From contig CP092877.1 in the NCBI GenBank assembly GCA_030710605.1, forward strand, positions 67,917,993 through 67,981,992: DNA of 64,000 nt, written 5' to 3'. Each line of letters opens with the position of its first letter. Position 1 is the stretch's first letter. Shown piece by piece: positions 1 through 64,000 of the stretch. The notes under the pieces were generated by a model. That model was not told the origin of the DNA. It saw only the letters and a program-made list of their open reading frames with translations, and made no database searches. This DNA comes from Cordylochernes scorpioides (lineage: Eukaryota > Arthropoda > Arachnida > Pseudoscorpiones > Chernetidae). The translations under genes were made by a program, and so were the position numbers.

Positions 1-390
1 TCCTTATGTAAAATGTATGAATTTGTACACAAAAGAGTGGCATGTCAAAAGATGCATTTAAAAATATATAAAAAATTTAGAATGAACAAATATGATTGCT
101 AGTTTTTTATTAATTCTCACAATTATATAGGAACTTTCCTGAAAAGTAAATTTGTATATATAGTACAAAATTTGTATTCAAAATACTTTCACCAATTCAA
201 CACGCAAGTCCAACAGTAACATGCTCATGTGATAAAGAACAAGTCATCTCAAAAATGCTTCTTTTCAATGATGGTAGCAAGTTTATAATACATTTGGTCA
301 GTTTTCTAGAATACTAAACAACTGACATCTTTATAAGACCTTTGGAAGAATTGAATGAATCAACCGTAATGTTCTTATTGTGTAGTGTTA
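1..390. other. AT-rich non-coding DNA
   Basis: No reading frame, repeat or site that I recognise. It lies upstream of the first visible PAK1IP1 exon and may be intron of that gene or intergenic. Confidence 0.5.
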
Positions 391-559
391 AACACAAGGT
401 AATAAGACCAAATAAATAAATAGTGTGTGATGTTTTGGTAACAGTATTGTTACCATCTTCAGACATTCAGTACTTTTGTCTGAAGATGGTAACAACGTCG
501 TTACCGAAACGTCACACACTATTTTTTTTGGATTTGGTCTTATTACCTTGTGTTTAAAC
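391..559. repeat. FB-A palindromic (snap-back) element
   Basis: Two inverted arms start and end with AACACAAGGTAATAAGACC and its complement. They meet at a short centre around ATTCAGTACT. The right half carries CTGAAGA at 480-486, a hairpin of GGTAACA with a partly matching partner, then GAAACGTC ending at 513. This is the best copy near the left edge of the commonest repeat in the window. No coding capacity is seen. Confidence 0.85.
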
Positions 560-564
560 TACGT

Positions 565-1012
565 CTTTGCCGGTCCCAAGTCCGGATGAAAAAGGAGGAG
601 GAGGAGCAGTAACAAGCTCGCTAAAAAACCTGGGCTCAGCTGGCCCGGCTGATAGTACCCTGTAAGGGCTCCTGATCCAGGGATACAGGATGAGTAGCGC
701 TTGTACTCCATGTTAGGAGCAGCTGCACATGGCGTCTGTTCATCATGTCAGAGGCGGCCATTTCTTTTGGAGCTAAGTCGGCCTGCCACTGAGTAGTGCT
801 CCCAGTTTTAATGACAAAGGCAGACGCATTTTACTTTACCCAATCATGGTGGTTGTCAATTCTCAACCTGCAACCCCAAGACATATTATTGACTGTATTG
901 AGTAATCCATTGATGAGCTCTACTCTTCCCCGGCAGACACCATCAAAAATCTCAAGCTTTACAAGCTTGATACCTTAGTGTGATTGAGTGGAGATATGAA
1001 AGAAGAAGACCT
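565..1012. mobile_element. Composite retroposon fragments, family R2
   Basis: 565-830 is the reverse complement of a sequence also found at 10095-10345 and 54435-54725 (shared words: GCACTACTCAGT, CTTGGGACCGGCAAAG). 890-1012 is a 3' tail segment (ATTGATGAGCTCTACTC, ends GAAGAAGAAG) found again at 53940, 54205, 61345 and, inverted, at 6520, 9573 and 63675. The repeated 3' end with a short simple tail suggests a SINE or a LINE 3' end. The parent element was not recognised. Confidence 0.6.
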
Positions 1013-1269
1013 TGTGTTTATAATCTATAATCCAAATAGTGTCTTATCATTTTGTAGTGTTATTTAATTTTAGAGAATTATCCAAATGTGTGTGTAGTTC
1101 TGACAAACATGTGTATCACAGGTATTTAAAGGTTATGCAACACTTCCCTATTATATATAATTTCTGTGAAAAAAATAATTTTAAAATAAAAAAAAGGTCA
1201 GGTGTCAATTTTAAAAATAAATTAGGCATATCCTGACTACAAACATGAGTGTTTTTTAGATAGCAGAGC

Positions 1270-1281
1270 GCCATCTAGTGG
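1270..1281 (-). promoter_or_regulatory. CTCF-like core inside a repeat
   Basis: GCCATCTAGTGG reads CCACTAGATGGC on the minus strand, which fits the consensus CCASYAGRKGGC known for CTCF. It lies in a decayed copy of the repeat seen at 33186-33403. Binding is not shown by sequence alone. Confidence 0.3.
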
Positions 1282-1361
1282 AACAGAAATCAACTAAATG
1301 TTGATTTAACCTGTTCCTTGATATTTATATCTATTCTGTCAAGTTACTTTGTAGTCCACCT

Positions 1362-1610
1362 TTGTTTGTCCCAAGCCTGGATGAAAAAGGAGGGGAAGCA
1401 GTAACAAACTCGTTAAAAAACCTGGGCTTCACTGGCCTGGCTGATAGTACCCTGTAAGGCTCATGATCCATGGATACAGGATAGTCTGTACTCCATGTTA
1501 GAAGCGGCTGTACATGGTGTCTTTTACTCGTGTCGGAGTGGCCATTTCATATTGCAGCTGAGTTGTCCTGCTACTGAGTAGTGCTCCCAGTTTTGATGAC
1601 AAAAACAGTT
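1362..1610 (-). mobile_element. R2 retroposon fragment
   Basis: A second, more diverged copy of the segment at 565-830 in the same orientation (reverse of 10095-10345). Confidence 0.55.
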
Positions 1611-2034
1611 GGTGTCAAAAGAGGCTGGCACAGAAACTTATAGATGCCTACCATAAAATCCTACAGTTATATAATTGGAATTTTTGTTTTCTCAGATCGA
1701 GATAATCTGGGTTGTTACACTGGGTTTATTTGCCTTGGTTGTAGATTTATGTCACAGGATAGAGTGGTGTAAATAGATGACAATACGAAATTTAACAATA
1801 CTTGGGTATATTGAATCATTGTTTAGAACTCTAACATAAATATTGGGGGGAAACATCTTGTTTATAATGGTTCCAAATAAAAGCATCTGATCATGCAACT
1901 ACAGTAGAACCTCCATATTTATTCTGATAGATAATGCAAATCGCTCGGTTTATTCCACTTGATTTACATACCAAATTGACCGCATACATTCCCCCCACCC
2001 ACTCCTGGTTAATGGGCCGTGTTGGTGCAAACAG

Positions 2035-5000
2035 CCCCTGGTGTTGTCCAGAAACCTGTGCTGGAGCCAGGCTTCACCAGCAACCCTCACACCTACTGTG
2101 TGACCTCCCTGGCAGCCTCGGACAAGTTTGTGGCCTCTGGCAGCCATGATGAGACCATCAATATCTTCAACATGAAGAAGAGACAGGAGTATGGCTCCCT
2201 CAAACACCAGAATGGTTAGTTTTAGTGGAACTCAACACCAGCTTCCTCATATCTATTGTTAGTGTGGTAGAACCTTCCTTGAGTTCATCATCTTCTTTCT
2301 CATCTTGAATCCATCATCATGTAGTGCAGTCATCTACAATCCAGTTGACCATTGTGGAACACCCTGTTCCTGAGAAATTCTATCCTCTTATTCCAGACCA
2401 TTAGATTTATCTAACCATTCCTATTGGAATGAACAATAACCATTAATGTGTGATAAAATAATTGGACTGGATTAATTTACGGAGTAACAAATCCAAATAG
2501 GTATTCCATATGACAGTTTTGTCATCTTAATACTATATCATTTACTTTATGAGAAAGCAGCATATGGCTGAAAATTCTTACCAATTCCTTTAGCATGATA
2601 TATATCACATACAAGTAACTTATTTGTCCTTACATTGTCTCTAGTTAAAATGAACATCCTTTTATCTGTTTGTAGAGTGTTCTTCCCCTCTAACACAGGG
2701 TGTGTTGCCAGGGTCCATCACCTGCTTGGAGTTCTTTGACAACACCCATCTCTTCAGTGGCAGTGAGGATGGTACCATCTGTATATGGGCCATCAAGAGC
2801 TGGGAGTGTGTCAAGACCCTGCGAGGCCACAAGTGAGTGTTCTAACCTGCTTGCCTCCCTGTTTATGTGAAGATACCCCACTCTTATCACAGTAATTCTG
2901 CCCAGGTTGTACTTCTCTATCTTAACTTAGAATGTCTTAATTTGAGGAAGGTACTGAGAGCCAGACTAGTGTTGTAGTGATAGAGTGACGCTCTGCCATC
3001 TGAAAAGCACATGTGCTCCTGGTCAGGATATGCCTTTTTTATTTTTAAGATGAGGATTGTTTTCACTTGGGTCTGTTAGAAATATTACGTACATTATCCG
3101 GCAATCTTAGTTTTCATATATTGATTTGTAGGTGAAGTTGGCCCTCATTTATAATAGTATCTAGATAGTATTTTTTGGGGCTGATGAGAATTAACTGTAT
3201 TCATATATACACAACAATAAAATTTTAAGGGACCTTTGAATAAAAGTTCAATATTTGCAATAAGTTTCTTCTATTAAGTATGGAGAGGGCAAGCTTTTGA
3301 GCTAATGGGTTTTTTTCAATAGACTGTTATATAATATTTTTTGTTTAATGGTAGAACCTCTCTGTAAAGGACAACATTTGGTTGCAGAGCCTTTAGAGAT
3401 ATGTGTTCTCTTACTGAAGAATGGCTAATTGGTATAAATAGTAATTTAGTTGATAAAACACTCTTTTGTATAGAGGTGTCTACCTATGTAGGTTCTAGTG
3501 TATTAAATGCCAGATCCCAAATTTCTATCCTTGCAGGATTCTTGTGGAATTGAAGTTATGTAAGAATTCTAGGCTGACTCTAATAGCACTATAATTTACT
3601 GCCTCTGTTTACTATTTCTAATTTGTTGTAATCCGAGGCATCACAGGTGATGAGTTTCTGCTTATCTTTTTGTTTTCTCTCCAGTTATTTTCTGCCATAA
3701 AATTGCAATAAAACATTTGCCTTAAAACTCAACATTTAAAAAGGAAAAACATTTTTGGCTTATTAGATAAGAGAGTAAATGGTGTGTTTACATTAATAGT
3801 TGTTAAAATTGAGAGACACTTCGACAAGAAAAGGTTTCTATTTTCTCGACCTCTAGTCAAAAATATTTTTTCCTTTTCAGGAAAAAAATGTTTGTGATTT
3901 AGATGTACTAAATTTGAAAAATCTTCTGAGAACACCTTTGCAAACTCAGATACATTTATAGAGCCTTGCCAAATGCTTCAAATTTTATTTTTTCATGACA
4001 AGGACAAAAGATTTTTGCTGAAGCATCAAGAAAATAATAACATTTTTTTCTGGTTGAAGCGTCTCTTTAATTTTAAGAACTATGAATGCCAGCCAGGCAG
4101 CCTCTATCTTCAAGGTGTAATGGAATGAATGTTGTCACTTCCCAGTGTTGTCACCAGAACTGCTGGACAAAGAGAGTGTGTGGTGTGACAGGGCCGGGGT
4201 GACAGACCTCTCCGTCCACCACTCTGGCAAGCTGGCAGTGTCCACCTCCAAGGACAAGACTCTACGGACTTGGAATCTGGTCCGGGGACGTTCAGCGTAT
4301 GTCACCAATATCAAGACAGGTGGGTCTATATAGTCTGGTTGTTGGACAGTCTTGGTGCACCACACTTCCCAGCTAGCATTCTCTGCTTTAGAGAACGCAG
4401 TCTCCTATTACCTAATCAGCTAATACAGAAGAACCTCGCTGTCTAAAAGAAAACACCAAGTTACAGAACTAAAGTGTCTCTTAAAGTGAGGTGTCTTTCA
4501 ACTGGGGAGTAACTAATTAATTAAAATTTTGATATTGGTGATGAAAATTCCTTTTTAAAGAGGTGTCCACCTCAAGGAATGCCATAAATTTTAACATGTA
4601 AGCCCATTAGGTAATAAGCCCACATCCAATTAGAAAATGCAACAAAGCAAAAGAACAGAATGTAACTATGTTGGTTCCAAATCATCATAAAATGTATTCA
4701 TTTGTATGTAAGCTTGTTTTCTTAGGTCTCGAATCTACATTGTTCCTTATCAATAACAAGTAGACAAAAATATACAAGAAGTAAATACAAGTAGTAGGGT
4801 TCTTGTTATTTACCTGTCATATACACCAGGCCATGATAATCATGGTGGATAGAGGATTACAACTGTCTCTAATGTAAGTAAACTACATGTCTACACATTT
4901 AGAAAGAGGGTTGTTAGCAGCAGGGTTGAGAATTAACTCCTAAAATTTGATCAGAAGGATGCCAATATAGAAATTTGAGAATTGTTTTGAAGTTTGCATG

Positions 5001-8000
5001 ATTTAATTTTCTAAATAAATAGCTATTATTTTCTATCAAAAGGTTTGTTTTTTATATGGCCTTTAAGAAGTGTCTATTCATTGATATTTTTATCTTTGAC
5101 CGCCTGGTAAGATATTTTAGTCTATCATAAAATTCTCTTGGGAGATTTTCAAAAACTGAAGCTATAAAGATATAAATAGAAGTGGGAAAATAACCTTCAG
5201 CCCCAAACCACATCATTGGCTCATCCATTGACGGGCTCTACTCAGCATTCCCAGCGGATACCATTTCAAGCTCCAGGAAAACCCTAATGTTATTGAGTGG
5301 AGATAAGTGTGAAAATCATCCTGAAATGCCCAGTAAATTCTAACAGGAATTAGACGAGTTCTAATACAAGAAGTCCATATGATGCTAAGCAAGAACCTCT
5401 ATTATTTTGGCCTTTATAGAGACTTAAAAAAATTTAGAAATGAATGTGTTAGGGTCAGATGAATATAAAACTAAATTAATGGAAAAAATAAATAGTTTTG
5501 CCACCAACAATCAACTTCTAAAACAAAGGATTCTCAAAATAGGTTTTACTGTGTTTGAAGGAAAATGTAAAAGAATTTAAAATTTTAATTTTTGGAGATT
5601 TTCAAGGAATATGTCCTAGTTGAGTGACTTTTGGTTTAGTCCCAATGTATATATTTTCTAGTTATAATAATTTTGATGGGTATGCTGGCTTGACTCAAGG
5701 CCAGTGGAGTGAAGAGTCTTGTATTCCTGTCCTAATGTAGCTTAAAGCTACCAGTTTGTTCAAATGTGATCTCTAAAGAGCAGGTGTGTGCAGTGGCCAA
5801 CTTCATCCAGTTCTCCCCTAACGGGTCCCATTTCATCCTGGGCCTGCACAAGCGGGTGGATGTCTACAGCCTGGAAGTAAGTCTGCTGCTCTGCCACATG
5901 CTGGACTGACTGATGTAAACCTGTGTGTGTGCAGACTGCTTCTGTGATCTTCCCAGCTGACTTTGGGGCCAAGGTGGAACAAGCTGTTTTCCTCACTGTA
6001 AGTTGGGCTGTTGTTTTTTTAGTAGAGTTATCAACTCATTGGAAATACAGTAAAACCCCTCTATAGTGAAGAACCCCAATGGGACTGAACTTTTAGTTTG
6101 CTAAATGCCATGGTTTGGCTTTTTTTTTTTTTTTAATAAATATAAGGAACATAAGAAGACCAAATAAATAGTGTATGACATTTCGCTGTTACTGAAATGT
6201 CACACACTATTTATTTATTTGGATATGGTCTTGTTACCTTATGTTTCTAATCTATAATCCAAATTGTAACTTATCATTTTTTTATGTTTGTACTCTTATT
6301 CTTATAATCATCTTTGTTACAGTAGAACCTCCCTTTAGCGGACACCTCTCTACAAAGGACAGTTTTCATTTTCAAAATTACCATTTTTACTATATAGCAA
6401 CTCTCCGATAAGAGGACATCTCTCCCTAAAGGACACTTGGGCTCTGCAATTAGGTGTTGTCCTTTACAGGGAGGTTCTACTGTAGTACTGCCATGTATTT
6501 ATTGTTGGCTTATTGATCTTCTTCTTTCTTATCTCCACTCAATCACACTAAGGTAGCAAGCTTGTAAAGCTTGAAACTTTTGATGGTGTCTGCCGGGGAA
6601 GAGTAGAACTCATCGATGGATGAGTCAATACAGTCAATAATGTGTTTTGGGGTTGCAGGTTGACACTTAGTACATAGTGGGAAAACCTTGCAACCATTCT
6701 GGAAAGTCATTGTCCGTAGATGAACAGACTTTAGTCTGGCCTATTGATGATTCTAATATAATATCACACATGTTCTAATATAATATCACACATGTTCTGT
6801 AAAAATTTATTAAAACCTCCTGTCTCTTATGGAGACACTATAGTACTATCTATCTATCTCTCAAACCAGGTGTTGAATAAACCCCATCAACTTATGTGAT
6901 GTGTACCAGGATGAACTACTGGCCATCTGCGGGGAGAAGAAGGATGTAGAGATCTACGACATAGCCCAGAAGACACTGGTACACACCATGACAGGCATCC
7001 ATGAGGCTAGGTGGGTTCATTCTCTTTTTATTGGAGACAGAGAGGCACTTTTTAATTAGGGCTGAGGGAAAATGTGTCTCACTCATAGCTACAATTTTGT
7101 CTGATGATGGTAACAACGCTGTTACCCTAATGTCACACACTATTAATTTATTTGGATTAGGTCTTATTTTCTTGTAGCTATAATCTAAATTGTGCTTTAT
7201 CATGTCTAACTCATCAAATGTTCTTAACCCAGTTCCTTAAAATATTCTCGATGGGTAAATGTATGTCTGCCTTTGGTCTGAATCTCATACTGTGGCACTT
7301 GGAAGTTAATTCAGACAAGGGCCCTTCTAACATGGATTCAGATGTTACTGTTGTTTGGTAATACTTACTCCAAATGGTAGCACTTAGATTGTTGCCATTC
7401 ACCCAGTATGATCAACATTGAGTTTAAATGACTTTGTTATAAGTCTAGCCTCACCACCACAAGCTCTTAATTAGGTTTAGAACATTAGCCCATTCTACAA
7501 GCATGTCTAGAAAGACAGCCAGTTCTAAGCCTAACTAAAGTTTTACCTTGATAAAGTAAATGTGAAGCTATATGTTTCTCACTAAGATATGTTAAGTCAT
7601 TAAAATATTTTAAATACATTCATTGACAAAACTGGAAAGTCTTTGATGTCACCAGTTGTCTTGTTTTTTGTTTATTAAAGAAGACAGAGGCAATTTTGTT
7701 AACACTTTGGTTATCTCGTGTATCTTCAATAAAGTTCACTGTGTATCAAATATGATTCAGAGTTATTGTCTGAATCCCGATATACATGTTAAAAGGTACA
7801 ACTTCCTTAAGTTTTGTCCATGAGTGTATTTGTCAATTCACACAACAAGTGGTTAGGTATTAAAACTATTGTTAATTGGGGACTGTTGATAATTGGGACT
7901 AGCTTCTTTGTCTTATACATCAAACTCCAAACCACTGACATGTGTTATATTCCAGAGTGCTCTCTATTTTCTGTGAGGTTTATAGAATTATGTGGTGTGG

Positions 8001-10509
8001 TAGGATCAAGTCCATGGTGTTCTTCCACACCCCCGGCCCTGCCAAGGAAGGAGAGCCAACAGAAGACAGGTCCCATCTTGCCACAATGTCTTCAGACGGA
8101 CTGCTCAAGGTCTGGGAGGTCGAGCTGCTAAAGGTGAGTTCTGTCGGTTTGTAAATACAATGACACTTCAACCCTTGGAGTTTGGTTGCCATGCCAATTA
8201 TCTTTTAACATTGCACTTACATAAAATTGGCCTCTTCATATGGATTAAATAGAAAAATATGTGTTAAGTAGTAAAGATTTCGATCATGTAAGCTGTATTC
8301 ATTATACTTTCAAATATACAGTAGAAATGTGTATGTGTGTGTGTGCCTCCCTCTGTAAAGGACACCTAAATACAGAGTCAAAGTGTCCTTTAGTGATAGA
8401 TTTACCCTTACCAGAGAGGTACTAAATAGTAAAGACGTTAATTTTGCAAATGAAAACTGTCTTTTGTAGAGGGGTGTCCTCTCATGGAAGGGTTCTACTA
8501 TATTAATAGAAGTAAAAGGGGGGATCCAGCAACCTTGGCATGGAGCTCTTAGAGAGGCACCTTTTTTGGTTCATTTTATTAATTCCATCTTTAATAAGTG
8601 AATTGTTGTTACCACATCATCCTTGGAGCAGAGGGAAAACCTACAATCAGAGAGACCATCTCCAGGTAAAATCAGAAGTGCCTCTCATAAAACTGGTTCC
8701 AAAATAAATTTATTAGATACTGCTCAACAAGAACAACCTAGCTTATGATATTTACAACAATGAATCTCATGGAATGGGGTATAGGGGTGCAGCTTTCGTT
8801 GATCATAGCACCATGATCCAGGCACACTTTGGTGAAAGTCTGACTTTGCCTGTAGTTTGAGGCCGTTCCTAACATGGAAGCAGACGCCTTTGCTGCCGAC
8901 TCTAACATGAGTACAGACACAGCTCCTCTGTATCCCTGGAGTGAGACCCTTGCTGAGGTCCATCAACCGGGTCAGTTGAAGTCAGGATTTTTAAAGAGGT
9001 CTTTCTCCTCTTCTAACAATGCTGCTGTTGGTCCGCGACTGCTTATTTGTCAGAGTTATTCTGCTTGTTTCGCAGCTGGCCTTCATAATAAAACAGCTTG
9101 AGGAGCATGAACTCATGGAATTCGTGTAATCTTTACACAAGGGGATAAGAAACAACAACAACAATGAATGATATGTGAAGGTCATTCACATATTAAAACA
9201 ACGTGTCTAATGAGGAATTCAGTTTATGGCTGTTGGGAATCAAGGGATTTAACCACTTGTCCCTCTGATAAAACTACAGCATCCATGTGTTATGTGCAGG
9301 GTGTGGTGAGCACCAAACTCCAGAGTGAAGTGGACACCCACAGCCGGCCAGTGTGTCTCACCATGTGGAACCCCTGGGGCAACTCTGCCACCTCCACAGG
9401 CCGCCTAGTCTTCACTGAACCCATCTCCCCTCCCTCCACACCCCCCACTGTCAGGAAGAAGAAAAGTAAGTCCACCCATACACCAGTCAAGGATTAAATC
9501 ACTCATGTATTGTGGGATGAATCCCATGGACTCTCCATTCATTGGACACTTTGGGTCACCCAATTTGTCATATGTCTTGTTGCTTATCTCTACTCAATCA
9601 CATAAAGATATCAAATCTGTGGATCCTGAGCTTTTTTGATGGTTACTGCTGGGGATAAGTAGAGCTTATCAATAGATGAAATAATGCAGTCATTTTTTTT
9701 ATATGGTAGGAAAACCTTCAACATCCATTCTGGAAGGTAAATCACCAGACTTAAAAGTCTGGAAATCAAGTGCTGCTGTTTTTTTGCTTGTCCCGGGAGG
9801 TTTAACAACCATTGTGTTAAGGAAAATAGGTCTGTTTTGATCAAGACTATGCTACCACTCCTCATTACCATACCAACTTAGCTTCAATATAAAATGGCCT
9901 CCTCTGAAATGAGAAACAGATACCATGTGCTTCTAACTTGGAGTACAGATCATCCTCTGTCCCTGAATTCCTTACTATCAGTGGAACCCAGGTTTTTTAG
10001 CCAGCTTGTCACTGGGACCCTCCTTTTTTATCTGGTCTTGGCACTTGCAGAGAACATGGGCGTCTTCTGGGAGATTTGACAACCATCATGACTGGGTGAA
10101 GTAGATGGCATCTGCCTTTGTCATTAAGACTGGGAGCACTACTCAGTGGCAGGCCGACTTAGCTCCAAAAGAAATGGCTACCTCTGTGCACCTGCTCCCA
10201 ACATGGAGTACAAACGCTGCTCATCCTATATCCCTGGATTAGGAGCCCTTACAGTGTACTATCAGCCAGGCCAGCTGAGCCCTGGTTTTTTAGTTAGCTT
10301 GTTACTGCTTCCCCTTCCTTTTCATCCGGGCTTGGGACCGGCAAAGGCAGAGTTAACATGGGTGTTCATCATGTCAATGAAGTACATTCACCAAATGGCT
10401 GTTTCAAAACTCAGTTTGTGCAGGTTCTACGTCAGATGCCAGCGACGACAGCAATAGCGCCCCCTCACAGAAACCTCCCCCTGCCAAGAAGGCCAAGCAC
10501 ATAGAATGA
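2035..10509 (+). CDS. PAK1IP1: PAK1-interacting protein 1 (WD40), 5' end missing
   Basis: Homologue of PAK1IP1 (yeast Mak11), a nucleolar WD40 propeller protein needed for 60S ribosomal subunit maturation; in animals it also restrains the kinase PAK1 (family knowledge). Nine exons can be read: 2035-2214, 2712-2832, 4192-4319, 5779-5876, 5935-5997, 6910-7010, 8004-8133, 9300-9465, 10424-10509. All have AG/GT borders and all eight junction phases agree, giving about 357 codons to a TGA stop. WD signatures: VASGSHDETINIFNMKK (exon 1 here), LFSGSEDGTICIW (2), STSKDKTLRTWNLV (3), MSSDGLLKVWEV (7). The C-terminal tail is rich in Ser, Pro and Lys, as in the human protein (392 aa). The exon with the start codon (roughly 20-30 residues) was not found, so the acceptor at 2034 is the weakest border. 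An alternative acceptor at 7955 would add 16 in-frame codons to exon 7. Introns hold FB-A, MITE and SINE insertions. Confidence 0.93.
6146..6270. repeat. FB-A palindrome, short copy
   Basis: Inverted arms around a GTGTATGACATTTCG centre, in the fifth PAK1IP1 intron. The hairpin loop core is deleted. Confidence 0.7.
6320..6482. mobile_element. Pogo/Tigger-like MITE
   Basis: 163 bp flanked by TA on both sides. Terminal inverted repeats start CAGTAGAACCTCC and end GGAGGTTCTACTG. The CAGTNGAACCTC end resembles known Tigger/pogo ends; this and the TA duplication are the basis of the call. It encodes nothing. Related copies: 3350-3510, 4430-4585, 8330-8500, 16815-16980, 29967, 33859, 39866, 40781, 52934. 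Confidence 0.75.
6520..6665 (-). mobile_element. R2 retroposon 3' tail
   Basis: Reverse complement of the tail segment described at 890-1012. Confidence 0.55.
7080..7203. repeat. FB-A half element
   Basis: Only the right half is present: GTCTGATGATGG, then the hairpin, then an arm ending in TTGTGCTTTATC. This is the second arm type (GGATTAGGTCTTATTTTCTTG) seen later at 43 to 47 kb. Confidence 0.6.
8730..9160 (+). mobile_element. Retroposon with CAA tail (LINE/SINE 3' end)
   Basis: It ends in GGGGATAAGAAACAACAACA, the same 3' end as the RNase H LINE fragments at 19374-19850. ACAACAATGAAT occurs on both flanks as a probable target duplication. The central part is also present, inverted relative to its tail, in the hAT element at 13404-13852. 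Confidence 0.6.
9165..9290 (-). mobile_element. SINE-B copy (tRNA-related)
   Basis: Reverse complement of the element at 18811-18995 (shared TTTAATATGTGAAT and GATTCCC...ACAGCCAT). It ends about 10 bp before PAK1IP1 exon 8, so the exon's splice signals lie directly beside it. Confidence 0.5.
9570..9690 (-). mobile_element. R2 retroposon 3' tail
   Basis: Diverged reverse copy of the tail segment at 890-1012, in the last PAK1IP1 intron. Confidence 0.45.
10095..10345 (+). mobile_element. R2 retroposon fragment
   Basis: Forward copy of the R2 body, matching 54435-54725, and 565-830 in reverse. It lies in the last PAK1IP1 intron. Confidence 0.6.
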
Positions 10510-10719
10510 TGATGTAACATATTATTTCACCCCCCCCCCCCCTCCCCTAGTATAAAATTGTACTATAAACATATTTATACATATATATATATATTGTATT
10601 ACATTTTATGTTTTACAAAGACAACCCAGCAAACCCACAATGGGCAACGCTGCTTCTATTATTATTTTTATTATTATTATTATTTTTTAATGAGATAAAA
10701 ACAAAATGACAAATTCTTT

Positions 10720-10725
10720 AATAAA
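10720..10725 (+). terminator. Poly(A) signal of PAK1IP1
   Basis: AATAAA, 211 bp after the PAK1IP1 stop and followed by a T-rich stretch. It is the first canonical signal downstream of the stop. Confidence 0.7.
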
Positions 10726-11006
10726 GTATTTTGTAAAGTTGATTCTTTTTTTATCTCTTCAATTCTTTTTTTTTTTTTGCTTGTGACTTTTTGAGATGAT
10801 ATGACTATAGTATTTCAAAATTGGAAACACCTTTTGCCATTAGAATTTGACATACATTCAACTTTAAGTAGAAAACACCAGGCCAACTGGGATTAGTTTC
10901 TTAAAAGATTTTTTCATTTACAAATCTCTAGCTTTCGAGCATGAGAGCCTTTCTTCCAGAGAAAGTGTGATACAAAGCTAGATATATATATATATATTTT
11001 CTTATT

Positions 11007-11307
11007 CCTAGTACACGTGGTACAGGCCATGATAATCATGGTGGGTAGTTAACGACTGCTTTTTTACTTTAAGCGCACCACATGTCTACACATGTGAAAG
11101 CAGTTCGACTTTGCACTTACAAATGTGCCAGAGCCCCATTTGGTTACTTGCACTCGCTGGTGGGGTTGGACTTTTGCAAGAATCGGGGGGCCATTGGAGC
11201 ATTTTTTATATATTTTTTTAAACAGAAAAAGTGTCCAATGCGGGGATCGAACCCGGGTCGTAGTGGTCGAAAACCAAACGTTTTACCAGCCTTCCACCGA
11301 CCCCCCT
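11007..11307 (-). mobile_element. SINE-A, tRNA-derived SINE
   Basis: About 300 bp. The head at 11230-11307 holds a tRNA-like B box (complement of GGTTCGATCCC), and the far end is the conserved CTAGTACACGTGG with a T-rich run, which is the poly(A) tail seen on the other strand. TAGATAT occurs on both flanks. Other copies: 26548, 34150, 40068, 42510, 44055, 45896 (cut by the gap) and 60328. Confidence 0.75.
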
Positions 11308-11753
11308 AGATATTTGTTAATTTAAAAAATCTTTTAAGAAGCTTATTCCTGGTGTTTTCAATTTAATATCGATTCAAGGGATTATTTTGTTGAATACATT
11401 CAACTCCTGATTTAAAAGGAAGGATTTTAAATATCTTTGTCAATTTGGAAGAACTTTTTAAGGCTACTTTTTCTTTTTAGATAAAATTGAAAGGTATTTC
11501 AACAGATCTATCATATTACAATGAAAAAATCTAAAGAGGGAGAGCATCCAGATAATTTCCGACTTCTGTATACTCCAGGAGTTAGGCACAGTTAGTAGAA
11601 AGAGGAAGGGCCTAGCTCAAGCATGTCAAACTCAAATCCTAACACGGTAAGATTATGTGGGCCGCAAAAAAAGAAAACAAGTAATTAAATTTTTATAGTA
11701 ACATTTATGTAGGTTTATTTTAAAAAATACTAATAAGAAAAAAGAAAGTAAAG

Positions 11754-14038
11754 TTAATATTTTCTCCCTGATATTTGGCATCTCTTTTCTGCTACCATCT
11801 TTCCTACTTCGGGGGAAATCTTGTTCGCAGTGATTAATTTTAAAACTGACCCAAGGTGAACGTCAGTAATTCTCGATCTGATTGGAGACTTATTTCCTTT
11901 CATAAGTGAAAATAACTGCTCGCACCGATAAGTACTTCCAAACATGGACATAATTTCATATGCTAATTTTCGAGTGTTTTCAAATCTGGCTGGCAAATAT
12001 TTGTAAAATTCAGAAACGCCAACTTCAATGAATTTTGCCTTTAAATCTGAATCGCACTGGATATCTATTACCACCATTTGCATATGATTAGGTACTGATT
12101 CTATATTTATCGAGAAAATCGAAGAAAACAAAGTAAACTTGCCTTCCAAAGATTTGAAATCAGAAAACCTTGTTTCAAATTCATTTCTAAGACTCAAAAT
12201 AGTTTCCGCATATTTTTGATACGATGCAGTTTCACCTAAACTTGATTTGTACATGTTGCATGTCGGAAAGTGCATTAAATCTTCGTTTTTCAACTGCTTT
12301 TCCCAAAGAACTAGCTTACATTTGAATGCATTAACTTGGTCACACATATTGGTAATGATCTGATCCTTTCCTTGCAGTTTCAAATTTAAATCCGACAAGT
12401 GTTTTGCTATGTCAACCATGAAGGAAAAATCTTGCAACCATACTTGATCAGAAAACAAAGTGATGTCTTGATTCTTGGTTATTAAAAACTGACATATTTC
12501 TTCTTTCAAGTCCCAAAATTGTTTGAGAACCTTGGAGCATGATAGCCAACGTACCTCGGTATAGTATGATAAACCTGAATATTCGCTTTCTAATTCAGTT
12601 AAGAACAGAGAGAACTGTCGCTGATTTAAACCTCGATATCTTATGAAATTGATGAATTTTTTGATAGGTGTCAACACATTTTCCATTTTTATTACCTTCG
12701 TACATAATACTTCCTGATGTATAATGCAATGCGTATGATGAATATTGGAACCATCAGAAATTTCACTTAGTTTTTTTCGCAGTAATGCTACAAAACCGTT
12801 GGTTTTTCCAGTCATTGAAGGAGCTCCATCTGTTGCTACAGAAGTCAATTTTGATTGAGGTAAATTGTATTTTTGCAGAAGATCATAAACGCAATTAAAT
12901 ATATCTTCTCCTGTAGTAGTGCCATGCATCGGTACTAGTTCCAATAATTCCTCAAAAATGTTGAAATCCGTGTCGCAAGCTCGAAAAAAAGCAGCTAACT
13001 GAGCTACGCCCCCAATGTCCGTACTCTCATCACAGGCAATGGAAAATGCTTCGAAACAAGATGATTTTTCTTTTATCTGATCATTTAAATTTCTGGCCAT
13101 ATCAGTAACTCTTTCCACAATGGTATTTCGAGACAAAGATATTGCTTGAAACGTCTTCACACTTCCAGGACAAACAATTTCTGCATCTTTAATTAAACAT
13201 TCCTTGATGAAATCACCTTCAGTAAAAGGTTTTGAGTGTTTAGCTATCATCTCCGATAAAACATAGCTTGCATGCACCGCCGCTTCACTCTCTTGTGATA
13301 CTTTGGTAAACATAAACTGTTGTTTTTTCATTCCCAACTTGAACTCTTTTAACTTGTCTCATTAAACCTTCGTAGGTATCATATTTTGATTTATGTTGTT
13401 CATGTTGTTGTTGTTGTTTCTTATCCCCTTGTGTAAAGATTACACGAATTCCATGAGTTCATGATCTCATGGAATGGGGTATAGGGGTGCAGCTTTCGTT
13501 GATCATGGCATTATGATCCAGGCACACTTTGGTGAAAGTCTGACTTTGCCTGTAGTTTGAGGCCGTTCCTAACATGGAAGCAGACGCCTTTGCTGCCGAC
13601 TCTAACATGAGTACAGACGCAGCTCCTCCGTATCCCTGGAGTGGGACCCTTGCTGAGGTCTATCAACTGGGTCAGTTGAAGTCAGGATTTTTAAAGAGGT
13701 CTACTCCTCTTCTAACAATGCTGCTGTTGGTCCGCGACTGCTTATTCGTCAGAGTTATTCTGCTTGTTTCGCAGCTGGCCTTCATATCTGAAGGTCGTTC
13801 CCCTATCCGCCACCTGGGGACGCGCCCTATAGCAGTCAGCTCTGCCAAGAGATTGTTCATAATGACGTTTAATGTTATATAATTTTGGTACACTAATAGC
13901 ATTATTACATATCAAGCAGATGATTTTATCTTTTACTTCAGAGCAAAAATACTCTAATTCCCACTTTTCTTGAAAATTCCTATGTTCGTCAGCAATTTTT
14001 CGTTTAGTTTTACTGCCACTTGGTTTTGATGAAGACAT
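11754..14038 (-). pseudogene. hAT transposase, interrupted
   Basis: The start region (14038 down to about 13860) encodes a BED-type zinc finger (CLICNN with a downstream RHYE). The remainder (13337 to 11754, 527 codons) holds the RNase H-like core: CDESTDI and VATDGAPSMTG carry the first two catalytic acidic residues. The C-terminal dimerisation region contains TYRCEQLFSLMK. The family is that of GTF2IRD2/ZBED5-like domesticated hAT proteins. Two lesions are visible: the 13404-13852 insertion between the BED finger and the core, and a 1-nt shift near 13340-13355 upstream of GMKKQQ. Apart from these the frame is open. Confidence 0.88.
13404..13852 (-). mobile_element. Retroposon inserted in hAT, with internal inversion
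   Basis: Exact flanking duplication TTGTTCAT (13396-13403 and 13853-13860). On the minus strand it ends in the CAA-repeat tail shared with the RNase H LINE. Its middle part (13468-13795) runs in the opposite direction relative to the tail when compared with the copy at 8730-9160, as expected for the 5' inversions made by twin priming. Confidence 0.75.
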
Positions 14039-14502
14039 ATTGAATACAAAGGTCTGAAAAAAAATTTGTAATCGCTAATACAAAATAATAAAATGTTTTA
14101 ATTAATATTTTAAAAATTAATATTTTTTTTAACTTACCAGACACAGAATAACTGCACAAATTATTGAATGTAACTTTAAAAAAAAAAAATTTTCTAGTAC
14201 TCCGAAAGAATATTTTCTTTAAACTTTAAGGCACACAATACTTATGGCGATGTACATACGTTATGTATGTAGGTATAATATTATCAAAACTTGCGACTTA
14301 TGTATGGCGACCAGTGGTTCGTTATTAATAAATAAATTATGTATAATTACAATTTTTAAAAATTAGGCTACAAATTTTTATTAATTTTTTTTTATTTATA
14401 AAAATTTTTTTATTAAAATATATTGTCTGGTGGGCCGCAAATTTATTCGTTGTAGGCCGCATGAGGCCCGCGGGCCGCGAGTTTGACATGCTTGGCCTAG
14501 CT

Positions 14503-15073
14503 CATTAGTAGTGAACCTTCCCAGTTAGTTTGATGAGCTATGCCCCCTCCCTCTTTCAACTTTTATTCATTCATAAGGGCTGTATAAATAGCTTTTACTT
14601 TTATTCAAAAAGAAAAGGAGTGCCCTTTAAAAAATGAATTTCTAATTTTCAGGAATGGATTTACCAAGTTAAGCAAGTTTACCAAGTTTACGGAGTCATC
14701 TAAGCCTAAAAGGAGTATCTTTCAGAACTTTGTTCTTATCAATTTGTGTTGATTCATTTGTGGGAATGCACAAATTTAGCACAGACTTTACCCAAATATT
14801 CAACATTTGGTTGAAGGGATCCTGAAGCCAAGATACATTTTTTTTTAAAAGGTTGGGGATTAGGATGCTTTATTTACTCGGTATGTGGAATAGTAAAATG
14901 TTGAACCAGGTGAGGCTTCAATTTAAAAATAAATAAAATGTGTCTCACTTAAATTAAGAAAAAGGCATCCCCTTATCGTGCAACTGAAAGTTGCTGATGG
15001 CTTGCGCCATCTATCGGAATAAATAAGTTTAGTCACATGTTGGTTTGATAGTGGAGCATACCTTTAAATTGAT
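14503..15073. other. Intergenic DNA
   Basis: No gene or repeat with clear borders. It contains a weak GCGCCATCTATCGG motif near 15005 that resembles the CTCF-like core of other repeats. Confidence 0.4.
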
Positions 15074-15203
15074 GATCTTTACACTTTAGCTTCTGTGGTT
15101 GTTGTTTCATATTTCCTTGTGTGAAGATTATACAAATTCCATGAGTTCATGCTCCTCAAGCCCTTTAGCTTCTCTCATCAACTGTATACCCAGGAAGGTT
15201 ATA

Positions 15204-16489
15204 CGAGGTGTGTTCAAAAAGTATCGCAACTTTTGAATTTTCGCAGGTTACGTATATTCGAATTTCGATCTTTTTGTGGCTTTATGTTGGTACTCATGTC
15301 TCTCACTTATGCCGACAAGCTCGGCCATTTTGAATGTTCACTTAATTGTTGACAGCTGCTTTGCTTTCAGGTGTTTTGGATCGTCTTCGATTTTTACCTA
15401 TTTTGTGTGAAAAACGAAATTAAGTGCGCGGATGCATTCCGAATGTTGACTGTGGCATACAGAGAAGCTACCTTGGACCGAAGCAACGTTTATCGGTGGT
15501 ACAAAATGTTCTCTGAAGGCCAAGAAGATGTGAACGACGAAGAGCGTGCCGGACACCCGAGCACTTCAACAACAGACGAAAAAAATAATGAAGTGGAGAA
15601 AATGATATTGGCCAATCGTCGAATCACCGTTAGAGAAGTTGCTGAGGACCTAAACATATCGATTGGCTCGTGCCATTCGATTTTTATCAACAATTTGGGT
15701 ATGAGACGGGTCGCCGCGAAATTCGTACCAAAATTGCTCAATTGCGACCAAAAACAGCATCGCATGAACATTGCTAATGAGATGTTGGACTCTGTCCGCG
15801 ACGACCCAAATTTGCTCCAGAGGGTCATAACTGGTGACGAAGCGTGGGTTTATGGTTATGACGTGGAAACCAAAGCTCAATCATCTCAATGGAAGCTGCC
15901 GCACGAACCAAGACCGAAAAAAGCGCGCCAAGTTCGGTCGAATGTGAAAGTTTTGCTGACAGTTTTCTTCGATTGCAGGGGCGTGGTGCATCATGAGTTC
16001 TTGCCACAGGGTAGAACGGTCAATAAGGAATATTACCTGCAAGTTATGCGCAATTTGCGCGAAGCAATCCGTCAGAAACGCCCGGATTTGTGGAAGAACA
16101 AAAATTGGCTTTTGCACCACGATAACGCCCCTGCTCACACATCCTTGCTTGTGCGCGACTTTTTGGCCAAAAACAACACACTAATGATGCCGCAGCCATT
16201 TATTCCCCAGATCTGGCCCCCTGTGACTTTTTCTTGTTCCCTAAACTGAAGAGGCCCATGAAAGGACGTTACGCTACGCTTGACGAGATAAAGACGGCAT
16301 CGAAGGAGGAGCTGAAAAAGATTTTTAAAAATGATTTTTTGAAGTGCTTCGAAGATTGGAAAAAACCGTTGGCACAAGTGTATAATATCTCATGGGGATT
16401 ACTTTGAATGGGACAAAATAGGTGTTCATGAATAAATAAATAATTTTTGAAAAAACACAAAAGTCGCGATACTTTTTGAACACACCTCA
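15204..16489 (+). mobile_element. mariner transposon
   Basis: 1286 bp, the usual mariner length, flanked by TA. Inverted ends GAGGTGTGTTCAAAAAGTAT and its complement at the right end (AAAGTATCGC versus GCGATACTTT). One transposase frame fills the interior. The right end abuts a (TA)n run, so the exact TA there is chosen by symmetry. Confidence 0.93.
15371..16435 (+). pseudogene. mariner transposase, two frameshifts
   Basis: About 345 codons of a DD34D mariner transposase. The N-terminal helix-turn-helix region includes YRWYKMFSEGQEDV and REVAEDLNISIGS. Catalytic Asp 1 is in TGDEAWVYGYD and Asp 2 in HHDNAPAH. Asp 3 (CDFFLFP) is present but lies in another frame, because a base is missing near 16199. 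A second shift, an extra A in the A-run near 16360, restores the original C-terminal frame only in part. No clear ATG is seen; similarity starts near 15395. The small number of lesions suggests a fairly recent insertion, but this copy should be inactive. Confidence 0.9.
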
Positions 16490-16814
16490 TATATATATAT
16501 ATATATATATATGTGGTAGTGTTCTTCTTGTTTCTCACATCTAACCATTCTGGTCTGGAATTGCTATGATCTTTACACTTTAGCTTCTGTGGTTGTTGTT
16601 TCATATTCCCTTGTGTGAAGATTATACAAATTCCATGAGTTCATGCTCCTCAAGCCCTTTAGCTTCTCTCATCAACTGTATACCCAGGAAGGTAATATGT
16701 GGTAGTTTCCTTGTTGTTTCTCTCACCTAAAAATTATAATCTGGAGTTGCTATGGTAATACCAATTGTATTGGTATTACAACATACCAATACAACATACT
16801 TGCCAATACAACAT

Positions 16815-16980
16815 ACTTCATGAGAAGACACCTCTCTACAAGGACACTTTTCATTGTCAAAATTAACATTTTTACTAGCAGCAGCTCTATGGTAAGAAGA
16901 CACCTCCTACTGTCTAAAGAAAACTTGTTCTGTAACTAGGTGTTGTCTCTTTACAGAGAGTTTGTTTTACTGTAATGGCT
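16815..16980. mobile_element. Pogo/Tigger-like MITE, degraded
   Basis: Carries ACACCTCTCTACAAGGACA and the AGAGAGTTTGTTTTACTGTA end of the family at 6320-6482. The left end is eroded. Confidence 0.5.
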
Positions 16981-17017
16981 GTTGTAGTTATGTTTATCAA
17001 CTTCCCAGTCTAATCAC

Positions 17018-17340
17018 AAGGTAATAAGACCAAATCCAAATAAGTAGGGTGTTGTGTTTTGGATTTGGTCTTATTACCTGGTTGTGTTTATAATCCAAAT
17101 TGTGCCTTATCATTCCCAGTCTAATGTTTCTTCTTTCCCACACACATAACAATCAATAATATAAAATAAACAATTATAGAATAAAACAAGGTAATAAGAC
17201 CAAATCCAAATAAATAAATAGTGTGTGACGTTTCGGTAACAGCGTTGTTACCGAAACATCACACACCATTTATTTATTTGGATTTGGTCTTATTACCTTG
17301 TTTTATAATCTATAATCCAAATTGTGCCATTATCAATTAT
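17018..17340. repeat. Two FB-A palindromes in series
   Basis: 17018-17117 is a shortened copy. 17185-17340 is nearly complete, with arms CAAGGTAATAAGACCAAATC and complement and the hairpin GGTAACAGCGTTGTTACC at its centre. The CTGANGA part is missing from both. Confidence 0.75.
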
Positions 17341-17571
17341 AGAATAAATAAATAAAAAATAATTTATTGATGACTATTATAACAATCATAATATTTATAA
17401 CCTAAAATATCAATAAAGGAAAATATTACGCAAAATTTATATATAGAAATCATAAAATTTCCAAGTTGTCAATTTTCTCAAAATAAGTTTCCAAAATAAT
17501 CATTTACCAGTCATTTAAACAACTTCCTAGAAATGGTCCAGTTGTTTCTTTCTTTTCCACACACATAACAA

Positions 17572-18786
17572 TCTACTTTTATAATTGCCTTATTCTGTCT
17601 GTCTGTAAGTCTGAAGCTCACGGATAGAATGCGCGCCCATTGGCTGCCAGGGAACACGTGTCCTCCCTGCCCCCCTCTAGACAACCCTGTTATCAGCAGT
17701 GTGTTACATCCACCTGTCTATAGCGGCCACTCTAGACAACCCTGTTATCAGCAGTGTGATACATACACCTGTCTATAGCGGCCATTCTAGACAACCCTGT
17801 TATCAGCAGTGTGTTACATCCACCTGTCTATACAGGTCACCCTGTCTATAGCGGCCACTCTAGACACCCCTGTTATCAGCTGTGTGATAAATCCACCTGT
17901 CTATACAGACCACCCTGTATATAGCGGCCATTCTAGATAACCCTGTTATCAGCTGTGTGATACATACACTTGCCTATACAGACCACCCTGTATATAGCGG
18001 CCATTCTAGACAACCCTGTTATCAGTTGTGCGATACATCCACCTGTCTTTACAGACCACCCTGTCTATAGCGGCCACTCTAGACAACCCTGTTATCAGCA
18101 GTGTGATACATACACCTGTCTATAGCGGCCATTCTAGACAACCCTGTTATCAGCAGTGTGTTACATCCACCTGTCTATACAGGTCACCCTGTCTATAGCG
18201 GCCACTCTAGACACCCCTGTTATCAGCTGTGTGATACATCCACCTGTCTATACAGACCACCCTGTATATAGCGGCCATTCTAGATAACCCTGTTATCAGC
18301 TGTGTGATACATACACTTGCCTATACAGACCACCCTGTATATAGCGGCCATTCTAGACAACCCTGTTATCAGTTGTGCGATACATCCACCTGTCTTTACA
18401 GACCACCCTGTCTATAGCGGCCACTCTAGACAACCCTGTTATCAGCTGTGTGATACATCCACCTGTCTATACAGACCACCCTGTCTATAGCGGTCACTCT
18501 AGGCAACCCTGTTATCATCAGTGTGTTACAATCACCTGTCTATACAGACCACCCTGTCTATAGCGGTCACTTCAGGCAACCCTGTTATCAGCAGTGTGAT
18601 ACATACACCTGTCTATACAGACCACCCTGTCTATAGCGGCCACCCTAGACAACCCTGTTATCGGCTGTGTGATACATACACCTGTCTATACAGACCACCC
18701 TGTCTATAGCGACCACCCAAGACAACGTGTTTAAAATATATTCGCACTCGGGTAAACCCCGGGCGTTGCCCGGGCCATTCGTCTAG
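17572..18786 (+). mobile_element. Non-autonomous Helitron carrying a minisatellite
   Basis: Starts TCTACTTT after an A and ends CTAG before a T, the A|T insertion rule of Helitrons. A hairpin CCCCGGGCGTTGCCCGGG sits 10 to 12 bp before the terminal CTAG, the classic 3' stem-loop. Between the ends lies the tandem array 17693-18730. No Rep/helicase is present. The other allele is at 22759-23845. Confidence 0.85.
17693..18730. repeat. Minisatellite inside Helitron
   Basis: Units of 73 bp, with shorter 55-bp variants lacking 18 bp, repeat the words ACCCTGTTATCAGC, ACACCTGTCTATA and CTATAGCGGCCA. Open frames through it are a by-product of the repeat. The array is shorter in the other allele. Confidence 0.9.
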
Positions 18787-18810
18787 TCAAGAATAAACAA
18801 TTAAGGAATA

Positions 18811-18995
18811 ATAAAGAGTCAGTGGACGAGTGGGTAACACCCTCGATTCCTGACAGCCATGAACCAGGATTGAATCTCGCGTTAACCTTTTGTTTAATAT
18901 GTGAATAACCTTCACATATTATTCACTGTTTCAACTATCATAAGTAAGGTTGCTCTTGTTGAGCGGTACCTAATAAAGTGATTTTGGAACAAGAA
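18811..18995 (+). mobile_element. SINE-B, tRNA-related SINE
   Basis: 185 bp flanked by an exact 15-bp duplication AACAATTAAGGAATA (18796-18810 and 18996-19010). The first 70 bp resemble a tRNA (GTGGACGAGTGGGTAACACC, then GGATTGAATCTCG as B box). No long A tail. The allelic copy is at 23870-24054. Confidence 0.75.
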
Positions 18996-19023
18996 AACAA
19001 TTAAGGAATAGATTAAAAAAGAA

Positions 19024-19029
19024 TTTATT
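19024..19029 (-). terminator. Poly(A) signal of the LRR gene
   Basis: AATAAA on the minus strand, 167 bp after the stop of the PPP1R42-like gene. The same signal is at 24083-24088 in the other allele. Confidence 0.6.
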
Positions 19030-19195
19030 GATGGCTATTAAAAAATAACAATCCTTAATTTATAACCTAAAATATCATGCAAAATCTATATATATAACCA
19101 TAAAATTTTTAGATCATCAATTTTTTTTTTAAATAAGTTTCCAAACCATTCATTCACCAGTCATTTCAACAGAATAGGTTGAGCAATGAGGAGAT

Positions 19196-22100
19196 TTAGA
19201 GTTCCTCAAGCAGTTGGTTTAGTTCCTGGTCACTTTCTCCTCCTCCATCTTGGAGATCCTGCTGCGGAGATGGGAAGATGTGCTTGGACTGTGTTTTCCA
19301 ACGGGAGATGAAGTCCTTGGTGACAGGGCTCACAGCCTTGCCATCTATCTCCGCTGTCACCATACATTCCATGGTTAGTCAGCTGCCATGTCATTGGCAT
19401 TGGAGGCAATGAAGCTGCTAATGCGCTAGCGAAAAAAGGCACAAAAGAACCCTTGCCACAGAAAAATAAACTTACTTTTAAAGAAATAGAAACAGTAGCC
19501 AAAACAAAAATAAACAAGAACTGGAGGATCCCACCTAAGCACAGTTGGTACAGTGAAGTGAACCCAGGAGGAGCTCTGAACATCAGAAATAGACAGCATC
19601 AAACAACACTAACAAGATTTAAAACAGGCCATCTCAAGCCATTGAAGATAGAAAAAAATAATAAAATCTACCCCACTTGCCCAAAATTAAGCTTGGTACC
19701 TGCAGCTCCAGAACATACTTTGGCTTGCATTAGATAAACTAAACTGGACCTTTGGGAGAGGCCGCTGCTTATCATAAAACGGTTTGAGGAGCATGAACTC
19801 ATGGAATTTGTGTAATCTTTACACAAGGGGATAAGAAACAACAACAACACACTCAGGCATCAGGACTGTTGTTGTTTCTTATCCCCCTGTGCAAAGATTA
19901 CATGAGTTCATGCTCTTCAAGCTGTTTGATGATAAGCATCTGCCTCTCCCAAAGGTTCATTTAACCTAAATCAAGACAGACAAAAACTATAAGCTGTTTA
20001 AATATGCTGCTGGTAAAGATTGATTGGTTTGATAAACTAATAAATTGTGTCAGATGTGGAGCTTGGACAATAATGATCAAAGAACTGGAATAGAAAAGGA
20101 GCTTTTTTGAAGTCGTGTGCTATAATTTTCAATATAAAATGGACAGATAGGGTGACAAAAAAAAGTTTGGAGAAGATTTAATTGAGCGAATAACCTTCAA
20201 ATGAAGTAATCATTAAAAGGAAATGGAAGTTAGCAGTACATGTACACTGACAACCATCTATTGACCATTCTGGTGGGATACACCTTGAAGAATGAAGGGA
20301 GAGGTAGACAAAGATAGAATTGATTTAGTAATCTATTAAAAGTTATGACGAGGTGAATTGGTTAGAACAGGGTGATATGGGGTTCCATGATGACTGACAA
20401 TCCTGTATCAGAGATGGCTATACTACCTGATGACGATAAAGGTAGTTGCGCTAGTGAAAAAAGGCACAAAAGAACCCTTATATATAATAAACTTACTTTT
20501 AAAGAAATAGAAACAGTAGCCAAAACAAAAATAAACAAAAACTGGGCGATCCCACCTAAGCACAGTTGGTACAGTGGAGTGAACCCAGGAGGAGCTCTGA
20601 ACATCAGAAATAGACAGCACCAAACAACACTAACAAGATATAGAACAGGCCATCTCAAGCCATTGAAGATAGAAAATAATAACAAAATCTACCCCACTTG
20701 CCCAAATTGTAGCTTGACACCTGCAGCTCCAGAACACATTTTGGCTTGCATTAGATGCATTAAACAGGACCTTTGGGAGAGGCCACTGCTTATCATAAAT
20801 CAGCTCAAGGAGCATGAACTCATGAAATTTGTGTAATCTTTACACAAGGGAATAAGAAACAACAACAGAGATTGCTATACTATCTGATGATGTTAAAGGT
20901 AGTTGTTCATCATACAAGTTTCTCACAGAACTACCATTATCTGATATGATTGATGTGAACTCACTGATGTTGTGGAGATTGGCAATGATAGTTTCCCGGT
21001 ATCTGTTGGCAGAGGAGCACAGAGGGTTGCCAGACACTTGCAGGTGGGTGAGTCGTGGAAGGCGGTGTAGATGGCGTAGCAGGGTGTCTACATCATTCAG
21101 CCCACAGCTCCGGACCTGCAGGATCTCCAGTCCTGTCAGGTCCTGGAGGGCAGCAGTAGACACCATCAGGTTGTGGGACAGGTCCAACTCCTGAAGGTTC
21201 TGTTACACACACTCTACATTAATTCTACCACACACCATGCTCAGTAGATTACAACAAGTAGGTTACTTGCACACTCTGATGGTGTTGGACTTCTGCAAGA
21301 ATGGGGGGGAAAGGACATTGAAACAAACCTTTCTTCAGAAAAAAAAGTGCCCAATGCAGGATCCAATCCCCAGTTGTATCTGTCTATAATGTGTACCCTC
21401 CTCCTCCAATAATCTACCTGTCTATAAACAAAAGGTAACAAGACCAAATTATTGAAATGTTTGTGACGTTTTGGTAACAGCATGATTACCCTCATCAGAC
21501 AAAAGTATAGACTGAATGACTTTAGTTTCACTTTATTACTCCTTCAGTAATGATAAGCCACAATTTAGATTATAGATTAGAACTACAAGATAATAACACC
21601 AAATCTAAATAAATAAATAGTGTGTGACATTTCAGTTTTGTCTGATGATGGTAACAATAGTTACCGAAATGTCACACACAATTTATTTAGAATGGGTCTT
21701 ATTTTCTTGTAGCTACTCATAAAGTACTTTTGTCTGACGATGGTAACAAGGCTGTTACCGAAATGTCACACTCTATTAATTTATTTGAAAAGGTCTTATT
21801 TTCTTGTAGCTACTCATTCAGTACTTTTGTCTGATGATGTTAACAATGCTGTTATTGAAATCTCATTCCAATAATTAGGTCTTGCTCCTTTGTATTTCTT
21901 ATCTATAATCCAAATTGTACTGTACCTCCTTGTATCTAGTAGTGACCACTCACCCTAAGATGTTGGAAGGATCCAAGCACCAGAGAGAACTTCCCACAAG
22001 GTCCCAACATCTGGTTCTCCATGAACAGTTCCTCCAGTCGTTCTGGCAGGGCAGTACCATCCACAACTGCAATCCTGTTACGGCTCAGATACCTACATTC

Positions 22101-22311
22101 ACAACTTAGAATACTGAGACTGCATACAGTAGCGTTGCACTTACAGCTTGCGCAGGTTGATCAGAGACTGTATGTTCTCTATCATCTGGATGTTATTCTT
22201 CTGTAAGTAGAGGGCCGTCAGATTGCGCAGGCCGCTCAGGTTCTCCATCCTCTTGATCTGGTTGTCGTACAGGTAGAGAGTGATGAGCTTGGGACATTGT
22301 TCCAGGTTCTC
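19196..22311 (-). CDS. PPP1R42-like leucine-rich repeat protein, last four exons
   Basis: Exons in transcript order: 22145-22311, 21954-22092, 20965-21199, 19196-19353 (stop at 19196-19198). All borders are AG/GT and the junction phases agree. LRR units seen: LITLYLYDNQIKRMENL, LTALYLQKNNIQMIENI, YLSRNRIAVVDG, DLSHNLMVSTAAL. An LRR cap follows with GNPLC and YRETIIANL. After the last junction comes DGKAV and KDFISRWK, which lines up with DGKEI and the WK segment after the LRR cap of PPP1R42 (LRRC67), a protein phosphatase 1 regulator linked to centrosomes, microtubules and sperm. The tail is acidic and ends LLEEL. Upstream exons are missing at the 22411 gap. A LINE fragment ends about 20 bp from the last acceptor, which has no clear pyrimidine tract. 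Other SDS22-like LRR proteins remain possible. Confidence 0.75.
19374..19850 (+). mobile_element. LINE 3' end with RNase H fragment
   Basis: Encodes the end of an RNase H domain (GIGGNEAANALAKKGTKE), a basic linker, a Cys/His cluster (C-x2-C then H-x4-C in related copies) and a final ELMEFV stop. The tail is AAGAAACAACAACAACA. RNase H in the ORF points to the I/Jockey-type superfamily. This copy is 5' truncated and has a frameshift near 19690-19745. It sits in the last intron of the LRR gene, antisense to it. Confidence 0.75.
19863..19965 (-). mobile_element. LINE 3' tail, opposite strand
   Basis: TTGTTGTTTCTTATCCCC followed by the complement of the LINE stop region. It faces the tail of the neighbour at 19374-19850 head-on. 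Confidence 0.65.
20451..20866 (+). mobile_element. LINE 3' end with long target duplication
   Basis: Same LINE as at 19374, with CPNCSLTPAAPEHILAC (Cys/His cluster) and the CAA tail. About 37 bp ending GGTAGTTG flank it on both sides (about 20413-20450 and 20867-20905) with a few mismatches. The allelic copy is at 25489-25905. Confidence 0.75.
21430..21935. repeat. Cluster of FB-A halves
   Basis: Three partial FB-A units: GTGACGTTTTGGTAACAGC at about 21465, a full small palindrome at about 21590-21720, and GATGATGTTAACAATGC near 21836. They lie between two LRR-gene exons. The region 21240-21420 also holds a weak SINE-A remnant. Confidence 0.6.
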
Positions 22312-22410
22312 CTAGAGAGCAGCGTCATAGGGACACATTTATAGAATCCATTTAGAACTCAAATATGAACCAAGAAGTAAAAACAGCATCGACTAATGCA
22401 CAGAAGCCTC

Positions 22411-22510
22411 NNNNNNNNNNNNNNNNNNNNNNNNNNNNNNNNNNNNNNNNNNNNNNNNNNNNNNNNNNNNNNNNNNNNNNNNNNNNNNNNNNNNNNNNNN
22501 NNNNNNNNNN
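22411..22510. other. Assembly gap (100 N)
   Basis: Exactly 100 N, a default scaffold gap size. The sequence before it (ends GAAGCCTC) continues after the second gap at 35069 (ACTATACCAACCTCC). In the block between the gaps the same two words are joined without a gap at 29280-29300. Confidence 0.95.
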
Positions 22511-22758
22511 TGTGTCATATCAATTATAGAATAAATAAATAAAAAATAATTTATTGATGACTATTATAACAATCATAATATTTATAACCTAAAATATCAA
22601 TAAAGGAAAATATTACACAAAATTTATATATAGAAATCATAAAATTTCCAAGTTGTCAATTTTCTCAAAATAAGTTTCCAAAATAATCATTTACCAGTCA
22701 TTTAAACAACTTCCTAGAAATGGTCCAGTTGTTTCTTTCTTTTCCACACACATAACAA

Positions 22759-23845
22759 TCTACTTTTATAATTGCCTTATTCTGTCTGTCTGTAAGTCTG
22801 AAGCTCACGGATAGAATGCGCGCCCATTGGCTGCCAGGGAACACGTGTCCTCCCTGCCCCCCTCTAGACAACCCTGTTATCAGCAGTGTGATACATACAC
22901 CTGTCTATAGCGGCCATTCTAGATAACCCTGTTATCAGCAGTGTGTTACATCCACCTGTCTATACAGGTCACCCTGTCTATAGCGGCCACTCTAGACACC
23001 CCTGTTATCAGCTGTGTGATAAATCCACCTGTCTATACAGACCACCCTGTATATAGCGGCCATTCTAGATAACCCTGTTATCAGCTGTGTGATACATACA
23101 CTTGCCTATACAGACCACCCTGTATATAGCGGCCATTCTAGACAACCCTGTTATCAGTTGTGCGATACATCCACCTGTCTTTACAGACCACCCTGTCTAT
23201 AGCGGCCACTCTAGACAACCCTGTTATCAGCAGTGTGTTACATCCACCTGTCTATAGCGGCCACTCTAGACACCCCTGTTATCAGCTGTGTGATACATCC
23301 ACCTGTCTATACAGACCACCCTGTATATAGCGGCCATTCTAGATAACCCTGTTATCAGCTGTGTGATACATACACTTGCCTATACAGACCACCCTGTATA
23401 TAGCGGCCATTCTAGACAACCCTGTTATCAGTTGTGCGATACATCCACCTGTCTTTACAGACCACCCTGTCTATAGCGGCCACTCTAGACAACCCTGTTA
23501 TCAGCTGTGTGATACATCCACCTGTCTATACAGACCACCCTGTCTATAGCGGTCACTCTAGGCAACCCTGTTATCATCAGTGTGTTACAATCACCTGTCT
23601 ATACAGACCACCCTGTCTATAGCGGTCACTTCAGGCAACCCTGTTATCAGCAGTGTGATACATACACCTGTCTATACAGACCACCCTGTCTATAGCGGCC
23701 ACCCTAGACAACCCTGTTATCGGCTGTGTGATACATACACCTGTCTATACAGACCACCCTGTCTATAGCGACCACCCAAGACAACGTGTTTAAAATATAT
23801 TCGCACTCGGGTAAACCCCGGGCGTTGCCCGGGCCATTCGTCTAG
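22759..23845 (+). mobile_element. Helitron with minisatellite (second allele)
   Basis: Same ends as 17572-18786 (TC...CTAG with the CCGGGCGTTGCCCGG hairpin). It is 1087 bp rather than 1215 bp because the array has fewer units. Confidence 0.85.
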
Positions 23846-23869
23846 TCAAGAATAAACAATTAAGGAATA

Positions 23870-24054
23870 ATAAAGAGTCAGTGGATGAGTGGGTAACACC
23901 CTCGATTCCCGACAGCCATGAACCAGGATTGAATCCCGCGTTAGCCTTTTGTTTAATATGTGAATAACCTTCACATATTATTCATTGTTTCAACTATCAT
24001 AAGTAAGGTTGCTCTTGTTGAGCGGTACCTAATAAAGTGATTTTGGAACAAGAA
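23870..24054 (+). mobile_element. SINE-B (second allele)
   Basis: Allelic to 18811-18995, with the same 15-bp flanking duplication and a few substitutions. Confidence 0.7.
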
Positions 24055-24254
24055 AACAATTAAGGAATAGATTAAAAAAGAATTTATTGATGGCTATTAA
24101 AAAATAACAATCCTTAATTTATAACCTAAAATATCATGCAAAATCTATATATATAACCATAAAATTTTTAGATCATCAATTTTTTTTTAAAATAAGTTTC
24201 CAAACCATTCATTCACCAGTCATTTCAATAGAATAGGTTGAGCAATGAGGAGAT

Positions 24255-27200
24255 TTAGAGTTCCTCGAGCAGTTGGTTTAGTTCCTGGTCACTTTCTCCT
24301 CCTCCATCTTGGAGATCCTGCTGCAGAGATGGGAAGATGTGCTTGGACTGTGTTTTCCAACGGGAGATGAAGTCCTTGGTGACAGGGCTCACAGCCTTGC
24401 CATCTATCTCCGCTGTCACCATACATTCCATGGTTAGTCAGCTGCCATGTCATTGGCATTGGAGGCAATGAAGCTGCAAATGTGCTAGCGAAAAAAGACA
24501 CAAAAGAACCCTTGCCACAGAAAAATAAACTTACTTTTAAAGAAATAGAAACAGTAGCCAAAACAAAAATAAACAAGAACTGGAGGATCCCACCTAAGCA
24601 CAGTTGGTACAGTGGAAGTGAACCCAGGAGGAGCTCTGAACATCAGAAATAGACAGCATCAAATAACACTAACAAGATTTAGAACAGGCCATCTCAAGCC
24701 ATTGAAGATAGAAAATAATAACAAAATCTTCCCCACACTTGCCCAAAATGTAGCTTGGCACCTGCAGCTCCAGAACACATTTTGGCTTGCATTAGATGCA
24801 CTAAACTGGACCTTTGGGAGAGGCCGCTGCTTATCATAAAACAGCTCGAGGAGCATGAACTCATGGAATTTGTGTAATCTTTACACAAGGGGATAAGAAA
24901 CAACAACAACATACTCGGGCATCAGGACTGTTGTTGTTTCTTATCCCCCTGTGCAAAGATTACATGAGTTCATGCTCCTTGAGCTGTTTTATGATAAGTA
25001 TCCGCCTCTCCCAAAGTCAAGACAGACAAAAACTATAAGCTGTCTAGATGTGCTGCTGATAAAGATTGGTTGGTTTGATAAACTAATAAATTGTGTCTAG
25101 AATGTGTCAGCTTGGACAATAATGATCAAAGAACTGGAACAGAAAAGGAGCTTTTTTTGACATCATGTGCTAGAATTCTTAATATAAAATGGATAGACAG
25201 GGTGACAAAAAAATAAGTTTGGAGAAAATTTAATTGAGTGTATAACCTCCAAATGAAATAATCATCAAAAATAAATTAAAGTTAGCAGTACATGTACACT
25301 GAGGACCATCTATTGACCATACTGGTGGGATACACCTTGAAGAATGAAGGGAGAGGTAGACCAAGATAGAATTGATTTAGTAATCTATTAAAAGTTATGA
25401 CGAGGTGAATTGGTTAGAACAGGGTGATATGGGGTTCCATGATGACTGACAACCCCTGTACTACCTGATGACGATAAAGGTAATTGCGCTAGTGAAAAAA
25501 GACACAAAAGAACCATTATATATAATAAACTTACATTTAAAGAAATAGAAACAGTAGCCAAAACAAAAATAAACAAAAACTGGGGAATCCCACCTAAGCA
25601 CAGTTGGTACAGTGGAATGAACCCAGGAGGAGCTCTGAATCTCAGACAGCATCAAACAACACTAACAAGATTTAGAACAGGCCATCTCAAGCCATTGAAG
25701 ATAGAAAATAATAACAAAATCTACCCCACTTGCCCAAAATGTAGCTTGACACCTGCAGCTCCAGAACACATTTTGGCTTGCATTAGATGCACTAAACAGG
25801 ACCTTTGGGAGAGGCCGCTGCTTATCATAAAACAGCTTGAGGAGCATGAACTCATGGAAATCATGTAATCTTTACACAAGGGGATAAGAAACAACAGCAA
25901 CAGAGATTGCTATACTATCCGATGATGATAAAGGTAGTTGTTCATCATACAGGTTTCTCACAGAACTACCATTATCTGATATGATTGATGTGAACTCACT
26001 GATGCTGTGGAGATTGGCAATGATAGTTTCCCGGTATCTGTTGGCAGAGGAGCACAGAGGGTTGCCAGCCACTTGCAGGTGGGTGAGTCGTGGAAGGCGG
26101 TGTAGATGGCGTAGCAGGGTGTCTACATCATTCAGCCCACAGCTCCGGACCTGCAGGATCTCCAGTCCTGTCAGGTCCTGGAGGGCAGCAGTGGACACCA
26201 TCAGGTTGTGGGACAGGTCCAACTCCTGAAGGTTCTGTTACACACACTCTACATTAATTCTACAACACACACCATGCTCAGTAGATTACAACAAGTAGGT
26301 TACTTGCACACTCTGATGGTGTTGGACTTCTGCAAGAATGGGGGGTAAAGGCCATTGAAATAAACTTTTCTTCAGAAAAAAAAGTGCCCAATGCAGGATC
26401 CAATCCCCAGTTGTATCTGTAGATAATGTGTACCCTCCTCCTCCAATAATCTACCTGTCTATAAACAAAAGGTAACAAGACCAAATTATTGAAATGTTTG
26501 TGACGTTTTGGTAACAGCATGATTACCATCATCAGACAAAAGTATAGGGGGGTCGGTGGAAGGCTGGTTAAACCGTTTGGTTTTCGACCACTAGGACCCG
26601 GGTTCGAACCCGCATTGGACACTTTTTTCTGTTTAAAGAAAAAAAAATGCTCCAATGGCCCCCGATTCTTGCAAAAGTCCAACCCCACCAGCGAGTGCAA
26701 GTAACCAAACGGGGCTCTGGCATTAGTAAGTGCAAAGTCGAACTGCTTTTCACATGTGTAAACATGTGGTGCACTTACAGTAAAAGCAGTCGCTAACTAC
26801 CCACCATGATTATCATGGCCTGTACCACGTGTACTAGGGATAAGCAAAAAAAAACAATGGTTGCCTGTAAAGTCGGTTTTACGGGCGAAGATTTTACGTG
26901 ACAACGGTAGAATATTTATTGATATGAATATAATTAAATTGCACAATAGGAACAAGGAATTGAATGAAAATAAGAATTGCACAAATTTTAACTATAGAAA
27001 TATATTTTGTTTACTAAAACATTGTACATGTAAACTTAAACTTAACTAATTCCTATTTGAGTGATTTTGTTGAGGATAGGACGATGATAGGAGAATTATG
27101 AAATGAAAGGAAGTGTTTCTGCTGTAATGTGTCTTGCGAAAGTCAAGTCGATAGTTGTTCCTTTTAACGTAGTTGACTTAGAAACGTTTGATACGCAATC

Positions 27201-29189
27201 AAGATTATACGTATTTTTCATGAAATTAAGAAACGAGTTGTCAGGCTTTACGTTTTTGTTAAAATCACCACACAGAAGAATCGGTATACTAGAATCAATT
27301 TGCACGAACGGTGGCACGTACTGGCTGTTGTGAATGTACGGACCGAGTCCTTGCCATAGTAACATTCCAATATCCTGCATACTAGCTCCTGGATGAATAT
27401 ATACAGCACAGAGTATAAACTTGAAGCTAGTATTAGCGGCGAAGCAAGTAACTTCAGTCATGCACATGTCACCCTTGATTTTAATGACACGAGTTACGTC
27501 TGTAATCGCAACTTGGAACACTTCCGCCGTAGATGTCGATGATAATTTACGATAGATCGCCACTCCACCAGCCGCGTTGGTATCTGAGTTAGGTCGATTA
27601 TTTTCCCTGGATACGCACTCATAACCCTTGATTGGAGTTGGTTCACAAGTGTCGCGCATCCACGTTTCAGTCAATACTAAATAGTCTGATCGTGGTATCA
27701 CTGTATCTGTTTCAATGTCCGTGGCATGGGCACTTAAACTTTGACAGTTGATGTTCGTTACAATAAGTTGTCCAGCGTCGGTTGCGTCGTCACAGAATTT
27801 TACGGCTTGTTTGGTAATTGTGTCTAGAGTGTGTCCACGAAGTCGTAAGTATTCATTGTGAATATCTCGAGTGGTCTGTGAGTCGTTTCTATCTCGGCCA
27901 TGTTTGAAAACCAATGGAGAGTCCTTTTCTGTTATGATGTACAATCCGTCGATACTTGTGACGCGGCTCATGGCTACATATACCAATGGCTTACTAATGG
28001 CTTAATTTTAAACTAATAATTTACTTAACACTATCAACATTTATCAATAGTATGACATAACCTATAAACTCAGTTTCTCAACTTTTGTGTCAATCTAACA
28101 ATTAATCAATCAATCATAGTTTACGATAATGAAATATCAGTGTACAATTATTTACCTTTATTGTTGTAGTTGTTGTAAATGATGAATCTAAGCACTCCAC
28201 ATTTTCACTACAGACACAGCTGACGATACTTTAACCACACGTGTGAACTTGTATTATGACGCTTTCTTGTTTTTCCAACGCCAAGAACGTTCGAGAAAGA
28301 CAAAGACAGAGACAAGCATGCGCCGATTCAATGCGCCTAATTCTCTAGCGCTGCGCGCGCAGCACTCTCGTTCGGTGACTCATCGTAACGTTACCGGGCG
28401 TTACACTTTTTCATAAGTGACTCCCAGCCGCAACCTAATTTGAGACGTTGTCACGTCAAAAAAAAAAAAGACAAAAGTATAGATTGAATGACTTTAGTAT
28501 TACTTTATTACTCCATCCATTAATGATAAGGCCGGATTATAGATTAGAACTACAAGATAATAACACCAAATCTAAATAAATAAATAGTGTGTGACATTTC
28601 AGTTTTGTCTGATGATGATAACAAGTTACCGAAATGTCACGAACTATTAATTTATTTAGATTAGCTCTTATTTTCTTGTAGCTACTCATAAAGTACTTTT
28701 GTCTGATGATGGTAATAATGCTGTTACCGAAATTTCATGAAAATTTCAATAATTTGTTCTTATTACCTTGTATTTCTTATCTATAATCCAAATTGTACTG
28801 TACCTACTTGTATCTAGTAGTGACCACTCACCCTAAGATGTTGGAAGGATCCAAGCACCAGAGAGAACTTCCCACAAGGTCCCAACATCTGGTTCTCCAT
28901 GAACAGTTCCTCCAGTCGTTCTGGCAGGGCAGTACCATCCACAACTGCAATCCTGTTACGGCTCAGATACCTACATTCACAACTTAGAATACTGAGACTG
29001 CATACAGTAGCGCTACACTTACAGCTTGCGCAGGTTGATCAGAGACTCTATGTTCTCTATCATCTGGATGTTGTTCTTCTGTAAATAGAGGGCCGTCAGA
29101 TTGCGCAGGCCGCTCAGGTTCTCCATCCTCTTGATCTGGTTGTCGTACAGGTAGAGAGTGATGAGCTTGGGACATTGTTCCAGGTTCTC
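24255..29189 (-). CDS. PPP1R42-like LRR protein, second copy (probable allele)
   Basis: Exons in transcript order: 29023-29189, 28832-28970, 26000-26234, 24255-24412. Lengths (167, 139, 235, 158) are identical to the first copy. Protein differences are few, for example QVAGNPLC in place of QVSGNPLC and LHSI in place of LHNI. The intron between 26234 and 28832 has gained 1.9 kb (SINE-A plus Helentron). Upstream exons should lie to the right of 29189 on this contig, but I could not recognise any before 34968. The near identity including introns fits an allele better than an old paralogue. Confidence 0.75.
24433..24915 (+). mobile_element. LINE 3' end (second allele)
   Basis: Allelic to 19374-19850. 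It is followed by the opposite-strand tail at 24928-25020, as in the first allele. Confidence 0.7.
25489..25905 (+). mobile_element. LINE 3' end (second allele)
   Basis: Allelic to 20451-20866; the clearest Cys/His cluster (CPKCSLTPAAPEHILAC) is here. The same long duplication ending GGTA[A/G]TTG flanks it. Confidence 0.7.
26548..26854 (+). mobile_element. SINE-A, haplotype-specific
   Basis: tRNA-like head (GGCTGGTTAAACCG, B box GGGTTCGAACCC), body, and AAGC plus an A run. The 13-bp duplication GACAAAAGTATAG flanks the whole insertion (26535-26547 and 28470-28482). The first allele has this word once, near 21509, giving a clean empty site. The A tail is split by the Helentron at 26855-28457 and resumes at 28458-28469. 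Confidence 0.85.
26855..28457 (-). mobile_element. Helentron-like element inside the SINE poly(A) tail
   Basis: 1.6 kb lying within the A run of the SINE, with A on both sides. Near its two ends are inverted words ACGTGACAACG (about 26897) and CGTTGTCACGT (about 28446). Its only coding part is 27096-27986. The CpG-rich end at 28280-28400 is probably the 5' side. A complete Helentron is several kb, so this copy is internally deleted. Confidence 0.65.
27096..27986 (-). pseudogene. Helentron Rep/helicase C-terminus plus endonuclease domain
   Basis: The frame opens with VYVAMSRVTSIDGLYI, typical of the last motif of the Pif1-type helicase in Helitron proteins. An endonuclease/exonuclease/phosphatase domain follows: VTNINCQSLSAHATDIE near the start, LVLTETWM (catalytic Glu), AVYIHPG, LCGDFNKNV (catalytic Asp/Asn) and TTIDLTFAR near the end. 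This helicase-then-endonuclease order is known from animal Helentrons. Rep and most of the helicase are missing, so the copy cannot work alone. No frameshift is seen in the remaining 296 codons. Confidence 0.8.
28545..28795. repeat. FB-A units
   Basis: A small palindrome (AGTGTGTGACATTTCAG) followed by a right half with GTCTGATGATGGTAATAATG. Allelic to 21580-21930. Confidence 0.6.
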
Positions 29190-29324
29190 CTAGAGAGCAG
29201 CGTCATAGGGACACATTTATAGAATCCCTTTAGAACTCAAATATGAACCAAGAAGTAAAAACAGCATCGACTAATGTTCCGAAGCCTCGCTATACCAACC
29301 TCTTTTGTAACAGCAACTTGGTTT

Positions 29325-29475
29325 TGACTTGATAAGGCACAATTTGGATTATTGATTATAAACACAAGGTAATAAGACCAAATCCAAATGAATAAAAAGT
29401 GTACGACATTTTGGTAACAACAGTTACCTAAACATCACACACTATTTATTTATTTGGTCTTATTACCTTTTGTTT
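29325..29475. repeat. FB-A palindrome
   Basis: Arms GCACAATTTGGATTATTGAT and complement. The loop is reduced to GGTAACAACAGTTACC. The allelic copy at 35118-35255 is also loop-deleted. Confidence 0.7.
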
Positions 29476-29547
29476 GACTTCTAAAGTACCAAGTGTTCAG
29501 TCCTAAATATTTTTAACCATGGTTGAACATTTCATCAACTTGGGTGT

Positions 29548-29955
29548 TGTCTTGTTACCTTATGTTTCTAATCCATAATCCAAATTGTGCCTTATCGTAG
29601 TCTTGTTACCTTATGTTTCTAATCCATAATCCAAATTGTGCCTTATCGTAGTCTTGTTACCTTATGTTTCTAATCCATAATCCAAATTGTGCCTTATCGT
29701 AGTCTTGTTACCTTATGTTTCTAATCCATAATCCAAATTGTGCCTTATCGTAGTCTTGTTACCTTATGTTTCTAATCCATAATCCAAATTGTGCCTTATC
29801 GTAGTCTTGTTACCTTATGTTTCTAATCCATAATCCAAATTGTGCCTTATCGTAGTCTTGTTACCTTATGTTTCTAATCCATAATCCAAATTGTGCTTTA
29901 TCATAGTCTTGTTACCTTATGTTTCTAATCTATAAGCCAAATTGTACCTTATTAT
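29548..29955. repeat. 51-bp minisatellite made from an FB-A arm
   Basis: Eight units of 51 bp (junctions near 29598, 29649, 29700, 29751, 29802, 29853, 29904). Each contains TCTTGTTACCTTATG and CCAAATTGTGCCTTATC, which is the outer arm of FB-A. Inner units are nearly identical and the last has diverged. The other haplotype (about 35335-35385) has a single unit. Confidence 0.92.
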
Positions 29956-29966
29956 CCTCTGTAGTA

Positions 29967-30150
29967 CAGTAAAACCTCCATGAGAGGACACTCCCGCTGG
30001 GGGAGAACAACTCTCTACAGAGAACAATTTTTATTGCCAAAATGACAATTTTTATTATTTAAAACAGATTTCCCGTAAGAGGATACCTCTCCCTAAAGGA
30101 CACTGGCTCTGCAACTAGGTTTTGCCTTTTACAGAGAGTTTGTTTTACTG
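29967..30150. mobile_element. Pogo/Tigger-like MITE
   Basis: TA-flanked, ends CAGTAAAACCTCC and TTTGTTTTACTG. The allelic copy at 35401-35800 carries a retroposon insertion (35484-35690). Confidence 0.65.
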
Positions 30151-30818
30151 TATAGGGTTCAGATGTAATCAGGTTGTGTGGGCAGTAGTTAGTAAGCTGA
30201 ACCTCCTAGTACAGCTACCTCAGATGTTAAACAATATGTGATATAACTACAACACAAATATACAGTCAGAAATCTCACTATAACAGCTTCATTTAGAACT
30301 GCAACCTGATTATAACATCACAATTCTGAGATCCCAAGACTCAATTATTTTAACTGTGGTTATAGCAATAATATAAAACTGCTTTGGAAGAAGTCGCTGT
30401 TTATCATCAAACACAGCTTGAGGATCATGGAATTTGTGTAATCTTTGTACAAGGGGATAAGAAGCAACAACATAAAATCTTGGTACCAAGTAATGTTGTT
30501 ATAGAGAATTGATTCTGACAATAGTTATAACATCACTATACCATGGTCCCATACCATGCTTAACCATAGTTATAAACAACAACATTAAATTTATAAATTC
30601 AATTGCCATCTATCAATAAAATTTAATTGTTACAAATTTTAACATCATAAAATCTTAAACACAAGGTAATAAGACCAAATCCAAATAAATAGTGTGACGT
30701 TTAAGTAACAGTGTTGTGACCATCTTCAGATAAAAGTACTGAATGAATGAAGATGGTAACCACGCTGTTACTGAAATGTCACACACTATTTGGATTTGGT
30801 CTTATTACCTTGTGTTTA

Positions 30819-31347
30819 TCTATATACTAGCCGAATGACCCGGGCAACACCCGTGTTTTACCCGACTGTAGATGTTACAACGGTGATCCTTAGGTCGCTG
30901 GTTCAAATCCGGCTCGAGGGAGCCGGCGAGCACGTGACCTCCCTGTGCGCGCGCATCCGTGACAGAGGCCGATGAGAAAAGACGGTCGTGACTATATATA
31001 GGGATATAAAAATCAATGTTTGTTTGTATGTTTGTCCGGTATACAAATTTGCAGTAGTTCGCTAATTCAAACCAAAATTTCCATACATAGGTAAAAAAAT
31101 ACGGGGAAGACGATAGGCTATTTTAAAAATATATATAAATCAATTATTAAAACTATATATTCAAATTATTCTACTTAGCTCACGAACAGCGCCCTCTATC
31201 AAAGATTAGATTAAATTATGCTGATGCAAACAAATAGATAATGCTAATAACAAACAATCATAAAAAAAAATCTTATCTAAATATATATCACTCGGGTAGA
31301 TATGCACACGGGTCAATCCCGGGGCGAAGCCCGGGTCACCCGTCTAG
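30819..31347 (+). mobile_element. Non-autonomous Helitron
   Basis: Starts TCTATATA after A and ends CTAG before T. The 3' hairpin CCCGGGGCGAAGCCCGGG lies 10 bp before CTAG. Shares GGTATACAAATTTGCAGTAG and TTCCATACATAGGTAAAA with the Helitrons at 36532, 49538 and 50020. A second Helitron end is inserted 8 bp from its 5' end. Confidence 0.8.
30827..30990 (-). mobile_element. Helitron remnant nested in the 5' end of another
   Basis: Minus-strand 3' end: CTAG at 30827-30830, then the complement of CCGGG...CCCGG. The interior has a tRNA-like GGTTCAAATCC (about 30899-30909) and CCGGCGAGCACGTGAC, shared with 36820 and 49800. The 5' end was not placed exactly. Confidence 0.55.
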
Positions 31348-31596
31348 TAATCTATAAACCAAATTGTGCCTTATCAACATCAAATCTTGGTACCAAGTGA
31401 TGTTATAGCATGAATTGACTGTAGTTTCTTTATTTTTTTCTGAGATAAAAGCTGGTCCATAAGTAGAAAGCCTCACCACTCTCAAGTCCTGAACTTGATA
31501 TCTTCTTAGTACATGTTATCCATTCCACTATGCCACTTATTTTCAACTACCAACGGCCAGGTATCAAATCCTGCATTGGGCAATGTTTCTAAAGAA

Positions 31597-31748
31597 ATAC
31601 AAGGTAATAAGACCAAATCCAAATAAATAAATAGTGTGTGACATTTCGGTAACAACGCTGTTACCGAAACGTCACACACTATTTATTTATTTGGATTTGG
31701 TCTTATTACCTTGTGTTTATAATCTATAATCCAAATTGTGCCTTATCT
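31597..31748. repeat. FB-A palindrome, loop-deleted
   Basis: Near-perfect inverted arms (ACAAGGTAATAAGACC and complement) joined through GGTAACAACGCTGTTACC. Confidence 0.85.
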
Positions 31749-31948
31749 ATTTCTAAAGAAAAAAAAACTGTCTTTAATTGTTTATATAAAGTAGATTGTT
31801 ACATAGAAAAATGGTAGACAAACTAAGGGTTATAAAACAAGTTATTTTAATCCTAACAATTTTCAACTTATTTACATGAAAGAACAGAGAGGCAACGAGA
31901 GAAAGATGCTGAGTAAAAAAATATCTATATTGATAGCCTGTTGTTTAA

Positions 31949-32198
31949 CACTTTCGACCCGAGGGACGCGATTTCACGTCCTTGCCGATTTTGCATCAAG
32001 CCCGAAGGACGCGAATTCGCGTCTTCAATTTTCAAAATTAAATATAAAATCACATCCACCAGGATCTTTTTCCATAACTTCTTGTCTATCTATCAGTGAG
32101 TTGGGGGATGTGAGCTGACCCAATGTAAAATGTCACGTGAGACCGCAGCAGCTCCTATTGCCTCCTATGCAACTGTGGAATCGTCCGTCCTCAAAGTG
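31949..32198. mobile_element. piggyBac-like MITE
   Basis: 250 bp flanked by TTAA on both sides (31945-31948, 32199-32202). Starts CACTTTCGACCCGAGGGACG and ends with the partial complement CCTCAAAGTG. TTAA duplication and the C-A-C-T-T-T end fit piggyBac MITEs. It is absent from the matching position in the other haplotype (about 37435-37441). Confidence 0.75.
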
Positions 32199-32228
32199 TT
32201 AAGAAACTCTGCCACATAGCTCTTTCTC

Positions 32229-32490
32229 TATGGAAGCTGTGACTCACAACTTGCAAATTTTGTTGCTACCACAACATATTTTGGTCAAGGTTTCCCTCAG
32301 TGTCTTTAAAATGGTCCGTAGTAGCTTTACATCCTTTCAAGAGAGACTTTATAGAGACGTCATCTTCTTGGAGGGAAGTCTTGAATTTGACACAGCGGTG
32401 GAATCCTGAAGTCAGTCATTGAAAATGTAGGCCACAGCACTCTGCTCAGAAATCTTCAATTTGACTTCCCAAATCTACCCAGAATATCCA
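32229..32490 (-). other. Conserved open segment, possible terminal exon (allele 2)
   Basis: After a possible acceptor (CTGGGTAG, about 32482) the minus strand reads IWEVKLKIS...AVAYIFND then stop. Another frame beginning just downstream reads VKFKTSLQEDDVSIKSLL and KGCKATTDHF before a stop. Both are kept in the other haplotype at 37489-37735. A minus-strand AATAAA lies further downstream near 37330 in that haplotype. I do not recognise a family; it may be the 3' end of a gene or an old retrocopy. Confidence 0.3.
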
Positions 32491-33185
32491 TTCAAAATGT
32501 CATGTGGAAAAAAGAGAGAAGACAATCCAAGAAAAGTAATTTATTTTTAGAAGTTAACAATTATCAACTTATTTACATGAAAGAATGTTGAATAATTTTA
32601 AAATACACTCATGGACAAAACTTAAGGAAGTGAAAAGTCTTTGATGCCACTGGTTGTCTATTTTTTATTTTTTTTTGTTATATGCAATGAGGTTCAATTC
32701 CGGTTATATTTCAGGAATCTCTCTCACAAGATAGCATTGCCAAATAAGTAAATTATAGGGTGACAGTAACAATTCTGGTTAACTTGTGAATGGTATAAAA
32801 TGCACTCATGGTCAAAACTTGAGTCTTTGATGTCGCCAGTCGCTTATAATAATAGGAAGACAGAGGCAATTTTGTTCACGCTTGATTATATAGTGTATCT
32901 TCAATAAAGGTCACTGTAATATCTTCCAGAGTTATTGGTCTGAATCCAGATATACATGCTAAAAGGTACAACTTGCTTAAGTTTTGTCTGAGTATTCTGC
33001 TACCCACTAATCACCTTAGTTGCTGCTGTATTATGAGAATGGATGAAGGAGAGAGAAAGGCATTTCAACATCTTTAAAACACAGGATTTCAAACCTCTTG
33101 ATTTGAGAACCATATTTGAGTATTTAACATTAACAAAATGAAAACGTCTTTCTTATTTCTAGTTTTGCTTTTATAAAGTATATTA

Positions 33186-33403
33186 TTAAAAATAAAAAAA
33201 GACATATCCTGACCACAAGCACATGGGCTTTTTAGATGGCAGAGCGCCATCTAGTGGCTTTTCTTGATTTATCAAGAAATTGGGTTGGCCAAATATCACG
33301 GAGCAAGTTAAATAAATGTTTAGTTTATTTTTTCTCCACTAGATGGCGCTCTGCCATCTAAAAAGCACATGTGCTCATGGTCATGAAATGCCTTTTTATT
33401 TTT
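33186..33403. repeat. Palindromic repeat with two CTCF-like cores
   Basis: Arms of about 70 bp contain TTTTTAGATGGCAGAGCGCC and its complement. Cores CCACTAGATGGC occur on the minus strand at 33246-33257 and on the plus strand at 33346-33357, in opposite orientation. Absent from the matching site of the other haplotype, which instead has a Helitron (38813-39397). Confidence 0.6.
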
Positions 33404-33858
33404 AATATCAACACCTGACCCACTTTTATTTTTTTCTATTGTTTTTTAAAGTATATTATAAAAACAAAAGGAATAATAAGAGAAAGGGTTGTCTTTTTTT
33501 TTTGATAATGTTGAAACACTTCTTGCTTAGATCTTTATTATCCCTAGTACAACGTGGTACAGGACATGATAATCATGGTGGAGGGTAGTAGTAAGTGATT
33601 GCTATTACTGTAAATGCACCACATGTGGAAAGCAGATGTGAAAAATATTTACATCTTAAGTATAGTAGAAGAATTATATATCTTAAGCATTGTTACTGAA
33701 ACGTCGCACACTATTTATTTATTTGGAATTGGTGTTATTAACTTTTGTTTCTAATCTATAATCCAAATTGTAGCTCTTTTATTATTTTATCCTCAAATAT
33801 ATATGTATAGTGAAAGAAATTATTTTTGTAGTTATTAACATTTAAAAAAATAAAAATA

Positions 33859-34022
33859 CAGTAAAACTTCCCTGTAAAGGACAACAACTAATTGCAGAGC
33901 CAAAGTGTCTTTTAGGGAGAGGTATCCTCTTACCAGGAGAGTTGCAAAAAGGTAAAAATTAAAACTGTCCGTTATAGAGAGGTGTCCTCTAGCACAAATG
34001 TCCTCTCATGGAGGTTCTACTG
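33859..34022. mobile_element. Pogo/Tigger-like MITE
   Basis: TA-flanked, ends CAGTAAAACTTCC and GGAGGTTCTACTG. Matches 40781-40955 in the other haplotype. Confidence 0.7.
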
Positions 34023-34149
34023 TACTAAAAAAATGATTGTCACAATTAGCAATACAAACATGGATTTTAAAAACAAAAGGACAAATAAAAAGGATGTCTT
34101 TTTTATTTTGCTAATGTTAAAACACTTCTTGCTCACATCTTCTTTATTA

Positions 34150-34455
34150 TTATCCCTAGTACATGTGGTCCAGGCCATGTACAGATGCCATTCTGTGGGA
34201 CAGAAATTGATCAGCTAAATGTACACCATATGTCTACACATGTGAAAAGCAGTTCGACTTTTACACTTACAAACTTTCCATAGCTCCATTTGGGTAATTT
34301 CACTTGCTGGTGGTGTTGGACTTTTGCATGAATCGGTGGCTATTGGAACATTTTTTTTTATTAGAAAAAAAAGTGTCCAATGCAGGATTTGATCCCGGGT
34401 TGTAGCAGTTGAAAACCAACAGTTTCGACCACCCTTCCACAGACACCCTTGTCTG
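34150..34455 (-). mobile_element. SINE-A copy
   Basis: Reverse-oriented SINE-A with a decayed tRNA-like head (34375-34455). Collinear with 42510-42800. Confidence 0.65.
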
Positions 34456-34553
34456 TCATGTGGTGTGGATAGACAACTAACAGTAGCTCTTTTTGGAGGC
34501 TTATGGACTAAAGTTCAGTCTCCATGACCTGGTATAACTATACAATGGGATAA

Positions 34554-34790
34554 AACAAGGTAATAAGACCAAATCCTTGTTACCATCTTCAGACAAAACT
34601 ACTGAATGAGAAATTTTACCACAGCATGGTTTAGTTACTGTTATCAAGTGTGTAAACAATGCTGTGGTAAAATTTCTCATTCAGTACTTTTGTCTGAAGA
34701 TGGTAACAACGCTGTTACCCAATCCAATCCAATCTTTGGATTTGGTCTTATTACCTTGTTTTATAATCTATAATCCAAATTGTGCTTTAT
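34554..34790. repeat. FB-A with an enlarged centre
   Basis: Left part CAAGGTAATAAGACC, then an extra inner palindrome (GAGAAATTTTACCACAGCAT and complement), then GTCTGAAGATGGTAAC and a right arm ending TGTGCTTTATC. The same inner palindrome is in the copy at 43314-43590. Confidence 0.7.
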
Positions 34791-34968
34791 CTATACAAAC
34801 AACAACAAGAAGCTTTATTAAAACCTTATACAGATTATATATAAAAGAAAATAAGCCTAATCCAAATAATTTAATAGTGTGTGATGTTTCGGTAACAGCA
34901 TTGTTACCATCATTCTTATGTCTGATGAAAATTTATTTTGTCTGATGATGGTAACAATGCTGTTACCC

Positions 34969-35068
34969 NNNNNNNNNNNNNNNNNNNNNNNNNNNNNNNN
35001 NNNNNNNNNNNNNNNNNNNNNNNNNNNNNNNNNNNNNNNNNNNNNNNNNNNNNNNNNNNNNNNNNNNN
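34969..35068. other. Assembly gap (100 N)
   Basis: Exactly 100 N. The left side ends inside an FB-A hairpin (GCTGTTACCC); the right side continues the contig broken at 22410. Confidence 0.95.
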
Positions 35069-35483
35069 ACTATACCAACCTCCTTTGTAACAGCAACTTA
35101 GTTTTGACTTGATAAGGCGCAATTTGGATTATAAAAACAAGGTAATAAGACCAAATCCAAATAAATAAATAGTGTGTGAAATTTCAGTAACAGCGTTATT
35201 ACTGAAATGTCACACACTATTTATTTATTTGGATTTGGTCTTATTGCCTTGTTTGGTTTTGACTTCTTAAGTACCAAGTGTTCAGTCTTAAATATTTTTA
35301 ACCATGGTTGAACATTTCATCAACTTGGATGTGGTCTTGTTACCTTATGTTTCTAATCTATAAGCCAAATTGTACCTTATCAACCTCTCTCTGTAGTACA
35401 GTAGAACCACCATGAGAGGACATTCCCGCTAGGGGACACCTCTCTACAAAGGACAGTTTTCATCGTCAAAATGACCCTTTTTA

Positions 35484-35690
35484 TTACAACAACAACAACA
35501 AAAAGCCTTTATTTAGGGTCACTGACCCTATACAGGATTCACCAGAGGTATGCATAAGAACAAAGCAGTGAGACAAAGGAAATAACGATATAGACAAGAA
35601 GAAAAAAAAACAAGAAAGAGAAAGAGGGGAGCAAGAAAAACAACACAAAAAGAGTAGCAGTAAGAAAATGAGGAGTGAGTGTCGCTTGGC
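35484..35690 (-). mobile_element. Retroposon 3' end with CAA tail
   Basis: Begins ACAACAACAACAACAAAAAG on this strand (tail of a minus-strand element) and carries the complement of CCTAAATAAAGGC. Flanked by ACCCTTTTTATTA and ACCATTTTTATTA, a probable target duplication. It lies inside the pogo-like MITE, which is uninterrupted in the other haplotype (29967). A plus-strand relative is at 38262-38442. Confidence 0.7.
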
Positions 35691-36531
35691 TACCATTTTT
35701 ATTATTTAGCAGCTCTCCGGTAAGAGGATACCTCTTGCTAAAGGACACTTTGACTCTACAACTAGGTGTTGTCTTTTTCAGAGTTTGTTATACTGTATAG
35801 GGTTCAGATGTAATCAAGGCAGTAGTTAGTAAGCCAAAACTTTGCATCTCTCAGCCAACTAAACCTCCTCTTAGTACAGCTGCCTCACTGACAGAACTTA
35901 AACAATCTGTGGTATAACTACAAATATACAGTCGTAAATCTTACTATAACAGTTTCATTTGGAGCTGCAACTTGATTATAACATCACAATTCCAAGACTT
36001 AATTGTTTAACTGTAGTTATAGCCACAACATAAAAACTTGGTACCAAGTGATGCTGTTATAGAGCAATTGACTGTAGTTCACCTATTTGTTTGTGACAAT
36101 GGTTATAACATCACTTTTTTTTTAAATATACAAAGACAATTATTTTAATCATAGTTATAACAATACAAAATCTATCCTTAGTACCAGGCGTTATTGTTAT
36201 AGCAACAATTAACTATAGTTCACTTATTTGTTTCTCTGACAAATGGTTATAACATCACAATTCCAAGACTCAATTGTTTTAACCATAGTTATAAACAACA
36301 ACATAAAATCTTGCTACCAATTGTAGTTTCCTTGTTTATTTCTGAGATGAAAGCTGGTCTATAAGTAGAAAGCCTCACCTCTTGAACCAGGAATCTTCTG
36401 AATCATAGTCCAACATGTTATCCATTCCACTATGCCACCTATTTTCAACCACCATGACCAGGTGATCAAATCCTGCAACGGAAATGTTTCTGAAGAAAAA
36501 AAATCCTGTTTTAAATTGCTTATATAAAGTA

Positions 36532-37162
36532 CTAGACGAATGACCCGGGCAACGCCCGGGTTTACACGATTAAATGTATTATTCAAACACATAAAACATA
36601 GCAAATATAGCAAGAGCAGTTATTTTAAACGGCGAATTAGATCAGTTATAGCAAAAAATGAAATTATATATGTAAATATGTGAAATAGTTATAAATTAGA
36701 AAACCTGTAAATATAGTTAAGGGACTTGCATTGTAATTAAGAAAAAGCTTCTCATCTAGAACGCTCAGGCGACCTGCCGGCGGCGCGCGCGCCCGTTGGC
36801 TGCCGGCGAGCACGTGACTTCCCTGTGCGCGCGCATGGCGGGCGGTCGCGTGGAACAGCCCTCGCCGACAGCCATGCGCACGCACAGGGAAGTCACGTGC
36901 TCGCCGGCAGCCAACGGGCGCGCGCCGCCGGCAGGTCACCTGAGCGTTCTAGAGGGCGCTGCTCGTGAGCTAAGTAGAATAATTTGAATATATAGTTTTA
37001 ATAATTGATTTATATATTTTTTTAAATAGCCTATCGTCATCCCCGTTATTTTTTACCTATGTATGGAAATTTTGGTTTGAATTAGTGAACTACTGCGAAT
37101 TTGTATACCGGACATACAAACCAACAAACAAACATACAAACATTCATTTTTATATATATAGA
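36532..37162 (-). mobile_element. Non-autonomous Helitron with GC-rich palindrome
   Basis: Minus-strand element: 5' TCTATATATATAAAAATGAA at 37162, 3' hairpin and CTAG at 36535-36532, flanked by A and T as expected. Contains the palindrome at 36755-36960. The matching site in the other haplotype (about 31785) is empty. Confidence 0.85.
36755..36960. repeat. GC-rich inverted repeat inside Helitron
   Basis: Two arms of about 80 bp (from AGAACGCTCAGG to CGCGCATGG, and the complement ending TGAGCGTTCT) around about 30 bp. They are far richer in G+C than the AT-rich surroundings and contain many CpG. Confidence 0.85.
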
Positions 37163-37172
37163 TATTGTCGCT

Positions 37173-37278
37173 ACAAGAAAATAAGACCAAAAAAACTGAA
37201 AACATCACACACTATTATTTAGATTTGATCTTATTTTCTTGAAGTTATAATTTATAATCCAAATTGTGCCTTATCAGT
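37173..37278. repeat. FB-A palindrome, small
   Basis: CAAGAAAATAAGACC and TTGATCTTATTTTCTTG arms with a much reduced centre. Absent from the other haplotype at this point. Confidence 0.65.
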
Positions 37279-37488
37279 ATATTGTCACATAGAAAAATGG
37301 TGGAAGACGAAGTAAGGGTGATAAAACAATTTATTTTTATCATAACTATTAACAACTTATTTACATGAGTTAACAGAAAGGCAACGAGAGAAAGCTGCTT
37401 ATTAACACAATATGTAAATTGCAAGCCTGTTGTTTAATTTTAAGAACTCTTGAGACATAGCTCCTTCTCTATGGAAGCTGTGACTCAC

Positions 37489-37735
37489 AACTTCAAATTT
37501 TGTTGCTACCACAATATATTTTGGTCAAGGTTTCCCTTAGTGTCTTGAAAGTGGTCCGTAGTAGCTTTACATCCTTTCAAGAGAGACTTTATAGAGACGT
37601 CATCTTCTTGGAGGGAAGTCTTGAATTTGACATGGCGATGGAATCCTGAAGTCAGTCATTGAAAATGTAGGCCACAGCACTCAAGGTCTGCTCAGCAATC
37701 TTCAATTTGACTTCCCAAATCTACCCAGCATATCC
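37489..37735 (-). other. Conserved open segment, possible terminal exon (allele 1)
   Basis: Counterpart of 32229-32490. Here the first frame reads KLKIAEQTLSAVAYIFND before its stop, with two extra codons (TL) relative to the other allele. A minus-strand AATAAA near 37330 could end the transcript. Function unknown. Confidence 0.3.
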
Positions 37736-38261
37736 ACCAAAATGTCATGTGGAAAAAAGAGAGAAGACAATCCAAGAAAAATAAGGCAATTTTTTTTTTG
37801 ATCATAACAATTATCAACTTATTTACATATGAAAGAATGTTGAATAATTTTAAAATACACTCATGGACAAAACTTAAGGAAGTGGAAAGTCTTTGATGCC
37901 ACTGGTTGTCTATTTTTTTTTTTTTGTTATATGCAATGAGGTTCAATTCCGATTATATTTCAGGAATCTCTCTCACAAGGTACCAAAATTTAAATAAGTA
38001 CATTATAGGGTGACAGTAATAATTCTGGTTACCTTGTGAATGGTATAAAATGCACTCATGGTCAAAACTTGAGTCTTTGATGTCTCCAGTCGCTTATTAT
38101 TTTTTTTTTAAGAAGACAGAGGCAATTTTTTTCATGCTTGATTATATAGTGTGGCTTCAATAAAGGTCACTGTAATATCTTTCAGAGTTATTGGTCTGAA
38201 TCCAGATATACATGGTAAAAGGTGCAACTTCCTTAAGTTTTGTCCATGAGTATTCTTATAT

Positions 38262-38442
38262 TCACTGCTACTCTTTTTGTGTTGTTTTTCTTGCTTCCCT
38301 CTTTCTTGTTTTTTTTTTCTTTTTCTTCTGTCTATATTGTTATTTCCTTTGTCTCACTGCTTTGTTCTTATGCATACCTCTGGTGAATCCTGTATAGGGT
38401 CAGTCACCCTAAATAAAGGCTTTTTGTTGTTTGTTTTGTTGT
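38262..38442 (+). mobile_element. Retroposon 3' end with GTT-rich tail
   Basis: Flanked by an exact 16-bp duplication TATTCTTATATTCACT. Contains AATAAAGGCTTTTTGTTG. Absent from the other haplotype near 33000. Confidence 0.75.
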
Positions 38443-38574
38443 TGTATTCTTATATTCACTAATCACCTTAGTTGCTGCTGTATTATCAGAATGGATGAAG
38501 GAGAGAGAAATGCATTTCAACATTTTTAAAACATGAGATTTCAAACCTCTTGATTTGAGAACCATATTTAGGTA

Positions 38575-38750
38575 CAGTTAAACCTGTCTATAGCGCCCCT
38601 CTTGGGACTCACCAAAATAGGGTGCTATAGAGAGGGGGTGCAATAGACAGGTCACTTTTAATGTAAAATGTGTACATTTTAATGTTTAAAATTGGGCGCT
38701 ATAGAGAGGAAGGCGCTATTTAGAGGGGGCGCTATAGACAGGTTTAACTG
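38575..38750. mobile_element. TA-flanked MITE, CAGTTAAACCTG family
   Basis: Inverted ends CAGTTAAACCTGTCTATAGC and its complement, flanked by TA. The other haplotype (about 33124) has a single TA at this site. Its end resembles the Helitron minisatellite unit. Confidence 0.8.
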
Positions 38751-38812
38751 TATCTAACATTAGCAAAATAAACACTCCTTTCTTAATTGTACTTTTGCTT
38801 TTATAAAGTATA

Positions 38813-39397
38813 CTAGACGAATGGCCCGGGCAACGCCCGGGGTTTACCCGAGTGCGAATATATTCTAAAAACGTTGACTTGGGTGGTCGCTATTAACAGG
38901 GTGGTCTGTATAGACAGGTGGATGTATCACACAGCTGATAACAGGGTTGTCTAGAGTGGTCGCTATAGACAGGGTGGTCTGTATAGACAGGTTTATGAGA
39001 GAGGCACAAACTTACAGGTTGTTGACGCCGCAATTCCCAGAGAGAGTGTTTTTTGTTGCATCATGCTGTGACTCACACGACGACCCAAGGTCAACAGGGG
39101 TGGAGCAGCCAGCTTAAGCCTATCACCGTCTGGCGGCGCTGCTTGCGAGTTATATCTACAATTCTGCAAATAACTCTAAGGATATTCAAGATATTCAAGA
39201 AATTATTTTTCGAAAACCTTTCCGGGGATATACCTAATAATATCCCAGAATTTCATGGCGATTGGATGTATGGTTTTTGAATAACAGGGTTGTCTAGAGG
39301 GGGCAGGGAGGACACGTGTTCCCTTGCAGCCAATGAGCGCGCATTCTATCCGTGAGCTTCAGACAAACAGACAGAATAAGACAAATATATAAGTAGA
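38813..39397 (-). mobile_element. Helitron with few minisatellite units
   Basis: Minus-strand relative of 17572-18786: CTAG and CCCGGGCAACGCCCGGGG at the left, TCTACTTATATAT at the right, A and T flanks correct. It holds two or three units of the same minisatellite and a unique middle part (39000-39280). Confidence 0.8.
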
Positions 39398-39865
39398 TTA
39401 TAAAAACAAAAAGACAAATAAGAGAAAGGGTTGTCCTTTTTTTTTTAATTTTGCTAATGTTAAAACACTTCTTGCTTAGATATTCTTCTTTATTATCCCT
39501 AGTACACGTGGTACAGGACATGATAATCATGGTGGAGGGTAGTAGTAAGCTTTTTACTGTAAGTGCACCACATGTGGAAAGCAGATGTGAAAAATATTTA
39601 CATACTTTAGTAGATAAAATATATATAACTGTACATACATGACTACTTGAAATTGTATCCATTATTCCTGTAGAAGGGCAGCTTGCGCCCGAAAGCTCGA
39701 ATTGATTTTTCAAATAAAGAAACTTATCCTTTTTGAATCTATTCGTTATTATACTTTAGTAGAAGAATTATATATCTTAAGCATTGTTACCGAAACATCG
39801 CACACTATTTATTTGGTTCATTGTGTTGGTGTATTGATGAGAAAGATTTAAATTGAATTGGAATA

Positions 39866-40044
39866 CAGTAGAACCTCCCTTTAGCGAACACCCCTGCTAG
39901 AGGACAACTCTCCACAAAGGTCAGTTTTCATTTGAAAAATTAAAATTTTTACAATTTTGCAACTCTCCGGTAAAAGAACAAATCTTCCTAAAAGACACTG
40001 GCTCTATAAAATTAGGTGTTGTCCTTTATAGAGAGGTTCTACTG
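39866..40044. mobile_element. Pogo/Tigger-like MITE
   Basis: TA-flanked, ends CAGTAGAACCTCCC and GAGAGGTTCTACTG. Confidence 0.7.
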
Positions 40045-40067
40045 TATATCAGAATAAAATTTGGGGG

Positions 40068-40375
40068 GGTTCGGTGGAAGGCTGGTTAAACCGTTTGGTT
40101 TTCAACCGCTACGACCCGGGTTCGATTCCCGCATTGGACACTTTTTTCTGTTTAAAAAAAAAAATGCTCCAATGGCCCCCGATTCTTGCAAAAGTCCAAC
40201 CCCACCAGCGAGTGCAAGTAACCAAATGGGGCTCTGGCACATTTGTAAGTGCAAAGTCGAACTGTTTTCACATGTGTAGACATGTGGTGCGCTTACAGTA
40301 AAAGCAGTCGCTAACTACCCACCATGATTATCATGGCCTGTACCAGGTGTACTAGGGATAAGCAAAAAAAAAAAT
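40068..40375 (+). mobile_element. SINE-A, well preserved
   Basis: Head with A-box-like GGCTGGTTAAACCG and B box GGGTTCGATTCCC, a body with AAAGTCCAACCCCACC, a 3' end CTAGGGATAAGC and an A run. About 305 bp. AAAATTTGG occurs on both flanks. Not a tRNA gene, because no acceptor stem closes after the B box. Confidence 0.8.
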
Positions 40376-40487
40376 TTGGCAGTTTTCTATCAAAGTACAA
40401 CATTGATATTGTAAAACATTTTTACAACTTCTAATATCAAATTTATCTTTTTTAAACAATATAATGATACGTAGTGATTATTTTATG

Positions 40488-40680
40488 CAAGTTAATAACA
40501 CCATTTCCAAATAAATAAATAGTGTGTGACATTTCCATAACAGCATTGTTTCAGTACTTTTGTCTGATGGTAACAACACTTTTACCGAAATGTCGCACAC
40601 TATTTATTTACTTGAATTTGGTGTTATTAAGTTATGTTTCTAATCTATAATTCAAAAATTGTAGCTCATCGATTATTTTG
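40488..40680. repeat. FB-A element
   Basis: TAATAACACCATTTCC left arm, a broken centre, GTCTGATGGTAAC, and a right arm GTGTTATTAAG. Confidence 0.6.
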
Positions 40681-40780
40681 TTATTTAATCCTTAAATATA
40701 TATGTATAGTAAAAGAGAAAGTTTTTATATGGTTATTAAACATGTAAAAATTAATCCTTGCCAAAAAAAAAACAAAAATA

Positions 40781-40955
40781 CAGAACCTCCCTGTAAAGTA
40801 CAACACCTAATTGCAGAGCCAAAATGTCCTTTAGGGAGAGGTGTTCTCTAACCGGAGAGTTTCAAAAAAGTAAAAACAATAATTTTGCAAATGAAAACTG
40901 TCCTTTATATAGAGGTGTCCTTTAGCGTGAGTGTCCTCTCATGGAGGCTCTAATG
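40781..40955. mobile_element. Pogo/Tigger-like MITE, degraded
   Basis: Family match throughout (CCTCCCTGTAAAG, GAGTGTCCTCTCATGGAG) with eroded ends. Confidence 0.55.
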
Positions 40956-41009
40956 TACTAAAAAAAAAAGATATGAGGCTGGCTGGCCGGCATTCATATT
41001 TCTTCAAAT

Positions 41010-41757
41010 AAAAGACACTTCGGCCAGTAAATCTTTTTAACACAAAGCAATAACGCGCCATCTATACATATAAAATAAAAGGATTTTAAAGCGCGAATGT
41101 TTCTTTTATACATAATACAAACTTCTACTGTCCTTACTGCGATGAAAAAATATATTGGGAGGGCTTGGTTCATCAGTGGTGAACCCTTCCAGCGGTTTCG
41201 CCAATTTAATCCACCAGACCGCTTCTCAGAGCTCTAATGCTGTATTGGATCATTCTGCTTTTATATGCTACACTGAAGGATGGAATCTTTGAAATGGTTT
41301 TCAAGTAAACTATGGACATAAGCTTATAGGACAGTAGAATTACATTCAAATATTTGCTTCGAGCAATGCTCTTCAGCAAACTATAAAGACAAGGCCAGTT
41401 AGGAATAAATTAACACAAAGCAATAACGCGCCATCTATACATATAAAATAAAAGGATTTAAAAGCGCGAATGTTTCTTTTATACATAAAACGAACTTCTA
41501 CTGTCCTTACTGCGATGAAAAAATTTTTTCATCGCAGTAAGGACAGTAGAAGTTCATTTTATGTATAAAAGAAACATTCGTGCTTTTAAATCCTTTTTTT
41601 TTTATAAGTAAATCTTTTTATTGTCTCGATGTTTCGACAAAAATCTTTTGTCCTCGTCAGGAGCGAACAAAAATTAAAACATGACAAAAGATTTTTGTTG
41701 AAACATCGAGACAATAAAAAGATTTACTGGCCGAAGTGTCTTTTATTTGAAGAAATA
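41010..41757. repeat. Nested foldback cluster (FB-B)
   Basis: Outer inverted arms TCTTCAAATAAAAGACACTT (41010) and complement (ending 41757). Inside are a direct repeat of about 130 bp (CAATAACGCGCCATCTATAC at about 41048 and 41413), a long palindrome 41413-41596 centred on TGAAAAAATTTTTTCA, and a second hairpin 41609-41724 with ATGTTTCGACAAAAATC arms. No coding capacity recognised. Confidence 0.75.
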
Positions 41758-41803
41758 AAAAAAAAAGATTATCAAAATTTTGAGAGAAATCATTTGTCTA
41801 GAT

Positions 41804-41994
41804 CAGGGATTGGCAACCTGTGGCTCACAATCCACATGCAGTTCTTTGGATGTGAAGCTGTGAGTAGTATTCACATAAATGCGAGTACTATTTATTGTTC
41901 ACCAAAAAAAAAATGTGGCTCTTTAAAAACTTTGAAATTTTGTAAATATCAATTTTTTTAACTCTTCTGACTCAAAAGGTTGTGTCGATCCCTG
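41804..41994. mobile_element. hAT MITE
   Basis: 191 bp. Ends CAGGGATTGGCAACC and GGTTGTGTCGATCCCTG, flanked by the exact 8-bp duplication GTCTAGAT (41796-41803, 41995-42002). Its ends differ from those of the hAT at 11618, so another transposase must have moved it. Confidence 0.85.
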
Positions 41995-42509
41995 GTCTAG
42001 ATAGCATTTTTATTTTATTAAAGTTTAAGATATCACAGATTGAATAATAGAACCATAGGGCACCTCTCCCGTCAAAATAAATGCCAAAACGTGATGCCAT
42101 CTATATAGCGTCTACGGGAGAGGCGCCCTATGCTTCTATGAATCAATTTCCTCCTGGCAAATTTTCCATATAGATTGAATAATGTGAAAGAAAAGCTATT
42201 TTACAAATGTGAAAAAAAAAGTGGTAAATTAATAACTAGTGTTGTCACAATTAGCAATACAAACATGCATTATAAAAACAAAAGGACAAATAAGAAAGGA
42301 TGTCTTTGTTTTATTTTGCTAATGTTAAAACACTTCTTGCTCACATCTTTATTATTATCCCTAGTACATGTGGTTCAGGCCATGTACAGATGCCATTGTG
42401 GGACAGACTTCCATACCTGCTGAATTTGATCAGCCAAATCTCAGCAATAGCAGTCAATTTGGTACTATGTGTATTCATCATCATGTGGACAAAGTCTGAC
42501 TGTCATGTT

Positions 42510-42800
42510 ATTATTATCCCTAGTACATTGGTTACAGGTCATGATAATCATGGTGGGTAGAAGTTAGCGATTGCTTTTATTGTAAGTGCACCACATGTCT
42601 ACACATGTGAAAAGCAGTTTGAATTTTACACTTACAAACTTTCCATAGCTCCGTTTGGTTACTTGCACTTGTTGGTGGGGTTGGACTTTTGCATGAATCG
42701 ATGGCTATTGGAACATTTTTTTTTTTAGAAAAAAGTATCCAATACGGGATTCGATCCCGGTTGAAAACCAACGGTTTAGACCACCCTTCCACAGACCCCT
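42510..42800 (-). mobile_element. SINE-A copy
   Basis: Reverse-oriented, with CTAGTACATTGG and a tRNA-like head ending near 42800. A 50-bp remnant of another copy precedes it at 42355-42405. Confidence 0.65.
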
Positions 42801-43036
42801 TGTCTGTCATGTGGTGCCCCCTGGATAGTCAACCAACAACAGTGGTTCTTTTTACCCATCATGGAGGCTTATGGACTAAGGTTCAGTTTCCATGACCTTG
42901 TATAACTATACAATGGAATAATTAAAAAATCATCTTTATTGTAAAGAACACTCCTCACCTTCTCAATGCTTTGAAGAGGCTAGAGTAATTATAACAAACA
43001 ACAACAAAAAGCTTTATTAAAACCTTTTAGTCTTAT

Positions 43037-43248
43037 ATGGATTATAGATACAAGAAAATAAGACCTGATCCAAATAATTTAATAATATGTGACGTTTCGG
43101 TAACAACATTGTTACCATCATTCTTTTGTCTGATGAAAAATTTTTTGTCTGATGATGGTAACAATGCTGTTACCGAAACATCACACCCTATTAATTTATT
43201 TGGATTTGGTCTTATTTTCTTGTATCTATAATCCTAATTGTGCTTTAT
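43037..43248. repeat. FB-A element, second arm type
   Basis: Arms ACAAGAAAATAAGACCTGAT and complement; centre with GTCTGATGATGGTAAC and GTTACCGAAACATC. The other haplotype contig ends within the matching element at 34968. Confidence 0.8.
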
Positions 43249-43313
43249 CATCTTATACAGATTCTTAAGAGTATAGAAATGTAGGGTACATGCAGGAATA
43301 CCAGTAATAATAC

Positions 43314-43590
43314 CAAACACAAGGTAATAAGACCAAATCCAAATAATTTAATAGTGTGTGACGTTTCAGTAACAGCGTTGTTACCTTCTTCAGGCAAAAG
43401 TACTGAATGAGAAATTTTACCACAGCATGGTTTAGTTACTGTTATCAAGTGTAAACAATGCTGTGGTAAAATTTCTCATTCAGTACTTTTGTCTGAAGAT
43501 GGTAACAACGCTGTTACCGAAACGTCACACACTATTTATTTGGTCTTATTACCTTGTGTTTATAATCTATAATCCAAATTGTGCATTATC
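43314..43590. repeat. FB-A element, complete
   Basis: Both arms, an inner palindrome (ACTGAATGAGAAATTTTACC and complement) and a complete right-half core: CTGAAGA at 43493, hairpin GGTAACAACGCTGTTACC, GAAACGTC ending 43526. Confidence 0.85.
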
Positions 43591-44054
43591 AGTAATAATA
43601 CCAGTAATAAGCACAATGTTATCTTTATTATTTTTAAAGCACATAAGAGAAGCTAGCAAATATTACCATTAAAACAAACCACTTTGACTCATACCCTGAC
43701 ATCTGTGTTCTTTTGACCTACTTTGTAATTTGGAAGGTCAATTCCACACCAACCTTAAACACCTACAAACTGATCTGTCACCCCATGTGTTGTCTTCAAA
43801 TTAAGATAACTACAAGGTAATAACACCAAATCAAAATATGTTCTATTTGGTATTATCTTGTATAGTTGTTTGTTTATCCCTAGTACCCATGGAGGGGAGA
43901 AATGCATTTTAAATAACAAAAAAGCAAGGATTCATAATCAAGATCTCAAGAATATGAAGACCTAAAGGCATCTGTCTTGATGCAATAACTATAATTGTTA
44001 ATGAACAAGTGTATATATAAACCCTATCCCCAAATTATTGTCAATATGATGGTT

Positions 44055-44365
44055 ACTTTTTTTTTTGCTTATCCCTAGTACACATGGTACAGGCCATGAT
44101 AATCATGGTAGGTAGAGGTAGGAGAATGCTTTTACTGTAAGTGCACTAAATGTCTACACATGTGAAAAGCAGTTCGACTTTTCATTTACAAATGTGCCCA
44201 GTTTGGTTACTTGCAATCGCTGGTGGGGTTGGATTTTTGCAAGAATCAGGAGCCATTGGAGCATTTTTTTTAATCAGAAAAAAGTGCCCAAAGCAGGAAT
44301 GGAACCCGGGTCGTAGCGGTTGAAAACCAATGGTTTAGACCATCCTTCCACCAACCCCCTGTATA
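44055..44365 (-). mobile_element. SINE-A copy
   Basis: Reverse-oriented SINE-A. Its right part is repeated after the third gap (45896-46025). Confidence 0.7.
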
Positions 44366-44369
44366 GTTC

Positions 44370-45580
44370 TAATCTATGATAAAGCACAATTTGGATTATA
44401 GATTATAATAAATGAAAATAAGACCTAATCTAAATAATTTATTAGTGTGTAATATTTCGGCAACAACATCATCAGACAAAAGAATAAAATCAATTAAAAT
44501 TGATGAGGCACAATTTGGATTGTAGATTATAAACACAAGGTAATAAGACCAAATCCAAATAAATAAATAGTGTGTGACGTTTCGGTAACAGCGTAACAGG
44601 TCATTCAGTACTTTTGTCTGAAGATGGTAACAACGCTGTTACCGAAACGTCACATACTAATAAATTATTTGGATTAGGTCTTATTTTCTTTTATTAGTTC
44701 TAATCTATATAATAATCCAAATTGTGCTTTTTCATTAAAATAATTATACAAAAGTCACAGATGCCTTAAAGGAAACAAAGAAACACAAGTTATGACCAAA
44801 TCCAAATAAATAAATAGTGTGTGACATTTTGGTAACAATTGGTTACCGAAACATCACACACTATTTATTTATTTGGATTTGGTCTTATTACCTTCTGTTT
44901 ATATTCTATAATCTAAATTGGGCCTTAAAGGAAACAAGGAAGGTACTATCACCAGCTTACGAAGTTTGAATGAGGCAGTGTAATAAGGCTATGAGAAGAT
45001 GATAAGGCACAATTTAGATTATAAGCACAAGGTAATTATACCAAATAAATAAATAGTGTGTGATGTTTCGGTAACAATGCTGTTACCAAAATATCACACT
45101 ATTTATTTATTTGGTCTAATTACCTTGTGTTTATACCAAAACTTTGTATTTCATCAGTGTTGATAAATATGTGATCGCAATCATTCACCAAAGTCATGCA
45201 GGAAGGTTAAAATGGCATGAGAGAACACATGATTAGAGAGAGGAAAAAATTAAGAAATCAATCATATTATATTATAGATAGATTTACACTATTTTTCAAC
45301 TTTTTGTCATAGTACCAATTGTCCAATATTTAATGAGGGCTTTAGCCACATCTCTTAGTGAATCTTTGGATGTAGAGGTATGATAATCAATTAGTGCTGC
45401 CATCTTGGTCAATCATCATGGAACATCATTTCACTCTAACAAGAAAATAAGACCTAATCCAAATAAATTAATAGTGTGTGACCTTTCGGTAACAACGCTG
45501 TTACTGAAACGTCACACACTATTAATTTATTTGGATTAGGTCTTATTTTCTTGTAGCTATAATCCAAATTGTGCTTTTTC
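44370..45580. repeat. Cluster of FB-A elements
   Basis: At least four units: 44370-44740 (one inside another; core CTGAAGA 44618 to GTC 44651), 44778-44925, 45000-45140 and 45437-45575. The first and last have the TTATTTTCTT arm; the middle two have the TTATTACCTT arm. Confidence 0.75.
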
Positions 45581-45795
45581 TTTCATTTCACCCTGTTCTG
45601 TGCAATTCTTTTTTTAGGGGTACCTAACCTAAACTAATTTTAAACGATCTGAACTTTACCAAACATTGATAATGGTCTAACAGTAATGAATATCTCACCA
45701 TGAAAACAAATTTTAAGTAAAAAAAAATATTTACTTATTTTAAAGTGTTAATAATATTGGGAAATTTAAAAAAATAATAATAATATGGGAAAAAC

Positions 45796-45895
45796 NNNNN
45801 NNNNNNNNNNNNNNNNNNNNNNNNNNNNNNNNNNNNNNNNNNNNNNNNNNNNNNNNNNNNNNNNNNNNNNNNNNNNNNNNNNNNNNNNNNNNNNN
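45796..45895. other. Assembly gap (100 N)
   Basis: Exactly 100 N, between two contig ends that share about 1.6 kb. Confidence 0.95.
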
Positions 45896-47715
45896 ACTTT
45901 TGCAAGAATCGGAGCCATTGGAGCATTTTTTAATCAGAAAAAAGTGCCCAAAGCAGGAATGGAACCCGGGTCATAGCTGTTGAAAACCAATGGTTTAGAC
46001 CATCCTTCCACCAACCCCCTGTATAGTTCTAATCTATGATAAAGCACAATTTGGATTATAGATTATAATAAAAGAAAATAAGACCTAATCTAAATAATTT
46101 ATTAGTGTGTAACATTTCGGCAACAACATCATCAGACAAAAGAATAAAATCAATTAATTTTATTCTTTTGTTTTTTATAGAATAACTCTTATCCTGATCA
46201 AATTAGTATGAAATAAAGAAGAGGAGCTTCTTTATACACATTTATTCTCGCTAGCTTTCGAACCTACATGGTTCTTCATCTTTTGTCTGATGATGGTGAC
46301 AATGTTGTTTCTGAAACGTCACATACTAATAAATTATTTGGATTAGGTCTTATTTTCTTTTATTAGTTCTAATCTATATAATCCAAATTGTGCTTAATCA
46401 TTAAAATAATTATACAAAAGTCACAGATGCCTTAAAGGAAACAAAGAAACACAAGTTATGACCAAATCCAAATAAATAAATAGTGTGTGACATTTTGGTA
46501 ACAATTGGTTACCGAAACATCACACACTATTTATTTATTTGGATTTGGCCATATTACCTTCTGCTTATATTCTATAATCCAAATTGGGCCTTAAAGGAAA
46601 CAAGGAAGGTACTATCACCAGCTTACGAAGTTTGAATGAGGCGGTGTAATAAGGCTATGAGAAGATGATAAGGCACAATTTAGATTATAAACACAAGGTA
46701 ATTATACCAAATAAATAAATAGTGTGTGATGTTTCGGTAACAATGCTGTTACCAAAATATCACACTATTTATTTATTTGGTCTAATTATCTTGTGTTTAT
46801 ACCCAAAACTTTGTATTTCATCAGTGTTGATAAATATGTGATCGCAATCATTCACCAAAGTCATGCAGGAAGGTTAAAATTGGCATGAGAGAACACACGA
46901 TTAGAGAGAGGAAAAAATTAAGAAATCAATCATATTATATTATAGATAGTATCAAGTCCCTAATGAATAAACTCTTTAGATATATTATTATGCATTAGCG
47001 CACATTATAAAAATTCCAAACTATTATAGACGCGTATGATTTTTTAAAAATTAAATAATTTCTACTGCCCTTACTGCAATGGAAAAATTAATAGGAGGGC
47101 CTGGCTTAATTTTTTTCATTACAATAAGGGCAGTAGAAATGGTTTCTTTTTTAAAAGAATCATACACGTCTATAATAGTTTGGAGTAACAAAATGTCTAA
47201 GAGTAAAGGAGAGAAATGTTTTACACAGTTTTTCAACTTTTTGTTATTGTACCAATTGAGAGCTTTATCCACCTCTCTTAGTGAATCTTTGGATGTAGAG
47301 GTATGATAATTAATTAGTGCCGCCATCTTGGTCAATCATCATGGAACATCATTTCACTCTAACATGAAAATAAGACCAAATAAATTAATAGTGTGTGACC
47401 TTTCTGTAACAGCGCTGTTACTGAAACGTCACACACTATTAATTTATTTGGATTAGGTCTTATTTTCTTGTAGCTATAATCCAAATTGTGCTTTATCTTT
47501 CATTTCACCCTGTTCTGTGCAATTCTTTTTTTTTAGGGGTACCTAACCTAAACTAATTTTAAACGATCTGAACTTTACCAAACATTGATAATGGTCTAAC
47601 AGTAATTAATGAATATCTCACCATGAAAACAAATTTTAAGTAAAAAAAATATTTATTTATTTTAAAGTGTTAATAATATTGGGAAATTTAAAAAAATAAT
47701 AATAATAAGGGAAAA
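45896..47715. other. Repeat of 44239-45795 (probable unmerged contig overlap)
   Basis: Collinear with 44239-45795, including the same SINE-A end, FB-A units and the GATGTAGAGGTATGATAAT segment. It differs by a different insert near 46160-46265 and an FB-B palindrome (about 46935-47260). Confidence 0.75.
46985..47205. repeat. FB-B palindrome
   Basis: Arms CCAAACTATTATAGACG and complement, inner TTTCTACTGCCCTTACTG and complement, loop with GGAGGGCCTGGCT. Absent from the copy left of the gap. Confidence 0.8.
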
Positions 47716-48003
47716 AAAAACTAGCTTCAAATTTTAATATACAAAGCTACATTTAAAACAAGTTGAAAACTAATTACTTACAATTTTTTTAATATTTTTA
47801 TTATTTAAATATAAATGGGTTATTCTTTTAAAGTAGGTTGTTGAAGTTTGATCCTGTTTTTTAACCAAAAGATGCCCAGAAGAACAATTTTTTATCAGAG
47901 TGGTATCAAGTATGGCCATTTGGGGGGTGAATTGTTATAGAGAAAGAATAAGGCACAAGAATCTTTGTAACTATGGCAACAGCATTGCAGTCAGTTGCAT
48001 ATT

Positions 48004-48009
48004 TTTATT
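48004..48009 (-). terminator. Poly(A) signal of SEM1
   Basis: Minus-strand AATAAA, 64 bp after the SEM1 stop. No A-tract follows it, which speaks against a processed retrocopy. Confidence 0.6.
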
Positions 48010-48072
48010 GTTTAAGTTGAGGTGACTTGTGTAAGATAGGTAAGTATGAAAAACATGATGGTTTCAAAAAAA

Positions 48073-48307
48073 TTATGATTTCATTGGCTCACCAGCAGCA
48101 TCGACTTTAAAACCTTGTTGTTCCAGTTCAGTTCTTAGCTGGCGGCTGAAATCATCTTCAATATTGTCGTCATCCCAATTATCTTCCCAAACATTTACAT
48201 CTTGATCATCTTCGGCTTTTCCGTCCCATTCTTCTAAGGGAAATTCCTCAAACTCGTCATCTTCTTCAAGCAGGGCCTAAATCAATTTTCTTGTTTTGGT
48301 CACCCAT
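48073..48307 (-). CDS. SEM1: SEM1/DSS1, 26S proteasome lid subunit, one frameshift
   Basis: Small acidic protein of the proteasome lid, also a partner of BRCA2 and the TREX-2 complex (family knowledge). The minus strand reads [11 protein letters not shown] from 48307, then one extra base in a CCC run (48273-48275), then [19 protein letters not shown], the signature [16 protein letters not shown], and a C-terminal helix [13 protein letters not shown], with the stop at 48073. Without the extra base it would be 77 residues, normal for the family (human 70). Both conserved acidic, Trp-containing ubiquitin-binding segments are intact. All coding sequence lies in one exon, whereas the human gene has introns. 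With an intact signature and a single homopolymer indel, an assembly error is at least as likely as a pseudogene. Confidence 0.9.
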
Positions 48308-48309
48308 AT

Positions 48310-49537
48310 TTCAAAAATTGTGTTTTTAAATGGAAATGTTTAAATCAAATAAGATGTAAAAGTTATTGTGCTTAAAGAAATCTTTGAAGTTTACAATAGG
48401 GGCAAAGGTAATAGCATGAAATGCAAAATCAAAAGTCTGGTCATTGTTGATTTTTCATATTTATACTCTGTTTATCATAATTTGTGTAAACTTATCGATT
48501 TTAAAATAAAGTTACTATCGTTACTTATAGTTTGATTAAATTTCCCATAATAAATTTTATTAATATTATTATGTATTTTATATTATAAACAAACTGATAT
48601 TTATGCACATTATAAATAATTTTTAAATTTACAAAAATAAAGAAATTAGAAAATTTTGCGAACTATAATTTTAAAATTTTTATTTTTTTATTTCAACTTA
48701 TAAACTTGATATACCTTTATAGAGATGTTTTCAAAAATCACTATTATTTGTTGTTTATATGTTCTTTTTTTATGTTTCATTCTGACTAATTATTGTTGAG
48801 GTGTAGTAGAATAAAGTCCAGAGCCATTATATCTAGCTAATGAGCTTCAAGAGTGAACCTTCAATATATTAAACTTCACACTAAGACCCTCTTTGTAATT
48901 TCCATTACATTTGTATAAAGGGCATTAAGTGCTTTGGTTGCTTGATTGAAAGATAAAAATCGATCAAATTAACCCAGATTCCTGGAACATACAATGAATG
49001 ATAAAATATAGGCAATCAAATTAACATTTATCCTTTAAATATACGTTATTGTATCTAAAGAGGCACCTCTCCCTTTGATTACGCATCCTAACCTATGCCA
49101 ACCTATATACCATGATTACATTTTGGTTCTCGTCAGTACAGAGGTGGCTTGGATTTCATAACATCCTATTAAAGGGCCCACGAAATCGGTAGATTTTACC
49201 AAGAAGGTGTTTAAACTGGAGAAGTGGCAAGGCTTAATTTTTAAGCTAGAATACACCTGAAGTTGAGGAAGAATGATATTCAGGAACCTGAAGAGGCACA
49301 TCTTTACTAGGGTGATAAAAATATTGCATTGTTCTAATGCATAATTAAAAGGATAAGTGCCTTTTTAATTATATAATATATTCTCACACAACTTTATGTT
49401 ATAATATTTTTGTTTGTTGGAAACTACATACCTTCTTTTAGTTAGAGTCAATTAAAAAATAATTGCAAATATTTTTGCTGGACAGTATAGTTTATATATT
49501 AGTTTAATAGGCTGAATATATTGTTTTAAAATATATA
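48310..49537. other. AT-rich DNA upstream of SEM1
   Basis: No repeat with clear ends and no gene recognised. It should contain the SEM1 promoter or a 5' untranslated exon, but I see no defined site. Confidence 0.4.
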
Positions 49538-50015
49538 TCTATATATATATATAAATGAATGCTTGTATGTTTGTCTGTTGGTTTGTATGACCTGTATACA
49601 AATTCGCAGTAGTTCACTAATTCAAACCAAAATTTCCATACATAGGTAAAAAATAACGGGGATGACGATAGGCTATTTTAAAAAATATATAAATCAATTA
49701 TTAAAACTATATATTCGAATTATTCTACTTAGCTCACGAGCAGCGCCCTCTAGAACGCGGGCGATGTGCCGGCGGCGCGCGCGCCCGTTGGCTGCCGGCG
49801 AGCACGTGATTTCCCTAAATTCGAGAAAATGTAATCGTCCGGCTGCTGGCCGGTTGGACAGTCCAACTTCCCACCGCGCGGGGGCAGAGTTGGTGACACA
49901 GCTGTGCCAAGTGCCAAAAAAGCCTCGCGGGTGACCTCCGGGAACTACGTCCATCTTCCATATGTAATATGCATTTATCGTGTAAACCCGGGCGTTGCCC
50001 GGGTCATTCGTCTAG
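49538..50015 (+). mobile_element. Non-autonomous Helitron
   Basis: TCTATATATATATATAAATG start after A; hairpin CCCGGGCGTTGCCCGGG and CTAG end before T. Contains a CpG-rich part (49740-49900) related to one palindrome arm at 36755-36960. Confidence 0.88.
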
Positions 50016-50019
50016 TACA

Positions 50020-50520
50020 TCTATATATATATATATATAAAATGAATGTTTGTATGTTTGTTTGTATGTCTGGTATACAAATTCGCAGTAGTTCACTAAT
50101 TCAAACCAAAATTTCCATACATAGGTAAAAGATATGGGGAAGACGATAGGCTATTTAAAAAATATATATAAATCAATTATTAAAACTATATATTTTAGTC
50201 AGAAAATGATGATGACGATATCGCTGTATCATGTTTGATTATCAGATACAAAATTATATCGGGAAAAATTCCAAAAAGCAGAGACCAAGGGTGAAACCAG
50301 TTCATTATTTTGTACGCAGGAACAAAATTCTAACAGAAAAACATTCATTCGAGCAGAAAACAAAATCCAGATCATCTTTCTATAAAAATATCTCTTCTCA
50401 GACACAAAGTTTGGAGCGGGACGTTTCACAAAAGTGACATCCACGGTGCCAATTTATAATTGTAACGAATAGTATTTGAATAAAAACATTTAATCGGGTA
50501 AAACCCGGTCATTCAGCTAG
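50020..50520 (+). mobile_element. Second Helitron in tandem
   Basis: Starts TCTATATATATATATATAT only 4 bp after the previous Helitron and ends CGGGTAAAACCCGGTC...CTAG before T. The 3' hairpin is shorter (CGGGT/ACCCG). The interior is unrelated to the first apart from the first 150 bp. Confidence 0.85.
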
Positions 50521-52380
50521 TTTAAAATAAAATAGAATGAGCTTTTTGTGTTTGGTACTCACATAATTTGACCTATTTGAAAGATAGGTTTTTCAAAATT
50601 CACTTCTATAGTTTACATAAAAACAATATGGAAATTAACTAAACGAGACAATGATTAGCACATTTTTATGTCAAAATAATGAGTTTGGTCATAATTACTG
50701 TACTATGTGTAATGATCTTAATAATTAACATTTCTCAAAACAATATTTGTTGGGGAAGCATCCACTGAGCAAAGCTGAATCATCCTGATGTGTGTCTATA
50801 AAACATAACATTTTTTTTTTCTTTACAGATCCAGGTACGCCCTTTTATATAATCTTAATTAATGGATCGCCTTTTGACTCAAACAAGAATATATGTTGCA
50901 TATAACTTTTTAAATTAATTAAGAATACTTATATTTTAAAAATATAAGTCTAAAGAATATTAAAGACAAATGTTTATTTGAATTTTAAAGAATTTTTCTT
51001 CAGAGGATTTTTCAGAAGGAGGAAAGAAAATGGAGAAGTGTGTGTTTGAACATGCTTTAAGAATTTAGAAAATGAATTTCATGATTATGCTGCTAAGCGC
51101 TATCTATTAGAATAAATACCATCTGCTAGTTGATTTTTTTTATTTCCTTGGCTTTTACTCAATTTCATCACTTGATCTTGTACATTACTCCTTTTTTCCA
51201 ATTACTTTAGAAAAATGTTTTTTATTTTATTTTAATAAGTTTATCTGGTTATACATTTTTTTGTGAGATAATTTGTGAAAAATATATATATTTATTCAGT
51301 TTACATAATAAAATAAGGGCTAGGCATTATTTAAAATTATTTTTAAATATTCGAAATATTTTAGCTATTTAGTGCCCATGTTGCTCCCAAATAAACTTGT
51401 TAAAAATAATATAAGGACTTTTTTTCTTTTATAAAAATTATAATATTTAATTAATAAATTGAATACCAAAAACATTTTTTTGTTTTATTTTATCGATTTT
51501 TTTCCCCTCATGCCGTATAACATTGCGGAATGCGCTAGATGGCCGGACTATGTTCGTTACTGTGTTTGCTTGTTGATGTGTTTTGCTGTCGAATTTTAAA
51601 TCACTATCAGTATTTGAAACTTAGTTCTTCCATTTAAATTTCCATTTTGGTGAGTACTTTTTTGATTTATTTCGCATTATTCCATCTTTTAAATGTACTT
51701 TAAATTTAAAAATTGTTTACATCCCGCCATGTTAATCTTTGGTGGGGATACGCCTAAGCAGGATTTTTACGTGGAAATATTTAATTGAATTATAAGAATA
51801 CTTTTCAATTTTAAATTCATATTAAAAAGTGTAGCATACAACATATTAATAATATTTATTTTAGAAGAATATATTTTAAAATCGGCATTTGTTATTATTG
51901 TTTTAAAAGTTTCAAAACAAATACTAGACCCCAATGGAATACAAACAATTTTGTTGATAATTTGAATTAAAATACACATATTAAATGTTCAATCCTTTAA
52001 AAATAACCAACATTATTACAAATTTAAATGTTGACACATCAAATATCAACAATACATAAACTTTAATAAATACATACCAAATGGCATTTTTAAATCGCCT
52101 AAAACCATTTAATAATTTTCAAAAAAATTTTCATGTTAAAAAAATTATAATTAATTAACTAAATAAAAATATAAAATCAAAAATCAAATTTTCATTAATT
52201 ATTGTATTATTTTATAATTTTAAACCAAATAAAATAAATTTACACAATAGTTTTGATGAAGTGTTTTGATAGTTCCAGTTAGATAACAACAAAAATAATC
52301 ATTAAAATCATATATAAATATAATTATAAATTGATAACAATTTTTATTAAATAATAAAATTAAGCAATAAGGAAACAGAA
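50521..52380. other. Very AT-rich DNA
   Basis: Apart from 51480-51652 I see no gene, palindrome or retroposon here, which is unusual for this window. Confidence 0.45.
51480..51652 (+). other. Possible first exon with splice donor
   Basis: A less AT-rich patch with several CpG (TGCGGAATGCGCTAGATGGC), followed by TTTTG and GTGAGTAC at 51653, a near-consensus donor. It could be a 5' untranslated exon of a plus-strand gene whose next exon I cannot identify. Weak evidence. Confidence 0.25.
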
Positions 52381-52424
52381 CTGCCATGTTTATCATTTCC
52401 TAGCCCCACCTTCCACCCACCTGC

Positions 52425-52518
52425 CAATGTAAAACATTTGTTCCCTGATAGTCTTCTGATAGGAGTATTTGTCACTTAGAATGACATCTTGGTAGACCTT
52501 TCTTACCTTTCCAAATAA
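52425..52518 (-). other. Possible internal exon
   Basis: Minus strand between TCTGAG and GTGGGT is open in one frame, including VYQDVILSDKYSYQKTI and REQMFYIG. It stands out in base composition from the 20% G+C surroundings. Family not recognised. Confidence 0.25.
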
Positions 52519-52566
52519 TACTCAGACCAATTTATAATATATGCAGTTAATAGTAGTTTCATTTTA

Positions 52567-52816
52567 CAAGAAAATAAGACCAAATGCAAATAATTTAATA
52601 GTGTGTGACGTTTCGGCAACAGCATTGTCACCATCATCAGACAAAATAAAAATAATTTTATATAGATTTATATTTATATGATTTATATATTATAGATTTA
52701 TTCTTTTGTCTGATGATGGTGACAATGCTGTTACCGAAACATCACACACTAATAAATTATTTGGATTAGGTCTTATTTTCTTGTATTGTTATCTATAATC
52801 CAAATTGTGCCTTATC
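52567..52816. repeat. FB-A element, second arm type
   Basis: ACAAGAAAATAAGACC arms; right half with CTGATGATGGTGACAATG, GTTACCGAAACATC. Confidence 0.75.
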
Positions 52817-52933
52817 AGCATTTTTCGTTTAAAAATTTAAATATAACGTATAATAGGAAGAAAAAAAAAAATCTAAACATTTTGGGTACTAATATAAAGT
52901 CAAATATATTTTAAAATGATAATTTTTAAAATA

Positions 52934-53090
52934 CAGTAAAACCTCTCTGTAAAGGACAACACCAAGTTGCAGAGTAAAAGTATCCTTTATGAAGAGTTGT
53001 TCTCTTACTGGAGAGTTGTTAAATAGTAAAAATGGTAATTTTGACAATCTGTCCTTTGTAGAGAGGTGTCCTCTCATGGAAATTTTACTG
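52934..53090. mobile_element. Pogo/Tigger-like MITE
   Basis: TA-flanked, ends CAGTAAAACCTCTC and AATTTTACTG. Confidence 0.65.
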
Positions 53091-53182
53091 TACCATATTT
53101 ATTAACTACTAAAGTTAAATGGGTTTTGTTTTTGAGATTTTTTTTACAGATGACCACTCCCATTTATTCAACATAATACACA

Positions 53183-53367
53183 TATTAAACACAATGTAAT
53201 AAAACCAAATCCAAATAAATAAATAGTGTGTGACGTTTCGGTAACAGCGTTGTTACGGTCTGAAGATGGTAACAACACTGTTACTGAAATGTCACACACT
53301 ATTCATTTATTTGGATTTGCCTTATTACCTTGTGTTTATAATCTATAATCCAAATTGTGCCTTATCA
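53183..53367. repeat. FB-A element
   Basis: Complete arms; centre GTAACAGCGTTGTTACGGTC then CTGAAGATGGTAACAAC, partly deleted at the middle. Confidence 0.75.
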
Positions 53368-53489
53368 ATCCTTGAGATTTATTTGGGTGTAAGCATCCAT
53401 CCATGTTGGTCCATGTACAGGAAGGCAATCTCAGAGAAGTATGGTCTTTTTTAAGCTCTTTATAAAGGAGAGATCGCATTACCTATACC

Positions 53490-53690
53490 TCTCTTTTGTT
53501 GTTGTTGTCGTGTCCAAAGATGAGTCTCAGATGTCTCCATGCATCTCCATCACAGCAGCAGCAATATCCACTATCTTTCTCTTCAGTGAAAAATGAGTGC
53601 CGTTGCCACGTTAGTCACCTTGGATACGAACCAGAATTTGGTCGAATATTCCAAGGGTCCAGGGGTGACCGCAGGGAGGTGTGGTCGGAC
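53490..53690 (-). mobile_element. Retroposon 3' end, CAA-tail family 2
   Basis: The minus strand reads KIVDIAAAVMEMHGDI then stop, followed by the complement of TTGTTGTTGTTGTCGTGTCC. A related plus-strand copy is at 56085-56235. Probably the end of a LINE ORF. Confidence 0.5.
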
Positions 53691-53855
53691 TTCTCCCCCC
53701 CCTATACCTCTCTTTGAAGACATTAATAGACTAATATTGTTTATATTTTATTGACATTTAGTGAAATTGTTTTTCTTTTAAAAAGAATCATCCAAGTCAA
53801 AAATATTTTACATCCCTGATAACAGATGGCGTTGCTAATTCATCATGTTAATTTA

Positions 53856-54325
53856 GTTATGGATACAATAATTACTGGTGGTGCAAAGATTCATTATTGT
53901 TTATTACATAGTTATTGATCATATCTTGTAATAACATACCTTCTCTCATCTATTGATGAGCTCTACTCATCCCCACCAGACACCATCAACAAGCTTTACA
54001 AGCTTGATACCCTAATAGGATTGAGTGGAGATAAGAAAGAAGAAGAAGAACACACCTTCAATCGTTTTTCTTTAAAAAAAATAATCATAGTAAATATCAT
54101 CAAGTAAAAATAGTTATGGATTCAGTTATGGATACAATAATTACTGGTGGTGCAAAGATTCATTATTGTTTATTACATAATTATTGATCATATCCTGTAA
54201 TAACATACCTTCTCTCATCTATTGATGAGCTCTACTCATCCCCGGCAGACACCATCAACAAGCTTTACAAGCTTGATACCCTAATAGGATTGAGTGGAGA
54301 TAAGAAAGAAGAAGACACTTTCAAT
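53856..54325. repeat. Tandem duplication, period 269 bp
   Basis: GTTATGGATACAATAATTAC begins at 53856 and again at 54125. Each copy ends with the R2 tail (TACAAGCTTGATACCCTAAT). Confidence 0.8.
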
Positions 54326-54434
54326 TGTTTTTTATCATTATTAATCATCATTACTATCATGAATTCTGTGTATTGTATTGCTAGGTGAGCCTGTGGATTT
54401 TAAATATTCCCTGCTTTTCCCATCTTCTTTCTTA

Positions 54435-54725
54435 TCTCCACACTGGATGAAGTAGAATGCCTTTGTCATTACGACTGGGAGCACTACTCAGTGACAGGCC
54501 GACTTAGCTCCAAAAAAAAATGACCACCTCTGACATGAGGAAAAAACGCCATGTGCAGCCGCTCCTAACATGGAGTACAAACGCTGCTCATCCTGTATCC
54601 CTGGATTAGGAGTCCTTACAGGGTACTATCAGCCGGGCCAGCTGAACCCAGGTTTTTTACTGAGCTTGTTACTGCTCCCCCTCCTCCTTTTTTCATCCGG
54701 ACTTGGGACCGGCAAAGGCTGAGTC
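54435..54725 (+). mobile_element. R2 retroposon fragment
   Basis: Forward copy of the R2 body (compare 10095-10345), ending CTTGGGACCGGCAAAGG. Confidence 0.6.
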
Positions 54726-54842
54726 CATCATCTGTTTGGTGCAGGAATACATTGTTCTCTATTTTTAAAAAAATTTTCTGGATTAAAGGATAACCCTAAA
54801 TGGACTAATTTAATATTTATATATTTAAGTAATCAGAATAGT

Positions 54843-55034
54843 TACAAGAAAATAAGACCTAATCCAAATAAATTATGTGTGATGTTTCGGTAACAGTGTT
54901 GTTACCGTCATTATTCAGTCAGTACTTTTGTCTGATGATGGTAACAATGCTGTTACTGAAATGTCAAACACTATTTATTTATTTGATCTTATTATCTTGT
55001 AGCTATAATCTATAATCCAAATTGTGCCTTATCT
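54843..55034. repeat. FB-A element
   Basis: Mixed arms (left TTATTTTCTT type, right TTATTATCTTG). Centre complete with GTCTGATGATGGTAAC and GTTACTGAAATGTC, in which the GAAAC word is mutated. A loop-deleted copy follows at 55214-55312. Confidence 0.7.
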
Positions 55035-56084
55035 CATAATCGGAATAGGTATAAATAGATTTTTAAATTTACAATATTAAAAGAGAATTGAAAAAGAAAG
55101 AGAAACTAAAAAGTCTTAGTTTGTCAACGTACACTTCTGCCCTTCTTTCTTCTCTGTTGCCAGCTTATACTTAATCAAATCCTATATACTGTATATATTA
55201 TTATTTTTTAAATGGACACAAAGTAATAAGACCAAATCCAAATAAATAAATAGTTATTTAGTTATTTATAAATATTTATTTATTTGGATTTGGTCTTATT
55301 ACCTTGTGTCTACACAGTATTATTATTTAAAAAAATTATAAATTGACTTAATGTGTCTCTCCCTCTCCTTGATTGTTCCTAACTATTCTATACTCATCAG
55401 CGAATGCAAGTAACCAAACAGGGCTCTGATACCATGTAGGTGAAAAGTACAAGACAGACAGCTAGAAGGTATTTACAACAGAATTGTGGAGAAGTTTTAA
55501 AATAGAGAAAAAGAAAGTAAAGTGGGGTCTGGGCAATGGAGTGAGAGGAGGGTTGAGATTTTCTTTTTTTCTTTTTTGACCAGCGCAGAGTTGTATTTCT
55601 CAGCATAGAGTAATCTAGTTATTTTCCTGGAGAGGAAAGGGATCAATGGGAACTCTTGAAAAAGTTGGCAGCTCGCCCGAGTTGAAGATTTTTCTAAAGA
55701 GTCGCAAGCAAATGGACAGTTTTTTTTTTTTTGCAATTTTAAACTTCTTTTGTCGCTTTCTCTCTTCTCTTCCAAAGTGTCTGAGGAATTCTTGTGTTTT
55801 TCTTTCTTTTTGGAGGCTTTTAAATGGATAACACCCCCAACAAGTGAAATGGTTAATCACAGTTTTCTATCTTGTATACTACAAGTGGAGTGTACAAGCA
55901 CAGTTGAATATCTCTTCTTAATATACAGTATATAGACAAAACTTGAGTAAGTTGTTAACTTTCAGCATGTATATCAGGATACAGACAATAACTCTGAAAG
56001 ATATACAGTGACCTTATTGAAGACACACGAGATAACTGTCCTGGTGTGGAACTAACACCTACCCACATATTCTCATGCCCAGCA

Positions 56085-56235
56085 ATGGCCACAGCCTTGC
56101 AGAAAATTGACATTGACCCAGAGCAGCAGCTTTACACACCCAAGATAGTGGACATCGTGACTGCTGTGATAGAGATGTATGGAGACATCTGAGGCTCTTC
56201 ATTGGACACAGACAAACAACAACAACAAACAACGA
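56085..56235 (+). mobile_element. Retroposon 3' end, CAA-tail family 2
   Basis: Reads ALQKIDIDPEQQLYTPKIV and ends VIEMYGDI stop, then CACAGACAAACAACAACAAC. Shares its last 18 codons with 53490-53690. Confidence 0.5.
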
Positions 56236-56239
56236 GATA

Positions 56240-59200
56240 ACCAAGTGTAAACAAAATTGCCTCTGTCTCCTTAAAAAAAAAAATAGATACTTCTACTTCT
56301 ACAAGTTTAGTCCATGAGTAAACTCTAACTGAATGTGTAATTCTAAACTTCCTATATAATTCACACCCGATTTTTAAATTCCATAACTAAAGTTCCCCAC
56401 TTTAATTTAACCGACTGTAATTCAACATTTACTTTAATTCAAGAGGTAGCACCTTTCCCTTAGGGTTTTGAGTGTAGAGGTGTTTGAATGTATGCAGAAT
56501 TTTTCTTTGAGATACCATAACCTAAAAACATGACTAAACTCTGGAGCCTCTCCTGGAAGTGGCCTTTTATCAGAGACTCTGTCATGTCAGACTGAGTCAT
56601 GAGGAGTCTTTCAACCAAAGCAGAGTCCCTGATGAGAAACTACCTTCAGGAGATACTACTAGTTTAGCCATGTTTTTAGGCAATGGTCTCTCATGGGAGG
56701 AGACTCTCTATTTTTAATTTTCTGGAGTTTTTTTTTTTTTTTTGGCAAAAGTGTCATTTTCTTCCTAGAATTTGTACTTGATAGAAGTTGGCTGGGAAGC
56801 TAGTTGTCAGCATCTACTGGGAATTTGCCCCATCCATCCATCCATCAACCAAGGCTAGAATTAAGTGCTAGGATTGCTAAACTACCCCAGCCAGGTTTCA
56901 AACCGAGATTGGTCAACTCTTTGCCCATCATTAGCAGAGAGCATATGTAGGCTCTTTTTTTAGCTGATTAGGTACAATTTGGATCATAGATTAGAAACAT
57001 AAGGTAACACTACCAAATCCAAAATAATGAAATGTTTGTGATGTTTTGGTAACATTTAAAAAATGACACACAAAAAAAAAGTAACTGTAAGCGGTGGTGT
57101 GGTTCTTCAATATGGTTTTAAGGCAACAAAAGATCAGGTTTTAAACACTGCATTGAAACAGTTTTTTTTTTTTAATCATTTAAAAATTAGATATTTCTTC
57201 AATGGCTCTTTCTTGCACATGTCCAATAGGGATTTCAAGTAACTGAACCAAAACTTTTGTCTTTTTGTAAACTGCTCCTACATCTCAATTATTCTCATTT
57301 TGGATGAATCGACCCACAGATTGTTGTGTCTCCTCATCATTTATTCTCCAAGACCATCTGTTCATTGCCCTAGTTATCAAATGGTGACATTGCTTCTCTC
57401 TCTTCATCTCTGTTCTACATATCCAGTACCTTAAATGTATCGAGTCTTTTGAGAAGGATATTATCTGTTTTATTAGCCTTTTAATGAAGTCTTCATTCTC
57501 TCCCGCTAACATCTTTGTCATCTGTAACATATGCAATCCTCAGTGTTTTCAACAAAAATCTCCAGAATTCCATTTCAATAGCTTCCAACAACCAGACTCA
57601 CACCCTCCATGCTTTACCCTCATACATCTGTAGATGGTATATTGGTTATTAACATTTACTTATTTCTGAAGGCAGCTTTTGCCATTGTGGCTTGTGATTG
57701 TATTTCACTTACAGTAGAAGTAGTTGTTTCATGATTGCCCATGTAACATCAGTTATAACTGTGACACCATGTTTAATGGAGCATGAGAAATTGGCAGCCT
57801 CTTACAGGAAGCCTTCCTCCCTAAATGCTGCTGCTGCTGACTGGGTATATTGGCATCCACCCAGAAGTAGCTGTTGCCCATGCAGCAACTAGTTTTGTGC
57901 CCACCTGCCTACAACTGGCTTTCTACCCAGACTTTTACCCCTGTAAACAACTGTGGTAAACTGAAAATACTCTGTTTTATGGATTACTAGCTATTTTTTT
58001 AGTGAGTTTGGTTTTTTTTTTCTGATTGACACTGTTGATGATAACTATTTTGCAAGAAGAACTCTTTTGCAACTATTTCCCGCCATCTTTTCTAGGTCTA
58101 CATAGTTTAGATTTCCTCTAGGAATTGGTTATCTATGTTGTTGTGGCTTTTTTTTTCCTTGTGTGCAATATGCGTTTTTCCCCATAGTATAAATAGTGCA
58201 GAACACGCATGCCAAGTAGGATTGTCCCTGCTTTTATACAGTAATATGCATCATATAGCTAAGCACTCAGTTTGACTTTCCTGAGAAATGCCAGTTTCTA
58301 TGTTTGGTTACTTACCCTATTGGTATGGTTGGACTTTTTGCAAGGATATTTATTGGGTGAGTTCTAGGAGGTGTCATTTAAAAAAATGCTTCAAGATAGG
58401 TTTTCACCAAGATTCTAATTGCTTCAAGGATAACAGATAGGCCAACCTACATGACTGATACACACAGTGGTGACATGACAGAATATTAAAGTTTTTGTAG
58501 TAAGTTAACACAACATCGAAACTTTCATTACACCACTGAGTTTTGTCCCTACATGCTACAACCTCTTATAAGAGACTACCCAAAAAACACTACTAGTCTT
58601 CACCTTGAAATGGCTCTTTCATTGGAGGTTGGATCCAGTAACCTAACATCCGGACCACCCTGAAGTTTGACAGTCTTCTAAATGAGAGAGTTACCTCTTC
58701 TTCTGTCCCATCAAGGCCCAACAGAAATGGGTGGTATTGACAGCAATACACAACTGGCACACAGCAGAGGGAACAAGCATCTATAGTCTGTTCTCCCAAG
58801 AGAACAGTAGTCCTTGATTTCCACACTTTAGTTCGGTCATCTATGGTCAATGACCTTCCAAAAGTGACTGCAAGGTTTTCCCACCAAGTGTAACCCCTAA
58901 ACACATTATGGACACATCGAGAAGATGTTCTCATGCCAGCCCTCTACCTCATGTTCAACTTCGTGGGGGTTATTCAGAACAAAATAAAAGGTCATCAAGA
59001 AATCTATTCGCTTGCAGTGTCTATCACCTCTGCTATTTATTGATGTTCGCTAGAAATCAACAACCAAATAATCTGAAGTCCAATAACTAACATCCCCAGA
59101 AAGATATTACTATCATAAGAGAGAGAGAGAGGTCTTAAGATCTACAGACCTCTTGATACCTTTATTTGATTGAGGGAAGATGAAGAAAGTCATTTATAAA

Positions 59201-59460
59201 GGTGGTTATTCATCACATGGGGTTTGGTTGGTCATTGGGAGGTTTTACTGTGTTTTCAAGTTGTACTACCATTGTTGAAGACATGGATGGCCAAGTTTTG
59301 ACTGACTGTCTGGCTGAGAAGTTATTGACTTAGCAAGCTGGTAGCAGGATACAATAGGCTGAGTTCATCCACTTGCCCCACCTTTTGTTGCATGCTCCAC
59401 CACCGGTTGTTTATCAAGGCCAGCTATAGAGCCATGCTCTCATTACCCCCTTTTGATCTT
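56240..59460. other. Unassigned DNA
   Basis: Minus-strand frames of 83 codons (57285-57536) and 113 codons (58593-58934) are open but resemble no family I know and lack splice support. An FB-A left half lies at 56970-57060 and weak SINE-A remnants at about 57210 and 58305. Confidence 0.4.
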
Positions 59461-59467
59461 CTAGTCT

Positions 59468-59715
59468 CAAATGATAAAGCACAATTTGGATTATACATTA
59501 TAATACAAGAAAATAAGACCTAATCCAAATAGTTTATTAGTGTGTGACGTTTCGGCAACAACATTGTCACCATCATCAGACAAAAGAATGAATGACTAAT
59601 TTTCTATTTATTTTGGTCATTTATTCTTTTGTCTGATGATGGTGACAATGTTGTTGCCGAAACGTCACACACTAATAAATTATTTGGATTAGGGCTTATT
59701 TTTTTGTATTATCTT
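59468..59715. repeat. FB-A element, complete, G variant
   Basis: Near-perfect palindrome. Core CTGATGA at 59633, stem GGTGACA with TGTTGCC, GAAACGTC ending 59666. The same variant is at 61463-61697. Confidence 0.85.
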
Positions 59716-60327
59716 CTAATCTCAAAGGCCACATAATTTTGTTTTGAAATACACTCATGGACAAAACTTAAAGGCAGTTTCATATTTTGATATAGCCAGT
59801 CATATATTTTTTTGAAGGAGACAAAGGCAATTTTGTTCACACTTGGTTATCTTGTGTGTCTTCAATAAAGGTTACTGTGTGTGTATCAAATATCTTTCAG
59901 AGTTATTATCAGAATCCCGATATACTTGTTATATAAAAGTTACAACTTCCTTAAGTTTTGTCCTTGAGTGTAGTTCTATTAGAATGAAAAAAATATATAA
60001 TAATGAAGGCTTCCTGTTGCTTTATGAAGCTAACAGAGATAATTGTATCCATAGGGTGGAACAGATTCTATTATGTCAGCTCACTGTGCAGAACAGCAAG
60101 TATCTCCAGGTAGCTGCTCCTAACCTTTCTTTATAATGAGGGGAAGTATTGGAGCTCTCCCTCCCATTGATAGATATTACCATACAATTTCATTTATTGT
60201 CCAATCTCCCAGATTTTTTTTTTCCAGAGTTGTTCCTGGTTTCTCTCATTCAGCCTCTCTTCATTTCTTCCTGTAGAAAGGTGCAGCGTAGTTTTTGTTT
60301 TTGGTTTAAAACCTTTTACTTGTTTCA

Positions 60328-60655
60328 AGGGGTTGTTGGAAGGCTGGTTAAACCGTTTGGTTTTCGACCACTAAGACCCGGGTTCGATTCCCGCATTGGA
60401 CACTTTTTTTCTGTTTAAAAAAAAAATAAAAAAAAAATGCTCCAATGGCCCCCCGATTCTTGCAAAAGTCCAACCCCACCAGCGAGTGCAATTAACCAAA
60501 CAGGGCTCTGGCACATTTGTAAGTGCAGTCGAACTGCTTTCACATGTGTAGACATGTGGTGCGCTTACAGTAAAAAAGCAGTTGCTAACTACCCACCATG
60601 ATTATCATGGCCTGTACCACGTGTACTAGGGATAAGCAAAAAAAAAAAACTTGTT
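60328..60655 (+). mobile_element. SINE-A with clear target duplication
   Basis: tRNA-like head (B box GGGTTCGATTCCC), two A-rich runs, 3' end CTAGGGATAAGC plus A11. ACTTGTTTCAA is present on both sides, an 11-bp target duplication. Confidence 0.85.
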
Positions 60656-60697
60656 TCAAAACATTTAAAAAAAAATTAGATAACAGTTTTTTTAAAT

Positions 60698-60838
60698 TGA
60701 TAAGGCACAATTTGGATTATAGATTATAAACACAAGGTAATAATACATTCAGCATTTTTGTCTGAAGATGGTAACAAGGCTGTTACCGACATGTCACATA
60801 CAATTTATTTGAATTTCGTCTTATTACCTTAGGTTTTT
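60698..60838. repeat. FB-A element, left arm shortened
   Basis: GCACAATTTGGATTATAGAT left end, GTCTGAAGATGGTAACAAGG centre, right arm TCTTATTACC. Confidence 0.65.
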
Positions 60839-60851
60839 AAATATATATATA

Positions 60852-61027
60852 CAGTAAAATCCTTCTTCAGTAAACTCCAATGGGAATGAACCCGTGGTTC
60901 ACTATAGACATGGTTTATTCTAGCCATAGTTGATGACTGTATTATAAAATTTCAATGGAGATTATTTCCAGTTTGTTATAAGAGAAGGTTTTCTATATCC
61001 CAGGTTCATTTTAGTGAGGTTTTACTG
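60852..61027. mobile_element. MITE with CAGTAAAATCC ends
   Basis: Ends CAGTAAAATCCTTCTTCAG and GTGAGGTTTTACTG. A distant relative of the pogo-like MITEs; further pieces lie at about 6050-6115, 61280-61330 and 61690-61790. Confidence 0.5.
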
Positions 61028-61344
61028 TGTATAAAAACTAGACAAATGACCTGAGTAATGCCTACATTTTAACCGAATGCATTTTTTTACCTGAATATAT
61101 AATACTTAAAATATCCCTTTTGTGACAAAATAAATCAAATTTCAAATGGGCTAATTGAATTTTGAGAGTGTTTAAATGATATATAATGATTATATATAAG
61201 AAATATTGAAACTATTTTAGACGCGTACGATTCTTTTCAAATTGAAACAATTTTCTACTGACCTTACTACAATGGTAAATAATATCAAACCTCAACGGGA
61301 CTGAACGTTTGGTTGACTATAGCCCTAGTTCACTGTATTCATTC

Positions 61345-61455
61345 ATTGCTTATTCATTGATGAGCTCTACCCATCCCCAGCAAACACCATCAACAAGCTC
61401 TACAAGCTTGATACCCTAATATGATTTGAGTGGAGATAAGAAAGAAGAAGACTGG
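61345..61455 (+). mobile_element. R2 retroposon 3' tail
   Basis: TTGATGAGCTCTACCC to GAAGAAG; see 890-1012. Confidence 0.55.
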
Positions 61456-61462
61456 ATTATAA

Positions 61463-61697
61463 AATGATAAAGTATAATTTGGATTATAGATTATTATAAA
61501 AAAAGAAAATAAGACCTAATCCAAATAATTTATTAGTGTGTGACGTTTCGGCAACAACATTGTCACCATCATCAGACAAAAGAGTAAATCTCATCACCAT
61601 TTTACTCATTTGTCTGATGATGGTGACAATGTTGTTGCCGAAACGTCACACACTAATAAATTATTTGGATTAGGTCTTATTTTTTTTTTGGATTATA
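61463..61697. repeat. FB-A element, complete, G variant
   Basis: Core CTGATGA at 61614, stem GGTGACA with TGTTGCC, GAAACGTC ending 61647. Arms ATAAGACCTAATCC and complement. Confidence 0.85.
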
Positions 61698-62655
61698 AAA
61701 TAAAAATGGGGATTATTTCAGGTTCGTTATAAGAAGGGAAGGTTGGCTATATATCCCAGGTTTGTTTTAGCGAGTTTTTCCCTGTATTTCCCTACAGTGA
61801 AGCACTGTGTGAAGCAGCAGCACCATGGAAGGAATTTTAGGAGGAAACAGGAATCTGGTGTGAGGAGAACAAAAGGAGAGGAAGTTGTAAACATGTGCCC
61901 TGTGATTAATTATGTTGGAATTAGGCCTTAATCTCCTTTTATAAAGGAATTAGCGACTTTGTCTTGTCACCCCCCCCCCCCCCCCCTTCTTCCTAGTCTT
62001 CTTTCCAAAGTTGCTGTTAACTCGGAATCTTTTTTGTTGTTGTTGTTGCTTTTAGTCTTTTTAATTACCCAGGTTAACAGTAATTGGAAGCGGAATTGTT
62101 TCCTCAGTTTTCATGTTACACCCATTGTACGAAGGAAGATTGTTTTTTTATATATATAAATGGAGGAAGCTGTGTGATTTATTTAGAAGAGCTTTGTTTG
62201 TTTGGATGGGTAAAGTAGGAAATATAATTGGATTTTATATAAAAAGAAACCAGAATTAAAAGGCTGATTTTTTTCTTTGGTAAGTGTAAAGTTGAACATG
62301 CTTAAAATACCTGGTGTACTCGTAGCAGTTGCAAACATCTATTCACTATGACCTATATACCTTATGTAAATAATAAACAAAATGGATTCCGAGGATGAGT
62401 TATCTTGCTTTATTGTATATTCATCTCAAGCTTTCAGGTATTACAAACCTTTCTATGGAAATATATCTCATGTAGAAGTGTTTGTGTAATACCTAAAATC
62501 TTAAAAAATATAAAATTAAGCAAGATACTCATCCTTAGAAGCCGTTTTGTTTATTATTTCTATATATTTCAGAGGATTTTAATTTTTCAAATATACCTTA
62601 TATGTATTCAAATTTACAAAAAAAAATTATGTTTTTTCATTTAATAGTCCCTATT

Positions 62656-62860
62656 TTTTACACAAGTAAATTTACTGCCAATGCGTTTCTTTTAAATATC
62701 ATCAAATATTATCTCTACAGACCTTACTGTAATGTTATAAGTTATTGAATGAGAGGGCTTGGCTCATTCAATAACTCATATCATTGCAGTAAGGTCTGTA
62801 GAGATAATATTTGATGATATTTAAAAGAAACGCATTGGCAGTAAATTTATTTGTGTAAAA
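62656..62860. repeat. FB-B palindrome, near perfect
   Basis: Arms of about 95 bp, from TTTTACACAAGTAAATTTAC to the matching complement, around the loop GAGAGGGCTTGGCTC. Shares the inner word TACAGACCTTACTG and the GGGCTTGG loop style with 41010-41757 and 46985-47205. Confidence 0.88.
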
Positions 62861-63674
62861 TTTTAACGATAGATGGCAATTAAATTTATAAAAGTTCCTA
62901 TTTTGATACCTTTTTTTAGACCCTATTTGTGTTTCAAAAGTATCTCAAATATTTTTTTTCAAATAAAAAAATTAACCTAATGCACATGACTGATTTGTAA
63001 TGTAGTAGGAACTTGGCACAAATGGTTTTCACTCAGTTATATTCTATAATCACTCTACCTTAAGAAATGCCTGACATGATCTAGTATTTTCACAACAGGA
63101 CTTTTGGAAGAGTCCCATGCTCAAGGAGCATGAACTCATGGAATTCGTGTAATCTTTGTAACAAGGTGATAATAAACAACAACAGTATTTTCAGAATCAT
63201 TATTGATTGTTGTTGATGGCAGTGAATTTATTGTGAGGTATGTTTGGTAGAGTATCCTCTCAACACCCTCTTAGACGGGTGGTATATATTATCAGGTGAA
63301 TCTTATCTCAGCTTATCTGGGAGTCAACGGGGACAGCCTCTCTACTTCAATCATCATTCTCTGATGTCCTCCTTTGGAATACCACTTTACACACCTCTTG
63401 CTGTAATCTTTACACACCTCAGTGTGTTTTCTTATTTCAATTACATTCCTTTAGGTGGGGGGCCCAGCCAATCCTTTCTTCCTCTTCCTTTATTCTTATT
63501 CTTCAACTCTACATAGAGATATCTGTGGGTATCTGACCTAACATTACCCTTTATTTACAGTAGAACCTCTTTAATTTAACCCACTATAATTCAACACCTA
63601 CCTTAATTCATCCTATTTTTTTAATCAAATCCTAACCACATTTCCCTTTAAAATAGTATCATCTTTATTTCTTC

Positions 63675-63790
63675 TTTCTTATCTCCACTCAATCATATTA
63701 AGGTATCAAGCTTGTAAAGCTTGAGACCTTTAATGGTGTCTGCCGGGGAAGAGTAGAGCTCATCAATGGATGAATCAATACAGTCAATAA
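63675..63790 (-). mobile_element. R2 retroposon 3' tail
   Basis: Inverted tail segment (CTTGTAAAGCTTGAGACC), as at 6520-6665. Confidence 0.55.
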
Positions 63791-63880
63791 TGTGTTCATC
63801 TTTATTTAAACCTAATCAATAAAAAAAAATATATATAGAAGAATGAAAAACAACAAAGAAAACAGCAGTTACAAACTCAC

Positions 63881-64000
63881 CAACTGCAGCACAGTGAAGG
63901 AAATCAGGTGCAGAACAGGAGAACAGAAGTAGGTAGAACCTACTAAAATCTTCCACGAAGTACACCGGCGGTAAGCAGCAGTCAGACCTCTTGTATCATC
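63881..64000 (-). other. Possible exon at right edge
   Basis: The minus strand is open in one frame from the window edge to CTGCAGTTG, then GTGAGTTTG, a good donor. It is less AT-rich than its surroundings. No family recognised; it could be a 5' untranslated exon. Continues outside the window. Confidence 0.25.

Follow-up and report, generated by a model that had tools for sequence, protein, structure and literature searches.

The question raised by this locus is whether sequence that recurs on both sides of assembly gaps has been duplicated in the genome or only in the assembly. The window, the whole 64,000-nucleotide stretch of DNA presented above (C15:67917993-67981992 of a 2.62-Gb, 24-contig animal assembly), had been read in a preliminary description as uncollapsed haplotypes placed head to tail with three default gaps of 100 N. 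We examined the window together with 100 kb on either side, giving 264 kb of sequence, and consider it very probable that this is a false duplication made by assembly, in which divergent haplotype contigs of one stretch were laid in series with 100-N gaps.

The window contains three N runs of exactly 100 bases each, which confirms all three of the gaps that had been claimed, while the 264 kb contain six 100-N gaps and one 69-N gap. The order along the scaffold is A, B, C, D, E (inverted), F and G, as set out below, where coordinates to the right of the window continue the window numbering rightwards.

Ending at 22410: contig A
22411 to 22510, no strand: 100-N gap at the A/B boundary (N-run count)
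22511 to 34968, forward strand: contig B, a redundant version spanning the A/C junction
34969 to 35068, no strand: 100-N gap at the B/C boundary (N-run count)
35069 to 45795, forward strand: contig C, adjoining the end of A, its right end adjoining the reverse complement of E outside the window
45796 to 45895, no strand: 100-N gap at the C/D boundary (N-run count)
45896 to 73217 (window part 45896 to 64000), forward strand: contig D, with two further copies (inverted E, and F) to the right of the window
73318 to 103884: contig E, an inverted copy of D
103985 to 136290: contig F, a direct copy of D
136391 to 158839: contig G, followed by the remainder of the 264 kb

A self-alignment of the window had been called for in the preliminary description, and the one that we ran recovered the blocks claimed there. 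The stretches concerned are the following.

17323 to 22410, forward strand: end of A, first partner of B (self-alignment)
26548 to 28468, no strand: stretch of B, approximately 1.9 kb, without a partner in A (self-alignment)
44235 to 45795, forward strand: end of C, overlapping the start of D and part of F (alignment)
45898 to 47716, forward strand: start of D, matching the end of C (self-alignment)

Between contig A (to 22410) and the left half of B (22511-29288) the identity, indels included, is 92-94%, in blocks of the same orientation that pair 17323-18653 with 22511-23785, 17786-21510 with 22863-26547 (93.7% counting indels) and 21728-22410 with 28603-29288 (93.8%). When only substitutions are counted the two differ by 0.3% in the 332 bp left of a tandem array, by 3.7% in the 2.7 kb to the right of it and by 4.7% in the last 0.7 kb. 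The stretch of B at 26548-28468 is either an insertion in B or a loss from A, and Pfam gives no match for a 301-aa open frame inside it. Agreement between the right half of B (29290-34968) and C (from 35070) comes in patches of 70-92%; the largest block pairs 32199-32998 with 37440-38256 (91.2%) and is accompanied by many smaller blocks at 70-90%, several of which sit inside a local inverted-repeat element. Substitutions alone amount to 4.6-8.0% between B and C. The claim that B corresponds first to A and then to C is correct in that both matches are real, but the second is patchier than was implied, and the limit of about 43165 given for it is approximate, since the right end of B has partners in C at both 42994-43174 and 43378-43590. 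The third gap does lie between two copies of a 1.6-kb segment, as had been described: 44235-45281 matches 45898-46949 (90.6%) and 45283-45794 matches 47220-47716 (91.9%), with approximately 270 bp extra in D and 3.0-3.9% difference by substitutions only. Substitutions of 3-5% are high for alleles, which together with the patchy agreement of B and C counts against an explanation by haplotypes. Very polymorphic invertebrates can have allelic differences of 3-5%.

The contig ends fit one another to the base. Within B, the last base of A (22410) and the first base of C (35069) correspond to adjacent positions, 29288/29289, where B reads GAAGCCTC-GCTATACC, with no base lost or doubled; the junction had been correctly placed inside B beforehand, although its wording was off by one base. 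The end of C and the start of reversed E are neighboring bases of F (108107/108108), as are the end of reversed E and the start of G (133066/133067), and each of the three junctions is thereby read through by a contiguous alternative contig, either B or F. D has a few extra bases at the second (C/reversed E) and third (reversed E/G) junctions. Unrelated contig ends usually overlap or omit some sequence. The three joins neither drop nor repeat a base, and A, C, reversed E and G therefore resemble a single contig, apparently cut three times, between whose pieces B, D and F have been placed. The proposed head-to-tail placement is thus right in that the contigs stand in series, but A, C, reversed E and G abut, B, D and F are interleaved and E is inverted.

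A layout of this kind would arise if several divergent haplotype versions were kept as separate contigs and all of them were joined by default 100-N gaps into one chromosome scaffold. During scaffolding, three cuts would have been made in the original contig, A-C-reversed E-G, piece E would have been flipped, and the alternatives B, D and F would have been inserted between the pieces. We infer that Hi-C or similar scaffolding was responsible for the cutting and placing.

Collinear chaining onto the A-C-reversed E-G path accounts for 64.8% of the length of B, 80.8% of D and 66.8% of F, while nine 27-kb pieces of contig A, chained on both strands as 18 controls, gave 6.6-12.8% of length. The chain of B is the weakest of the three, as 35% of B lies outside it and the part to the right of the A/C junction consists of small blocks, one of 0.8 kb. 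Copies across gaps were counted as blocks of at least 400 bp and at least 88% identity within 30 kb on each side. By this count each of the six 100-N gaps in the 264 kb lies between copies, with 0.8-21.6 kb matched (4871, 800, 1559, 21647, 20198 and 838 bases covered), and the 69-N gap has none. Fourteen split points within gap-free sequence, all from the single contig A, gave no match at 11 points and one 441-bp match at 3. On the control chains and the gap-free split points, we rejected shared repeats or transposons as the cause of the matches. The abutments, the collinear chains and the gap-linked copies support the proposal that uncollapsed haplotypes were joined with default gaps.

The same arrangement could be read as real segmental duplications in adjacent blocks, one of them inverted, with the gaps being repeats that broke the assembly. 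Near-identical true repeats can break assemblies, the versions represented by D, E and F number three, exceeding two alleles, and the coding stretches that we compared have open frames in every copy. However, the nested order and the exact abutments would require insertions precisely at contig ends. A real segmental duplication would show gap-free joined copies and a visible boundary, yet no gap-free join of two copies was found in the 264 kb, tandem arrays and short repeats aside, and D and F both extend collinearly into flanks shared on the left and on the right, C-like and G-like, with no boundary before the contig ends, which would hide one lying further out. We consider real segmental duplication very improbable. 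A simple tandem duplication was also considered, but it would not give the succession a, a'c', c seen around the first two gaps, nor does it fit the abutments.

To the right of the third gap the redundancy is threefold. We compared D, reversed E and F over seven hand-picked segments and 16,397 columns, after removal of every column that was gapped or lay no more than three columns from a gap. The versions differ in substitutions by 3.4% (D-E), 3.5% (D-F) and 2.9% (E-F), E and F being closest at their left ends (0.9%). Private states number 322 in D, 223 in E and 232 in F, and 15 columns have three states. Judged by these columns, D, E and F are three nearly equidistant versions of one interval. 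With 232 private sites of its own, F is not simply a recombinant between D and E. Two alleles of a single diploid animal, which would give at most two versions per interval, are therefore too few at D/E/F, where three distinct versions were found, one too many, and the half depth expected in the preliminary description need not hold there.

Three versions could come from pooled DNA, from polyploidy or from one real extra copy. We infer that all the copies are alleles and none a real paralogue, the source material being pooled, polyploid or very heterozygous. It seems unlikely that three divergent, intact versions were truly present in one animal, through polyploidy or a polymorphic duplication, in which case the redundancy would be partly biology. 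In a mixed case most of the contigs would be haplotypes and one of D, E and F would be a real extra copy on one haplotype. The near-equidistance of the three versions would agree with this, but the collinear extension of D and F into the same flanks on both sides is as expected of alleles, and we regard the mixed case as quite unlikely.

The genes carried by the copies bear on whether they are alleles, as preferred here, or errors. The coding stretches are as follows.

19199 to 22311, reverse strand: leucine-rich-repeat gene, A copy (stretches 22144-22311, 21939-22097, 20894-21202 and 19199-19378)
24258 to 29189, reverse strand: leucine-rich-repeat gene, B copy (stretches 29022-29189, 28817-28975, 25929-26237 and 24258-24437)
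48076 to 48276, reverse strand: SEM1/DSS1 coding stretch in D (Pfam PF05160, 72.3 bits with a cut-off of 32.2)

Over 272 codons the A and B copies of the leucine-rich-repeat gene have 5 differences that are synonymous and 4 that are nonsynonymous, with no stop, and LRR_4 scores above the Pfam cut-off in 2 of the 3 A exons scanned. The preliminary description, from which the name PPP1R42 comes, had suggested that two PPP1R42-like genes are one locus. A single locus is consistent with our data, although Pfam identifies only leucine-rich repeats; when one exon (103 aa) was searched across the 2.62-Gb genome it was present at the A and B copies only, and this search gave no further copy of the gene elsewhere. 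SEM1/DSS1 shows 0-1 differences in 67 codons between D, E and F, and open frames are kept in all copies of the coding stretches compared. On this evidence the gene copies look as alleles would, and recent true copies could look alike.

Gaps would also stand between the copies, as they do here, if a single sequence had been assembled repeatedly owing to read errors, that is, as a homotype false duplication. The differences, however, are mostly substitutions and longer indels, with 1-bp indels making up 19 of the 59 in the seven compared segments; the frames are open, with the mixture of synonymous and nonsynonymous changes given above; and B holds the 1.9-kb stretch that has no partner in A. 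On the indel spectrum and the preserved coding frames we rejected copies of this origin, and we find the homotype explanation scarcely credible.

To see how widely such copies recur in the assembly we searched it for four Pfam families (MCM, RNA polymerase largest-subunit domain 5, chaperonin and class-I tRNA synthetase). A locus was called multiple where the same model stretches recurred with near-equal scores within 200 kb, and loci were counted by hand. The four families gave 30 loci, comprising 19 single, 10 double and 1 triple; this count excludes an intronless RPB1 family and short chaperonin matches on C15 at 61.18/61.35/61.55 Mb and 69.47/69.50 Mb; the C15 groups would have raised the triples and the doubles by one each. 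Among the doubles, three are inverted pairs (C7 MCM, C2 chaperonin and C7 tRNA synthetase). Local multiples at 11 of the 30 counted loci argue against real segmental duplication as the explanation here, and the triple, an MCM locus on C3 that is unlinked to the window, is more easily explained by pooled or polyploid material than by a local duplication, which argues against the mixed case. A gap was predicted between the copies of such pairs, and this was checked at the one pair that we fetched, C7 MCM (C7:85711501-85727000, 15.5 kb): one N run, of exactly 100 bases, lies between the copies, whose longest inverted blocks are 1076 bp at 92.8% and 993 bp at 91.2%.

The artefact is an ordinary one, of a kind already described. 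The marks of false heterotype duplication given by Ko et al. (2022, Genome Biology, PMC9516828) include a gap between the pair, half depth, discordant reads and 1-copy k-mers. The locus resembles that description in that all six 100-N gaps are flanked by copies, as is the gap on C7, and in that the copies are collinear with allele-like differences and frames kept, the likeness being weakest for B and C; it is a likeness in the sequence marks, as distinct from those of depth, read pairs or k-mers. It is unlike the case described there in having up to three versions, and in that the apparent primary contig itself is cut, with one piece inverted between alternatives. For the AaegL5 mosquito assembly, made from about 80 pooled siblings, undercollapsed heterozygosity before merging and the splitting of misjoined contigs are reported (PMC6421076); in that account the copies were merged before release, whereas here they persist in the chromosome sequence.

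A literal reading of the locus would give two copies of a leucine-rich-repeat gene, three of SEM1/DSS1 and an inversion of 30 kb, and it is unlikely that any of these duplications or the inversion is real. Because local extra copies occur at 11 of the 30 loci, gene counts, family expansions and inversions need correcting before use. The assembly size of 2.62 Gb probably needs correction as well, and with three versions any correction must accommodate more than two haplotypes. A second candidate doubled locus is a pair of partial SEM1 copies on C24, separated by 47 kb; the best 40 DNA matches to the surroundings of one of these copies, among which the other does not appear, represent a high-copy element.

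Intronless full-length copies of the gene for the largest subunit of RNA polymerase II (RPB1) form a family in this genome, where three loci with RPB1-like exons are also found. The places concerned, with L-numbers for fetched stretches and C-numbers for assembly contigs, are as follows.

RPB1-like loci in the assembly
C22:48.74 Mb (L035): RPB1-like exons over the Pfam cut-off
C1:215.54 Mb (L036): RPB1-like exons over the Pfam cut-off
C7:96.73 Mb (L040, C7:96730501-96736500): RPB1-like exons over the Pfam cut-off; intron-bearing RPB1 gene
C18:14129001-14136000 (L039): intronless RPB1 copy
C17, C18, C12, C6, C9 and C10: further places of the intronless family

RPB1 is normally a single gene. 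Because RPB1-like exons pass the cut-off at three different loci, this genome may hold several intron-bearing paralogues. The intronless copy on C18 has a 1751-aa frame without interruption that ends in YSPTSPS-type heptads, and its best PDB matches are to RPB1 (2160 bits), while those to Pol III reach at most 722 bits. Seven blocks align it to the intron-bearing gene on C7 at 97.4-98.9% identity with the introns absent, and for this reason it looks like a processed copy.

In a Pfam search across the assembly the whole RNA polymerase largest-subunit domain 5 was found at 28 places, 27 of which lie in open frames of 1543-1911 aa, the remaining one having a TAA inside. Among the 24 that were scored out of 630 candidates there are 23 further near-full-length RPB1 places at 94-98% identity, which have the sequence upstream of the frame in common. 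Part of the family may be false duplicates. The copies make up an amplified retrogene family of RPB1 that is apparently intact.

The 298-aa open frame at 15353-16249 encodes a transposase domain of mariner type (Transposase_1, scoring 69.2 bits in Pfam), and the surrounding 15200-16491 has a copy at 94% in contig G (140471-141798 in window numbering continued rightward). In contig C, the 600 bp at 38800-39398 are 98.7% identical to L011:39-636, approximately 119 kb leftward, an identity exceeding that of the allele-like copies; this segment is probably a recent mobile element. An element of approximately 1 kb, at the start of L034 (from C24:38121359), has at least 39 other copies on many chromosomes at 99-100% identity (40 places scored), which suggests that it spread very recently. 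Within the stretch present only in contig B, a 301-aa open frame (27096-28001) had no Pfam match and may be a Helitron-type remnant.

The run of 69 Ns at L028:4840-4908 is the sole N run of other length than 100 in the 264 kb comprising the window and its flanks. No copies were found across it, and it is possibly a gap of other origin or a withheld stretch. Tandem arrays with a unit of approximately 73 bp occur in contigs A (17676-18726) and B (22863-23785) and differ in unit number, and two long arrays left of the window (L010:7347-9682 and L017:953-2572) have offsets near 67 and 75 bp.
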